From assembly GCF_019059575.1 (NCBI RefSeq), contig NW_024881505.1:949501-1013500 (forward strand): a DNA stretch of 64,000 nucleotides, read 5' to 3'. The notes beneath the pieces were generated by a model. It did not search any database and was not told the DNA's origin. It saw only the letters and a program-made list of their open reading frames with translations. The translations under genes were made by a program, and so were the position numbers. How positions within the stretch are numbered: the first letter of the stretch is position 1; each line of letters starts with the position of its first letter. The stretch is from Amphibalanus amphitrite (lineage: Eukaryota; Arthropoda; Thecostraca; Balanomorpha; Balanidae). Positions 1 to 64,000 of this stretch are shown piece after piece.

Positions 1-1352
1 CTTGGCTCTGAAGCCAAGGAAGGTTTTCAACCTCCTCTCCCCGAAGCTCGAAAATAACTCGAAACACTCTTGGCTCGAAAATAGCACTTGACAATGATGG
101 TGTGTAAGATATTGCGCGTGGACAAGCATTCGCGCGTGTTTCGTGATATCGGAGATTGGGAGCTCTGCACTGGGATCACTGTATAATTAAGAATGTGCTC
201 GTTAAACCTTTACGATCCCTAAGGCCCGACAGGTCCATTTATCTAGATTTTCTGCGTGTCTTCGACGGTATGCTTAAAGCGCAGCTCTTAAGAAGCTTTC
301 GGATCGCCGAGTGCAGATCAATGAGGTAAAATCTTGGAAAGGATTTTCGGTTCACGTTATTTTCAAAGACATCATGCATTTCGAAGATGTTTGGTTGTCG
401 CTTTCCTTACAAGGAGCGTCCCGCAGACTAACTATCTGCATTCACCGAGTAACTATCTGCCATCAGCGGTGTTGGAACTATTTCTGTTATTGTCCTGTAC
501 TGTATTGTATTGTAAAGTTGATTATGTACATATAAACAAAGATAAATTATACTTTTTACATTTCTATTTATTAGACACACACAGGGTTCTCTGTACCTAC
601 ATGGAGAAGTCTAACACCATAATTGATGCTAGTAACTTCGCTAGTATCACATTTGTGTCCAAAACAAACATTCATCGACTAAATACAAATCATGCATACT
701 GAAAATCATACATCTAAAAGTAATGAGCACCACACATAGGTAAGCATTGCATTTTGATACAATTTTCTTGACTGGTTCCAGTAAACTGTAATAGGGCGAT
801 ATAGCGTTAATTGGTGACTTCATCGTTCTGTGTTACTTGTCAGTTGTCACATAAATAGTAAGCGTTGTCATTCAAGTTTTTACAGCTTTCATGGAATGTA
901 TGTTCAAAGATATCTTATATTAGGCAAGCCTGTGTGTAATTTGTGTTACCTTCAAGACCTACTTCCATGCGCACTTACAACCTTGATATAGGCAAGATGG
1001 CTGGTTTGTGTTTCGGTATAAAGTGACAGAGTGAAGCTCGCTCCCGTGGATTAGAGCATGAAACACATCGTCACCAGTCTGACTTTACCGTGTCTCAAAC
1101 AACATCTCATGTGGTAAAAATGGTGTCACAATATCGAATCTATTGGATCTTCTAAGATAACAAATTAAATTGAACACCATGATTTGGTGTAACATATACC
1201 TACTCGAGCTGTCTTTTGATACACATACCATGAGGCGTATGTACAATGCATATAGTTACATGGGCACAACGCCGAATTCGATTTCTAGAAATCCAAATGG
1301 CGACCTACCAGACAATCACCTGAATCAAGGCCTGGTCAACTTCACAACTCTA
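1..1352. other. Intergenic, 3' side of gene A
   Basis: AT-rich sequence downstream of gene A, which is read on the minus strand. Short open frames near 311-702 and 1170-1529 show no domain or codon signal I can recognise. The second overlaps the end of gene A on the opposite strand. Unlike the 3' flanks of genes B/D and C/E, this flank is not repeated elsewhere in the window, so gene A lies outside the duplicated units. No clear poly(A) signal was assigned. Confidence 0.5.
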
Positions 1353-4300
1353 TTATTCTTTGATCGACGGACCTGCCTCCTTGTCAGTTTCCAGGCCAGT
1401 CCCCTCCACTTCACTGCCGTCCGCCTTTGGCTCGGAGGCCGCAACGGCCGGGCCACCCAGGCTCACAGCTGGCTTCTTCGGCTCAAACATGATTTTCTCG
1501 AGGTTGATGAACGGAACCTCAAATGTTAATGAGAGAAGCATGGCTGCAGCGAAAGTGACAATAACGTGGGCAAGGAGGCGGTACGTATAACGGTACGAGT
1601 CGAGGTAAACAGTGCTCTTCACAGACCCCTCCACAAGCAGAAGGACGTTGATGTGGATCAGGTATCCGGCGTACGTGAGCCGGCTGAGCGGAATGAAGCC
1701 CGGGTAGGAGAGGAACGTGTTGATGGGCCCGCCGTAGCCGGTGACGCAGGCAAAGATGACCCAGCCGACTGCCACGCCCCACGCGGTGCGGTTGAGTCCT
1801 CCATAGGACACGGCCACAGCTTTGCTGAACTGCTGCCAGGGCATCTGATAACCAGTCATGCCGAATATCACCGAGATACCGATGGCGAAGGCTGCGACCC
1901 AGCCGGACAGCCAGAGCCACGGCTTCAGGGTGATCTGGCGGCCGCGCAGCCTGTGGAGGAGGTAGCCGAGACCGATCCCAGTCAGCCAGACCGTGCAGCG
2001 CATCCAAGTATAGGCGTATTGATCCCCCAGCTCTTCAGCCGCTACGGGATCTGGAACGTTCAGCATGAGGCCGGTGGGCGGAAGGTTCTTTACGCTCCAT
2101 ATCGATATGCGAAGAGCTAGGAAGACGACAGTGAGGAGCCCGAGCCAAAGAGCCCCCCACAGAGGCTTCCACACAAGAGGAAGCAGAACTACTGGAGAAA
2201 ACAAAAACATTTGCATATCTGTGGCCAAGTACCAGGTCTGCGCAAGGCATTCATCCTTAATAGGAGTGTAATTCTGGATGTAAAGCAGGTTACGCCACCA
2301 GTCAGTCTGACAGAGGTCTTGTTGAAGCTCCGCGGTTCTAGCCCAAAGAGGACCGTTTCCAAAATATACAAATATGGTAGCAGTAACTGCAATCATGATG
2401 GCTAATGGCGGTGTCAGGCGTAAGTATCGATGCAGGTAAAACATGAATATGTTAAACTTTCTTCTTTTCTCGTAGGTTCCACAGAAGCTGTAAGCCAGCA
2501 CAACTCCAGACAGAAGGTAGAATGTGTCCACACTTGGTGACGCATTAACGACTACCTGAAACGCAACCGTTCTGATCCAGTCTAGCGCGACGGAGATGTT
2601 CTGATCATAACTAAGCAACTGCAGTGTGGCATGTCCCATGAGCACCCAAGTCATGGAAAAGAACCGAATGCCGTGGATACACCTCAGCGTCCCTTTACTT
2701 GTCGACGTATCCAACAGCTTTTTGGTGTTGGTGTAAAGGGAAAATGCGACCAGGACTCTTTGCCAGGTGGCCAGGGCGGGCGGCTTTCTCTGTTGCATCG
2801 TGGCTGGCTTGGGCTCGACGACATGGAGCATCTGTGGCAGCCGCGAGTTGGGACTGTCCACGACGGACGTCATCCTGAGCTTGTCGGCCTGCCGCTCGGC
2901 CCGGTATCCGAGCCACACGTCCAGCGCCGTGCCGACCAGCAGCAGGACGCCGACCAGCGCCAGCAGCGTGATGACCACGATGTCGGCCGGCTGCAGGTCC
3001 ACCGTCTGGTCGGCCACCTCGGACGTGAAGGCCACCACCGTGACGTTGTCCCCCAGCATGCTCTGGAGACCCGTCTGCACATCGGCGCTGGAGCAGCTGG
3101 ACGGCACACACAGGCCGATCACCCCGGTAGGTATTCCCAGGGTGGGGAGGATGAAGATGGTACCAAGGCCGTCATCCTTTTCCTGCCGCCATCTGCCGAC
3201 CTCCTCGTCACCAACCGACGACACAGGGGCCGGTGCCACCGTCACTGGCACATACCGACCGGTGAACTGGAGCTCCTGGTCGTCCAGATCTGGGTACGTG
3301 TCGTTGTCCAGGCTCGCCTTCACCAGAAAACACTCGTCTCTGCTGCCGAACACGTTCAGGTTACCCACCAAAATGCCGTCTGGGAGCTTGCCGCTGGCAT
3401 CAAACACTGCGAAAAGAAATTTCTTTCAGAATGCACATCACACAGCTGTTCGAGTGTTCGAGATGACACGTAAGCTAGCTGGATAGCCAATGCTTATTCG
3501 CACATAGGCGGCTGTGGGCACATTGTCACACATACAGACGAAGGAATTGAGCCAGTCTAATTAGAACGCACGGTGAGAGGTGTGGCGGAACGGACCCGTC
3601 CCACCCCTCACCGTCCGTACGAACCCGTCCCCACCCCTCACCGTACGTACGGACCCGTCCCCACCCCTCACCGTCCGTACGAACCCGTCCCACCCCTCAC
3701 CGTCCGTACGGACCCGTCCCACCCCTCACCGTCCGTACGGACCCTTCCCACCCATCACCGTATGCATGGACTCTTTCCAAACCTCACCGTCCGTACTACC
3801 AAACTGGGAGTTTGATAGTATAATAGGAGCTTATGATGACCCCCACACCCCTCACCGTGGTAGTGCTAAGCTATCAAAACTACACCGAAGGGAATTCGTG
3901 CAAAAATGTGGTGGGCGTTAACCGTAGAAGTGGTAAGCTACATTCCTACGTCCTCAACACCCAAGAACCATTCTCAAAACTATGTAATTTGTCTTTTGAA
4001 TGCTCAATTTGTTTGAATCTTTAGTTCGGAACTTAAAATAAGTTAAGAAATTAAACTTGAGCAAACATCACCAACCAGAATGCTTGATGCAGAAGCAGAA
4101 TGCAGAATGCCAGAATGCTTGATAGTAATATTTCATGGAGAGGCATTAAAATAATGAAGAACTACTTTTGTTGCGAATAACATTACCAATAAAATGGAAC
4201 AAACAATAAACACATAAATTGATGTCTAAACAATGATATGTAAAAACATCTAGACTACTGGAAACACAACCTAAAGACACCGCAACCAGACAACAATATT

Positions 4301-4692
4301 TGCGTATGTCTTGGAAGCAGCACACTACATGTATGTAAGAAATACTTACTGAGTTGCGGCCACCCGGTCGGCGCTCCGGTCGAGAACTGCTCCCAGTAGA
4401 TCTGTGTGTGTCTCTGACAGAGAGCACTGTCCGAGTACAGCGTCGGCGCCGCCATCCGAGAGACGAAGCCCTTGCCGCCGGAGGGCAGCGTCCTCTCCTC
4501 CAGCAGGTCGGTCAGCACGTCCAGGGTGGCATCCAGGTCGGCGAGGGTCAGCTCCTGCAGGCGCGGCCGCGGCACCAGGTTGAACAGGCGTCCGTCGAGG
4601 GCGGCGTCACCGCTGCCGGCCGCCGCCGTCACCGCCACCAAGACGGCCGCCACCGTCATCAGCGGCGGCAGCAGCGGGGCGAGTCGGGTCAT
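1353..4692 (-). CDS. NRF-6-like acyltransferase, copy A (two exons)
   Basis: Exon 1 is 4692-4350 and exon 2 is 3406-1353, giving 798 residues. The donor CTCA|GTAAGT and acceptor CGCAG|TGTTTGATG join in phase 1 and create a Met codon in QLMFDASGK, the usual start of the NRF core. A hydrophobic signal peptide covers about residues 1-25. The NRF domain follows with Cys at about 93, 140, 214 and 219. The first membrane helix is about 257-280. The acyltransferase-3 domain starts near 355 with Arg362 and His373 (FFSMTWVLMGH), then DTFYLLSG, HRYLRLTPP and WYLATDMQMF, as in NRF-6 and NDG-4. The family consists of multi-pass membrane proteins linked to lipid or yolk transport; the substrate here is unknown. 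The tail resembles C and E, while the first part of exon 2 and the 943-nt intron resemble D. Head to head with B. Confidence 0.92.
3573..3800. repeat. 30-31-bp tandem array in intron of A
   Basis: About seven copies of a unit reading CACCCCTCACCGTCCGTACG followed by GACCCGTCC, with units of 30 or 31 bp. Each unit contains the near-palindrome GTCCGTACGGAC. The same array lies at the same distance from the acceptor in copy D (38720-38990), so it was in the intron before the two copies separated. Confidence 0.85.
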
Positions 4693-4830
4693 GTCCGGGG
4701 CTGGTCGGGGGCGACGAGACGGTCCGCGGGCTGCTGCGGCCGAGACCGACTGGCCGGGTCGGTGGAGCGGCAGGCGGCTATAGCTGACGACTTATCGGCT
4801 TATCGCGACCTCACGTCATCAATGTTATCC
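4693..4830 (-). promoter_or_regulatory. Conserved 5' block of copy A
   Basis: About 95 bp upstream of the ATG is nearly identical in copies A, B, C and E. Farther out all four share TGACG followed by TCGCGATA (reverse complement at 4801-4808 here). The identity ends soon after, so this is probably the 5' UTR plus core promoter. The transcription start cannot be placed from sequence alone, and I see no clear TATA box. Confidence 0.5.
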
Positions 4831-4839
4831 GTTCTATGA

Positions 4840-6790
4840 AGCGTCTGATAAGGAAAGATGTTGGCTCTATGATTGGCTCAATGTTTAAAAAAGGAATAAA
4901 AAAGAAAAAGGAAAAGATATAAATATACCTAGGTATGTAGCATGCTGAGAAGAAAATGTCTGGGTTCCGTTGACATTTTCACCATATACAATAGGTATGC
5001 ATTGTATTTATGTCCTATACATTATACATAAGATATCTTATGGCTTTATAATCAATGACCCTCAGTGTTCTCTAGTCACAATGAATTTGAAAAGAGGAAT
5101 GCCAGGAAACTTGGTAACACCTCAACCCGCTACGGGCCGGGGGAGGGGGTGTTTGAACCTATACTCTGGTTTGAACACCCCTTGCAGTTTTTGGCACATC
5201 TGTACAGGCATGCACCTTTTTAGCACATGTAAAAATTTCAGACCCAGGTCTCTCAAGTTAAGGTCACCAGGTCACGTCAAGTGACCTCACCTCAGAAAAA
5301 AAAACAAAATCCTCGTCATAGCTACACCGACTGAACGATCGCCTTGAAACTTTCAGCGATTGATGAGAGTAACAGTACGTACAAAATGTATGTCTCGGAA
5401 TGTTGATATCGGTGACCTAAGGCCAGATCAATTTTGAGACCTCTCGATTTTAAGTCAATGGGAGGAAATTGAAAGGCGCCTCTTTTTGACGAACGTCATT
5501 CTTAACAGTCTCAAACATCGGGTTATACGTAAACCTGACAAGGTGAACCGAAAATGGCACCCGTGACCTCTCCCTATATCCCTTAGGTCATATCAGGTCA
5601 TGAAAGGTCCCTAGCAATTTGACAATAACTTCTGATAGAGACATGCTAGAGCGTTGAAAACACGTCAGATGTGTTCAGCTCGACGATGCGGATCGACGGA
5701 TATGCAGCATGACATTTTCTGGTCATGTCATGACCTTGATCTGAGGTCAAATCTTTAAAATGACCTTTCAAGGTCAAATTGTAGTTCTCCGACCTATCCG
5801 ACGCGTCTTGACAAGAGGAACACGATGCTGGCAAAAATGTCATTTTCTTGAGTCGAAAGTTATTTCAGAAAGGCGTTTTTTATGAAAACGGCTATTTTTT
5901 GTCTTTGCCCTTTGGAGGATAAACCGTTGACCTAAGGTCAAATTTGAGGACATTTGGGCGAAAGAGCGTTATAAAAGCTATCGAATACGATTTACTGCGG
6001 CGCTGTGTTCCCGAGTTACAAGGGGCGCCGCCTCGCGAGATGGCAGATTGAGACGCGAGGTGGCGCGGGCGGGGGCCAGCGCGGCGGCCCGTCTGGGGCG
6101 CCGGGGAAGCTTACGGCCTCCCCTGGACGGACAGCTCTCCCCGGGGCCGGGGCGGTAACAGCCGTGTACCGCCCCGGCTTGGTCAGGCGAGCAGAACCGG
6201 CACGGTGCCCTCAGAGGTGTTAAGGCAGCAGGGTGTGCCCGTGTGGTGTGATGATAGTGAGGTGCGTAAGAATGTGCTGAGGTCAATGTAATGATCTCTG
6301 GCGACCTGACCTTGGACCTGACATAAAAGATAACCGAGTGTTATCTTCATTATTTTCGACTCTCTTGCGAATGCCGCCTACCACGTGTCGCTACGTGGCC
6401 TAGGGGCTGAGTTAGACGGGGGGAGTTCAGACCCCCGGCCCGGCGCGGTTGGTGCCGAGCGCTAACAAAGCTGTCAGTGTAAGAGGTAACAGAAAAAGAG
6501 CGCCCGCTTAAGGGAAAAATGCCGATCCTGAACTATGGCATACAACAAATAGTTTTACAGTGATGCCCTGTGTACTCTACCGCATGGCTAATGGGAAGAA
6601 GGGCGAGTCAGAACACTTCGTGGTAGTTACCAATCCACGGGCGAGACAGTAGCCATGCTGTGAAATAGATAGCGACCTTTTATGTCGCCTATTATGGGCA
6701 TTGATAGAATACCGATAAGGTAACAACATGTTCTCAGCTCCGTCAAACTGTTCGTCTCGATTTGATGCTGATTCATGTAATGTCCAATTA
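4840..6790. other. Divergent spacer between A and B
   Basis: Spacer between two head-to-head genes. Positions 5230-5960 are rich in AGGTCA/TGACCT hexamers, like several other repeats in this window. Positions 6000-6230 are a GC-rich island with no credible gene. No coding sequence is supported. The location makes it the candidate shared control region of A and B. Confidence 0.45.
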
Positions 6791-6820
6791 TGGCTTTGCT
6801 ACACAGGGTCAGAAGAAAAC

Positions 6821-6949
6821 TGGTGACGCAGTGTCGCGATAAGCCGATAAGTCATAAGCTACAGCCGCCTGCCGCTCCACCGACCCGGCCAGTCGGTCTC
6901 GGCCGCAGCAGCCCGCGGACCGTCTCGTCGCCCCCGACCAGCCCCGGAC
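6821..6949 (+). promoter_or_regulatory. Conserved 5' block of copy B
   Basis: Contains TGACGCAGTGTCGCGATAAG from 6824, followed by the UTR-like block shared with A, C and E up to the ATG at 6950. The spacing from TCGCGATA to the ATG is similar in all four copies. Probably core promoter plus 5' UTR. Confidence 0.5.
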
Positions 6950-9832
6950 ATGGCCCGACTCGCCCCGCTGCTGCCGCCGCTGATGACGGTGGCGGCCGTC
7001 TTGGTGGCGGCGACGGCGGCGGCCGGCAGCGGTGACGCCGCCCTCGACGGACGCCTGTTCAACCTGGTGCCGCGGCCGCGCCTGCAGGAGCTGACCCTCG
7101 CCGACCTGGATGCCACCCTGGACGTGCTGACCGACCTGCTGGAGGAGAGGACGCTGCCCTCCGGCGGCAAGGGCTTCGTCTCTCGGATGGCGGCGCCGAC
7201 GCTTTACTCGGACAGTGCTCTCTGTCAGAGACACACACAGATCTACTGGGAGCAGTTCTCGACCGGAGCGCCGACCGGGTGGCCGCAGCTCAGTAAGTAG
7301 TGGCATGATGTGTAACGTTAAAATGAAATTAAATGAATTTAAAAAAAAAAGTTTCAGATGTTACCAGTTCTTGTAATGGTAGACGGAAGCAGAATTCATG
7401 ACGGTAAACACCTTCCCACACATACAATTTGTCTTTACGTTCACTTTACTCATCTTTACATATCGTAGCTCCAATCACATGTACCAAAAACGGTTAGGAT
7501 CCGCTTCCGAAGATCCATTTGCCAAAGAAGCTGGCCTCAATTGAAAACGCAATTAGATTATTTTCTGTTCCTAACATTCACAACGATTTTCATGAGCATT
7601 CTTATATGAGCATCGCGGTGACAGAACACATGAAGTATGCGTTATCTTATTTTCGTTATCTTGCATTAAACCAACATATTACCGATGAGCATGAACATCA
7701 TTATGACTTCTGTTCCTGGGTTTAGAAAGCTTTGGAACAGCGACAGTCATATGATTTTAAAAATATTTTGTCTTATTTCCACAGTGTTTGATGCTAGCGG
7801 CAAGCTCCCAGACGGCATTCTGGTGGGTAACCTGAACGTGTTCGGCAGCAGAGACGAGTGTTTTCTGGTGAAGGCGAGCCTGGACAACGACACGTACCCA
7901 GATCTGGACGACCAGGAGCTCCAGTTTACCGGTCGGTATGTGCCAGTGACGGTGGCACCGGCCCCTGTGTCGTCGGTTGGTGACGAGGAGGTCGGAGGAT
8001 GGCGGCAGGAAGGGGATGACGGTGTCGGTGCCATCTTCATCCTTCCAACATTGGGAATTCCTACCGGCACTGTCGGACTGTGTGTGCCGTCCAGCTGCTC
8101 CAGCGCCGATGTGCAGACGGGTCTCCAGAGCATGCTGGGGGACAACTTCACGGTGACGGCCTTCACGTCCGAGGTGGCCGGCCAGACGGTGGACCTGCAG
8201 CCGGCCGACATCGTGGTCATCACGCTGCTGGCGCTGGTCGGCGTCCTGCTGCTGGTCGGCACGGCGCTGGACGTGTGGCTCGGATACCGGGCCGAGCGGC
8301 AGGCCGACAAGCTCAGGATGACGTCCGTCGTGGACAGTCCCAACTCGCGGCTGCCACAGATGCTCCATGTCGTCGAGCCCAAGCCAGCCACGATGCAACA
8401 GAGAAAGCCGCCCGCCCTGGCCACCTGGCAAAGAGTCCTGGTCGCATTTTCCCTTTACACCAACACCAAAAAGCTGCTGGATACGTCTACAAGTAAAGGG
8501 ACGCTGAGGTGTATCCATGGCATTCGCTTCTTTTCTATGACGTGGGTGCTTCTGGGGCATGCTGCGTCACAAATTACTTCGTATGACCAAAACTTCTTCG
8601 TCGCATTGGATTGGTTCAAAACAGTTGCGTTTCAAGTAATTGATAACGCGACGCTAAGTGTGGATACATTCTACTTGTTATCAGGGGTCGTGCTAGCTTA
8701 CAGTTTTTGTGGAGCCTACGAAAAAAGAAAGTTTAACGTTTTCATGTTTTACCTTCACCGATATTTGCGTCTGACACCACCGATGGCAATCATGGTGGCT
8801 ATTAATGCCACCATATTTGTGTACTTTGGAAGCGGTCCTCTTTGGCCTCGGATGGTGGAACTACAACAAGACATTTGTCAAAAAGACTGGTGGCGTAATC
8901 TGCTCTATATCCAGAACTTTACCCCGATCGAGGAAGAGTGCTTGGCTCAAACCTGGTACCTGGCCACAGACATGCAAATGTTCTTGGTTTCTCCAGTAAT
9001 TTTGCTTCCTCTTGTGTGGAAGCCTCTGTGGGGGGCTCTTTGGCTCGGGTTTCTCACTATTGCCTTTCTTTCTTTGCGGATAGCTATATGGAGCACCAAA
9101 AACCTGCCTCCTACGCTTTTCTCATTTAATGTTCCTGATGTTGAGGCAGCCGAGGAAATGGTGACTCAGTATGCATATCCATGGATGCGCTGCACAGTCT
9201 GGCTGACTGGGATCGGTCTCGGCTACCTCCTCCACAGGCTGCGCGGCCGCCAGATCACCCTGAAGCCGTGGCTCTGGCTGTCCGGCTGGGTCGCAGCCTT
9301 CGCCATCGGTATCTCGGTGATATTCGGCATGATTGGATATCAAATGCCCTGGCAACAGTTCAGCAAAGCCGTGGCCGTGTCCTATGGAGGACTCAACCGC
9401 ACCGCGTGGGGCGTGGCAGTCGGCTGGGTCATCTTTGCCTGTGTCACCGGCTACGGTGGGCCCATCAACACGTTCCTCTCTTACCCGGGCTTCATTCCGC
9501 TCAGCCGGCTCACATACGCCGGCTATCTTATCCACATCAACGTTTTAACCCTCGTAGACGGCTCTGTGAAGAGTACTGTCTACGTCGATTCGTATCGCTT
9601 CACCTACCATCTTCTTGCCCACGTTGTGGTCAGTTTCGCCGCAGCCATGCTCCTTTCGCTAACATTTGAGGTTCCTTTCATTAACCTCGAAAAAATCATG
9701 TTTGAGCCAAAAAAATCAACTGCGGGTCTGAGCGGCGCACCTCTACCACCTGCCGAGTCTGATTTATCTTCTGATAAAGTGACGAATTCTCCGGGACCAG
9801 AACAGGAAGCTGGGCAGACCAGCAAGGAATAG
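6950..9832 (+). CDS. NRF-6-like acyltransferase, copy B (two exons)
   Basis: Exon 1 is 6950-7292 and exon 2 is 7785-9832, giving 796 residues; the intron is 492 nt. The open frame continues upstream of 7785 to 7685, but the TTCCACAG acceptor and homology with the other copies set the exon start. Domain order is as in copy A: signal peptide, Cys-rich NRF domain, first helix, acyltransferase-3 domain with FFSMTWVLLGH, HRYLRLTPP and WYLATDMQMF. It starts MARLAP where A, C and E start MTRLAP, and it lacks one Arg codon (YEKRKF against YEKRRKF). The part after about residue 350 and the tail match D; the tail differs from A, C and E. The frame is intact with no internal stop. A possible poly(A) signal AATAAA lies at 10845. 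Confidence 0.92.
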
Positions 9833-11084
9833 AGAGAAACGTTGTTACTTCGATGTTCGCTGCTGTTGTTGAACAGCTATGTACCATTACATGTAGTATG
9901 ATATGCAATATTATAGTTAACAGTGGCATAGTAAATCGGAATTATGATGACGAAGATGCCGGGAGTTCCTAAATAAGCAGTCGAATTTAAAACATTATAA
10001 TTCAAATATTGAAGAAAGGATGAAAACGAATCAGTGCCTATCATATGTACACAAAGATTAATGCCATTCTGTGTGGTAGCGCCTTCTCCGTGCTGGCTGC
10101 TCACTTGCAGCCAAAGAAGACGAGTTACAGATAGCCCTTTTTCTCCCCAATCACAGCTTGGCGCGTCGCCGTGCGGACACCAGCGCGGCCCGGCAGGTCT
10201 TGTACCACATGAGGCACACTGCGAACGTTCGCAGCCCTCTTGAGTTCTCCTGTGGTCGTGGGACTGCTGGTTGAAAGTTTTGTGTTCACAAAAAGTGATT
10301 TGAGTCGGTGTTATCCAGCTGAAAAAAAACGTTTTTTCGTTGGCCCAGATGTGGTAAAAAAAGTCGTGGGTGTCCTCGCATCTTTTCAAGGACCAGCTGC
10401 TACAAAACAACCGTGTCTATTTGTTGACTTTCGACAGTTGTTGATGAACAGATGCCTTATAACTTGGAAGATTGACTGTTGGTTCTGGTGAGACGGAGTT
10501 GTAGTTTTGTTGCAGCCTTTTGCCTGACCCAGTCGTCTGAGTTTCCTTTGTGGAATCCGCTGTAGGGTCTCTCGTGTCTTTGCGCCAAACAGCCGAATTT
10601 TTGGTTCTCTTATGATATTTACATTTACCCATTTTCTACTTTAACTGGTCAGAATTTTCCCAAAGCGTTACAACTGTGCAAAAAATTCATGTTTTTGATG
10701 GCCATTTGTTTGTTTTAAAGTGTCTTGAAGCGTCCCATATGTTGCGTGCAGCATTTGATTTTGCCTCAAATTGTGGTGGTAATGTTTTATATTTTTGCCT
10801 CCTAGCTGCGACTGCATGATGGAATGGAGTTATGATTGGTGTGAAATAAAATGGCATTGATCGTGGAATCTCAACGTGCTGTTTTATTTTTGAAATTTTG
10901 ATTGCAGACGTTTCTAGAGAAGAAAATAATTCAACTCTTTATTGCGCTGTATTTATTGTTTATTCCAGGTAGCAAAGCCGAAACGAAGTGTTGATACATG
11001 AATACTGTATGGGGAAGCGGACAGTAGTAAAAATTATTCCCGATGTGACGTCACTGAAACCCGGGGGTGAAAACCGAAGCATGC

Positions 11085-11106
11085 TTTATTGCCCGAGGGC
11101 AATAAA
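11085..11106. repeat. Short perfect inverted repeat
   Basis: TTTATTGCCC and GGGCAATAAA separated by two bases. GAGGGCAAT motifs repeat nearby. The second copy is at about 31990-32015 in the inverted duplicate. Probably a MITE or SINE fragment. Confidence 0.6.
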
Positions 11107-11880
11107 GCCCTCGTCGGCTGCCGAGGGCAATCATGCTTGTTGTCTTTGCGCGAGGGCTACAGTTGCGTCACAGAGGGCAATAACTTTTTCGTATTGCACT
11201 TACCCCACTTAGTATTCATTTTATTACATGGCACACTCCAACTCGCTAATAGATATCGGTAAGCATGTCGCTGCTCAGAAGAAAATTGAAAAAGGATTCA
11301 AACGCGCGGATTACTATTGCCATTTGCCGTGGTGTCGCTAACAAAAATACCTATGTTTTCCTTCAAAGTTAAATTAAATGTGAAAATGGCGGTCAACTGT
11401 CAAAATTATTACATCTCCACTCCCCAGACGACATACGAACCATGTAATAATATAAATTATGTTATGCCTATCAGTTACTTGAATTATCTAATGGAACTAC
11501 GTATGTCACATCAAATCAACCTTGAATCAACCCATCTCTACCTAGCTATCGCATATTGTTGCAACTTAATGTAATCCCTAATAATTTTCACATTTAGAGC
11601 AATGGCTAAATGTGCGAAAGAGCTGTCCATGCCACTTAATACGTATTACTTTTTAAAACTCCTTTGGTCAAATTCCTGATGACTGGAAGCATGCTAAAGT
11701 AGTGCCAATAATGCCCTCGCCCGGCGGCGTATTCGCCAAGTGTATTACACGAATCGGCCGACTAATAGCGTGCCTCTTGAGTGACGTCAACGTGGCCTCA
11801 TACGTTCGGTCCTCGCCCTTGGTTGCGTCTGTTGATGCTAAGTTTTAACTTAACGATATTTAATCTTGATTACGTATGTT

Positions 11881-11953
11881 GTCGCCGTGGCGGAGTGGTT
11901 AAGAGTATCGAGCTGGTGATAATGAGGTTGTCGGTTCGATGCCCATCGGCGAC
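11881..11953 (+). repeat. tRNA-like sequence, probably SINE head
   Basis: 73 nt with a seven-pair acceptor stem (GTCGCCG with CGGCGAC), an A-box-like TGGCGGAGTGG and a B-box-like GGTTCGATGCC. The D and anticodon arms fold poorly, so a tRNA-derived SINE or tRNA pseudogene is more likely than a working tRNA. Its inverted duplicate at 31149-31221 has a better B box. Confidence 0.55.
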
Positions 11954-12990
11954 TTTAATCTTCGTGTCATCTGTCATTATGCGTTTTTCGGATACATTCG
12001 CAACGGCGTGCAACCAAGAAATCAGTGGTAAGTATTCTTCTACCGAATATGTTGCATAAGATGAATGTTTGCAGTCCAACCAATCGGTTCGGTTTCGGTA
12101 TTTTCCAATAGTTTTGGTTTGTATTTGGTTTGGTATCGGTATTCTGATTTTCTGTGATTGACATCACTAATGCATAGTTCATGCTATGCGAACGTAGCCA
12201 ATGGAAAGACAAATGGTGCTGGGCGATGCAGTCATTGATCAATATTTCTCACTGCCAATGGGTGATAGCACACAGCTTATGCTGGATATGACAGGGGCGG
12301 CGCTGACCTTTAGAAAGTAGGTGCATGGGCACTTGGTATGGTAAAGTACCTAAAAATAGCGAAAACTTAGATGAAAAGGAAAAAATCGCACGCTGGTTAG
12401 CAGGATATTAGATGGTTTTTCGTGTAAGAATCACCATACACAAAACAAATCGGCATAGCTAGCGTATCACGGGACAAAATTTTCAATTTCTATCCGTCAA
12501 GGAGCGTCATCTATAAAAGCAATGTCCTAACTACCTATAAAGCTTTTACATAGCTGCCGCCAGGGGAGATAAATCCCCTTGTTGGAATCTAGTTAGTCAA
12601 AAATATTGACCCATATTAGACGTATATGAAGATAACTCTGGACTGATTGTGAAGAAGCTGAAGCTGCATGCTCACGGAGGGCTGTCAACGATTTATCTCT
12701 ATACTTGTCTTATCTGATCGATGAAATAATACAGGAATCCGTTGTCATTCGGGTGTGTAATGTGTATCATAATAGCTCTTCCGATTTTGACGAATATCGA
12801 CAGTGCCGTAACAAAATTGGTAGTTCCGGTGACCGGTACAGACTGCAATCAAACTGCAGCCAGTTCTTTTGCGACAAATTCATTAATCAGATAAATGCTT
12901 GTCATAGATTTATTGGGCGTACGCTATTGGCTGCGAACGTAGGGGCCAAAAATGCGTGTTTACGACCGACTTCTTTTTAAGAGAAAAGAA

Positions 12991-13064
12991 GCGCCAATGC
13001 GGGTATCGATCCACCGACCTTTCAACTACCAGACCGGGACTCGAACCACTCGGCTACGACGACA
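12991..13064 (-). repeat. Second tRNA-like sequence
   Basis: Read on the minus strand it has TAGCCGAGTGG (A box) and GGATCGATACC (B-box-like), but the ends do not form an acceptor stem. The same sequence is at 40557-40630 in the duplicated unit. Most likely a tRNA-derived SINE. Confidence 0.5.
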
Positions 13065-13121
13065 CACCATGGTAACCACTAGCCATATAAAATTGGAAAC
13101 AGTCTCAACTCAAATCTAGCC

Positions 13122-14830
13122 TCAAATCTCAATTTATTTATTTATTTATTTATTTCACATCGTGAGGCAAATCCGTGGAAAAATACGGCTATTACATGCT
13201 CGAGTCAGATACAGAATGGGGGGCAATGATGATGAAACAAACACGCGGCATCACACTTCACACAGTCGGATCAGACAAATTGACAACACATTCAGCATAC
13301 ATTTACCGCCGTTTACGTCACTTGCTCGCGCTCATGAAGGTGCTTTCTCAGTCTGGCCTTGAAAGCAGCCTGACCTACGTTGCGCAGTGCTGGAGGAAGC
13401 CCGTTGTACTCCGTCACTGCGGAGTACAAAAAGCGGCGGCGACCCGATTCCGTACATATGGCAGGGGTAGCTAGCTGTTCTCCACCACGAACGTCTCTGC
13501 CGTGAAGACTCGCTCGTGTCACAAGATTATCAGCAAGTTGCTGCGGCTCAGCAGTGGTAAGCATCTTGTTAACTAGTGCCAGACAGTGGTAGCTGTACAG
13601 GCTTTCAATCTGTAACCACCCCAGCCGCTCCATGACGTCACTCACGCGATCATACCTCCGCCGGCCGGAGACCACACGCGCCGCAAACCTGACGACTTTC
13701 TGGAGCCGCCGGCGCTGCGTCACGTTGCTAGCGCCATACACAGCTAGACAGTATCGGATAACCGACAACACCAGCCCCTGCACCAGTGTGACCAGCACTG
13801 ACTGAGGGAGACAATGCCTGCTGTGGCTGAGTCCACACAGAGTGCCAGTGCACCGCCGCACTACATCGGCTGTGTGCGTGACGAAAGTCATATCACTGTC
13901 GAACCACACACCAAGGTTTTTGACGGTGCTCGAGCTGGCGATGGTGGAGCCGGAAAAATTGATGCTAATCGGAGGCAGCCGCCGTGTCATCTCACGGGTG
14001 CCGAGGACAATCAGCTGAGTCTTCGCTGCGTTTATTTTCAGACCGTTCTTGCCGTACCAGTTGGACAGAGAAGTCAGGCTGTCTTCGAGAGATTCCGTGA
14101 GACGGACGATGTCTCTCGGTGGGCCAGAGACGTACAACTGGACGTCATCAGCGTAAGCGATGGTGCTGGTCGACTCGTCGATGTAGAGCGGGAGATCGTT
14201 GGCATAGACGTTGTGGAGTAATGGCCCGAGGGCTGAACCTTGGAAAGTTCCAATAGGGTTGAGAAGAGGTCGGGAGATCGTACGGCGAAGCGACTGTCCG
14301 GCGGACTGCAGCTGCACGCGCTGATAGTGGTCGGCCAGGTAGCTACGGAACCAGCGCGTGTCCACTCCATAGAGCTGCAGCTTCCGTAACAACGAGTCAT
14401 GTGGAATGCAGTCAAAACAGCGCGAACAATCCAACAAGCACAGCAGTGTCACTTCACGCCGGTCCATACATCGGAAGACATGGTCAGTTAGTGTGAGCAG
14501 TGCAGTGTCGGTAGAATGATTGGGTCGAAAGCCGTGTTGTGTGGGTGAGAACAGATGATGGTCAGAAAAGTAAGAGTAGAGCTGTTCGGAAACAACTCGC
14601 TCGGTGATCTTGCCGATAGTAGTAAGAATAGATATTGGTCTGAAACGGCTAAAGTCATCGGATTTAGAAGGTTTTGGAATGGGGTGCACCACTGTGAGTT
14701 TCCAGGGTTTGGGGACTGTATGTGAGGTGAGGCTTGAGTTCACTATGTGTGTCAGAACGTGGTAAAGTGAGAACAGACATCGTTTTATGAAACGGATGTC
14801 TGTTCTCACTTTACCAATGCATACATTGTT
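13122..14830 (-). mobile_element. 5'-truncated non-LTR retrotransposon
   Basis: The duplicate at 40687 reads directly from AGCCTC into AATGCATACATTG, so it is an empty site and sets the insertion limits. The 3' end, on the minus strand, has a tail of ATTT-type tetramers (13131-13155) and a CTCAA match flanks the insert. At the 5' end 14761-14781 and 14795-14815 form a 21-bp inverted repeat, as if the cDNA end folded back, and AATGCATACATTG is tandemly repeated there. Only the RT-containing part of the coding region remains. Confidence 0.85.
13313..14809 (-). CDS. Reverse transcriptase (partial LINE ORF2)
   Basis: 498 residues, open throughout. RT motifs in order: PIPKPSK and FRPISIL (about 44-62), QHGFRPNHSTDTA (about 91-103), the catalytic Asp region LLDCSRCFD (about 125-133), FQGSALGPLL (about 189-198), and YADD at 219-222. 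The C-terminal part has the Arg-rich LPPALR and FKARLRKHL segment typical of Jockey-like LINEs. The apparent first Met lies in the 5' foldback and is not a native start; the endonuclease domain is absent. YADD is intact and there is no stop, so the insertion is probably recent. Confidence 0.85.
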   Translation of the reverse strand: MRTDIRFIKRCLFSLYHVLTHIVNSSLTSHTVPKPWKLTVVHPIPKPSKSDDFSRFRPISILTTIGKITERVVSEQLYSYFSDHHLFSPTQHGFRPNHSTDTALLTLTDHVFRCMDRREVTLLCLLDCSRCFDCIPHDSLLRKLQLYGVDTRWFRSYLADHYQRVQLQSAGQSLRRTISRPLLNPIGTFQGSALGPLLHNVYANDLPLYIDESTSTIAYADDVQLYVSGPPRDIVRLTESLEDSLTSLSNWYGKNGLKINAAKTQLIVLGTREMTRRLPPISINFSGSTIASSSTVKNLGVWFDSDMTFVTHTADVVRRCTGTLCGLSHSRHCLPQSVLVTLVQGLVLSVIRYCLAVYGASNVTQRRRLQKVVRFAARVVSGRRRYDRVSDVMERLGWLQIESLYSYHCLALVNKMLTTAEPQQLADNLVTRASLHGRDVRGGEQLATPAICTESGRRRFLYSAVTEYNGLPPALRNVGQAAFKARLRKHLHEREQVT

Positions 14831-16320
14831 CTCAATGCATACATTGTCGCGTCGGATGGCTATGACATCGCACTAGAGATGTCGCTAGTTGGTCGGCCGA
14901 TTCGTGCAATATACTTGGCGAATACGCTGCCCGGAAAGGGGGTTGATGCAGTCCGCTAAGGTTTTAGCAAATAGCGTAAAAATAGGGGCGCTAGCGCCTC
15001 AAAATTTGGCATACGCTCTTGGGCAACTTTTTCGCACCTATCCTGAAAACTTCAAGTCCCAGTCTTTTCAGGGCAGGTCACCAGGTTACGAAAACCGGTA
15101 CAAGGTCAAGGGAAAATTGGGCTGGTTGAACGGCAGCTGAATGACAGAGTTATTCGTTGATAGGGTGGGTGCTATGGCACGTAGCGCTACCAAATTTAGA
15201 CAAAAGTTGGAGCATCTGTTTGAATGACCTGTGAGTTTTAGATTCCAGTGAGTTGAAGTCAGGTCACAAGGTCACAAAAACCGGTACGTTGTTAAAATGG
15301 CACTAAAATGCACCATTTTGTTCATGGAAACTAGAGTTCTTCATCGATTTGATTCATGCTTGCAGGATATGCTTAGGTCACCAAGTGCCATCATATGTAA
15401 TTATGCAGTATGCACCCCAGGTTTTTAAATTCGGTTGACCTGAGGTCATCTGGAGGTCATGACAATTGTTAAAGAAATTGGACCGAATGTGAAAAGATAA
15501 GACATTTGTGCTTTATTTTAACGTTTTAGTGTTCAACTAGGTCGTGATTTACATCTACTTGGTGTTTGCAAGCTGCAAGTACGCTTGGGTCGGGTCAACT
15601 GAGGTCAACTAAGGTCAAACTACGTTTTTGCTAATAACTTGGTACACAATAAGGCTAGAGCTTCAACAATGAGGTCGTTGTGTTCCTTGTGATCAGGCGG
15701 TTCGAATGATATGCGATATGCTGCATTTTGATTAGGTTAAACTTAATAAATTACTTTAAGTTCACCTAATTTTTAATTCATTTTAAATTGGTAACGAAGT
15801 ATGTATATCATTCGATGCGCACGGATGTCCTAAGTTAACCGGTGCTTTTATTTTTGCTCAATCTTGGTAAAAAATTATAAGCGAAAAACTTTTGATATAT
15901 TTAAGCGCATTTTTGCAATTATACCCCCCCCCCCAAAAAAAAACCTAAATATTGACGTACAGTCACCAAATTTTCACGGGGGCGAGATCTTCTATGGACC
16001 CACCTACCCTGTAAATTTGGCGTTCGGCGAGGGTTAACCCTCGCCCGCACATGCCATTTTCCCATCCTAGAACGCACATGGGGGGGTTGCCCCCCCCCCG
16101 CGCCATTTCGTTCCTGTTGGAGATAGAGCTTAGCGGTAAACACCAAAAAGATTCTTTGGGAAGAGACAAATCCAATGATACCCAGTTTTACCTTCTCGGG
16201 TCAGTCATTGACCTTCCAGGTCAGGTCAAACTAAAAAAATGTTGCTGTTTTGGGTCACCGTTGGATATCAAGTGCGCTGCTTATCATATACCGATGACGA
16301 TGCCGTTTTCTGGTGCTCCG
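14831..16320 (+). repeat. Segmental duplication in unit 1 spacer
   Basis: Aligns in the same orientation with about 40687-42197 of unit 2. Similarity stops near GATGCCGTTTTCTGGTGC in both. The sequence is noncoding, rich in AGGTCA/TGACCT hexamers and poly-C/poly-G runs, and overlaps the foldback described next. Short open frames here are not supported as genes. Confidence 0.75.
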
Positions 16321-17585
16321 CCTCTGACAGCCTCGCAACATGTTACTAAGGCACCAAACTACTTCGTAAAGTGGTTAAGAGGCGTGGTTGAGTGGTATAC
16401 AAATAGTATACAAATAGTACAAATAGTATGTGTGTGTTTGCACCGTGTAGATGGGTGCTTTGACGCCGTGCACAGGTGCACAGACCGTGCACAGACAGAG
16501 TTTCATTTCACAAATAGTATAGTAGTTCTAGTATGTTGTTCATGAACTTCGTAAATGTTCAAATGGTTGCTAAATTCGAAATCAGGTCCAAAAAGTAGCC
16601 TAGAAACATGTAAAACTCGAAAAAGTGAGCCGAGGTCATCAAAGGTCAACGACCTGACCTGACCTTTAGGTGACCTTGACATCCACCCTAATACAGGGGA
16701 GCAACATCAAATCACATAGTTCAACGTTTGAAACCACGAAAAGACTGCAAACGCGCGGCTAATGCGAGCCGATATAAGCCGAATCGCGATTCCGGCTAAA
16801 CATGGTCTCGGAAAATAGCTCACAGGTCAAAGGTCATTTGGGTCAGGGTCATGAAATTTTCAGGGTAGCTGTAAAATTGATCAACGCGAGGGTACACGAA
16901 ACGGCCGATCGCACGTTTCGTTGCGATCGGCCGCTTTTTATGCGAGTTATTTGCGAAAAGTATTGTGGGGATTGCATCAACCCTCCCCCCCTGTGCCGGC
17001 GATGGTTTACCCTCGCCAGGCGAGGGCCTTTTCCATAACACGGACACGGCGGGGGGAGGGTACGACCCCCCTCGCGATTGGCTCCTATGGCACTTACAAA
17101 CGCCAAATTTACAGGGTAGGTGGGTCCATAGGAAATCTCGCTCCTGTGAAGGTTTAGTGGCTCTAAGTCAATATTTAGGGGTTTTTTTTGGGGAGGTATG
17201 AGTGCCAAAAATTTTGCTAAAACATTTCAAACGTTTTTCGCCTATAACTTTTTACCTAGTAAAGATAGAGCAAAAATAAAGCACCAGTGAACTCAGAACG
17301 TCCGTGCGCATCGAATGATATACTTTGTTACCAATTTAAGTGAACTCTGGAATTCAGTTGCAACTTGCCGCTAAGCTAGTCCTATTTTCCCTGACCTTGT
17401 ACCGGTTTTTGTGACAAAGTGACCTGACCTGAAAAAACTGGGACTTCAAATTTTCAGGGAAACGTGCAAAAGGGTTGCCCCAGAGGGTATGCCAAATTTG
17501 GTGGGGCTACGCGCCGCTGTTTTTACGTTATTTGCGAAAAACCTCAGGGGGTTGCATCAACCCCCCCTCGCCGGGCGGGGGTTAA
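14930..17585. mobile_element. AGGTCA-rich foldback repeat with TTAA sites
   Basis: The left arm (about 14935-16033) and right arm (about 17085-17585) are inverted copies: GTTGATGCA near the left end and TTGCATCAACC near the right, and the polyC/CCTAAATATTGAC block near 15925 matches in reverse near 17180. TTAA lies at 16034-16037, flanked by GGCGAGGG and CCCTCGCC, and at 17582-17585 after GGGCGGGGG. This looks like nested copies of a TTAA-targeting, piggyBac-like non-autonomous family. Boundaries are approximate. Confidence 0.55.
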
Positions 17586-19330
17586 GGTGTTGGGAATTTT
17601 AAACAGGAACCTCGCTTATAAATGTCATCAATTTTGAAGTTTTTTCGCTAAAACGTGGCCAAAAAAGAGGTATTGATCTGAAATGTGATATGTGGATAGA
17701 ACGCGGTAGGGACCATCACTTGTATTCCGTTTTCGAAATTCTAAAAACGTTTGGGATTTTTGCTTATTTTATTCGAAGAAGATTTTTTTATTTTTGGGAT
17801 GAAAATTCTACAATTTCACGAATCCGAGATAGCAGTTTTATAGCCCTGCCAATTTTACACATTTTACGTCAAAACATTTTTATGTATCTCTAAAGCTGTG
17901 GGCCTGACAGCTCTTCCCGCGAAACCCTTTTTTTGTCAAAAATGGCCAGAAGTGACGTCACTCCGACGTCATTAGCGGCCAACCTATCATAGCCTTTAGA
18001 GAAATGTTTGGTCACAAATGTGTAAAAGCTATTCCCGGGAGGGTACTGAAAGTTTGGTGCTTTGGTGACGATCGGCGCAGCGGTTCCGGAGATATATCGA
18101 AAAAAGCTAGGGGGGGGGGCAAAAATGCCTCCCCCACCGCCTGGAAGGTTAAGCTGATCTCACCAGATAAAACGTATACCACTCGACATACCTGAGCTAC
18201 ACAACACAGGTCATAACAATGTAGACAAACACGATGATGCCAAAATCACGGTTCTACGACTATTTTTGGCAAAGTTTTATTTACCGAAAGCTGAAGCAGT
18301 GCCTTGGGCCACTTGAACTGACCTCAGAGGTCACCGGTTGGCTGAGACCTTAAATTGTGCACCAATTCGCCGAGTGTTTAAAGTGTTGATCGATGGAAAT
18401 ATAAAGGATGACATTTATCCCGCGAGTTGCTGGGGGGGGGGGGGGGCGTTAAACGCCCCCACTTTTTTCGCCGGGCCAGCGCCAAATTTTGGGTACCTGT
18501 AGGGCATTGATTGAAGCTTGTTGTGATAAAGTTTCAAAAAAATCGGTCGGAAAATGTTTGAGTTATCGAGGTTTTAGTGACGTCATGATTTCTGAGTTTT
18601 CGACCAAAAACGGCATATGTTCAAAAAATCATATAAAATCACAGAATAGACATACAGACATGCCTTAAACGCCATTAGACTGCCAATACCATGTACAATC
18701 AAATGGCTATCTTCGATTATTGATTATCGTTCCGCATTTTCCAAAATCTTGAACTGAATCTTGGCAATTTCTCGTGACTTCTTAACGACCATGATACGTG
18801 CATTTCTTAAATTGAACTTTTTTAGCCAAACACGTACACATATGATAAAATGAATGTCTATGTCACCATCGTGTTCTGCGCCCCAAATTCCCCATAAAAC
18901 ATGTGTCACAGGCTGCGAATATCAGTTTTGATTTTCGGGGATATGTGCCTACCCGGTTGACCTGACCTTGACCCTGACCTATGCTTGACTGACCCCTACA
19001 TGGAGCTGACACTCTTGTAGGCCTTATATGATGGATTGTGCACCGTTTTGACAGAGTTTATGACGAGAGGCGCCCATTGCGAAGTCCTGAAGTCCATGCT
19101 AATGAAAGCCCGATTTCAGGTGTTTGACCTGACCTTGACCCAACCTGTGACCTCAAAATTCAACTTTAAAGTACTCATCTGAAGCGTCTCGTCGCGTTCT
19201 TTCGTTTGCCGCCTCGTGCGTTTCGCTGCGCCTATTGGTTCTCGAGTTATCGGCTGGGGGCGTTTAACGCCCCCCCCCCCCCAGCAAACGGTGGGTGGCG
19301 AAATACCCCAGCAACTGCCGGGTTAAATTT
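17586..19330. other. Noncoding spacer with GC palindromes
   Basis: No gene supported. TTAA sites at 18449-18452 and 19264-19267 are bordered inside by ACGCCCCCA and TGGGGGCGT and outside by opposing poly-G and poly-C runs, so 18453-19263 may be another TTAA-flanked element. AGGTCA-type hexamers occur near 18300, 18960 and 19130. This stretch has no counterpart in unit 2. Confidence 0.45.
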
Positions 19331-20031
19331 TTGAATTATTTCGGCAATAGTCGTCAAGGCTTGTATGCCAACCCAAGCTGGTATATTAAAGGTCAGGTAT
19401 GCCCGTATTACAGCGTCTATAGTGTATAGAGGGGTGGTCCGTACGAACCCCTCTTGAGATGCGGCCCCTGATCGAGCTAGAGATTCGCAAAAAAGTAGCG
19501 TGCTGCCCGTGACGAGATATCCCGATAATGCTCAGTTTTTAAGGCCATAGGTCATTGAATGATCTTGCAGTTCAGAACAATGACCCAAAAGTCGGGAAAA
19601 TCGGGGCGTGCTAGAGCTTCGTTAAGTTAGGCCATTGTGTTAATATTTTTTTCGGGGGGGTCTGATTACCGATTTCATGCTTGTTTTAGTCAACGATGAT
19701 GTGTTCATGCATAGGGTATGTCGATTCAGGTCAGGTCAACCAGTAGGTCTATAGAAGGTGTCAACCACGGACCACCTCTGACAGCTTCGTAACATGTTAC
19801 ATAGGCGCCAAACCTATTTTTGAAGTGTTCCAATGGGTATATAATTCAAAATCATCTCCAAAACCTATTATAGAAGCATTTAAAACTCGACAAAGTGAAG
19901 CAAGGTCACCTAAGTTCAATGACCTCCAACTTCCTCCTTTTTTCAAAACGGCGGGCATGAGAGCTTCTCCCTTAGAATCTGTTTTGTAGGCTCAAATTTC
20001 GGAACATGAGACGTCACTGCTGGGGCATTCC
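19331..20031 (+). repeat. Segmental duplication upstream of C
   Basis: Matches about 44190-44880 upstream of E in the same orientation, and the match resumes at about 21901-22300 after the foldback insertion. Noncoding. Confidence 0.75.
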
Positions 20032-21900
20032 ACGATAGATCGACCAAAAATAAATAAAATTTACACCTTCATATTTTATTTTTTGCTTAAAATTGGTCTA
20101 ATCGGTTGTGATGGGCGGGGAACCCAGCTGTGGCAAGGATTTTTTTCTTCGAACAACGGTTTCCGAGATATAGCCTCGGGCAGTTCCTGGAGGTCACACT
20201 GCAACCCTATGTTTGGCGGCTTATAACTCAGAAACTATTGGTTTTCTATGGTAAAAACTTCATATGGTTCAGCTCGCAATCAACCAAGAAACGTTTTGGC
20301 TATCTCGGATTTTCGATTTTTGAAAATTTTGATCACGTGACATCTTGACCTTTTTTCGAAGAGTAACCTTGATATTATCCCAACTGAAAGTCGCAATTTT
20401 GTCTGATGACGATTTAAGCCTTATCAATTGTCATTCATATCCCATAATAAAAAAGTGGCTTTCGGCCTGCGTTGACCTCAGGTCAGGTCATTTTTATGAC
20501 CTTCCCATTATTACGAGCGGGAGCGACAGCGAGATCTCGAGAACAAAGCAAGATAGCGACAAGTGGTAAACGGCACAAAGTACACATGGATAAGGTCTAC
20601 AATTTTTACTAGGTCATTTTCAGGTCAGGTTAAAGATGACGTCACAGGGGTAAAAAGAAAGTCTAAATGGCGGCACTAGATATATATATGAAGTTTTTCT
20701 CGAATAACTTTCAAAGTATCCCAGCTAGGAACAAACTAATAGCACCATCGTGATCCTCTCGTCGATCCGCATCGAAACATGTGTATGTTGACCTCGAAAG
20801 GTCAAGGTCAAAAGTTGACCTTAGGTCACGTGACCTTAAGGTCATCATATATATCATTCGATGGGCCTTGACGAGCTGAACACAATGAGCCTATCCGCGC
20901 GGCTGTATCTCAAACCTGTAAGGAGTTATATGCAAAAAAAACATTTGGTGACCTTTAATGACGTCACATGACCCAAGAGCAACGTCACAGTTGACCAAGA
21001 GCAAAAAAGGTCTCAAGGTAGTCAAAGTTAGTCGTATATGAAGTCACTAATGGTATATTAGGCAATTCCGACGCGTTTTAGTGTAAAAACAAGGGAGCTG
21101 ATTTCTCCTCAATTGACTTATAATGGGGTGGTCAAGAAATTGACCTGATCTTAGGTCATCGGTATTGAAATTCAAAACGAACTGGCGCTAGGCGAAAGCA
21201 AACACAATGGTGCCTGTTCCACGTCTCTTTCTTTATTAGATCAAAAGGTACAGCCAAAACTATTTTGACTTCCTTTTTACCCCTGTGACGTCATCTTTGA
21301 CCTGACCTGAAAATGACCTCCGTAAAAATTGTAGACCTTATCCTTGTGAATCCTGTACCGCTTACCGCTTGTCGCTATCTTGCTTTATTCTCGAGATCTC
21401 GCGTCGTTCCCGCTCGTAATAATGGACAGGTCATAAAAATAACCTGACCTGAGGTCAACGCAGGGCGATGGCCACTTTTTTATTTGCGCATATGCATGAC
21501 AATTGATAAGGCTTTAATCGTCATCAGACATAACTGCGACTTTCAGTTGGGAAAATATCAATGTCACTCTTCGAAAAAAGGTCAAGATGTCACGTGATCA
21601 AAATTTTCAAAAATCGAAAATCCGAGATAGCCAAAACGTTTGTTGGTTGATTGCGAGTTGAACCATATAAACTTTTTACCATAGAAAACCAATAGTTTCT
21701 GAGTTATAAGCCGCCAAACATAGGGCTGCAGCGTGACCTCCAGGAATTGCCTAAGGCTATATCTCGGAAACCGTTGTTCGAAGAAAAAAATCCTTGGCAC
21801 AGCTGGCTTCCCCGCCCATCACAACCCATTAGACCAATTTTAAGCAAAAATAAAATATGAGGGTGTACGGCTTTGGTCGATCTATCGTGGAATGCCCCTG
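20032..21900. mobile_element. Foldback element with ~640-bp inverted arms
   Basis: Begins CTGGGGCATTCCACGATAGA and ends with its near reverse complement. Inverted similarity continues inward to about 20665 and 21265, leaving roughly 600 bp in the middle. The matching place upstream of E (about 44877) lacks it and reads GACGTCACTGAGCCGTCATT. I could not define a clean target duplication. Each arm holds an open frame of 72 codons in mirror position (20130-20348 and 21582-21800); this comes from the arm symmetry and is not evidence of a gene. The arms contain AGGTCA hexamers. Confidence 0.75.
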
Positions 21901-22300
21901 CTTCGTCATTGATGGCCGACATATTACAATATTTTATATCATTTTTAGTCAAAGTGTGTAAAATTGATTTGGGAATAGATATTCCAAATAAAGTGGCGAT
22001 GTCTTCAACACTGGGTATGTCGAGAAAAAAGCAGGAAGCGTTTCTCCCACGCCTCCGGTTAGGTTCAATAAAATGCTACGTCCAAGCATACAACCGCACC
22101 TTCCATGGAGTACATGTGCTCCCAAGCTGGCAAGGGTAGTTGGTTGGCAGTCCATGAAGTATGAGGGCTGATGTGCACTTTGAGCTCTTCCTCTGAGAAT
22201 TGGCACTGATGTCTGTTTGTAGGCTCCAGATAAAAGATCCCACCGCGTGCGTTCATTGCTTGTGCTCCAATCTCCGTAATCAATTACTCACACGTCCGTT

Positions 22301-22423
22301 GATGACGCGATGTCGCGATAGGCGGCCGGGCGCTATAGCCGCCTGCCGCTCCACCGACCCGGCCAGTCGGTCTCGGCCGCAGCAGCCCGCGGACCGTCTC
22401 GTCGCCCCCGACCAGCCCCGGAC
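22301..22423 (+). promoter_or_regulatory. Conserved 5' block of copy C
   Basis: GATGACGCGATGTCGCGATA is at 22301-22320, followed by the UTR-like block shared with A, B and E. The extent matches copy E exactly in this part. Confidence 0.5.
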
Positions 22424-25400
22424 ATGACCCGACTCGCCCCGCTGCTGCCGCCGCTGATGACGGTGGCGGCCGTCTTGGTGGCGGTGACGGCGGCGGCCGG
22501 CAGCGGTGACGCCGCCCTCGACGGACGCCTGTTCAACCTGGTGCCGCGGCCGCGCCTGCAGGAGCTGACCCTCGCCGACCTGGATGCCACCCTGGACGTG
22601 CTGACCGACCTGCTGGAGGAGAGGACGCTGCCCTCCGGCGGCAAGGGCTTCGTCTCTCGTATGGCGGCGCCGACGCTTTACTCGGACAGTGCTCTCTGTC
22701 AGAGACACACTCAGATCTACTGGGAGCAGTTCTCGACCGGAGCGCCGACCGGGTGGCCGCAGCTCAGTAAGTACATATTACATGGTGCATTATTTCCAAG
22801 AGATACCTTTATGCGAAATGCGGTTTACACTTAACGATGTTTTAGAATGTGAGATGATGTTTTTTCGTACTCCAGCGTAGATGGGTAGCCATACGGCTTC
22901 CACGGTTGACAGTGATGACATCAGTCATCTTTTGCAAACTCGTTAAAGATTTGGGCTGTACGGGGATTCGAACCCCGGGCCTTTGGATCCCCGTACAGCC
23001 CAAATCTTTAACGAGTTTGCAAAAGATGACTGATGTCATCACTGTCAACCGTGGAAGCCGTATGGCTACCCATCTACGCTGGAGTACGAAAAAACATCAT
23101 CTCACGCTCTCAGTCCCAGCGGATAAAAACAACACCTAAGGATGTTTTAGAATGTTTTTTAGGCACTGCGACCTTTCGAACGCACGTCACCTCTTCTGCC
23201 TACCTAACTTTTTTAAGCTCAACGGGACCCGTTGCATCACATCCCTCACTGTCCGTTCTTGACTGGTTCAGTCCATTTGTCTATTAGCGTGCAAAATCTG
23301 CAAATGACTTTTGTATATCAACTGTTCTCTTTAAACAATAAAGAAGTATACTGAGGATGAAATAAATTTCTTTTCGCAGTGTTTGATGCCAGCGGCAAGC
23401 TCCCAGACGGCATTTTGGTGGGTAACCTGAACGTGTTCGGCAGCAGAGACGAGTGTTTTCTGGTGAAGGCGAGCCTGGACAACGACACGTACCCAGATCT
23501 GGACGACCAGGAGCTCCAGTTCACCGGTCGGTATGTGCCAGTGACGGTGGCACCGGCCCCTGTGCCGTCGGTTGGTGACGAGGAGGTCGGCGGATGGCGG
23601 CAGGAAGGGGATGACGGTGTCGGTGCCATCTTCATCCTTCCAACATTGGGAATTCCTACCGGCACTGTCGGACTGTGTGTGCCGTCCAGCTGCTCCAGCG
23701 CGGATGTGCAGACGGGTCTCCAGAGCATGCTGGGGGACAACGTCACGGTGTTGGCCTACACGTCCGAGGTGGCCGACCAGACGGTGGACCTGCAGCCGGC
23801 CGACATCGTGGTCATCACGCTGCTGGCGCTGGTCGGCGTCCTGCTGCTGGTCGGCACGGCGCTGGACGTGTGGCTCGGATACCGGGCCGAGCGGCAGGCC
23901 GACAAGCTCAGGATGACGTCCGTCGTGGACAGTCCCAACTCGCGGCTGCCACAGATGCTCCATGTTGTCGAGCCCAAGCCAGCCACGATGCAACAGAGAA
24001 AGCCGCCCGCCCTGGCCAACTGGCAAAGAGTCCTGGTCGCATTTTCCCTTTACACCAACACCAAAAAGCTGTTGGATACATCTACAAGCAAAGGAACGCT
24101 CAGGTGCATCCACGGCATTCGCTTCTTCTCCATGACATGGGTGCTAATAGGACACGCTACGTTTCAGGTGCTTAATTACGATCAGAATGTCTTCGTCGCC
24201 CTGGATTGGCTCAGGACCCCTGCTTTTCAAATGGTCGATAATGCAACACCAAGTGTAGACACATTCTACCTTTTGTCTGGAGTTGTGCTGGCATATAGCT
24301 TCTGCGGAGCCTACGAGAAAAGAAGAAAGTTTAACATCTTCATGTTTTACCTTCACCGATATTTGCGTCTCACACCACCGATGGCAATCATGGTTGCCAT
24401 TAGTGCCACCATAATTGTGTACTTCGGAAACGGTCCTATTTGGGCAAGGACAGCGGAGCCGCAGCAGGACTTTTGTCAAGCAAACTGGTGGCGTAATCTG
24501 CTCTATATCCAGAACTTCAGCCCGCTTGCAGAAGAGTGCTTGGGTCAGACATGGTACCTGGCCACAGACATGCAAATGTTCTTGTTTTCCCCAGTAGTGC
24601 TGCTTCCTCTTGTGTGGAAGCCTCTATGGGGCACACTATGGCTGGGCTTCCTCACTGTCGCGTTCACGGCCCTCCGAATAGTCATGTGGAGCGTCAAGGA
24701 ACTGCCACCAACTCTTCTCCTGCTCAATGCTCCCGATCCTGAGGCAGCTGATGAGTTGATGGTTCAGTACGCCTATCCGTGGATGCGCTGCACAGTCTGG
24801 CTGACTGGGATCGGTCTCGGCTACCTCCTCCACAGGCTGCGCGGCCGCCAGATCACCCTGAAGCCGTGGCTCTGGCTGTCCGGCTGGGTCGCAGCCTTCG
24901 CCATCGGTATCTCGGTGATATTCGGCATGACTGGGTATCAGATGCCCTGGCAAGAGTTCAGCAAAGCTGTGGCCGTGTCCTATGGAGGACTAAACCGCAC
25001 CGCGTGGGGCGTGGCAGTCGGCTGGGTCATCTTTGCCTGCGTCACCGGCTACGGCGGGCCCATCAACACGTTCCTCTCCTACCCGGGCTTCATTCCGCTC
25101 AGCCGGCTGACGTACGCCGGATATCTTATCCACTGCAGCGTCCTTCTGCTTGTGGAGGGGTCTGTGAAGAGCACCGTTTACCTCGACTCGTACCGTTATA
25201 CGTACCGCCTCCTTGCCCACGTTATTGTCACTTTCGCTGCAGCCATGCTCCTCTCATTAACATTTGAGGTTCCGTTCATCAACCTCGAGAAAATCATGTT
25301 TGAGCCGAAGAAGCCAGCTGTGAGCCTGGGTGGCCCGACAGTTGCGGCCTCCGAGCCAAAGGTGAACGGCATTAAAGGGGAGGGGACTGGGCTGGAAACC

Positions 25401-25433
25401 GACAAAGAGGCAGGTTCGTCTGTTAAGGAATAA
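22424..25433 (+). CDS. NRF-6-like acyltransferase, copy C (two exons)
   Basis: Exon 1 is 22424-22766 and exon 2 is 23380-25433, giving 798 residues; the intron is 613 nt and contains a retroposed palindrome. Splice phase and domain order are as in copy A. The middle region (about residues 360-540) is nearly identical to E and differs from A and B/D, for example in the NAPDPEAADELMVQYAYP segment. One visible difference from E is Cys instead of Ile in GYLIHCSVLLL. All acyltransferase-3 motifs (FFSMTWVLIGH, HRYLRLTPP, WYLATDMQMF) are intact. Possible poly(A) signal AATAAA at 26081. Confidence 0.92.
22851..23140. mobile_element. Retroposed palindrome in intron of C
   Basis: Flanked by a perfect 15-bp duplication GATGTTTTAGAATGT (22836-22850 and 23141-23155) that occurs once in the intron of E. 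The insert is mostly one perfect palindrome: arms 22849-22966 and 22988-23105 (118 bp each), loop 21 bp. The centre on the minus strand reads GGGGTTCGAATCCCC, a tRNA T-arm, next to GGCTGTA/TACAGCC that can pair as an acceptor stem. The duplication length suggests LINE-driven insertion. Confidence 0.8.
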
Positions 25434-26205
25434 CATTCATTTGAAGCTATCTACATAAAACAGTCAAATACAAAACGGTTCGTATATGTTTTGAATTACA
25501 AATTTCAACGGTATCTGATGCATTGTACATATTTTTAAACAATGGCTTAAGACACACGGATAACATATGCTGTTCATTATAAAATAGTTGCATAATAGAC
25601 TGTAGAGTTGTTGCCTCATTTTTGTCTAATAACCTCAATTGCCAATCTGTTGAAAGCATAATGAAAATTCATATCAGTTTAGTTCTTTAAATCATGTGTG
25701 TGCATAGCTAAGAATACATAAATGTAGACATGCAATAAGGTAGGTACTGGTAGTTATGGATTGTGCTGGCTCACGTCCAATTTTCTGGATTCTATTTACT
25801 TTTGATGATAAATGCAAGCGTCCCATCCGTATTGGTCGGTTTTATGGAAAATATATGTACAATTGCTGATTTTTGTGATGTCATTGAATTTTATAACTAT
25901 AGAAATTAGGGTAACGAATATGTTGTGTGTGAGAAGGTAAATATCGTTATCCAGATTCTCTTGTATCTTGGAATTATACATATATACCTATGTGCCCTAC
26001 GTATTTTTTGTTTGTTTTTGTTTATGTTTCGTGTGCGTTCTAGTTGCTGAAAGATAGAATATGTGCCGAATTCGGTATGTAATAAATGGTAAAAAATATG
26101 CGCAGTATTTTCCTTTTTGCTAGACTTATCTTAACTGTGAATAGTGAAAGTTGGACGCTTGTGATCAAGGGGCGGTCTCCGACGCTATACTCTTTATAGT
26201 ATAGG
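25434..26205 (+). repeat. 3' flank of C, duplicated at E
   Basis: Nearly identical to 48484-49253. Contains a candidate poly(A) signal AATAAA at 26081-26086, 648 bp after the stop, conserved at 49129 in the E copy. No gene inside. Confidence 0.75.
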
Positions 26206-26509
26206 TGTTACAGGGAGTATGAGAAATCAGTTAGTTTGCAAACTACCTAGGGAGTTTGCAAACTCCCTGAACGATCAGGTAGTTTGCAAACTCCCTAGGC
26301 AGTTTGCAAAGTACCTGGTCGAACAGGTAGTTTGCAAACTCCCTAGGTAGTTTGCAAAGTCCCTAGGGTTGTTGCAAACTACCTAGGTAAAATGAGAAAA
26401 CGGAGAAACAACAGCCATATAAGCTTCATTCTGAGCTCTGAACCAATTCATCGCGTCTTATCTACATACCAGTATAACGCCTTTTGGGGCGACTAACGGA
26501 GCGAGCGAG

Positions 26510-26880
26510 AGGGTGGGCCTTGCACGTGCGAAATTGCGAGGGGGTACCTCCGACTGACTTGTGCACGGCACCCTACTAACCGGTCTCTAGCGATGTGCCA
26601 AATTTGGGCACAATCGGCCCAGCCGTTCTCGAGATCTGGAAGCGGCACCCTGCACGTGCGCACGTGCAAAATGGGTCCCAACTGACTTGTGCACGGCACC
26701 CTACCAACCGGTCCCTAACTGTGTACCAAATTTGAGCGCAATCGGTCGAGCCGTTCTCGAGATCTGGAAACCACCCCTGCACGTGCGCACGTGCAGCAGC
26801 ACCCCAACTCTGGCACATGGATATGCAGTGCCTGGTGGGTGCCTACCTACATGCCAACTTTCAGCGCAATCGGCCAAGTA
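26510..26880. repeat. ~130-bp tandem repeat
   Basis: Two clear units and a degraded third, each with GCACGTGC motifs, ACTTGTGCACGGCACCCTA, CAATCGG and CCGTTCTCGAGATCTGGA. It lies in a segment (about 26469-27158) absent from the sister element at 49254; that segment has ACGGAGCGAGCGA near one end and TCGCTCGCTCCGT near the other. Confidence 0.65.
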
Positions 26881-27169
26881 GTTACCGAGATATTGCAACA
26901 ATTACAAAACTGACACCTCTTCGTTTTGCACGTGGCACGTGCATAAGGGGTCACCCACATGCATCGAGAATAGTCCAATACTTGGTAGAAGGAATGAAGC
27001 TACCCTACAAAAATTACCGCATCTAAATCGGTCAAGTGGTTGCTGAGATATAAGCCTCGCAAAAGCGTCCGCACGGCCGGCCGGCCGGCCGCTCATTCTC
27101 AGAAATTTCCGTTATATTAATCTAAGGAAAGACTACGCTCGCTTCGCTCGCTCCGTAATCATGTATGTA

Positions 27170-28094
27170 GGGGAAGCGGGGGGAGCACCGCCACCTTAAG
27201 CATTTCTGCTCACCGAGCTGATATGCGTAGTAAAAACGAAGCTCTTTTGCATTCATGTGAAAGTAGGAATGTTTTCCTACATGTTGGCATAGTTTCTAGC
27301 GCTCCATTATAAAATTTCGCTACTTTACAGACATTGAAAACAAGTCCTGCATTTTCCGTCCTCCAAAAAATGTGCGGGTAGCACCGCCACTGATGGCGAT
27401 GTTATCCACAGATCGGCCTTACGGTGACAGCCACCCTTGGAAGCGTTACTGCTGTCTGAAATAGTAACTCAAACTCATATAAGACACACAAGAGTTGGTT
27501 GTTAGTTTGTCACAGATCAGACTGTTTGTTGCGGACAATATGCATACAAAGCATGACAAATTCACGTTTATTTCGAAACATCCAGTGAAGTCAAACGTGA
27601 GGTTAAAAAACAGACGACGTTTGCGGCCTAACTAAAGCTCTTGTCCGAGCTGAGTGAATCATCATTGCGGCTTTATCCATTTTGCCACCCCTTGGGGTAG
27701 CACCGCCGAGCATGGCGGTGTTACCCCACACACAGTCATGGACCGACAACGCCCCGACAGCAAAACAAGCCGGGACGCGATTCTTCTGTAATTCCTTTCT
27801 AAACGAAGAGCACTTCATGCCCTCAAATTTAACGTAAAAATCAAGACATTTTGACTTGAAATGACCACTTACTTGCTGCTAAAACATGCCAAATGATTAC
27901 AACGATGGTTTGAAATTCACAAAATGGGCCATTGCGATCTCAAAATCAAATAAATCTTAGCGAAACCTACCTCACGCGGCGTCCCGTTTCCGTTCGGACA
28001 CCGAAATGGCGGGTGTTTACATTTACAATTCAAAGTTTTGCCGATAGGGAGGATGGCGGTGTTTCCCACATGGCGGTGCTACCCCCGCTTCCCC
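27170..28094. mobile_element. TA-flanked MITE nested in element 26206-28316
   Basis: Inverted ends GGGGAAGCGGGGG with AGCACCGCCA just inside; flanked by TA (27168-27169, 28095-28096). The sister locus in unit 2 reads ATGTATGTACTCGTATATGG without interruption, so it is the empty site. The TA duplication fits a Tc1/mariner-type non-autonomous element. No transposase is encoded. Confidence 0.75.
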
Positions 28095-28407
28095 TACTCG
28101 TATATGGCTGTTGTTTCGTCGTTTTCGCATTTTACCTAGGTAGTTTGCAACAACCCTAGGGAGTTTGCAAACTAACTAGGGACTTTGCAAACTACCTAGG
28201 GAGTTTGCAAACTACCTGTTCGACCAGGTACTTTGCAAACTACCTAGGGAGTTTGCAAACTACCTGATCGTTCAGGGAGTTTGCAAACTAACTGATTTCT
28301 CATACTCCCTGTAACATAGGCACACTTTATGACAGTTTATGACCCCAAACCACTTGTGATCCAATTATGTACCTAAATGTTTGTTAGAACTATAAATGTG
28401 AATAAGG

Positions 28408-28530
28408 GAGGGGGGCCTCCTCTATACAGAGGGCCTCCTCTCTACGGGGGGCCTCCTCTCTACAGAGGGCCTCCTACCTACAGAGGGCCTCCTCTCTACT
28501 GAGGAGTCAGAGGGGCCCTAGCGGTCAGAC
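28408..28530. repeat. GGGCCTCCTCTCTACAGA tandem repeat
   Basis: About five units of roughly 20 bp begin exactly where homology between units 1 and 2 ends (GTGAATAAGG). The reverse complement of this repeat is at 39030-39400 beside D. Confidence 0.7.
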
Positions 28531-30178
28531 ACAGGCACTAGTGGGCGGTTATTTAGGAAGTAAGAAGGAAGGAGAAGGAGGCCTCAGGAAGTAAGAAGGA
28601 CCCTAGCTGTCAGGCTGGTCAGAGGGCCCTGATTGTCCTGACGTGATTTTTTGGATTCCCGTGAATTTCTTACGCCTCCGGCGTGATTTTGGCCCCGTGG
28701 GCCTTCGGCGCCCCACGGGGGCCTCCTGAAACCCCAATGGGGGGCGCCCCGTCCCCTCCTTGGCTACGTCCCTGGGGCCCACGCCGGTCTCCGAAGGTCC
28801 AAATTGCCTCTTGAGTATCATACTATCCAGTGGCCCGATGGTCTTATGATGGCCTTTGAGGTTTCTCACCGGCTTCAGAGGGCTCACATCGACCTATGAG
28901 GACCTCGCGCTGGCCTCCGAGGGCGCAAAATGTAAGAAGGTAAGCATGCCGCGTAAGTAATGCATAAGTATTCCGGCATCTTTGGGACTCCGACTGCTTT
29001 TTGGGTGCCTACCGCCTCATACCGGTGAAATGAGGGTCCTTGACTCCCTACCTGTCTCTGAAGGTCCCATTTTGACATTCGAGATCCTTATTTTGGGTCA
29101 CAGCAGAGGCCCATGCAGTTCCCTTAAGGCCCAATGCCGACGGTCATATAGCCGCTTCTGATGGCCCCACGTCCTCTTTTGAAGGCACCTCAGGGGTCAC
29201 CAGAGGCCTGCCAGGGGCACCACCGGCCTCGCAGGGGCACCTTGGGCTGTCAGGGGCACCACAGTCCTGTCAGGGCCCAGGGGCCCCAGCGCCCTAGCAG
29301 GGGCACCACAGGCCCGCCAGGGTTACCACAGTCCGGCCAGGGGCACCACAGGCCTGCCAGGGCCCAGGGACACTAAAAATACAATAAACAATATAAAAAA
29401 AAATGGAAACACGGCATCACCAAAATTAAGTGGCCGAAATCCGTTGAGTTTTGAATTTTGGGTATAGGTAGGGGCACCACAAATTAAATTTATGACTATC
29501 CCCTTAGAGTTTTCCTGTATCATCCCCTGGTGCTCGCACGGTTGAGACAAAAACGAGTAAGATTCTGGCCTTCAATACGCCTTTTCACGCAACACGATCC
29601 AGACAAAAACAAAGGTATTAGCTCAGATGTGTTTGACAGGTGATTTTGAGCATGCAAGACGGCGTCTATAACGCATTTAGGTCTTCGGCTTTTGGAGGGG
29701 GGTCAACTGACCCTCTCAGACCATTTGGGGGTCATGACCCCGTGCCCCCCCCCCCCCAGGATCCGCCACTGAATTATTCATGCGTTGCTGTACATAGGAG
29801 GTATGTGAAAGGAAAGTATGCCTAGCAAACACCTTTCTATCAAATTTTCAACAGGTCCACTACTGGACCTGGACCACATGGACTCAATGAGGGCCCATGG
29901 CTCTCTGATGGTGCACGGTCATCACGGAACCATTAAGGGCCCACTAGCTTGTGGTGGACTACGACTCATTGAGATCTACTCACTGATATAGGGCTCCGAT
30001 GCTTGGAATGTGAGATTTAAAACACTAATACAGGCCAAAATGGCTGACTACTTTTTTAAACATAAGTCAGAAGGGCCCACTTTCGTTATATATTAGGTCC
30101 CCCCAGGAAATGGAATTAATGGGGCCCGGGAGGGACGGTCCCCCCCGGTCCCCCCCCCCCCGGTTTCCCCAGCCCTGA
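28531..30178. other. Repeat-rich sequence, element fragment at right end
   Basis: Degenerate GGGCACCACAGGCCTGCCAG-type repeats occupy 29170-29370, and poly-C runs occur at 29740 and 30130-30160. It ends CCAGCCCTGA at 30178, followed by ATAGCG. The same terminus is at 40478-40487. Read together they are the two ends of one element split by an inversion. No gene supported. Confidence 0.5.
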
Positions 30179-31148
30179 ATAGCGTACGCCCAATAAATCT
30201 ATGACAAGTATTTATCTGATTAATGAATTTGTCGCAAAAGAACTGGCTGCAGTTTGATTGCAGTCTGTACCGGTCACCGGAACTACCAATTTTGTTACGG
30301 CACTGTCGATATTCGTCAAAATCGGAAGAGCTATTATGATACACATTACACACCCGAATGACAACGGATTCCTGTATTATTTCATCGATCAGATAAGACA
30401 AGTATAGAGATAAATCGTTGACAGCCCTCCGTGAGCATGCAGCTTCAGCTTCTTCACAATCAGTCCAGAGTTATCTTCATATACGTCTAATATAGGTCAA
30501 TATTTTTGACTAACTAGATTCCAACAAGGGGATTTATCTCCCCTGGCGGCAGCTATGTAAAAGCTTTATAGTTAGGGCATTGCTTTTGTAGATGACGCTC
30601 CTTGACGGATAGAAATTGAAAATTTTGTCCCGTGATACGCTAGTTATGCCGATTTGTTTTGTGTATGGTGATTCTTACACGAAAAACCATCTAATATCCT
30701 GCTAACCAGCGTGCGATTTTTTCCTTTTCATCTAAGTTTTCGCTATTTTTAGGTACTTTACCATACCAAGTGCCCATGCACCTACTTTCTAAAGGTCAGC
30801 GCCGCCCCTGTCATATCCAGCATAAGCTGTGTGCTATCACCCATTGGCAGTGAGAAATATTGATCAATGACTGCATCGCCCAGCACCATTTGTCTTTCCA
30901 TTGGCTACGTTCGCATAGCATGAACTATGCATTAGTGATGTCAATCACAGAAAATCAGAATACCGATACCAAACCAAATACAAACCAAAACTATTGGAAA
31001 ATACCGAAACCGAACCGATTGGTTGGACTGCAAACATTCATCTTATGCAACATATTCAGTAGAAGAATACTTACCACTGATTTCTTGGTTGCACGCCGTT
31101 GCGAATGTATCCGAAAAACGCATAATGACAGATGATACGAAGATTAAA

Positions 31149-31221
31149 GTCGCCAATGGGAATCGAACCAACAACCTCATTATCACCAGCTCGATACTCT
31201 TAACCACTCCGCCACGGCGAC
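31149..31221 (-). repeat. tRNA-like sequence (inverted duplicate)
   Basis: Same 73-nt sequence as 11881-11953. Here the B box is a perfect GGTTCGATTCC, and the acceptor stem pairs in seven positions with one G-T. The central arm is weak, so a SINE head is preferred. Confidence 0.55.
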
Positions 31222-32109
31222 AACATACGTAATCAAGCTTAAATATCGTTAAGTTAAAACCTAGCATCAACAGACGCAACCAAGGGCAAGGACCGAACGT
31301 ATGAGGCCACGTTGACGTCACTCAAGAGGCACGCTATTAGTCGGCCGATTCGTGTAATACACTTGGCGAATACGCCGCCGGGCGAGGGCATTATTGGCAC
31401 TACGTTAGCATGCTTCCAGTCATCAGGAATTTGACCAAAGGAGTTTTAAAAAGTAATACGTATTAAGTGGCATGGACAGCTCTTTCGCACATTTAGCCAT
31501 TGCTCTAAATGTGAAAATTATTAGGGATTACATTAAGTTGCAACGATATGCGATAGCTAGGTAGAGATGGGTTGATTCAAGGTTGATTTGATGTGACATA
31601 CGTAGTTCCATTAGATAATTCAAGTAACTGATAGGCATAACATAATTTATATTATTACATGGTTCGTATGTCGTCTGGGGAGTGGAGATGTAATAATTTT
31701 GACAGTTGACCGCCATTTTCACATTTAATTTAACTTTGAAGGAAAACATAGGTATTTTTGTTAGCGACACCACGGCAAATGGCAATAGTAATCCGCGCGT
31801 TTGAATCCTTTTTCAATTTTCTTCTGAGCAGCGACATGCTTACCGATATCTATTAGCGAGTTGGAGTGTGCCATGTAATAAAATGAATACTAAGTGGGGT
31901 AAATGCAATACGAAAAAGTTATTGCCCTCTGTGACGCAACTGTAGCCCTCGCGCAAAGACAACAAGCATGATTGCCCTCGGCAGCCGACGAGGGCTTTAT
32001 TGCCCTCGGGCAATAAAGCATGCTTCGGTTTTCACCCCCGGGCTTCAGTGACGCCACATCGGGAATAATTTTTACTACTGTCCGCTTCCCCATACAGTAT
32101 TCATGTATC

Positions 32110-35100
32110 TGTTACAGGGAGTATGCGATTTCAGTTAGTTTGCAACGACCCTAGGGTGGTTGTAACCTCCCTGAACGATCAGTTTGTTTGCAACGACCCT
32201 AGGGACGTTACAAAATAACTGCTCGTTCCGGGACGTTGTAACGAAACTAGGGTCGTTGCAACCTCCCTAGTTAGTATGCAACGAACCTAGGGTTGTTACA
32301 AAATAACTAGGGAGTTTAAGAATTCATCGAGTCTCGTTTCACAGGAGGGCCGTCAACAATCTTGTCCAATGAAAATCGAAATGAAGTCCAAAAATAAAAG
32401 AAAAGGAGAACCAAATTTGAACATTCAGCTCAGAAGTATATGTGGTGCCCGGGACAAAGCACGTAACTGCTGTGATAATTTTGGCTGCATTATATCGTCA
32501 GCCATATGCTTACATGTAGAAAATATAGTTACTGGGGTAGGTGTGATGGATATCCGTCGCTATCCGTGTGCGGGTTATCCCTCACACTTTTAGGGGTGCG
32601 GGTCGGATAAAACCCATCGTTTTTTCGCTATTATCTCGCGCTAAAAGCGGCCGATCGTGACGAAACTTTGAGTGTCCTCGAACTTATCTACGTTCTGGTT
32701 ACACATTCCCTATACAGCTCATGATCCTAAAACCAATGACCTTTGATCTGATTTCTGAGACCATGGCAGACCGAAATGATTTGCCGTTTTGTTAGCGCAC
32801 ATAAAATTGCGCCAGACTTCTATTGTGATTACATATAAACGTGCCAACATGTGAACCATGATGGTTGTCCCATGCATCATGATGGGTTTCAAGTTGACTT
32901 GTCAGTTGTCGGCCTGCGGCCAGGTCAAGGTCATTGACGTTTGGTGACTTCGGGTAACTGTTTCAAATTTTGCGATTTTAAGGAATTTTTTAGCTTATTT
33001 CAAATCCAGCATTCGTTGATACATTTGAGAAGTACGTACGTATAGTTGTGGTGCCAATGCAACTTGCTACGAAGCTGTCGCTGGTGGTTTAGGTACACCT
33101 GCTATAAACAGGTGGTGCGGGTGGGACGCCTACTGTACTACTTGACCCAAACTTACCCAACCCAGCCTAGCTTAATCCTCGCCCCGCCTAGTTTTTTTTT
33201 TTCGCGATAGCTCCGAACACACCAGCAACAGAGAGCTGAAACTAGGCATACCTGACGTTTGATTCAAGCCGGATCTTGTTACACCAACCAGATTTCAGGT
33301 TAGGTAACAGACCTGAACAGGCCTCTGTTAACAGGTAACAGACCTGTTACACTTCAGGTCAGGTTACTGACCGACGTCATAAGTGGACGGTCCTCAGATG
33401 CCGCAACTTCGCAACGCCCTTAGTCCCAGAGGAGCTTTTACAGGGGGATAAAACTTACAGTACGAGCATCTTCTAGAAGTCTCACAACTTGTATACCTCT
33501 AGGATTTCTCCTAAAGATCACATGAGGTCAGGTCGGTCACGTGACCTCACCACTAAAGTCAATTGAGAAAAATGAAAACTGCTATTCTGGCGCCGGGAAC
33601 GATCTCAAACTAGCTCAACCACACGGATCGCGATTTCATGCACTCCTTGCAAGGTAAGATGCTTCAATTTTGCATTGTTGACGTTGCATGACGTCATTTA
33701 TGACGTCACTAGGGTCATACGAGCTTTTCGTCAATAACTCCCGCTCAAACTGAGCTAGCGAGTCGGTCAAGCCACCAATGGACTGAGGAAGACCTGCCGA
33801 ATCGAATAATATGCAACATGACCTCCTTTGACCTGCTATTTTTGACAACGATGAAGCCGATTTCACTCCTCAGCGAGGAAATCACGATTTTGGAAAGATA
33901 AGCACTGATTTTCGAAAAGAAGTGCTGCCACCTGGTGCAAGAAGAAGAAGCCAGCTTTAATATGCCCGTTGTTTGTATGGTAGTTTGTTTTGTGGCCTGA
34001 AGTTGAAACTTAAAATTGAAGCATCCGAAGATGATCGATATTGATCGAAAACATGACGTTGATGAAAAAAATATGTTAAGTTGAGAGAGGAGGTCATTTT
34101 ACCCAGATGCGGTGGTTAAATTCATGCAATTAATTATTTTTGCTAATTGACGGCCGCGCATCATCCGTCATTACATGGCAATCGTCATAAACAAAAATAA
34201 TTTCAAGAAGTAAACCACCGCATCTGGATGAAATCGCCTCCTTTTTCAACTTAACATAATCTTTTTTCATCAAAATTATGTTTTCGATCAATATTGATCA
34301 TTTTCGGATGCTGCAAATTGAAGTTCCAACTTCAGGCCACAAAAAAGGGTACACGTCAACGTTGGACTACCATACAAACAACGGCCATATTAAAGCTGGT
34401 TTATTCTTCTTGCACCAGGTGGCAGCACTTCTTTTCCAAAATCAGTGCATGTGCTAAAAATGACAGCGATTGACCAAACCTCCCCTGAATGTAATGTCTT
34501 GATGTTTTTAGGCCAGGTCGGGTCAGGTCAGGTCAGGTCAACCAGTAGGCGTCTTGCTAGCTGTCCATAGTAGGTGTCAACCACCACTGCCAGCTTCGTG
34601 ACATGGTACGAAGGCGCCAGTTACTTTCGTAAATGTTCAAATGGGTGCTAAATTCGAAATCAGCTCCAACAACTAGCCTAGAAATATATGAACCCAGAAG
34701 AAATGAGCTAAGGTCATCAAAGGTCAATGACCTTGACCTGACCTTCACGTGACCTTGACAGTTGACACCCACCATAATGCATGGGACCACCATCATTTCA
34801 CATGTTTGAATGTTTACGATCACAAAAAAAAACTGGAAATGAGCGGATAATAGCCGTTTTTACGAAGGGCTTTCTGGCGAATTTAAAATTTGAATTAATC
34901 TAATTTGAATTAGTCTAATTTGAACAAATATGCACCAAATGTGCACCTAACCTGCACAAAATGTGTAATAGATGGCCGTCGTGAAATACTCCTGAGCTGA
35001 ATGTCCAAATTTTGTTCTCCTTTTCGTTTTAAATGAACTATGTAGATTGAACAAGATTTTCATTGGACAAGATTGTTGACGGCCCTCCTGTGAAACGAGA

Positions 35101-35322
35101 CTCGATGAATTCTTAAACTCCCTAGTTATTTTGTAACAACCCTAGGTTCGTTGCATACTAACTAGGGAGGTTGCAACGACCCTAGTTTCGTTACAACGTC
35201 CCGGAACGAGCATTTATTTTGTAACGTCCCTAGGGTCGTTGCAAACAAACTGATCGTTCAGGGAGGTTACAACCACCCTAGGGTCGTTGCAAACTAACTG
35301 AAATCGCATACTCCCTGTAACA
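32110..35322. mobile_element. 3.2-kb DNA element, TGTTACAGGG ends, 4-bp TSD
   Basis: Begins TGTTACAGGGAGTATGCGAT and ends with the reverse complement. TATC duplicates flank it (32106-32109, 35323-35326), and the B flank near 10998-11001 keeps a single copy (GATA in that orientation). The terminal 220 bp carry short units on TTGCAACGACCCTAGGG, a variant of the palindromic units in 26206-28316. The interior (32640-34760) is rich in AGGTCA/TGACCT and has an inverted pair near 33900-34120 and 34210-34440. No transposase frame. Confidence 0.85.
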
Positions 35323-36484
35323 TATCAACACTTCGTTTCGGCTTTGCTACCTGGAATAAACAATAAATACAGCGCAATAAAGAGTTGAATTATTTTCTTC
35401 TCTAGAAACGTCTGCAATCAAAATTTCAAAAATAAAACAGCACGTTGAGATTCCACGATCAATGCCATTTTATTTCACACCAATCATAACTACATTCCAT
35501 CATGCAGTCGCAGCTAGGAAGCAAAATTATAAAACATTACCACCACAATTTGAGGCAAAATCGAATGCTGCACGCAACATATGGGACGCCTCAAGACACT
35601 TTAAAGCAAACAAATGGCCATCAAAAACATGAATTTTTTGCACAGTTTAACGCTTTGGGAAAATTCTGACCAGTTAAAGTAGAAAATGGGTAAATGTAAA
35701 TATTATAACCAAAAATTCGGCTGTTTAGGCGCAAAGACACGAGAGACCCTACAGCGGATTCCACAAAGGAAACTCAGACGACTGGGTCAGGAAAAAGGCT
35801 GCAACAAAACTACAACTCCCTGTCTCACCAGAACCAACAGTCAATCTTCCAAGTTATAAGGCATCTGTTCATCAACAACTGTCGAAAGTCAACAAATAGA
35901 CACGGTTGTTTTGTAGCAGCTGGTCCTTGAAAAGATGCGAGGACACCCACGACTTTTTTACCACATCTGGGCCAACGAAAAAACGTTTTTTTCAGCTGGA
36001 TAACGGGTAGACTCAAATCACTTTTTGTGAACACAAAACTTTCAACCAGCAGTCCCACGACCACAGGAGAACTCAAGAGGGCTGCGACGTTCGCAGTGTG
36101 CCTCATGCGGTACAAGACCTGCCGGGCCGCGCTGGTGTCCGCACGGCGACGCGCCAAGCTGTGATTGGGGAGAAAAAGGGCTATCTGTAACTCGTCTTCT
36201 TTGGCTGCAAGTGAGCAGCCAGCACGGATAAGGCGCTACCACACAGAATGGCATTAATCTTTGTGTACATATGATAGGCACTGATTCGTTTTTCATCCTT
36301 TCTTCAATATTTGAATTATAATGTTTTAAATTCGACTGCTTATTTAGGAACTCCCGGCATCTTTGTCATCATAATTCCGATTTACTATGCTACTGTTAAC
36401 TATAATATTGCATATCATACTACATGTAATGGTACATAGCTCTTCAACAACAGCAGCGAACATCGAAGTAACAACGTTTTCTCT

Positions 36485-38535
36485 CTATTCCTTGCTGGTC
36501 TGCCCAGCTTCCTGTTCTGGTCCCGGAGAATTCGTCAATTTATCAGAAGATAAATCAGACTCGGCAGGTGGTAAAGGTGCGCCGCTCAGACCCGCAGTTG
36601 ATTTTTTCGGCTCAAACATGATTTTTTCGAGGTTAATGAAAGGAACCTCAAATGTTAGCGAAAGGAGCATGGCTGCGGCGAAACTGACCACAACGTGGGC
36701 AAGAAGATGGTACGTGAAGCGATACGAATCGACGTAGACAGTACTCTTCACAGAGCCGTCTACGAGGGTTAAAACGTTGATGTGGATAAGATATCCGGCG
36801 TACGTGAGCCGGCTGAGCGGAATGAAGCCCGGGTAGGAGAGGAACGTGTTGATGGGCCCGCCGTAGCCGGTGACACAGGCAAAGATGACCCAGCCGACTG
36901 CCACGCCCCACGCGGTGCGGTTGAGTCCTCCATAGGACACGGCCACGGCTTTGCTGAACTCTTGCCAGGGCATTTGATATCCAATCATGCCGAATATCAC
37001 CGAGATACCGATGGCGAAGGCTGCGACCCAGCCGGACAGCCAGAGCCACGGCTTCAGGGTGATCTGGCGGCCGCGCAGCCTGTGGAGTAGGTAGCCGAGA
37101 CCGATCCCAGTCAGCCAGACTGTGCAGCGCATCCATGGATATGCATACTGAGTCACCATTTCCTCGGCTGCCTCAACATCAGGAACATTAAATGAGAAAA
37201 GCGTAGGAGGCAGGTTTTTGGTGCTCCATATAGCTATCCGCAAAGAAAGAAAGGCAACAGTGAGGAACCCGAGCCAAAGAGCCCCCCACAGAGGTTTCCA
37301 CACAAGAGGAAGCAAAATTACTGGAGAAACCAAGAACATTTGCATGTCTGTGGCCAGGTACCAGGTTTGAGCCAAGCACTCTTCCTCGATCGGGGTAAAG
37401 TTCTGGATATAGAGCAGATTACGCCACCAGTCTTTTTGACAAATGTCTTGTTGTGGTTCCACCATCCGAGGCCAAAGAGGACCGCTTCCAAAGTACACAA
37501 ATATGGTGGCATTAATAGCAACCATGATTGCCATCGGTGGTGTCAGACGCAAATATCGGTGAAGGTAAAACATGAAAACGTTAAACTTTCTTCTTTTCTC
37601 GTAGGCTCCACAAAAACTGTAAGCTAGCACGACCCCTGATAACAAGTAGAATGTATCCACACTTAGCGTCGCGTTATCAATCACTTGAAACGCAACTGTT
37701 TTGAACCAATCCAATGCGACGAAGAAGTTTTGGTCATACGAAGTAATTTGTGACGCAGCATGCCCCAGAAGCACCCACGTCATAGAAAAGAAGCGAATGC
37801 CATGGATACACCTCAGCGTCCCTTTACTTGTAGACGTATCCAGCAGCTTTTTGGTGTTGGTGTAAAGGGAAAATGCGACCAGGACTCTTTGCCAGTTGGC
37901 CAGGACGGGCGGCTTTCTCTGTTGCATCGTGGCTGGCTTGGGCTCGACGACATGGAGCATCTGTGGCAGCCGCGAGTTGGGACTGTCCACGACGGACGTC
38001 ATCCTGAGCTTGTCGGCCTGCCGCTCGGCCCGGTATCCGAGCCACACGTCCAGCGCCGTGCCGACCAGCAGCAGGACGCCGACCAGCGCCAGCAGCGTGA
38101 TGACCACGATGTCGGCCGGCTGCAGGTCCACCGTCTGGTCGGCCACCTCGGACGTGAAGGCCGTCACCGTGACGTTGTCCCCCAGCATGCTCTGGAGACC
38201 CGTCTGCACATCCACGCTGGAGCAGCTGGACGGCACACACAGGCCGATCACCCCGGTAGGTATTCCCAGTGTTGGGAGGATGAAGATGGTACCAAGGCCG
38301 TCATCCCCTTCCTGCCGCCATCCGCCGACCTCCTCGTCACCAACCGACGGCACAGGGGCAGGTGCCACCGTCACTGGCACATACCGACCGGTGAACTGGA
38401 GCTCCTGGTCGTCCAGATCTGGGTACGTGTCGTTATCCAGGCTCGCCTTCACCAGAAAACACTCGTCTCTGCTGCCGAACACGTTCAGGTTACCCACCAG
38501 AATGCCGTCTGGGAGCTTGCCACTGGCATCAAACA
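36485..38535 (-). CDS. NRF-6-like acyltransferase, copy D (exon 2 only)
   Basis: Exon 2 is intact, with 682 codons plus the two bases that complete the junction Met. The acceptor CGCAG|TGTTTGATG is present, but no exon 1 is found upstream: the intron matches A only to about 39028 and then runs into tandem repeats. Without exon 1 it lacks the signal peptide and the first NRF Cys, so it is a pseudogene unless another exon 1 is used. The first part of exon 2 is A-like (LGTIFILPTLGIPTGVIGLC), while the part after about codon 240 and the tail are B-like. The acyltransferase motifs are intact. It is inverted relative to the other unit members. Confidence 0.85.
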
Positions 38536-38719
38536 CTGCGAAAAGAAATTTCTTTCAATCTTTATCAGAATGCATATCACACAGCTGTTCGAGTGTTCGA
38601 ACTTCGAGATGACACGTAAGCTAGCTGGATGGCCAATGCTTATTCGCACATAGGCGGCTGTGGGCACATTGTCACACATACAGACGAAGGAATTGAGCCA
38701 GTCTAATTAGAACGGACGG

Positions 38720-38990
38720 TGAGAGGTGTGGCGGAACGGACCCGTCCCACCCCTCACCGTCCGTACGGACCCGTCCCCACCCCTCACCGTCCGTACGGAC
38801 CCGTCCCCACCCCTCACCGTCCGTACGAACCCGTCCCACCCCTCACCGTTCGTACGGACCCCTCCTCACCCTTCACCGTCCGTGCGGACCCGTCCCCACC
38901 CCTCACCGTCCGTACGGACCCTTCCCACCCATCACCGTATGTATGGACTCTTCCCAAACCTCACCGTCCGTACTACCAAACTGGGAGTTT
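38720..38990. repeat. 30-31-bp tandem array in intron remnant of D
   Basis: Same CACCCCTCACCGTCCGTACG unit as at 3573-3800, with one or two more copies. It shows that the intron remnant of D is of A type. Confidence 0.85.
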
Positions 38991-39028
38991 GATAGTATAA
39001 TAGGAGCTTATGAGGACCCCCACACCCC

Positions 39029-39400
39029 TCACACTGAAGAGAGGAGACCCGCTGTAGAGAGGAGACCCGCTGTAGAGAGGAGGCCCTCTGTAGAGAGGAG
39101 GACTTCCTCAGTAGAGAGGAGTCCCTTTGTAGAGAGGAGGACTCGCGCCTCAGTAGAGAGGAGGCCCTCTGAAGAGAGGAGGCCCTTTGCAGAGATGAGG
39201 TCCTCTGTAGAGAGGAGGTTCTTTGAAGAGAGGAGGCCCTCTGTAAAGGAGGCCCTCTGAAAGGGAGAGACCCTCAGTAGAGAGGAAGACCTCTGTAGAG
39301 AGGAGGCCTTCTGTAGTTAAGAGGCCTTGCGAAAAGAGGAGGCCCGCAGTAGAGAGGTGGTCCTCTGTAGAGAGGAGGCCCCCTCTGTGTTTTGACAAAT
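39029..39400. repeat. GTAGAGAGGAGGCCCTCT tandem repeat
   Basis: Units of about 20 bp, read as the reverse complement of the array at 28408-28530. It replaces the place where the exon 1 side of the D intron should be. Confidence 0.75.
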
Positions 39401-39409
39401 CTTTTTGCA

Positions 39410-40080
39410 AGTTTTTCGCGGCGCTTCGCGCCGCCGATTCATGTACGTACAGGTCAATACGAAATCGTGACTGTAATTACACCAACCAACCGTGACAAAT
39501 TGAATTAGAACTCATATGTGTAACTGTGAAGGAACTCCGGCTTGTACTGCCATGCTCAAAGGGTGGTAAAATTTGTGTTTTGGAGTTGTGTTTTGACAAA
39601 TGCTTTTGAAAATTTTCTCGGCGCTTTGTGCCGATTCATACACCAATCAATCAGAGAGATCGTGACTGTAATAACATCAACCGTGTCAAATTGAATCGGA
39701 ATTCATATGTGTACTGTGAAGGAACTCCGGCTTGTACTAGCATGCTATAAGGGTTGTAATGTTTGTGTTTTAGAGCTGTGTTTTGACAAACGTTTTTTCC
39801 ACACAAAAAATTGCGGCGCTTCGCGCCGCCGATTCATGCACAGGTCAATATGAGAGATCGTGACTGTAATAACACCAACCGTGTCCAATTGAATCGGAAT
39901 TCATATATGTGTACTGTGAAGGAACTCCTGTTTGTACTAGCATGCTAAAAGGGTTGTAATATTTGTGTTTTAGAGCTGTGTTTTTGCAATTTTTTTTTGC
40001 AAATTTTTGCGGCGCTTTGCGCCGCCGATTCATAAACAGGTCAATAAGAGAGATCATGACTATATGCTACTAATGCATTA
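39410..40080. repeat. ~195-bp tandem repeat, about 3.5 units
   Basis: Each unit has GCGCTTCGCGCCGCCGATTC or a close variant (near 39421, 39610, 39816 and 40012), then GATCGTGACTGTAATAACA and GTGAAGGAACTCC. Noncoding. Confidence 0.7.
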
Positions 40081-40487
40081 GGCTAAAAGTGTGGTAACTA
40101 TATCTACTTCTGGGTTTTTAAGTACGTCGATCCGCCCCCCCCCCCCCAGTAAAAAAATCCGTAGCGACGCCCCTGTAGAGGTGGGTTTCACTAACTGAAA
40201 CTACTGAGCCGAGTGACTAATAACGATTAAACTTCATCTTAGAAACGACGAAGATCAAATGTGATTTGATTTCGACATACTCGCCCCCCCCCCCCCGGTC
40301 GTCAGAATTCATCCATCAGACCCGGCATGTCGGCCGACTTGTGACCCCCTCCCAAACGTTCCCCTAGATCCGCCCTAGGAAGGTAATATGATTTTGGGCC
40401 CTTTGAGACACTTGGGGCCTTTTCCTTGAGGGCCCCTCGAGGCCTAGTCCCCCCCCCCCACCTCTGAAATCATTTCTCCAGCCCTGA
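40081..40487. mobile_element. Right end fragment of split element
   Basis: Poly-C stretches and GGCCCC-rich sequence ending CCAGCCCTGA at 40487, directly before CGCTAT (40488-40493). The partner end is at 30178. No internal gene. Confidence 0.5.
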
Positions 40488-42197
40488 CGCTATTGGCTGC
40501 GAACGTAGGGGCCAAAAATGCGTGTCTACGACCGACTTCTTTTTAAGAGAAAAGAAGCGCCAATGCGGGTATCGATCCACCGACCTTTCGACTACCAGAC
40601 CGGGACTCGAACCACTCGGCTACGACGACACACCATGGTAACCACTAGCCATATAAAATTGGAAACAGTCTCAACTCAAATCTAGCCTCAATGCATACAT
40701 TGTCGCGTCGGATGGCTATGACATCGCACTAGAGATGTCGCTAGTTGGTCGGCCGATTCGTGTAATACACCTGGCGAATACGCCGCCCGGCAATGTTGGT
40801 TGATGCAGTCCGCTAAGGTTTTTGCAAATAGCGTAAAGATAGGCATACGAAGATAGGCATACCGCAAAATTTGGCATACGCTCTAGGGCAACTTTTCGCA
40901 CCTATCCTGAGAATTTCAAGTCCCAGTCTTTTCAGGGCAGGCCACAAGGTTACGAAAACCGGTACAAGGTCAAGGGAAAATTGGGCTTGTTTAATGGCAG
41001 CTGAATGACAGAGTTATTCGTTGATAGCGTGGGTGCTATGGCACGTAGCGCTACCAAATTTAGACACAAGTTGGAGCATCTGTTTGACACATGACCTGTG
41101 AGTTTTAGATTCCAGTGAGTTGAGGTCAGGTCACAAGGCCACAAAAACCGGTACATTGTTAAAATGGCACTAAAATGCACTATGTTGTTCATGGAAACTA
41201 GAGTTCTTCATCGATTTGATTCATACTTGCAGGATATGCTTAGGTCACCATGTGCCATCATATGTAATTATGCAGTATGCACCCCAGGTTTTTTAAATTC
41301 GGTTGACCTGAGGTCATCTGGAGGTCATGACAATTGTTAAAGAAATTGGACCGAATGTGAAAAGATAAGACATTTGTGCTTTATTTTAACGTTTTAGTGT
41401 TTAACTACCGTGATTTACATCTACTTGGTGTTTGCAAGCTGCAAGTACGCTTGGGTCGGGTCAACTCAGGTCAACTAAGGTTAAACTACGTTTTTGCTAA
41501 TAACTTGGTACACAATAAGGCTAGAGCTTCAACAATGAGGTCGTTGTGTTCCTTGTGATCAGGCGGTTCGAATGATATGCGATATGCTGCATTTTGATTA
41601 AGTTAAACTTAATAAATTACTTTAACTTCACCTAATTTCTAAAGAAAACTTTTAATTAATTTTAAATTGGTAACGAAGTATGTATATCATTCGATGCGCA
41701 CGGATGTCCTAAGTTAACCGGTGCTTTTATTTTTGCTCAATCTTGGTAAAAATTATAAGCGAAAAACTTTTGACATGTTTAAGCGCATTTTTTGCAATTA
41801 TATCCCCCCCCCCCAAAAAAACCTAAATATTGACGTACAGTCACCAAATTTTCACGGGGGCGAGATCTTCCATGGACCCACCTTCCCTGTAAATTTGGCG
41901 TTCGGCGAGGGTTAACCCTCGCTCGCACATGCCATTTTCCCATCCTAGAACGCACATGGGGGGGGGGGTTGCCACCCCCGCGCCATTTCGTTCCTGTTGG
42001 AGATAGAGCTTAGCGGTAAAGACCAAAAAGATTCTTTGGGAAGACACAAATCCAATGATACCCAGTTTTACCTTCTCAGGTCAGTCATTGACCTTCCAGG
42101 TCAGGTCAAACTAAAAAATGTTGCTGTTTTGGGTCACCGTTGGATATCAAGTGCGCTGCTTATCATATACCGATGACGATGCCGTTTTCTGGTGCCA
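40488..42197 (+). repeat. Segmental duplication in unit 2 spacer
   Basis: Matches 12922-13121 and 14831-16320 with the LINE absent. It includes the tRNA-like repeat at 40557-40630 (minus strand). AGGTCA-rich and noncoding. Confidence 0.75.
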
Positions 42198-44189
42198 AGC
42201 CAGCTAGAACCTCTTTATCACACTACCGGACCAGGTTTTTGCTGCTGAGGTCATTTCAAGTCAATTTAGGTCAAGGTCAATTATATGTGTTTGTATGTAT
42301 GTGTGTGTCTATGTGTATGTATACTGAAGTGCACCGATTGTTTATGTGTCCATACACAGATAACAGTAGTACTTTTATTGTTACCACTGTTACTACCAAT
42401 GTTACTTTTATTTGCTCAAAAATTAAAGTATTTCACTCTTAATTTGATCATTTAGAGGGCACAATGCGTGGTGTTTTCTTTGGAAAAAAAATTGTGGTGC
42501 AAAGCCTTACATACGTATAGGTATACATCAACAATGGAGGAGGGGAATGAGCGGTAAAAAACTGCCGTTCTGGCTACAACTCAACGAACCAAGAGGAACA
42601 AAAGATTAAAACATGAGATGTCTCACATGCCACCTATTCGCTTCTCTCACCGAAACATCTCTACGGGCTCAGTGGTTTGGCGCCATGGGTCACCGTGACC
42701 GGGCTGAGTGGGATCAGGACTATTCCGCTGTGTGTGAGCTGCATTTCAGAAAGGAAGATTTCGAAGAGGATCGGTCATTTCGCACCGGCATGCAGGGACA
42801 GCGCCGTCGGCTCAAGAGCGGCGCAGTCCTGTCAGTATTGACCAGCGTGGATTACGCGATGCCCCCTGTGCACGAGCGGCCAGCGAAAGGCATCCGCACG
42901 CCACTCACACCGGAAGCAGGTTATGAAGGGCCAGACCGATGCGTTCTTCACGAATGACAATATCAGATATCAGGTGGCAACTACAACTGGTCGAGTGTCC
43001 GACAGTTCCTGGAGAATGAGGCGGTACTCCGAAGTCGAATTAAGGGCCTCAGATGGTGGTCACTGGTCACGTTTCAGCCCCGCCGACGCCTCCGCCCGAA
43101 TGGCACCATCACAGCAGGAGTGACAGCAGGATGGTGCTCTTGTCATCCAGGAGCTAGTGGCCGCGCTGGCGAAATCCACTGAAATGGAGGACCTGGATGA
43201 CAGCGCCAAGGCCTCCCTGGGACACAGCTCCGGCGCCTTGGCACGCTCGGCCACCAGGCGTAACAAGTACGTTGCCTCCGCCAGCGTGCTGATCTATCAT
43301 GGGGCTACGCCGCTGGAGGTACGACTGGAGAAAGACGAGGAAGACATCGACCTCACCGTGAGTATCTGCCATATTTGGAGGCAACTGCCGAAGACGGAAG
43401 CTAATAGGAACCAGCTGCTGGTCTGCGATCAACCAAGAAGTGACGCAGAAGTGACGAACATAGTCGTAAAACGGGATGTCAAACTGACCGGAAGTCGTTT
43501 GCAATCATAGCCACGACGTCCTTAGGAGCCTCCTTCCAGAGATGTATGCGACGGTTTTCAATCTATTTGCTGGAAAGTGTGGAAACATGGTAACTGATAA
43601 GTGAGGCAGACACTCAAGGCAGTGCTGTCCATCGAAAGTCAGGAAGCAGACACCCCAGCCACTGGTACAGCCCGATCGAGGAGCGACATGAGGCCAAAGC
43701 TCAGCAGGGTCAAGAAGATGTAAGGCGGGGAAGTAAGGTCGCTGATGAAATTGGGAGGAAAGGCGAAGCAAAGTGACACTTGAAGAGGTGTTTTGTGACG
43801 TTAGTTTGAATTTTGACGTTTTGATGGTTCGTTGTGACAGGACTGGTGTCGATTAGCATGTAAATAAAGAGATCAAACTCCCATGTACAAGTGCTTTTTG
43901 TGGATGAGAGGGAGGAATCATTATAACCAAATCAGTGGCATACGTTCCCTCACTTCGGTGAGGAAAGTGCAACCAGCAACGTTTAGTAAAATAAGTTTCC
44001 ATTATGCAAAAATGCAACAATAAACACGAGCACGGCTAGATTGCTTCTTTATAAGTTTCATTCACATAAACCAATATTTTCTTTTTGTTGCCTGTGAGAG
44101 GAGATATCGAAGTCTGGGCACGAAATATTCGGCTGTTTTCGGCCCCTTACTGCAGCCACCGGAATCCTGTTTCCAATTTATATTTTTGA
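42198..44189. other. Unit 2-specific insert with THAP-like remnant
   Basis: This stretch takes the place of 16320-19330 of unit 1. It holds a GT-rich microsatellite-like tract near 42280-42330 and the THAP-like reading frames described separately. I see no inverted ends. Confidence 0.4.
42613..43510 (+). pseudogene. THAP-domain gene remnant, perhaps P-element derived
   Basis: The frame 42613-42957 (114 codons) has C3-x2-C6, a Trp at 21, C41-x2-H44 in VCELHFRKEDF, and RRLKSGAVLSV near residue 64, which matches the THAP zinc-finger pattern (C2CH, then the AVPTIF-like box). The frame is then lost. A second frame at 43157-43510 ends at a stop and has no domain I recognise. THAP domains occur in host transcription factors and in P-type transposases. 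No transposase core is visible, so a decayed transposon or gene fragment is likely. Confidence 0.6.
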
Positions 44190-45275
44190 ATTATTTCGAC
44201 AATAGTCGTCAGGCTTGTATGTCAACCCAAGCCGGTATAAAGGTCAGGTATGCACGTATTACATCGTCTAGTGTATAGAGGGGGGTGGTCCTTACGAACC
44301 CCTCTTGCGATGCGGCCCCTGATCGAGCTAGAGATTCGCAAAAAAGTAGCGTGCTGCCCGTTACGAGATATCCCGATAATGCTCAGTTTTAAGTCCATAG
44401 GTCATTGGATGATCTTGCAGTTCAGAACAATGACCCAAAAGTCGGGAAAATTGGGACGTGCTAGAGCTTCGTTAAGTTAGGCCATTGCGTTAATATCTTT
44501 TTTTCTGGGGGGTCTGATTACCGATTTCATGCTTGTTTTAGTCAACGATGATGTGTTCATGCATTTAGGGTAGGTCGATTCAGGTCAGGTCAACGAGTAG
44601 GTCTATAGAAGGTGTCAACCACGGACCACCTCTGTCAGCTTCGTAACATGTTTCATAGTCGCCAAACCTATTTTTAAAGTGTTCCAATGGGTACATAATT
44701 CAAATTCATCTCCAAAACCTATTATAGAAGCATTTAAAACTCGAAAAAGTGAAGCAAGGTCACCTAAGTTCAATGACCTCCAACTTCCTCTCTTTTTTTC
44801 AAAACGGCGGGCATGAGAGCTTCTCCCTTAGAATCTGTTTTGTAGGCTCAAATTTCGGAACATGAGACGTCACTGAGCCGTCATTGATGGCCGACATATT
44901 ACAATATTTTATATCAGTTTTAGTCAAAGTGTGTAAAATTGATTTGGGAATAGATATTCCAAATAAAGTGGCGATGTCTTCAACACTGGGTATGTCGAGA
45001 AAAAAGCAGGAAGCGTTTCTCCCACGCCTCCGGTTAGGTTCAATAAAATGCTACGTCCAAGCATACAACCGCACCTTCCATGGAGTACATGTGCTCCCAA
45101 GCTGGCAAGGGTAGTTGGTTGGCAGTCCATGAAGCATGAGGGCTGATGTGCACTTTGAGCTCTTCCTCTGAGAATTGGCACTGATGTCTGTTTGTAGGCT
45201 CCAGATAAAAGATCCCACCGCGTGCGTTCATTGCTTGTGCTCCAATCTCCGTAATCAATTACTCACACGTCCGTT
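44190..45275 (+). repeat. Segmental duplication upstream of E
   Basis: Matches 19331-20031 plus 21901-22300 of unit 1. It contains the uninterrupted site for the foldback 20032-21900. Noncoding. Confidence 0.7.
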
Positions 45276-45398
45276 GATGACGCGATGTCGCGATAGGCGG
45301 CCGGGCGCTATAGCCGTCTGCCGCTCCACCGACCCGGCCAGTCGGTCTCGGCCGCAGCAGCCCACGGACCGTCTCGTCGCCCCCGACCAGCCCCGGAC
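45276..45398 (+). promoter_or_regulatory. Conserved 5' block of copy E
   Basis: GATGACGCGATGTCGCGATA is at 45276-45295, then the UTR-like block common to A, B and C. Nearly identical to the block of C. Confidence 0.5.
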
Positions 45399-48300
45399 AT
45401 GACCCGACTCGCCCCGCTGCTGCCGCCGCTGATGACGGTGGCGGCCGTCTTGGTGGCGGTGACGGCGGCGGCCGGCAGCGGTGACGCCGCCCTCGACGGA
45501 CGCCTGTTCAACCTGGTGCCGCGGCCGCGCCTGCAGGAGCTGACCCTCGCCGACCTGGATGCCACCCTGGACGTGCTGACCGACCTGCTGGAGGAGAGGA
45601 CGCTGCCCTCCGGCGGCAAGGGCTTCGTCTCTCGGATGGCGGCGCCGACGCTGTACTCGGACAGTGCTCTCTGTCAGAGACACACTCAGATCTACTGGGA
45701 GCAGTTCTCGACCGGAGCGCCGACCGGGTGGCCGCAGCTCAGTAAGTACAGCCCTCTGCAAACTGCGTGGTAGGTATTCTTTTTTCTACAAAACCGAGAA
45801 TAAATCGAATACCATGCAATCGGTCATTCGGAAATCGTAACAGCAAGACGCGCGAGACTCCGCACCTTAGATTGGCATAATCATCGTACTCATTTTCCAT
45901 CCATTTTGGCAACAAAACCCAAAAGTTTATATTTGCCCCAAAAACAAACTTTTGCATTTTGTTGCCACACAAGGCGCATACTTCAGTTTAGTGATAGACC
46001 TAATCGAAGGAGTGGAGCATGGCGCATCTATCTGCAGTGAGTTCCGACCGATTGATAGCATAGCCTTTGAGATATTATCGTTATTAACAAAAAAAAAGAA
46101 TACCTACCACGCAGTCTGCTGAGGGCTGTACATATTACATGGTGCATTATTTTCAAGAGATACCTATGCGAAATGCGGTTAACACTTAACGATGTTTTAG
46201 AATGTTTTTTAGGCACTGCGATCTTTCGAACGCACGTCACCTCTTCTGCCTACCTAACTTTTTTAAGCTCAACGGGACCCGTTGCATCATATCCCTCACT
46301 GTCCGTTCTTGACTGAAGAAGTCCATTTGTCTATTAGCGTGCAAAATCTTCAAATGATTTTTGTATATCAACTGTTCTCTTTAAACAATAAAGAAGTATG
46401 CTGAGGTTGAAAGAAATTTCTTTTCGCAGTGTTTGATGCCAGCGGCAAGCTCCCAGACGGCATTTTGGTGGGTAACCTGAACGTGTTCGGCAGCCGAGAC
46501 GAGTGTTTTCTGGTGAAGGCGAGCCTGGACAACGACACGTACCCAGATCTGGACGACCAGGAGCTCGAGTTCACCGGTCGGTATGTGCCAGTGACGGTGG
46601 CACCGGCCCCTGTGTCGTCGGTTGGTGACGAGGAGGTCGGCGGATGGCGGCAGGAAGGGGATGACGGTGTCGGTGCCATCTTCATCCTTCCAACATTGGG
46701 AATTCCTACCGGCACTGTCGGACTGTGTGTGCCGTCCAGCTGCTCCAGCGCCGATGTGCAGACGGGTCTCCAGAGCATGCTGGGGGACAACGTCACGGTG
46801 GTGGCCTACACGTCCGAGGTGGCCGACCAGACGGTGGACCTGCAGCCGGCCGACATCGTGGTCATCACGCTGCTGGCGCTGGTCGGCGTCCTGCTGCTGG
46901 TCGGCACGGCGCTGGACGTGTGGCTCGGATACCGGGCCGAGCGGCAGGCCGACAAGCTCAGGATGACGTCCGTCGTGGACAGTCCCAACTCGCGGCTGCC
47001 ACAGATGCTCCATGTCGTCGAGCCCAAGCCAGCCACGATGCAACAGAGAAAGCCGTCCGCCCTGGCCACCTGGCAAAGAGTCCTGGTCTCATTTTCCCTT
47101 TACACCAACACCAAGAAGTTGTTGGATACATCTACAAGCAAAGGAACGCTCAGGTGCATCCACGGTATTCGCTTTTTCTCCATGACATGGGTGCTAATAG
47201 GACACGCTACGTTTCAGGTGCTTGTTTACGATCAGAATATCTTCGTCGCCCTGGATTGGCTCAAGACCCCTGCTTTTCAAATGGTCGATAATGCAACACC
47301 AAGTGTAGACACATTCTACCTTTTGTCTGGAGTTGTGCTGGCCTATAGCTTCTGTGGAGCCTACGAGAAAAGAAGAAAGTTTAACATCTTCATGTTTTAC
47401 CTTCACCGATATTTGCGTCTCACACCACCGATGGCAATCATGGTCGCCATTAGTGCCACCATATTTGTGTACTTCGGAAACGGTCCCATTTGGGCAAGGT
47501 CAGCGGAGCCGCAGCAGGACTTTTGTCAAGCAAACTGGTGGCGTAATCTGCTCTATATCCAGAACTTCAGCCCGCTTGCAGAAGAGTGCTTGGGTCAGAC
47601 ATGGTACCTGGCCACAGACATGCAAATGTTCTTGTTTTCCCCAGTAGTGCTGCTTCCTCTTGTGTGGAAGCCTCTGTGGGGCACACTATGGCTGGGCTTC
47701 CTCACTGTCGCGTTCACGGCCCTCCGAATAGTCATGTGGAGCGTCAAGGAACTGCCACCAACTCTTCTCCTGCTCAATGCTCCCGATCCTGAGGCAGCTG
47801 ATGAGTTGATGGTTCAGTACGCCTATCCGTGGATGCGCTGCACAGTCTGGCTGACTGGGATCGGTCTCGGCTACCTACTCCACAGGCTGCGCGGCCGCCA
47901 GATCACCCTGAAGCCGTGGCTCTGGCTGTCCGGCTGGGTCGCAGCCTTTGCCATCGGTATCTCGGTGATATTCGGCATGACTGGTTATCAGATGCCCTGG
48001 CAAGAGTTCAGCAAAGCTGTGGCCGTGTCCTATGGAGGACTCAACCGCACCGCGTGGGGCGTGGCAGTCGGCTGGGTCATCTTTGCCTGCGTCACCGGCT
48101 ACGGCGGGCCCATCAACACGTTCCTCTCCTACCCGGGCTTCATTCCGCTCAGCCGGCTGACGTACGCTGGATATCTTATCCACATCAGCGTCCTTCTGCT
48201 TGTGGAGGGGTCTGTGAAGAGCACCGTTTACCTCGACTCGTACCGTTATACGTACCGCCTCCTTGCCCACGTTATTGTCACTTTCGCTGCAGCCATGCTC

Positions 48301-48483
48301 CTCTCATTGACGTTTGAGGTTCCGTTCATCAACCTCGAGAAAATCATGTTTGATCCGAAGAAGCCAGCTGTGAGCCTGGGTGGCCCGGCCGTTGCGGCCT
48401 CCGAGCCAAAGGTGAACGGCAGTGAAGTGGAGGGGACTGGCCTGGAAACTGACAAGGAGGCAGGTTCGTCTGTTAAGGAATAA
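45399..48483 (+). CDS. NRF-6-like acyltransferase, copy E (two exons)
   Basis: Exon 1 is 45399-45741 and exon 2 is 46430-48483, giving 798 residues; the intron is 688 nt. Splice phase and domains are as in copy A, and all key motifs are intact. It is the closest paralog of C over gene and flanks. The intron differs from that of C by two insertions, one in each copy. The TA-flanked MITE in this intron begins six bases after the last exon base, immediately behind the GTAAGTA donor, so the donor keeps its consensus. Confidence 0.92.
45749..46128. mobile_element. TA-flanked MITE in intron of E
   Basis: Inverted ends CAGCCCTCTGC...; the left end continues AAACTGCGTGGTAGGTATTC and the right end is its near reverse complement (about 37 bp). 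TA flanks both ends (45747-45748, 46129-46130). The intron of C reads GTAAGTACATATTACATGG without it. Tc1/mariner-like non-autonomous element; no coding capacity. Confidence 0.85.
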
Positions 48484-49253
48484 CATTCATTTGAAGCTAT
48501 CTACATAAAACAGTCAAATGCAAAACGGTTCGTATATGTTTTGAATTACAAATTTCAGCGGTATCTGATGCATTGTACATATTTTTTTTTTAAACAATGG
48601 CTTAAGACACATGGATAACATACGCTGTTCATTATGAGATAGTTGCATAATAGACTGTAGAGTTGCCTCATTTTTGTCTAATAACCTCAATTGCCAATCT
48701 GTTGAAAGCATAATGAAAATTTATATCAGTTTAGTTCTTTGAATCATGTGTGTGCATAGCTAAGAATACATAAATGTAGACATGCAATAAGGTAGGTACT
48801 GGTAGTTATGGATTGTGCTGGCTCACGTCCAATTTTCTGGATTCTATTTAATTTTGGTGATAAATGCAAGCGTCCCATCCGTATTGGTCGGTTTTATGGA
48901 AAATATATGTACAATTGCTGATTTTTGTGATGTCATTGAATTTTATAACTATAGAAATTAGGGTAACGAATATGTTGTGTGTGAGAAGGTAAATATCGTT
49001 ATCCAGATTCTCTTGTGTCTTGGAATTATATATACCTATGTGCCCTACGTATTTTTTGTTTGTTTTTGTTTATGCTTCGTGTGCGTTCTAGTTGCTGAAA
49101 GATAGAATATGTGCCGAATTCGGTATGTAATAAATGGTAAAAAATATGCGCAGTATTTTCCTTTTTGCTAGACTTATCTTAACTGTGAATAGTGAAAGTT
49201 GGACGCTTGTGATCAAGGGGCGGTCTCCGACGCTATACTCTTTATAGTATAGG
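48484..49253 (+). repeat. 3' flank of E, duplicated at C
   Basis: Nearly identical to 25434-26205. Candidate poly(A) signal AATAAA at 49129-49134. Confidence 0.75.
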
Positions 49254-49749
49254 TGTTACAGGGAGTATGAGAAATCAGTTAGTTTGCAAACTACCTAGGG
49301 AGTTTGCAAACTCCCTGAACGATCAGGTAGTTTGCAAACTCCCTAGGCAGTTTGCAAAGTACCTGGTCGAACAGGTAGTTTGCAAACTCCCTAGGTAGTT
49401 TGCAAAGTCCCTAGGGTTGTTGCAAACTACCTATAGGTAAAATGCGAAAACGGAGAAACAACAGCCATATAAGCTTCATTCTGAGCTCTGAACCAATTCA
49501 TCGCGTCTTATCTACATATCATGTATGTACTCGTATATGGCTGTTGTTTCGTCGTTTTCGCATTTTACCTAGGTAGTTTACAACAACCCTAGGGAGTTTG
49601 CAAACTAACTAGGGACTTTGCAAACTACCTAGGGAGTTTGCAAACTACCTGTTCGACCAGGTACTTTGCAAACTACCTAGGGAGTTTGCAAACTACCTGA
49701 TCGTTCAGGGAGTTTGCAAACTAACTGATTTCTCATACTCCCTGTAACA
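49254..49749. mobile_element. Short element with TGTTACAGGG ends, 4-bp TSD
   Basis: 496 bp, almost only the two palindrome-rich ends of the 26206-28316 element joined. TAGG flanks it (49250-49253, 49750-49753). It is at the same site as in unit 1, so the insertion came before the duplication. Confidence 0.85.
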
Positions 49750-49753
49750 TAGG

Positions 49754-50514
49754 CACACTTTATGACAGTTTATGACCCCAAAGCACTTGTGATCCAATTA
49801 TGTAAATGTTTGTTAGAACTATAAATGTGAATAAGGACGCCGACAAAATAATCGTTTGCTGTCATAGAAAAAGTGTAATAGTCGCAGCTTTTTTTGTTTC
49901 AAGGGTTTGCCTAGTAATTACACTAGACCTGGCTAATCGGACTCAAGCTCGATAGGAGGCACCTAACTTCTATTGGGAGAAGGTAGCGCATGGGTACGTC
50001 ACACTCACAATGAACATTAGTCAGAGCGGTGATTGTTCAGATAGAAGTGCCCTCATTGACAAGCTTCTCTACAATCGGCAATCTACGTGCAGAAGCTGGC
50101 GTCTTTCACAGCTGCTCGTGCAAGGCGATATCGGGTCAAGGAGTCCATATCTTCTAGCGAAAAAAGCTATTCTATTTATAATTGCAACAGGACAGCATGC
50201 GTGTTGTTACGTATACCGGATGAATAACGTATACCTACACACAACGCCTTTTTTAGCGCTGACTGACAGACGGTGCTTTTCACTGCCTAACTTTAGAAGA
50301 TTTTATCAATATCTACACAAAATTGTTCCAATAAGCTACCAAAACACCGCATTCTTTCCGATATCCAGCCCAGCTGGGCGCGTTCAGACTGACATGCTAG
50401 AGCTATTGGGCTCACACTGCAGAAGCCAATCAATCACACTGCACGCCGATCTGACCTGGCTCTGCCCCGCTCGCCCCTCCCTGGTGTCGCTGTGGGTGGG
50501 GAGTCCGGCTCTCT

Positions 50515-50552
<38 letters not shown>

Positions 50553-53500
50553 TCTCTCCTCTCTCCCGCTCCCTCCCACCGTGTGTCACATGTGTCACAT
50601 TTGACCGGGCCGCCGACCGCTCACCGGCGAGGCGACGCTCGCCCGATTGGACCTGCCCCGCTGTGCACCTGCGTCCGACGCTCGACGCCAATCGCCTAAA
50701 TGCACCCAGTGGCGATCAATCATCTATAGGGCACTAGATATTCGGCACGGTGACCCCGTCTGCCGGCTTGGTTCGGTCCGCACTGGATCCTCTGCCCCGC
50801 AATACCTAACCCTATTCCTACTCCGTACCATTTATAGCCGTGATCATATTCCGGATTCAACTTTCCGGATACTGTCAAACGCAGTGCACTGCGCACTTGC
50901 ATATGTCAGCCTGTTTTCATGCCTTTCATATCTCTCCAATGTTTAAAACTGTGTCTTTCCGTCCGCTTCTCGCAAGTGTATCTCACCTCTTCATTCCTCG
51001 TCCTGTACTGCATCCGCTAATCCCTTTCATGTGGTCTTTTCGTTTCTGCCCTCCTGTTCCAGGGCTTTCCTCGTCTTACTTACTCCAGGGCTTTCCTCGT
51101 CCTCGTCTTACCGAGATGATTCTTGACCTGTCCTCATGCACTTCATTGTCTCATGAAGTCGTTCGTGTCCTTTTCTGTTCCTTTGTCAAGCATGGTGAAA
51201 CTGATGCGTAAGAATATCGTGTCTTTTTTAATTATTATTCATTGTGTAGTTGCAAGCGCAAACAAAGACTCATCAAAGTGTACTCTTTGCCTCCAATCGT
51301 TTCGGCTCCGTTCCATTCCGTTCCATTTCGTTTCGTTCCGGTTCGTCCTGGCGTCAGTGCCGTCTTTCAGAGAGAGCCGCGTGTTGGACTGAGTCAGGTC
51401 TTAGCGCCGGGGAGGGTCGAAATTATTGAGAGATCCGATAATGGCTGGCGTGTGAGATGAAAGGTCGGCCGAATTCGGCGGACTCCGATCGCCGTAGGAT
51501 ATCGCCACGCGGCGCGTGATAAATGGCCGGGACACTCAGCAGGCCGGGTCCGCCGTCCGGTGACGTCACTGAGACGGCACCTGGCGACGATTCTGGCGCA
51601 CTGCGCACCGTCAGCAGACGCCGACAGCAAAACAACCAACACCCGAACAGGTGCCGGCAGCGAAAACTGCACAGACGTATAGTGGGTGGGAATAAGAGAC
51701 AGTGTCGATGTAAGGCAGATCCGTTTTTTTCTAGAAAGTGTTGCCCATTTTTGAGTGTGTTACTGAGCACTGCAGCACTTGAGCACGAAAAGAAACCAGT
51801 GGATTCCAAATCGTATTATAATTGCCCTGATGCAGACAGAGATGGAACAGTAATAATTGATCTATTGTCAGTTCATGTGTGTAGTTCATATGTATATTAG
51901 CGCTCGCCAGCCCAATCATATTTTTCTTATCGCCCGGGGCTTTCGACGCTCCTGCCGTCAATGCCGTGTGACCGCGACCAATTGTCCCAAACACAGGGGA
52001 AGGTAGGCTCGGCGCCGCCCCACTGGACACACGTTTTACGGATGGAGACGCATCAGCGGGCGCGGCGGCGGCGCGGCCCTCTCGGTCGGGGCGGCCCTTT
52101 GTTGGTGTGACGGCCACCAAGATTGGGCCGTCAGAGAGCAGCCGGTGTGCTCCACGCACTGCCGCGGCAGGGGAGAGGAGCGCCCTCCACCGCCCGGCCA
52201 CCGGCACTGGGGCAGACAGGTGGCACCCGGCCGAGGGCAGCTCCAAACGACACCCGCTCCTCAGCCGGTGGCACAAACAGCTGGAGAGCTCTGCGATTCT
52301 GCGCTGCTTCACTGACATCGGTATATGGGGGACGGGGGCTCACATTCCGAGGGATATTGAAGTTGGTTTGCTGTATGCAAGGATTGTCTATGATTTTTTC
52401 CTTCTAAAAATGAATCAGTGACAGACTTTTATTAACTAAGACGTGATTTCGTGTCTTTTATCAATTTGTGACAAATAGCTTCACTTCTTCGATAGAAAAC
52501 TATCGTTAAACTCCGATCCATTCCTAACATTTAAAATGAGAAACCATGTAACAGCTCAAGCTCCGCCCATAGGCAGCCGGCAAATCATGTGCTTTTATTA
52601 TATGTATTGTCATGCCTTAGCATTTCAGGAAACAATTGAAACTTTAAGATGCGATTAGCATTGCTCAAAGTGTTCACAGACAGAGCACCTGTCTATGGCA
52701 GCTATGATAGTATTTCGTTATTTCACACAGACGCATAAATGGTTGATTAGCCTATTCCATTGGCATTGGACTACCTCAACAACACCGAAGTATCAGTTCA
52801 TTGTCCCCTGCTGAATCACTTTGCTTGAGAACAGCATATTGACATATAACTATATCCACGCTCCCATATATGTAGGCATCAACTATCAAATAAGAGAGCT
52901 AAGCCACCGTGAACATCTGCCGTTTGCGTGAGCGCGCGGACTACATGACCTGTGGTCAATGACGGGGCAGGTGCTGAACCACATGACGCGCGGTCAGCGA
53001 CGGATAGACCATGGGTATACCGGGCGCGTGCTCCTCTCGGCTCTCCGCCACTCTCCGGAGCGAAGGTCGTCCGATAAGTCGCTGGGCACTCGGCCGATAC
53101 GTTGAGTAAACGGAAAACACCACCGAATCGTCATCCGGGCACACGTGGGCTGGCAGATACTCGTCATTGGACTCTGGGCGACCACTCTCAAGCCGAAGGC
53201 CGCTGCGCGTTGGATTTAAGTGGAGGTATCAGAGGCTAAAAACGCAAAGGTCATGCTGATTTACACGCGTGTTTTGACAGGTGCTAACCAGGGATATCCA
53301 TATGTTCAATGGCATCCATAACACATATCGTGTAGCCTGTAGGCGTAATAACCGACTCAGTTCCTATTGCATCCACTGCAATAACTCCGGGTGATTTTGC
53401 TAAATGTAATATTATTTTTTAGTATGGCATGGCATAGACGAAAGCATCCTATCCTTTCAATTTACTAAGGAAATACCTACAAAGCATTCGAGAAGCATTT

Positions 53501-53909
53501 TTATACTAATGGAGGTGGCCGCGGGGAAGGTGTGGGAAGATGGAAGATCTCTTCCTATCACGCAGTGAAAAGGGAAAGTTGCAGAAAAATGGAACGGCTG
53601 GGAATTACATAATGTCTTGTTTCTAATCCTGGTCCACAGGCACTCTAACCTCAGTTTACCTTATGTCTTATATCCTTTCGGATTTGCAATTCCCCTTCAT
53701 TCGATCCGTGCATGCGCTTCATTTATTACTTGGGGAAATTGTAGGTACTTATTCGTAAATAGGGTACCTAAGTTAATACGGAAGATCGGAAAATGTGGGA
53801 TGCAATGGTCAAGAAATGGTCAGCACCCATTTATTGGTCAAAATGGTTAATCACATCTTCATTTATTTTCAGGTATCGTCATAGATATTAGGTATGTTAA
53901 AATCGTGTC
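49754..53909. other. Noncoding or unassigned spacer
   Basis: Homology with unit 1 ends at about 49836. A CT microsatellite is at 50519-50560. GC-rich stretches at 50590-50700, 51420-51680 and 52000-52320 contain overlapping open frames on both strands, up to 229 codons, with low-complexity composition and no domain, so I do not call them genes. They could be CpG-rich regulatory sequence or an unrecognised exon. Confidence 0.4.
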
Positions 53910-54861
53910 TTAACCCTCGCCCGTAAACGGCGATCTGCCACCTTCGCCCATGCAGGGGGGGGGGGTTGGTGCGACCCCCCCTTGGCGTTTGAAAACGGAG
54001 CGTCGTAGAGCTTAGCGGAAAAGACCAACGGATTGCTCTCGCCGAGATCTCGCGATGGGTGGTATATTTTTTGGTCCTAAGTCAACATTTGACCTACTTT
54101 TGACCGGTCAAAGGTCAAATTTTCGGAAAAATAGACTTTTTTCAACTTTCGGCGGCGATTGCGGCAAAACGGTGGAAGATATCGACTTGAAACCTTCACT
54201 ATCGTGTTCCTTGATCAATTTTCTATCGTTTGGTATGTATTTCGTTTCCCTAGCTCTAAAAATGGCGCGTTGGGAGCGCCGGAAGTCGGCAAGGTCACAG
54301 TCGGCGGCAGAAATTCGAAAAATCAAAATTTAAATTTTTGAAATCTGATTGTATTTTTGGATTTGGGAGGTCCATTTGCTCCCTATAGAAGCTAATATTG
54401 CTGCATATTCCCATTGAGGTGACAAGAATTAGCAAAATAGTGGTTCGGGCGCTTTTCAAAAATAGTACCGGACGCTGTTCCTCTTGTGACGTCATAGCTC
54501 CGTGACCTGACCTGACCCGGTCAAGTTTCTTATACCATATGATAGCCAATACTTGCCCCAACATGCATGGGAACTTTCATCACGATCCATCAACCGATGT
54601 CCGTACCATCGGCAGGAAACCTCGGGCGTTGGCACTCAGTTTGTGAAAATCCGGCCGAGGCTGTTCCCTTTGTGACGTCATAACTCCGTGACCTGACATG
54701 ACCCGGTCAAATTTTTTTTTTTTATCAAAAGATGCGCAAGTTTGCCCCATAAGGTACCCAAAATTTGGCGGCGCTGCGCGCCGCCGTTTTTGCACTATTT
54801 CCGAAAAGCCTCAGGGGGGGGGGGGTTGCACCAACCCCCCCCCTACATGGGCGAGGGTTAA
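53910..54861. mobile_element. TTAA-flanked MITE, CCCTCGCCC ends
   Basis: TTAA at 53910-53913 followed by CCCTCGCCC, and GGGCGAGGG followed by TTAA at 54858-54861. The interior has poly-G/poly-C runs and AGGTCA/TGACCT hexamers. The right-hand part resembles 17400-17585. The TTAA target and CCC ends fit a piggyBac-type non-autonomous element. No transposase. Confidence 0.7.
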
Positions 54862-56910
54862 AGCTGGCCATGGCTTTCTTGTGCCCAATAATGCCGCCTC
54901 TTCAGACCATCGTCGTATGGGAGATTGTTTTCATGGTGCCAATGTTTTATGGATTATTTAAGTTGAATAGGTTATGATGGGGTAGTGAATGTAAACATCA
55001 AATGGTCCCCTCGCTCCACTCAATCTTTTTTTAATTGTTATGATTGCTTTGGCTACGCAGGCCTCCGTCGAATAATGAGGTATAGGTAAGTACATATTAG
55101 CCGTTTTCACGACGGCCATCTGGTACAAATTTGGTGCACATTTGGTGCAGATTAGGTGCAGATTTGGTCAAATTAGGTTCAGTGTGTCTCTTACTAACTA
55201 TCAGCTAGGTTGCACGAATTGCTTATAGGCCTGCTTTGTCATATTATGAGAGAGTATCATCGATTAAAACACTGAAATAAATTCATAAAATGAAGATATT
55301 TGCTGTAAAAGAGATTGGGTGCAAACAGAGATTGGGTGTAAAAGAGCTTTTTGTCAAATTAGGTGCACTCGCCGGATAGACCGTCGTGAAAACGGCTATT
55401 GCTACTAGTTACGTCTGAAAAAGATTGGTCAGAAAGGTATGTCCCTGCTAAAGTGCCGAATGGAACTCAGATCTTTGGAATTCCTATTTTGTCCGATGTC
55501 TAATTCGGTATTTGGTTGGGCAAAGCCAGCTTGCATTTGACTAAATTGGAAAATCACATCACTCTCAAACATTTTATCTTTTTTTTAAATACTTACGCCG
55601 GCGTGTTTAATATTAATCTTTCAGTACACAACACAGCTATGGTGATAACAAGCAATTATACATTACATTATAAATTACATTTTCGAGGAAAAGGTCAATG
55701 CTTCATCACGTAGGGCAAGGGCGCACACAAGGGGGGGGCACACGGGCCCGTGCCCCCCCATTCGAGTTGGGGGGCCAACTCGAAGGAAGGGGCCCATTTG
55801 AGGCGGCCGAAGGCCGCCTCAAATGGGCCTCTAACTAATCCTTAGACCACCGAAGACCGTGTACAACGGGCCCTCAAATGGCCTTAAAGGGCCCTCAGAT
55901 GGTCTCAAAAGACCCTCAGATGGCCTCGAAGGGCCCTCAGTTAGCGTCATAGGGCCCTCATCTGGTGTCAAAGGGCCCTTAGATGGTGTCAAAGGGCCCT
56001 CAGATGGCCTTAAGGAGCCCTCAGATGACCTCAAAGGACTCTCAGATGGCCTTAAAGGGCCCTCAGCTAACGTCAAACGGACGTCAGAAGGCCTTAAAGG
56101 GTGTCAAAGGTCCCTGAGCTGGCGTCAGAGGGCCATGCCCTTGCGTCAAATGGCTCCCCGAAGGCACTAAAGGGTCCTTAGCTGGTGACAGAGGGTCCCC
56201 AGCTGGTGCCAGATGGCCCCCAGCTGGCGCCAAATGGCCATCAGAAGGCCTCAAACGGTCCTCGGTTGGCGTCAAGCGGCCCTCAAAAAGCCTCAAGGCG
56301 CCCTTAGAAGACCTCAAGGGGCCCTCAGAAGGCCTTAAAGAGCGTCAAAAGGGCCTTGAGCTAGCGTCAGAGGGCCCCCCAGCTAATGTCAGAGGGCCCT
56401 GAGCTAGCGTCAAACTTAAAGTGCCCTTAGCTGGTGTCAGAGGGCCCCAGTTGGTGTCAGAGGGTCATCCATTGGCGTCTAATGGCCATCAGAAGGCCCA
56501 AAAACGATCCTCAGCTGGCGTCCAACGGTCCTCAGCTGACGTCAAGAGAGCCTCAAAAGGCCTCAAAGGCCCCTTGACTGCTCAAAGGGCCCTTAGAAGG
56601 CCTCAATGGGAACTCAAGAGACGTTAAACGGCCCTCAAAAGGCTTGCAAGGGCCCTCTGCTGATGGCAAAGGGCTCGCACCTGAGTCAATAAGAGCCTTG
56701 TCAAAAAACGGACCTGAGAAACCTTGCCGGCCCTGGTTATCTGCGGGACTCCTACACTTACCTGAGTGGCCCCCGTTTACTGAGGGGCCCTGGTTATTGA
56801 TGGGGTCCCTGGTTACTTAAGGGGCGCCTGGTTACCAGAGGGGCCCATGGTCACCTGGTGGGCCCCTGATCAATTGAAAACCCCTGGTCATCTGAAACGC
56901 CCCTGATTAC
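54862..56910. other. Spacer with inverted-end candidate element
   Basis: No gene supported. GGGCGCACACAAGG near 55730 and CCTGTGTGCGCGCC near 59675 are approximate reverse complements, each beside poly-G or poly-C runs, so a 4-kb element could span 55715-59695 and contain the next repeats. Confidence 0.35.
55831..56650. repeat. 21-bp tandem array
   Basis: Degenerate units of the form GGGCCCTCAGATGGCCTTAAA. Because the unit is a multiple of three it gives a spurious repeated peptide GPSDGLK on one strand. Similar degenerate GGCCCTC sequence continues at 58150-58800. Confidence 0.75.
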
Positions 56911-58104
56911 TTAACCCGCGCCCCACTGGGGTCTGTGTATAACACGCCCTACTGGGGGGGGGGGGGGCTATTCATAGCCCCCCCCCCTCCTAACTCCGAA
57001 ACTACTGGGCCGATCGTCAAAATTCAAACGGCGTCTGATAGCCCCGGAAAAACTGTCGAGCGAAACCTAATTTCATTGACCTCGAGGTCACCGATGACGT
57101 CACAGGTCAGGTCAAAGTAAAAATTATTAGCATTTTGGCTTGTTCACATTTTGGGCTCTGGCCGCCGTCTTACAAGTCAGATCAGGCTCATTTTTGGTAC
57201 ACACACTCTTAAACAGATGCTCTAGATACCCTGAGGGTACCAAGCTTTTACTTTGATTTTCAGGTCAAGGTCAGGTCATCACAGGTCACGAAAATATTTT
57301 ATCATGCGTCGGTCACGTGACACATGTTTTATGGTCCATTTAGGCCATAGATTTCGAATTTGATGTCTTCTGTGTCATTCGAGGTCATTTTGAGTCGAAT
57401 TTAGCTTAGGTCAGGTCACTTTCAGGTCAAAAAAGGTCAAATTTTGAAGTTAAAATTTTTCAACAAAAAAAGGTGTCTATTGGATGCCGTTTGAGCTCAG
57501 GAACACGATGGTGCTATTTATATTGGTGTACAATGTCAAATACGTACTGAAAAATTGATTTGAAAAATTAATAATTGTGAATTTTTTACAATAATGCGTA
57601 TAACTTGGCCATTTTTGAAGATATTTAGCTAAAACTTGCTAGAGTTAGTCATAATCATGCGTTCTGTCACATATATTCCGGTTTTTTCGAAAAGTCAAAA
57701 ACTTTTTGAAAAAATACAAAAATACAAATTTTGAATATTATTATATCAAATTTTCGAAATTTTCAAAATTGTGAAAATTCGAGATAGCAGTTTGATAGCG
57801 CGGTCAATTCTGAGTCCTCTCATGCAAAGAAATTGGATCTAGCTTAAAAACTGAGCTCTTGGGAGCGATTGCCGTGGTTCAATGTTTTGCGTCGAAATCG
57901 GACGAACATGACGTCACTCTGACGTCATTTCCGGCCGACCTATGGTAGCTACGAAGTTCAAATTTTGACATTAGGTGTCAAATTGATGCAGCCAAAGGTA
58001 CTGTAAGTTTGGCGTCGATCCGTCAAGCGGTTTGGAAGTTATTGCAGAAAAACGGGAGGGGGGGGCTATAAATAGCCCCCCCCCCCCAGTGGGGCGCGGG
58101 TTAA
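56911..58104. mobile_element. TTAA-flanked MITE, CCCGCGCCCC ends
   Basis: Perfect 17-bp inverted ends CCCGCGCCCCACTGGGG, directly inside TTAA at 56911-56914 and 58101-58104. Subterminal CTATTCATAG/CTATAAATAG flanked by poly-G/poly-C runs. The interior contains many AGGTCA hexamers (for example 57240-57300 and 57410-57440). No coding frame. piggyBac-like by target and termini. Confidence 0.8.
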
Positions 58105-60690
58105 AGGGTCCCATCACTTGGATTCAGTGACATAGCAAGGGAGCGAGGGGGTACGTGCCCGTTCTCGGGTTTAGGGTTCCTTCGAAACCGAGGGGCCCTG
58201 CGGCGCCAGTTGGTAGCAGAGGGTTCGCGCTGGCCGCACTTCAACTCGGAAGGACACCACAGGGCTTGTGGGGGGACGTTATTGGCTCCTATGTAGCCAC
58301 AATTTTCTTCATAAAGGCCCAATGCCGGTTTCTGAGAGACCTCGCCGGCCGCTAAGGGCCCTAAGTAGTAACGGCCAACGAGGGATTGGCTGCTATGGCT
58401 CCACATCCGTCTGTGATAGACACACGGTCCACACCAGTGTTTCTAAAGGCACCCACAACGGCAACTGCGAGGCCCCTCGCCCCACCACCAAGGGACCCCC
58501 ACCAGCGCATCTTAAAGGCCTACATCGGCGGCTCTGAAAGTCCCCACACCGACGCCTCTGAGGGCCACGTACCAGTGACTCTGAGGGCCTCTCACCAGCC
58601 TCCGAGTGTCCTTGCCAGCCTATGACGGGCCACTTTCCACTTGCAGGCCATTTTGCAGGGCCACACACATGCCAATGATGGCCCCACCAGTGTCTCTAAG
58701 CCCTAAGACCCCGCAACGGCGCCTGTGAGGACCCAACACCAGCGCATCTGACGGCCTTTCACTGGCACCTCTGAACGCGCCACACACCGGTGACTTTAAG
58801 GAGCTCGCTCGCTTCGCTCGCTCGTAAAATACCATGCAAATTAGGCATTAGTGTATATTAGGCACACTCCTCGGGCATAAATGATACTTTCGCTTGCCAA
58901 TTTTCCACATTTTCTCATGCAAAGACCGTTTTAAAGAGACCCGTCTGCCAGTGAGACTGGACCCACCGTGCCTCCCTCCTCCCATCGAAAGGTCCTGGGT
59001 ACATCCTTGCCTGAGCTGACCCCGGGCGCCCGGGTGACTCGCGGGCCCGGGGTCAGGTGACCAGCAGGTGACCCCCTCTTGGGCGAAATTCTGGGTACGT
59101 GTCCGACATGCATCGTACATAGCCCTGTTGATTTGATTCATTGTTTAAGCATTAAATATAAGTTATAAGCTGGATCTCTAGTCTGTGATCCCGCATCGTA
59201 TCAGATATAATGACATTTCATGTCGATGTGCCTAAAAAAAGTATGCGAATATACGTGAAAAAGGAGTGCTGCTCCCGCTCCTACACGTCTGGGCCAAACA
59301 GTGACCGGCCCCTGCTTCTAGCCACCCGGGGCCGGTCGGCCGGCCGGCAGTCAGTCGCTGTCCGGGGCTGATTTCTGAGGGACCTGCAAAAATGTTTATT
59401 AATGAAATGTTTTACGTAATAAATTAGATGATTAGGTATATGTACCGGCGCTGAGTCGCATTTGAGAAAATACAGCCTAGCGTAAAAATATATATGTTTT
59501 GAAAATTAAGCTGGTACCGAAATAATTGTTTTACCATGCATTGACAAACCAATTGCTCAAGCTTCAAACCAACCGAAATATAGCCCCGTGGGCCGTATTT
59601 TTTTTTGGGGGGGGGCCCTTCGGCATGGGGGGGCCCAGTTCGAAGGTCGTGCCCCCCCCCATTCAAAAATCCTGTGTGCGCGCCTGACGTAGGTATTTAT
59701 TCTAGCATTTAAAACAGATTCACAACGTTTCTTTGTTCGGAAACTAGCGCCACTGTTTCCTGTATCAAGTTTTCGGACAGTTTTAGGACAAAACCATTCT
59801 TTGGCTCGGACAAAAAGTGGCCAGGACTTTGGACATTTGGACGGACATTGGACCTAGCCTTTCCTGAAACTGGCACCAAATGCTATTGACAAGTATATGA
59901 GGTGGCAGGTTCTGTGAAATGTGTGCTACCCTTCTAAGAAGGCTTAGATAATCAGGCTATCACTGCAATTTGTGGGAGCACTGACTGAGCGCTATCTGAC
60001 GGCTAGCGGGCGAACCCTGCGGTGGAGCTTAGGGCATGTAGGTGGCGCCGCGCCTGGCGATGGCCGAGCGTGCGGTTTTCTCAGAGCTCTCCCGATCAGC
60101 GAACACCCACGTCCCTGACGGTGGATATCCACAGTGAACCGCCAGGAGAGCGGAGCTGACCTGTCACAGGAGACTGAGACGTTGGTGGATGTTGGGAGCC
60201 AAATGGACTCACGGACCGACCTGTTAGGAAACGGAGTCAGGTGCCGGAGGACGGGAGGGAGGTCAATTGGCTACCCAACAGGGTCTGCGGACCATACTGC
60301 ACAGCGGGTTTCACAAAAGCCTTTCAAGAGTGACCTTAAACGTGTGTTTTCCTCCCAATATTGTTCTCAATGATGACGTGACTATTGCAAATGTCATTTG
60401 TCGGAATTTTAGACGCGTACGAAAAATGTTTGACGCTATTGGACTCCTGACCTCAATCTATATCCAAAACCAATAGGCATCTTATTCTGAGATTTCACTA
60501 GCTATGAAGACTTTTGTCTTTTTTACCTGACCTTGACCCGACCATTATCTCAGTCTGCTAACATTGGTCTCAATTCTCAAACGACATAGATACAGTCCGA
60601 GTCTGACGTTCAATACAGATATGATTCGATAACACAAAGCACACAAACGGCGACTGTCTGCGCAGTGAACCGCTCTGTGCCTGGCATGCA
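58105..60690. other. Spacer upstream of the four-pass gene
   Basis: Degenerate GGCC-rich tandem sequence at 58150-58800, poly-G/poly-C tract at 59600-59660, otherwise unique. No gene supported. Confidence 0.4.
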
Positions 60691-60993
60691 TGTTTGCTAT
60701 GTGCCCGCCCCCGCCCCGCCCCTGTCCCGGCCCCAGGTGACCGGAAGTGGGACCGGAAGCGGTGGGTGCACCCCGCCCAGTCGACTGGCGGGCCGCCGCC
60801 GCCGGCGGCAGTTCGCCGGGCGGGGCACGGGTGGGGGCCGCCGGGCGGGGATGACAGCACACTGCGCCGCCCCCCGTGCGGGCCGGCCCGCTGCGCTGGC
60901 GGGCTGCACGGGCCGCAGTGCAGTGGATGTGACGAGACCAGAGTTCGAACAACACAGTGAGCGGTGTGACACCCGGCTCCCGGCTCGGCCGGC
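60691..60993 (+). promoter_or_regulatory. GC-rich 5' region of four-pass gene
   Basis: Very GC- and CpG-rich stretch immediately upstream of the ATG at 60994, unlike the AT-richer DNA before it. Likely promoter and 5' UTR. Open frames on both strands here come from base composition. Confidence 0.4.
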
Positions 60994-63353
60994 ATGAAGA
61001 AGGTCGACAACACCGTGGCCAACAACACTTGCGACAATGTGTTCTTCACCAAGAGCTCCAGCTACGCCAAGAGTATCCCTCTGCACGGTGTGAACAGCCT
61101 GCAGCCGGAGCGTGCGCGGCTGCCCGGCTGTGACCGGCAGGTGTCGGCGGCCGGCTGCTGGACACCGGACCGGCAGCCGGCGCTGGGCCGCTGCCCGTGC
61201 GGCCGCGACGTGCCCGTGGTACGTCACGTGAGTCGCAGGGACCCCGTCTCCAACATCACGCTGGCTGTGGGCGTGGCTCTGCTGCTCTGCGGCCTGGCCA
61301 CCGCGCTGCTCGGCGTCTACGGATACCTACTTAAGGTGAGCGTGCGCTGGGAAATTATATACTTGGTGGATACAGGGGGTGATCGTAGGGTTAGGTACAG
61401 CCCACCGCTAAAGTAATGTAGGGTTTTACCAATCTCAACGGTTGGCTTTGACTGGCGATTGTTTAATGCGGAGTGATCGAAAAGAAGATGTCAATAGCTA
61501 AAGTTGCAGCTACAAGGGTGACGATACATATAAGCTACATTCAAAGTTTCATTGTAGTCTGGCTAATCGTTCCTAAGCTTCATAAGCAGAACATACCCAC
61601 GACTGAAACCCCACATTACTTCTGCTGTGGACTGTACATACTAAGCTCATAACTGAATATGATACTGATATCTTAGGCGTGATACCATCTTCTGCTTTGG
61701 GCTGTTTTTTGGTAGTCAATATCACTCAAGTCACATATATACCGTATGAGGTTTCCATTCTATTCATCACATTTTGTGTGTCCGTCGAAGTCATCATTGG
61801 CTTTTCCGTTCATCTGCTGCATAAATGTATGCAGTAGATGAAACATATGTCCGACTTTCCTCAGCAGGGTAGATTTAGTTCCTAACAGCCTACGGTTTCA
61901 TTTTGTTACAGGGCAGCAGTCAGTTTTATATCGGCTCGGCTGCTATTTCCGGTACGGTGGTGTTCTGGACAGGAGTATCGGGAATTCTGACCGCCCGTCG
62001 ATTCGGCAGCAACACAGTCGTCAGAGGTGAGATGATTTCCCAGTGCTGCATTCTAGCACTGCTGATACAGTCGATCAGTTATTATATCATATGAAAACAA
62101 TGAATAACGGGTTATTTGACTCGTAGCCTCGGCGATGCTGGTCAGCCCTGGTCTGCTTCCGGGTCAGTCACAGCTCCGTTATATTGGTGTCCGCCGACCG
62201 GCGCGGCGGTGATAGATTTTGGCAGCCTTAGAAGGGCTGAGGCCCGCCGTTAGTGCAGGGCCGTGTCACACTTCCTCTCTGGGTAGCACAGCGTGCGGAA
62301 GGCTGTTTGCATCTACCGAGGTAAGGCCACTATATCTACATTAATCAAAACTAATTTTGTTGAAGGAAATGATTCGTAGGACTTAGAAATAGGCCTGGTA
62401 AGTGATCTGAGTGTAACCAACGCACGGTAAATGGTCTTCACATAGGTATGAATGACTTAGAACGGTCTTTTATACATGCGAATGGCACTATATCCCTCAT
62501 CCCTAACGGATTTCCCTAACCAGTCGATCACATCTTTGTTTCACTTAGCTGTAATCTAACTGTTTCAGTATGACGACCCTGAACTGTCATGCATTAGAGT
62601 TCTGCCGTGGAGATCAGGAACGGGTCAGTGCTTTTCCGACATGTCAGGCTGACGCTGATCAGAGAACAATGGGTCATGGAGCACAATGGGGATAAACCGG
62701 TGCCGTATGTCGCTCATACACTACTTTGTTATGTTGAATTAAAGATAACGATACGTTATCAGAATGTACATGTGTAACATAAGTCTTGAATGAAACCGTT
62801 TGGCTCTGCGTAGATTAGCGGATAGTTATTTGTACGGTATTCAACAGACCGTTATCGTACTTAGTCGGGCCTGGTTTAGTCACATCGTACCACGGCCACC
62901 TCGTATATGGTTATATTAATTAATGCCTACATTAATTGCGGCCGACCATTTCTCGTATTCTCATTTTAAGTCAACCGCTTGATCACTGTCATACTTGCCG
63001 ACTTGCAGTGCTCACCTACCTATTAATTTGTAGATCCATAGATAACATGGTAATATAACATAAATGGTAACAGTTAAATAAGCGCGCCGTTTGTGCCGTC
63101 GGTAGGTTTTCTGGCCATCTCGACTCTGGGCCTGCTGGCCAGTATCGGTCTGATCATCATCGGCCATCTGGGCGCGCGCCGCCACTCGGGACTGCTGGTC
63201 GACGTGCTCGGGGGCGGCCAGGTGTGTCTGGGCGTCATCAACGTCATCCTGCTCGTCATCGGCATGGTGGCGTCCGCGTGCTGTCGGATGACGCCCAGGG
63301 AGCTCGAGCAGCGCCGCCGGCTGTACCTGAACGGGGCGCCACTGTACTCCTAG
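60994..63353 (+). CDS. Four-pass membrane protein (three exons)
   Basis: Exons 60994-61335, 61912-62026 and 63106-63353 give 234 residues. Junctions: AAG|GTGAGC then TTACAG|GGC (phase 0), and AGAG|GTGAGA then GGTAG|GTTTTC (phase 1), which makes Gly153. The N-terminal 85 residues are polar and Cys-containing, with no signal peptide. Four hydrophobic segments lie at about 88-112, 119-140, 154-175 and 194-218, then a short polar tail ending NGAPLYS. The spacing and Gly/small-residue-rich helices recall CD20/sarcospan-like or similar four-pass proteins, but no diagnostic motif is seen and the function is unknown. The start is chosen as the first Met of the exon frame. Confidence 0.75.
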
Positions 63354-63784
63354 TGAGGGTGGAGGGGACAGACGGAGATGGAGTGACGAGCTGCGTGGAC
63401 TGTGGTTAGAGTCGAGCTGAGTAAGGGGGTGAAGAGAGCTCGTAGAAACGGTGCGCTCTGTAACTCACCCGGTGGTTCTGTAGAGGCGAGGAGATCGCAA
63501 GAACGAGCTGTGATAGTGAAAAGTGGCAGTGAAGTGGCATGGTGTGGTCAAAGTACGTGACGAAAACGGCAGACGCTGGTGAGAATATATGAAGTAACGC
63601 AAGAACAAAATAATGGCGTTATTTTACCGTTTCATGCACTTTAAAAAAGAGCTACATCTCCTAAAGGCGACCGTGCTCCACACACCATACACGCCGTAAC
63701 TTACAATAGCTGCAACTCTGTCGCCTTTCTGAATCACTAGTTCCGAGCTTCCCCGCTGGGTCCCCTCTGGCGCTGCTGTCGGCT
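63354..63784. other. Intergenic sequence or intron
   Basis: 3' flank of the four-pass gene. A possible acceptor, TTTCTGAATCACTAG, ends at 63740, so the following frame could be an internal exon instead of a first exon. Confidence 0.4.
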
Positions 63785-64000
63785 ATGGAGGAGATATTCG
63801 TGATCCGCCTACGGAGTCCGCCGGCGACGACCGCCGTGCCGCCCAGCGAGCAGAAGTACTCGGCCGAGACGGTGCTGGGGCTGGGCGGCGTGCACTTGGT
63901 GCTGGCGGCGCTGGCGCTGCTGTTCGGGGCGCTGGCGCTGGCGCTAGAGCCGGACGCTCAGCGGCTCGGCGCCGCCGGCTGGATCTGGGCGCTGTTCGCC
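63785..64000 (+). CDS. Partial membrane protein, cut by window end
   Basis: 72 codons from an ATG at 63785 open to the window edge. A polar N-terminus (about 28 residues) is followed by one Ala/Leu-rich hydrophobic segment (about 31-54), a short loop, and the start of a second one (GWIWALFA). The layout resembles the first half of the four-pass protein just upstream, so a tandem relative is possible. The frame is also open upstream to at least 63722, so the true start is uncertain. Confidence 0.55.
   Translation, partial: MEEIFVIRLRSPPATTAVPPSEQKYSAETVLGLGGVHLVLAALALLFGALALALEPDAQRLGAAGWIWALFA

Follow-up and report, generated by a model that had tools for sequence, protein, structure and literature searches.

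The three related copies in the window, by which we mean the whole 64,000-bp stretch of Amphibalanus amphitrite DNA analysed here, are best explained as members of a non-autonomous family of cut-and-paste DNA transposons with Ginger2/TDD-type ends, in which the palindromic array at each end would act as a selected binding platform for a putative enzyme. On the basis of sequence comparison, we regard this reading as reasonably likely. A preliminary description of the same DNA overlooked that the first six boxes of the array form one palindrome of 128 bp, and that the symmetry between the two subfamilies is kept at this level more than in the single boxes. The copies, their parts and their target duplications (TSDs) are the following.

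26206..28316, no strand: copy 1, of subfamily 1, enlarged by two inserts; TSD TAGG at 26202-26205 and 28317-28320.
26233..26360, plus strand: 5' arm of copy 1, where six 12-bp boxes, spaced by 8, 16, 8, 16 and 8 bp, form a 128-bp palindrome; dyad at offset 91, 57 of 64 pairs.
26469..27158, no strand: first insert in copy 1, of about 690 bp, missing from copy 3; TSD not recognised, borders placed by eye from sequence comparison.
27170..28094, no strand: second insert in copy 1, with GGGGAAGCGGGGG inverted ends and a TA duplication (single TA in copy 3); borders placed by eye from sequence comparison.
28130..28289, minus strand: tile array of the 3' arm of copy 1; one 20-bp unit absent beside the tip, 26 of 64 pairs at offset 91.
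32110..35322, no strand: copy 2 (subfamily 2), non-autonomous; inverted ends of about 330 bp; TSD TATC at 32106-32109 and 35323-35326.
32137..32264, plus strand: 5' arm palindrome of copy 2, 51 of 64 pairs.
35168..35295, minus strand: 3' arm palindrome of copy 2, 50 of 64 pairs; one base off the 5' arm.
10993..10996, minus strand: empty (pre-insertion) site of copy 2 in an inverted paralogous segment; single TATC, element absent.
49254..49749, no strand: copy 3, the copy-1 insertion in a duplicated segment; 496 bp, barely beyond both arms; TSD TAGG at 49250-49253 and 49750-49753.
49281..49408, plus strand: 5' arm palindrome of copy 3, 57 of 64 pairs; the 3' arm is short of one unit, like that of copy 1.

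The coordinates of the three copies, their TGTTACAGGGAGTATG ends and the TAGG, TATC and TAGG duplications all agree with what had first been described, but the copies represent only two insertions. Copies 1 and 3 both lie inside a segmental duplication (23131-26475 against 46181-49526, 97.5% match; 28095-28407 against 49528-49836, 98%) and are thus one insertion seen twice, with one TAGG in common. Copy 2 is an insertion independent of these. When its two flanks are joined around a single TATC, the resulting 120 bp differ at one position from the inverted paralogue at 10993-10996, and this exact empty site, 21 kb from copy 2, proves its 4-bp duplication. Since the site is uninterrupted in the paralogue, copy 2 most likely arrived later than the duplication that made the inverted paralogue. 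Its two ends differ by one base over the first 268 bp. No tRNA or Rfam match at gathering score was found within the window. Genes of the nose-resistant-to-fluoxetine acyltransferase type are present in the host.

In the 807-Mb genome, the 16-base tip has 222 forward and 214 reverse exact matches, and the reversed control has none. From pairs among the first 100 of these 436 listed places, we obtained 36 complete copies, with both tips in the fetched pieces, a count that leaves out the window copies and a further copy fetched later (C357). They are 1.7-14.8 kb long, and 35 of the 36 have a perfect 4-bp duplication, so that the family and its duplications, as first described, stand. The duplication is TATA in 27 of the 35, a purine precedes and a pyrimidine follows it in 33 of the 35, and the full RTATAY hexamer occurs at 20 of the 29 sites lying outside pure TA runs. 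The other eight duplications are not TATA, and neither are those of the two window insertions (TAGG and TATC). The preliminary description had held that other duplication lengths would count against the family; among the 37 complete copies outside the window, only two deviate. One of them, L027, the sole exception among the 36, has an 8-bp match within a TA-rich stretch, and C357 has no direct duplication but inverted flanks, one being the exact reverse complement of the other over the visible 51 bp.

The termini are TGTTA at both ends, the copies having been gathered by this very tip. A 2.5-kb copy (L049) has an interior unlike that of the other 38 elements compared, between arms identical in kind to theirs, which suggests that the moved unit is set by the arms. 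Searches with tip variants for more subfamilies gave only one back-to-back pair with a point change and one point mutant. In viral contigs, the exact tip has eight matches, none with tiles behind it, and longer tip patterns have no match in viral and prokaryote contigs.

The assignment to Ginger1 put forward initially does not hold. Ginger1 shares TGTNR ends and 4-bp TSDs with the barnacle family, but its duplications are CCGG or CCGT/ACGG (PMC2836005), of which there are none among the 35, compared with 27 of TATA, the core of the Ginger2 target. For Ginger2, the same source gives TGTNR ends, 4-bp TSDs, an RTATAY target and, in its table, inverted ends of 45-297 bp, together with a non-autonomous member, Ginger2-1N1_NV, of 252 bp (PMC2836005). 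The barnacle family is like Ginger2/TDD in its termini, TSD length and target. Its inverted ends are long as well, comprising about 220 bp of array and, in copy 2, about 330 bp, which is slightly beyond the published range. The strings "palindrom" and "subterminal" do not occur in the main text of that paper (PMC2836005). As TSD, TATA target and termini match, the ends behave like those of Ginger2 and not Ginger1. The difference from Ginger2/TDD is that a transposase was not found in the Amphibalanus copies examined, and for this reason we infer the enzyme class; the family is probably a non-autonomous, Ginger2-mobilised one rather than a proven member of Ginger2.

That an unrelated transposase moves a family from another superfamily with TGT ends and 4-bp TSDs, IS481EU-like or undescribed, seems to us quite unlikely. 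Such an origin would be compatible with the lack of a family transposase in the copies examined, and IS481EU has TNT..AYA ends and, in some families, 4-bp TSDs (PMC10045372). However, IS481EU is reported from parabasalids, its TIRs are mostly shorter than 50 bp and its TSDs are also of about 15 and 25 bp (PMC10045372); the 4-bp TSD therefore fits only part of its families, and the barnacle inverted ends, at more than 200 bp, exceed the usual length. The TATA preference and the long inverted ends resemble Ginger2 instead. A Ginger2-like integrase is also carried by sesarmid nimaviruses, which insert into (AT/TA)n and have terminal inverted repeats, but these are viral genomes of 265 and 285 kb with 46-bp ends of unrelated sequence (PMC10871703).

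The earlier statement that no transposase is seen proved correct for the copies examined. The reading frames of copies 1 and 2 do not exceed 117 aa, and in a Pfam search with 10 of the 48 frames listed, none had a match above cut-off. Eight long frames from four fetched loci consist of nested non-LTR reverse transcriptase pieces, repeat-rich frames, one frame without match and one of 361 aa. The latter, in the 14.8-kb copy (L017), contains a helix-turn-helix domain and sits in a stretch absent from all other copies; by its motifs it looks like a Tc1/mariner-type transposase. Given this appearance and its presence in L017 alone, it was rejected as the transposase of the family. No autonomous copy was found among the 36 complete copies, the longest of which (to 14.8 kb) owe their length mostly to unshared sequence, including nested elements; C357 (9 kb, with a new interior start) has no frame above 114 aa. 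A single Gypsy integrase query against 6245 frames, a weak test, gave a best E of 0.9, and when the best 300 integrase-domain places in the genome were compared by eye with the listed tips (part of the 436), no such place lay in the 15 kb inward from any of these tips. The H2C2 and rve family searches returned mostly long Gypsy-like frames among the best 150 places each, and two candidates whose frames measure about 550 aa turned out to be Gypsy-like and were discarded. A frame combining an H2C2 zinc finger with a DDE core and lacking the GPY/F motif was found in none of the copies examined, and the genome-wide domain searches were swamped by Gypsy-like elements.

The consensus arm consists of a 27-bp tip followed by B-8-B-16-B-8-B-16-B-8-B and then 8-B-8-B, where B is a 12-bp box, and the spacer order 8, 16, 8, 16, 8, 8, 8 is identical in both subfamilies. 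The first six boxes and their spacers make up exactly 128 bp, one palindrome centred at offset 91; of its 64 pairs, 57 match in the consensus of subfamily 1 and 51 in that of subfamily 2. Smaller palindromes are nested inside it, both in the boxes (AGTTTGCAAACT in subfamily 1), whose cores are close to TTGCAA, and in the spacers; successive dyads in subfamily 1 are spaced 10, 10, 14 and 14 bp. Counting dyad centres at five or more of six pairs, the subfamily-1 ends contain 11-12 per 200-205 bp, compared with 0.86-0.89 in 1000 shuffles (maximum 5). The short inverted tiles described earlier are thus beyond chance in subfamily 1, but the subfamily-2 ends have only four per 240 bp (1.06-1.07 in shuffles), within the shuffle maximum of 5, because the individual boxes are less palindromic there. 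The dyad count by itself is also not unique, since two other places in the window, at about 38721-38960 (a tandem repeat) and at 59301-59520, reach 10 centres per 200 bp; it is the ordered layout, rather than the dyad count, that sets the arrays apart. The tip as a diverged tile finds weak support (p 0.03 in subfamily 1 and 0.38 in subfamily 2).

Of the 103 ends, subfamily 1 accounts for 27 and subfamily 2 for 76, and the palindrome is intact (at least 45 of 64 pairs at offset 91) in 16 and 73 of them, respectively. Of the 11 non-intact subfamily-1 ends, two (both of L026) contain a small insertion that only shifts the palindrome. Another three, at three separate places, have lost the same 48 bp and keep a shorter palindrome with 36 or 37 of 40 pairs, so that shorter arrays have spread as well. 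In copies 1 and 3, each of which lacks one 20-bp unit per arm, the absence of the unit beside the tip is why the 128-bp palindrome of the copy 1 3' arm is incomplete.

Alignment of the tiles confirms the two subfamilies with one architecture, the layout being the same though 38 of the 128 bases differ. Between copies 1 and 2, identity is 24/27 in the tip and 90/128 in the palindrome, where it amounts to 33/36 in the box cores, 13/36 in the box flanks, 19/24 in the 8-bp spacers and 25/32 in the 16-bp spacers. Ten of the 64 palindrome pairs have changed on both sides between the subfamilies and are still paired, against a null mean of 2.3 and a maximum of 9 in 20000 shuffles; this count, like that of private changes below, uses the 89 of 103 ends that are gapless over 155 bp, and the compensation amounts to one comparison, because only two subfamilies exist in the data. 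A second tool, applied to eight ends (five distinct rows), also gives 10 compensated pairs, against 2.1 expected, with none of 500 shuffles reaching this number and slid controls giving 0-4. The rotation control has a mean of 2.0, but a single shift, by 64 bp or half the array, also gives 10, and we attribute this to each half being nearly symmetric. At the level of the single box, there are five double changes, compared with 2.4 expected (p 0.054), and subfamily 2 shows no clear retention of the palindromes of individual boxes. Among 74 private changes in the 89 intact arms, no pair of mates has both changed; resident copies thus show no trace of hairpin repair, and the paired changes arose in spreading lineages.

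One arm each of copies 1 and 2, folded as single-stranded DNA, lies 13.2 and 8.6 standard deviations, respectively, below shuffles. These values, far better than chance, were obtained with DNA parameters, and they would also be expected if the palindrome acted as RNA, hairpins of arm transcripts feeding small-RNA pathways or structuring the transcript. We consider this highly improbable: the unpaired positions of the two consensus palindromes show no shift to G-U types (G-T 3/20, A-C 1) and hence no sign of an RNA hairpin, and the conservation in subfamily 2 stops with the box array, not with the 128-bp palindrome.

This conservation was measured in the two largest end classes of subfamily 2 (26 and 25 of 73 ends, each from 25 elements). 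At offsets 27-155, their diversity is 0.87% and 1.15%, followed by 1.4% and 1.9% at 155-225, 8.9% and 8.5% at 225-300, and 9.4% and 4.9% at 300-600. Per 20-bp step, it is 0-2.3% up to offset 220 and, beyond, 3.8-17.2% in one class and 0.5-11.3% in the other, the step coinciding with the end of the box array. The contrast is weaker in the largest class of subfamily 1 (16 of 21 ends, 12 elements; copies 1 and 3 omitted), with 2.4, 1.9, 3.9 and 5.4% over the same four ranges. Because the copies were found through the 16-base tip only, the array was not pre-selected, and we infer selection as the cause of its conservation.

The array might instead be homogenised repeat DNA having no binding role, its regularity and palindrome maintained by unit gain and loss and by template switching between the halves. 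Array length in subfamily 1 indeed varies by 20, 40 or 48 bp (10 indel entries, of which the duplicated copies 1 and 3 contribute four that represent two events), and boxes within an array are alike at 10.8 and 9.1 of 12 positions in the better of two orientations, against 7.3 at matching positions between subfamilies, where no orientation was chosen; non-matching box positions between subfamilies give 8.3 of 12 in the better orientation. The array indels of subfamily 2 are not unit-sized. We find this origin unlikely, since the same spacer order occurs in both subfamilies, the subfamily-2 array is several-fold less diverse among copies than the neighbouring interior, and none of the 74 private changes is compensated. 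Random microsatellite growth, which the preliminary description had named as a possible origin of the tiles, finds no support either, as both subfamilies have their 8- and 16-bp spacers in the same order, despite the unit-sized length shifts in subfamily 1.

For the selected binding platform, the following mechanism can be envisaged. A transposase supplied in trans, presumably of Ginger2 type, would cut at TGTTA...TAACA and insert at TATA-like sites, giving rise to the 4-bp duplications observed at the copies and, for copy 2, against an empty site. The array would be required in cis, such that copies with damaged arrays spread less, consistent with the low diversity that ends with the array. 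Most likely it would serve, at each end, to bring together several dimers, either of the transposase or of an accessory protein, in one symmetric assembly that may help end recognition and pairing. The subfamilies retain the tip and the spacing, and the outer box bases have changed, partly in step across the palindrome, as would fit a joint drift of array and binder.

A more specific version, which we put forward only tentatively and as rather doubtful, reads each end as one symmetric 128-bp unit, either a six-box nucleoprotein assembly with a 48-bp period or an extruded cruciform, in which the twofold symmetry itself is selected. Array and binder would then have diverged together, splitting one Ginger2-type system into two sets with tip and cleavage chemistry unchanged. 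If this were true, the whole dyad would outweigh the single boxes.

Subterminal arrays as such are already known from CACTA and piggyBac elements. At the ends of CACTA elements (En/Spm, soybean Tgm/Tgmt*), short motifs are repeated in arrays; they can form stem-loops and are bound by TNPA-like proteins, and there too the tip is conserved and the motif has diverged between two subfamilies within one species (PMC2613891). Unlike the barnacle family, with its nearly equal arrays at both ends and one large dyad, CACTA has 3-bp TSDs, CACTA tips and asymmetric ends (PMC2613891). The TGTTA tips and 4-bp TSDs place the barnacle copies outside CACTA/EnSpm. In piggyBac and piggyBat, palindromes near the ends are bound by two domains of the transposase dimer of those elements, but they are separate and of about 14-19 bp, compared with the nested one of 128 bp here (PMC11707139). 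The targets differ as well. That of piggyBac is TTAA, unlike that of the barnacle family. In the literature searched, with most subscription papers and Repbase entries outside its reach, we found neither a palindrome of this nested 128-bp kind at the two ends of Ginger2-like elements nor a study of end recognition by Ginger2-type integrase-like transposases.

The proposal that the tiles are coevolving transposase binding sites is upheld in part. The array behaves like a selected cis platform, as judged from the paired changes and the low array diversity; coevolution with a binder stays an interpretation, because no binder was found. End arrays whose length shifts in whole units and whose changes are paired over a large palindrome are the pattern expected under array-binder coevolution, as suggested earlier for CACTA elements (PMC2613891). 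This family, large and young, combines two natural array variants with one common tip and a sharply bounded conserved block, and constitutes a ready system for studying what the enzyme reads.

Among the matches listed, the highest scores of the integrase-domain (rve) profile in the host genome belong to a 308-aa frame present in four copies (C2180:36339-36620 and C2290:9488-15085), three of which share one contig within 6 kb. These frames possibly represent a bacterial insertion sequence, derived from a symbiont or a contaminant.

The 14.8-kb family copy L017 holds an open frame of 361 aa (L017:3552-4637) with a helix-turn-helix domain (DUF4817), which, by its motifs, we take to be a Tc1/mariner-type transposase belonging to another, nested element. 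A reverse transcriptase frame (RVT_1) is nested within the family copy at locus L031 (L031:1104-3245), and another is located in the window at 13313-14872.

The 9-kb copy at C357:239119-248103 (start in locus L077, end in L083) has flanks that are exact reverse complements of each other across all 51 bp seen; either the region was duplicated as a palindrome or the assembly folds back on itself here.

Copy 2, the subfamily 2 member at window 32110-35322, contains an imperfect palindrome (33902-34448, 547 bp, 80%) and a GGTCA-rich module (34528-34760) that recurs in the window, mostly at 74-87% identity between places. No family tip is present at these other places:
16548-16681, GGTCA-rich module
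19726-19925, GGTCA-rich module
44580-44779, GGTCA-rich module

The window further carries five long open frames (689-720 aa, both orientations) for a nose-resistant-to-fluoxetine-like acyltransferase, surrounded by direct and inverted segmental duplications; the Pfam search covered one of the five:
1353-3425, acyltransferase-like frame
7670-9832, acyltransferase-like frame
23361-25433, acyltransferase-like frame
36485-38554, acyltransferase-like frame
46411-48483, acyltransferase-like frame

Elsewhere in the host genome, family copies lie back to back:
C31:108348-108383, back-to-back copies
C53:1082443-1082490, back-to-back copies
C93:823964-824005, back-to-back copies
C1716:68008-68047, back-to-back copies
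Between the copies lie 4-16 bp of TA-rich sequence, an arrangement that the target preference of the family would predict.
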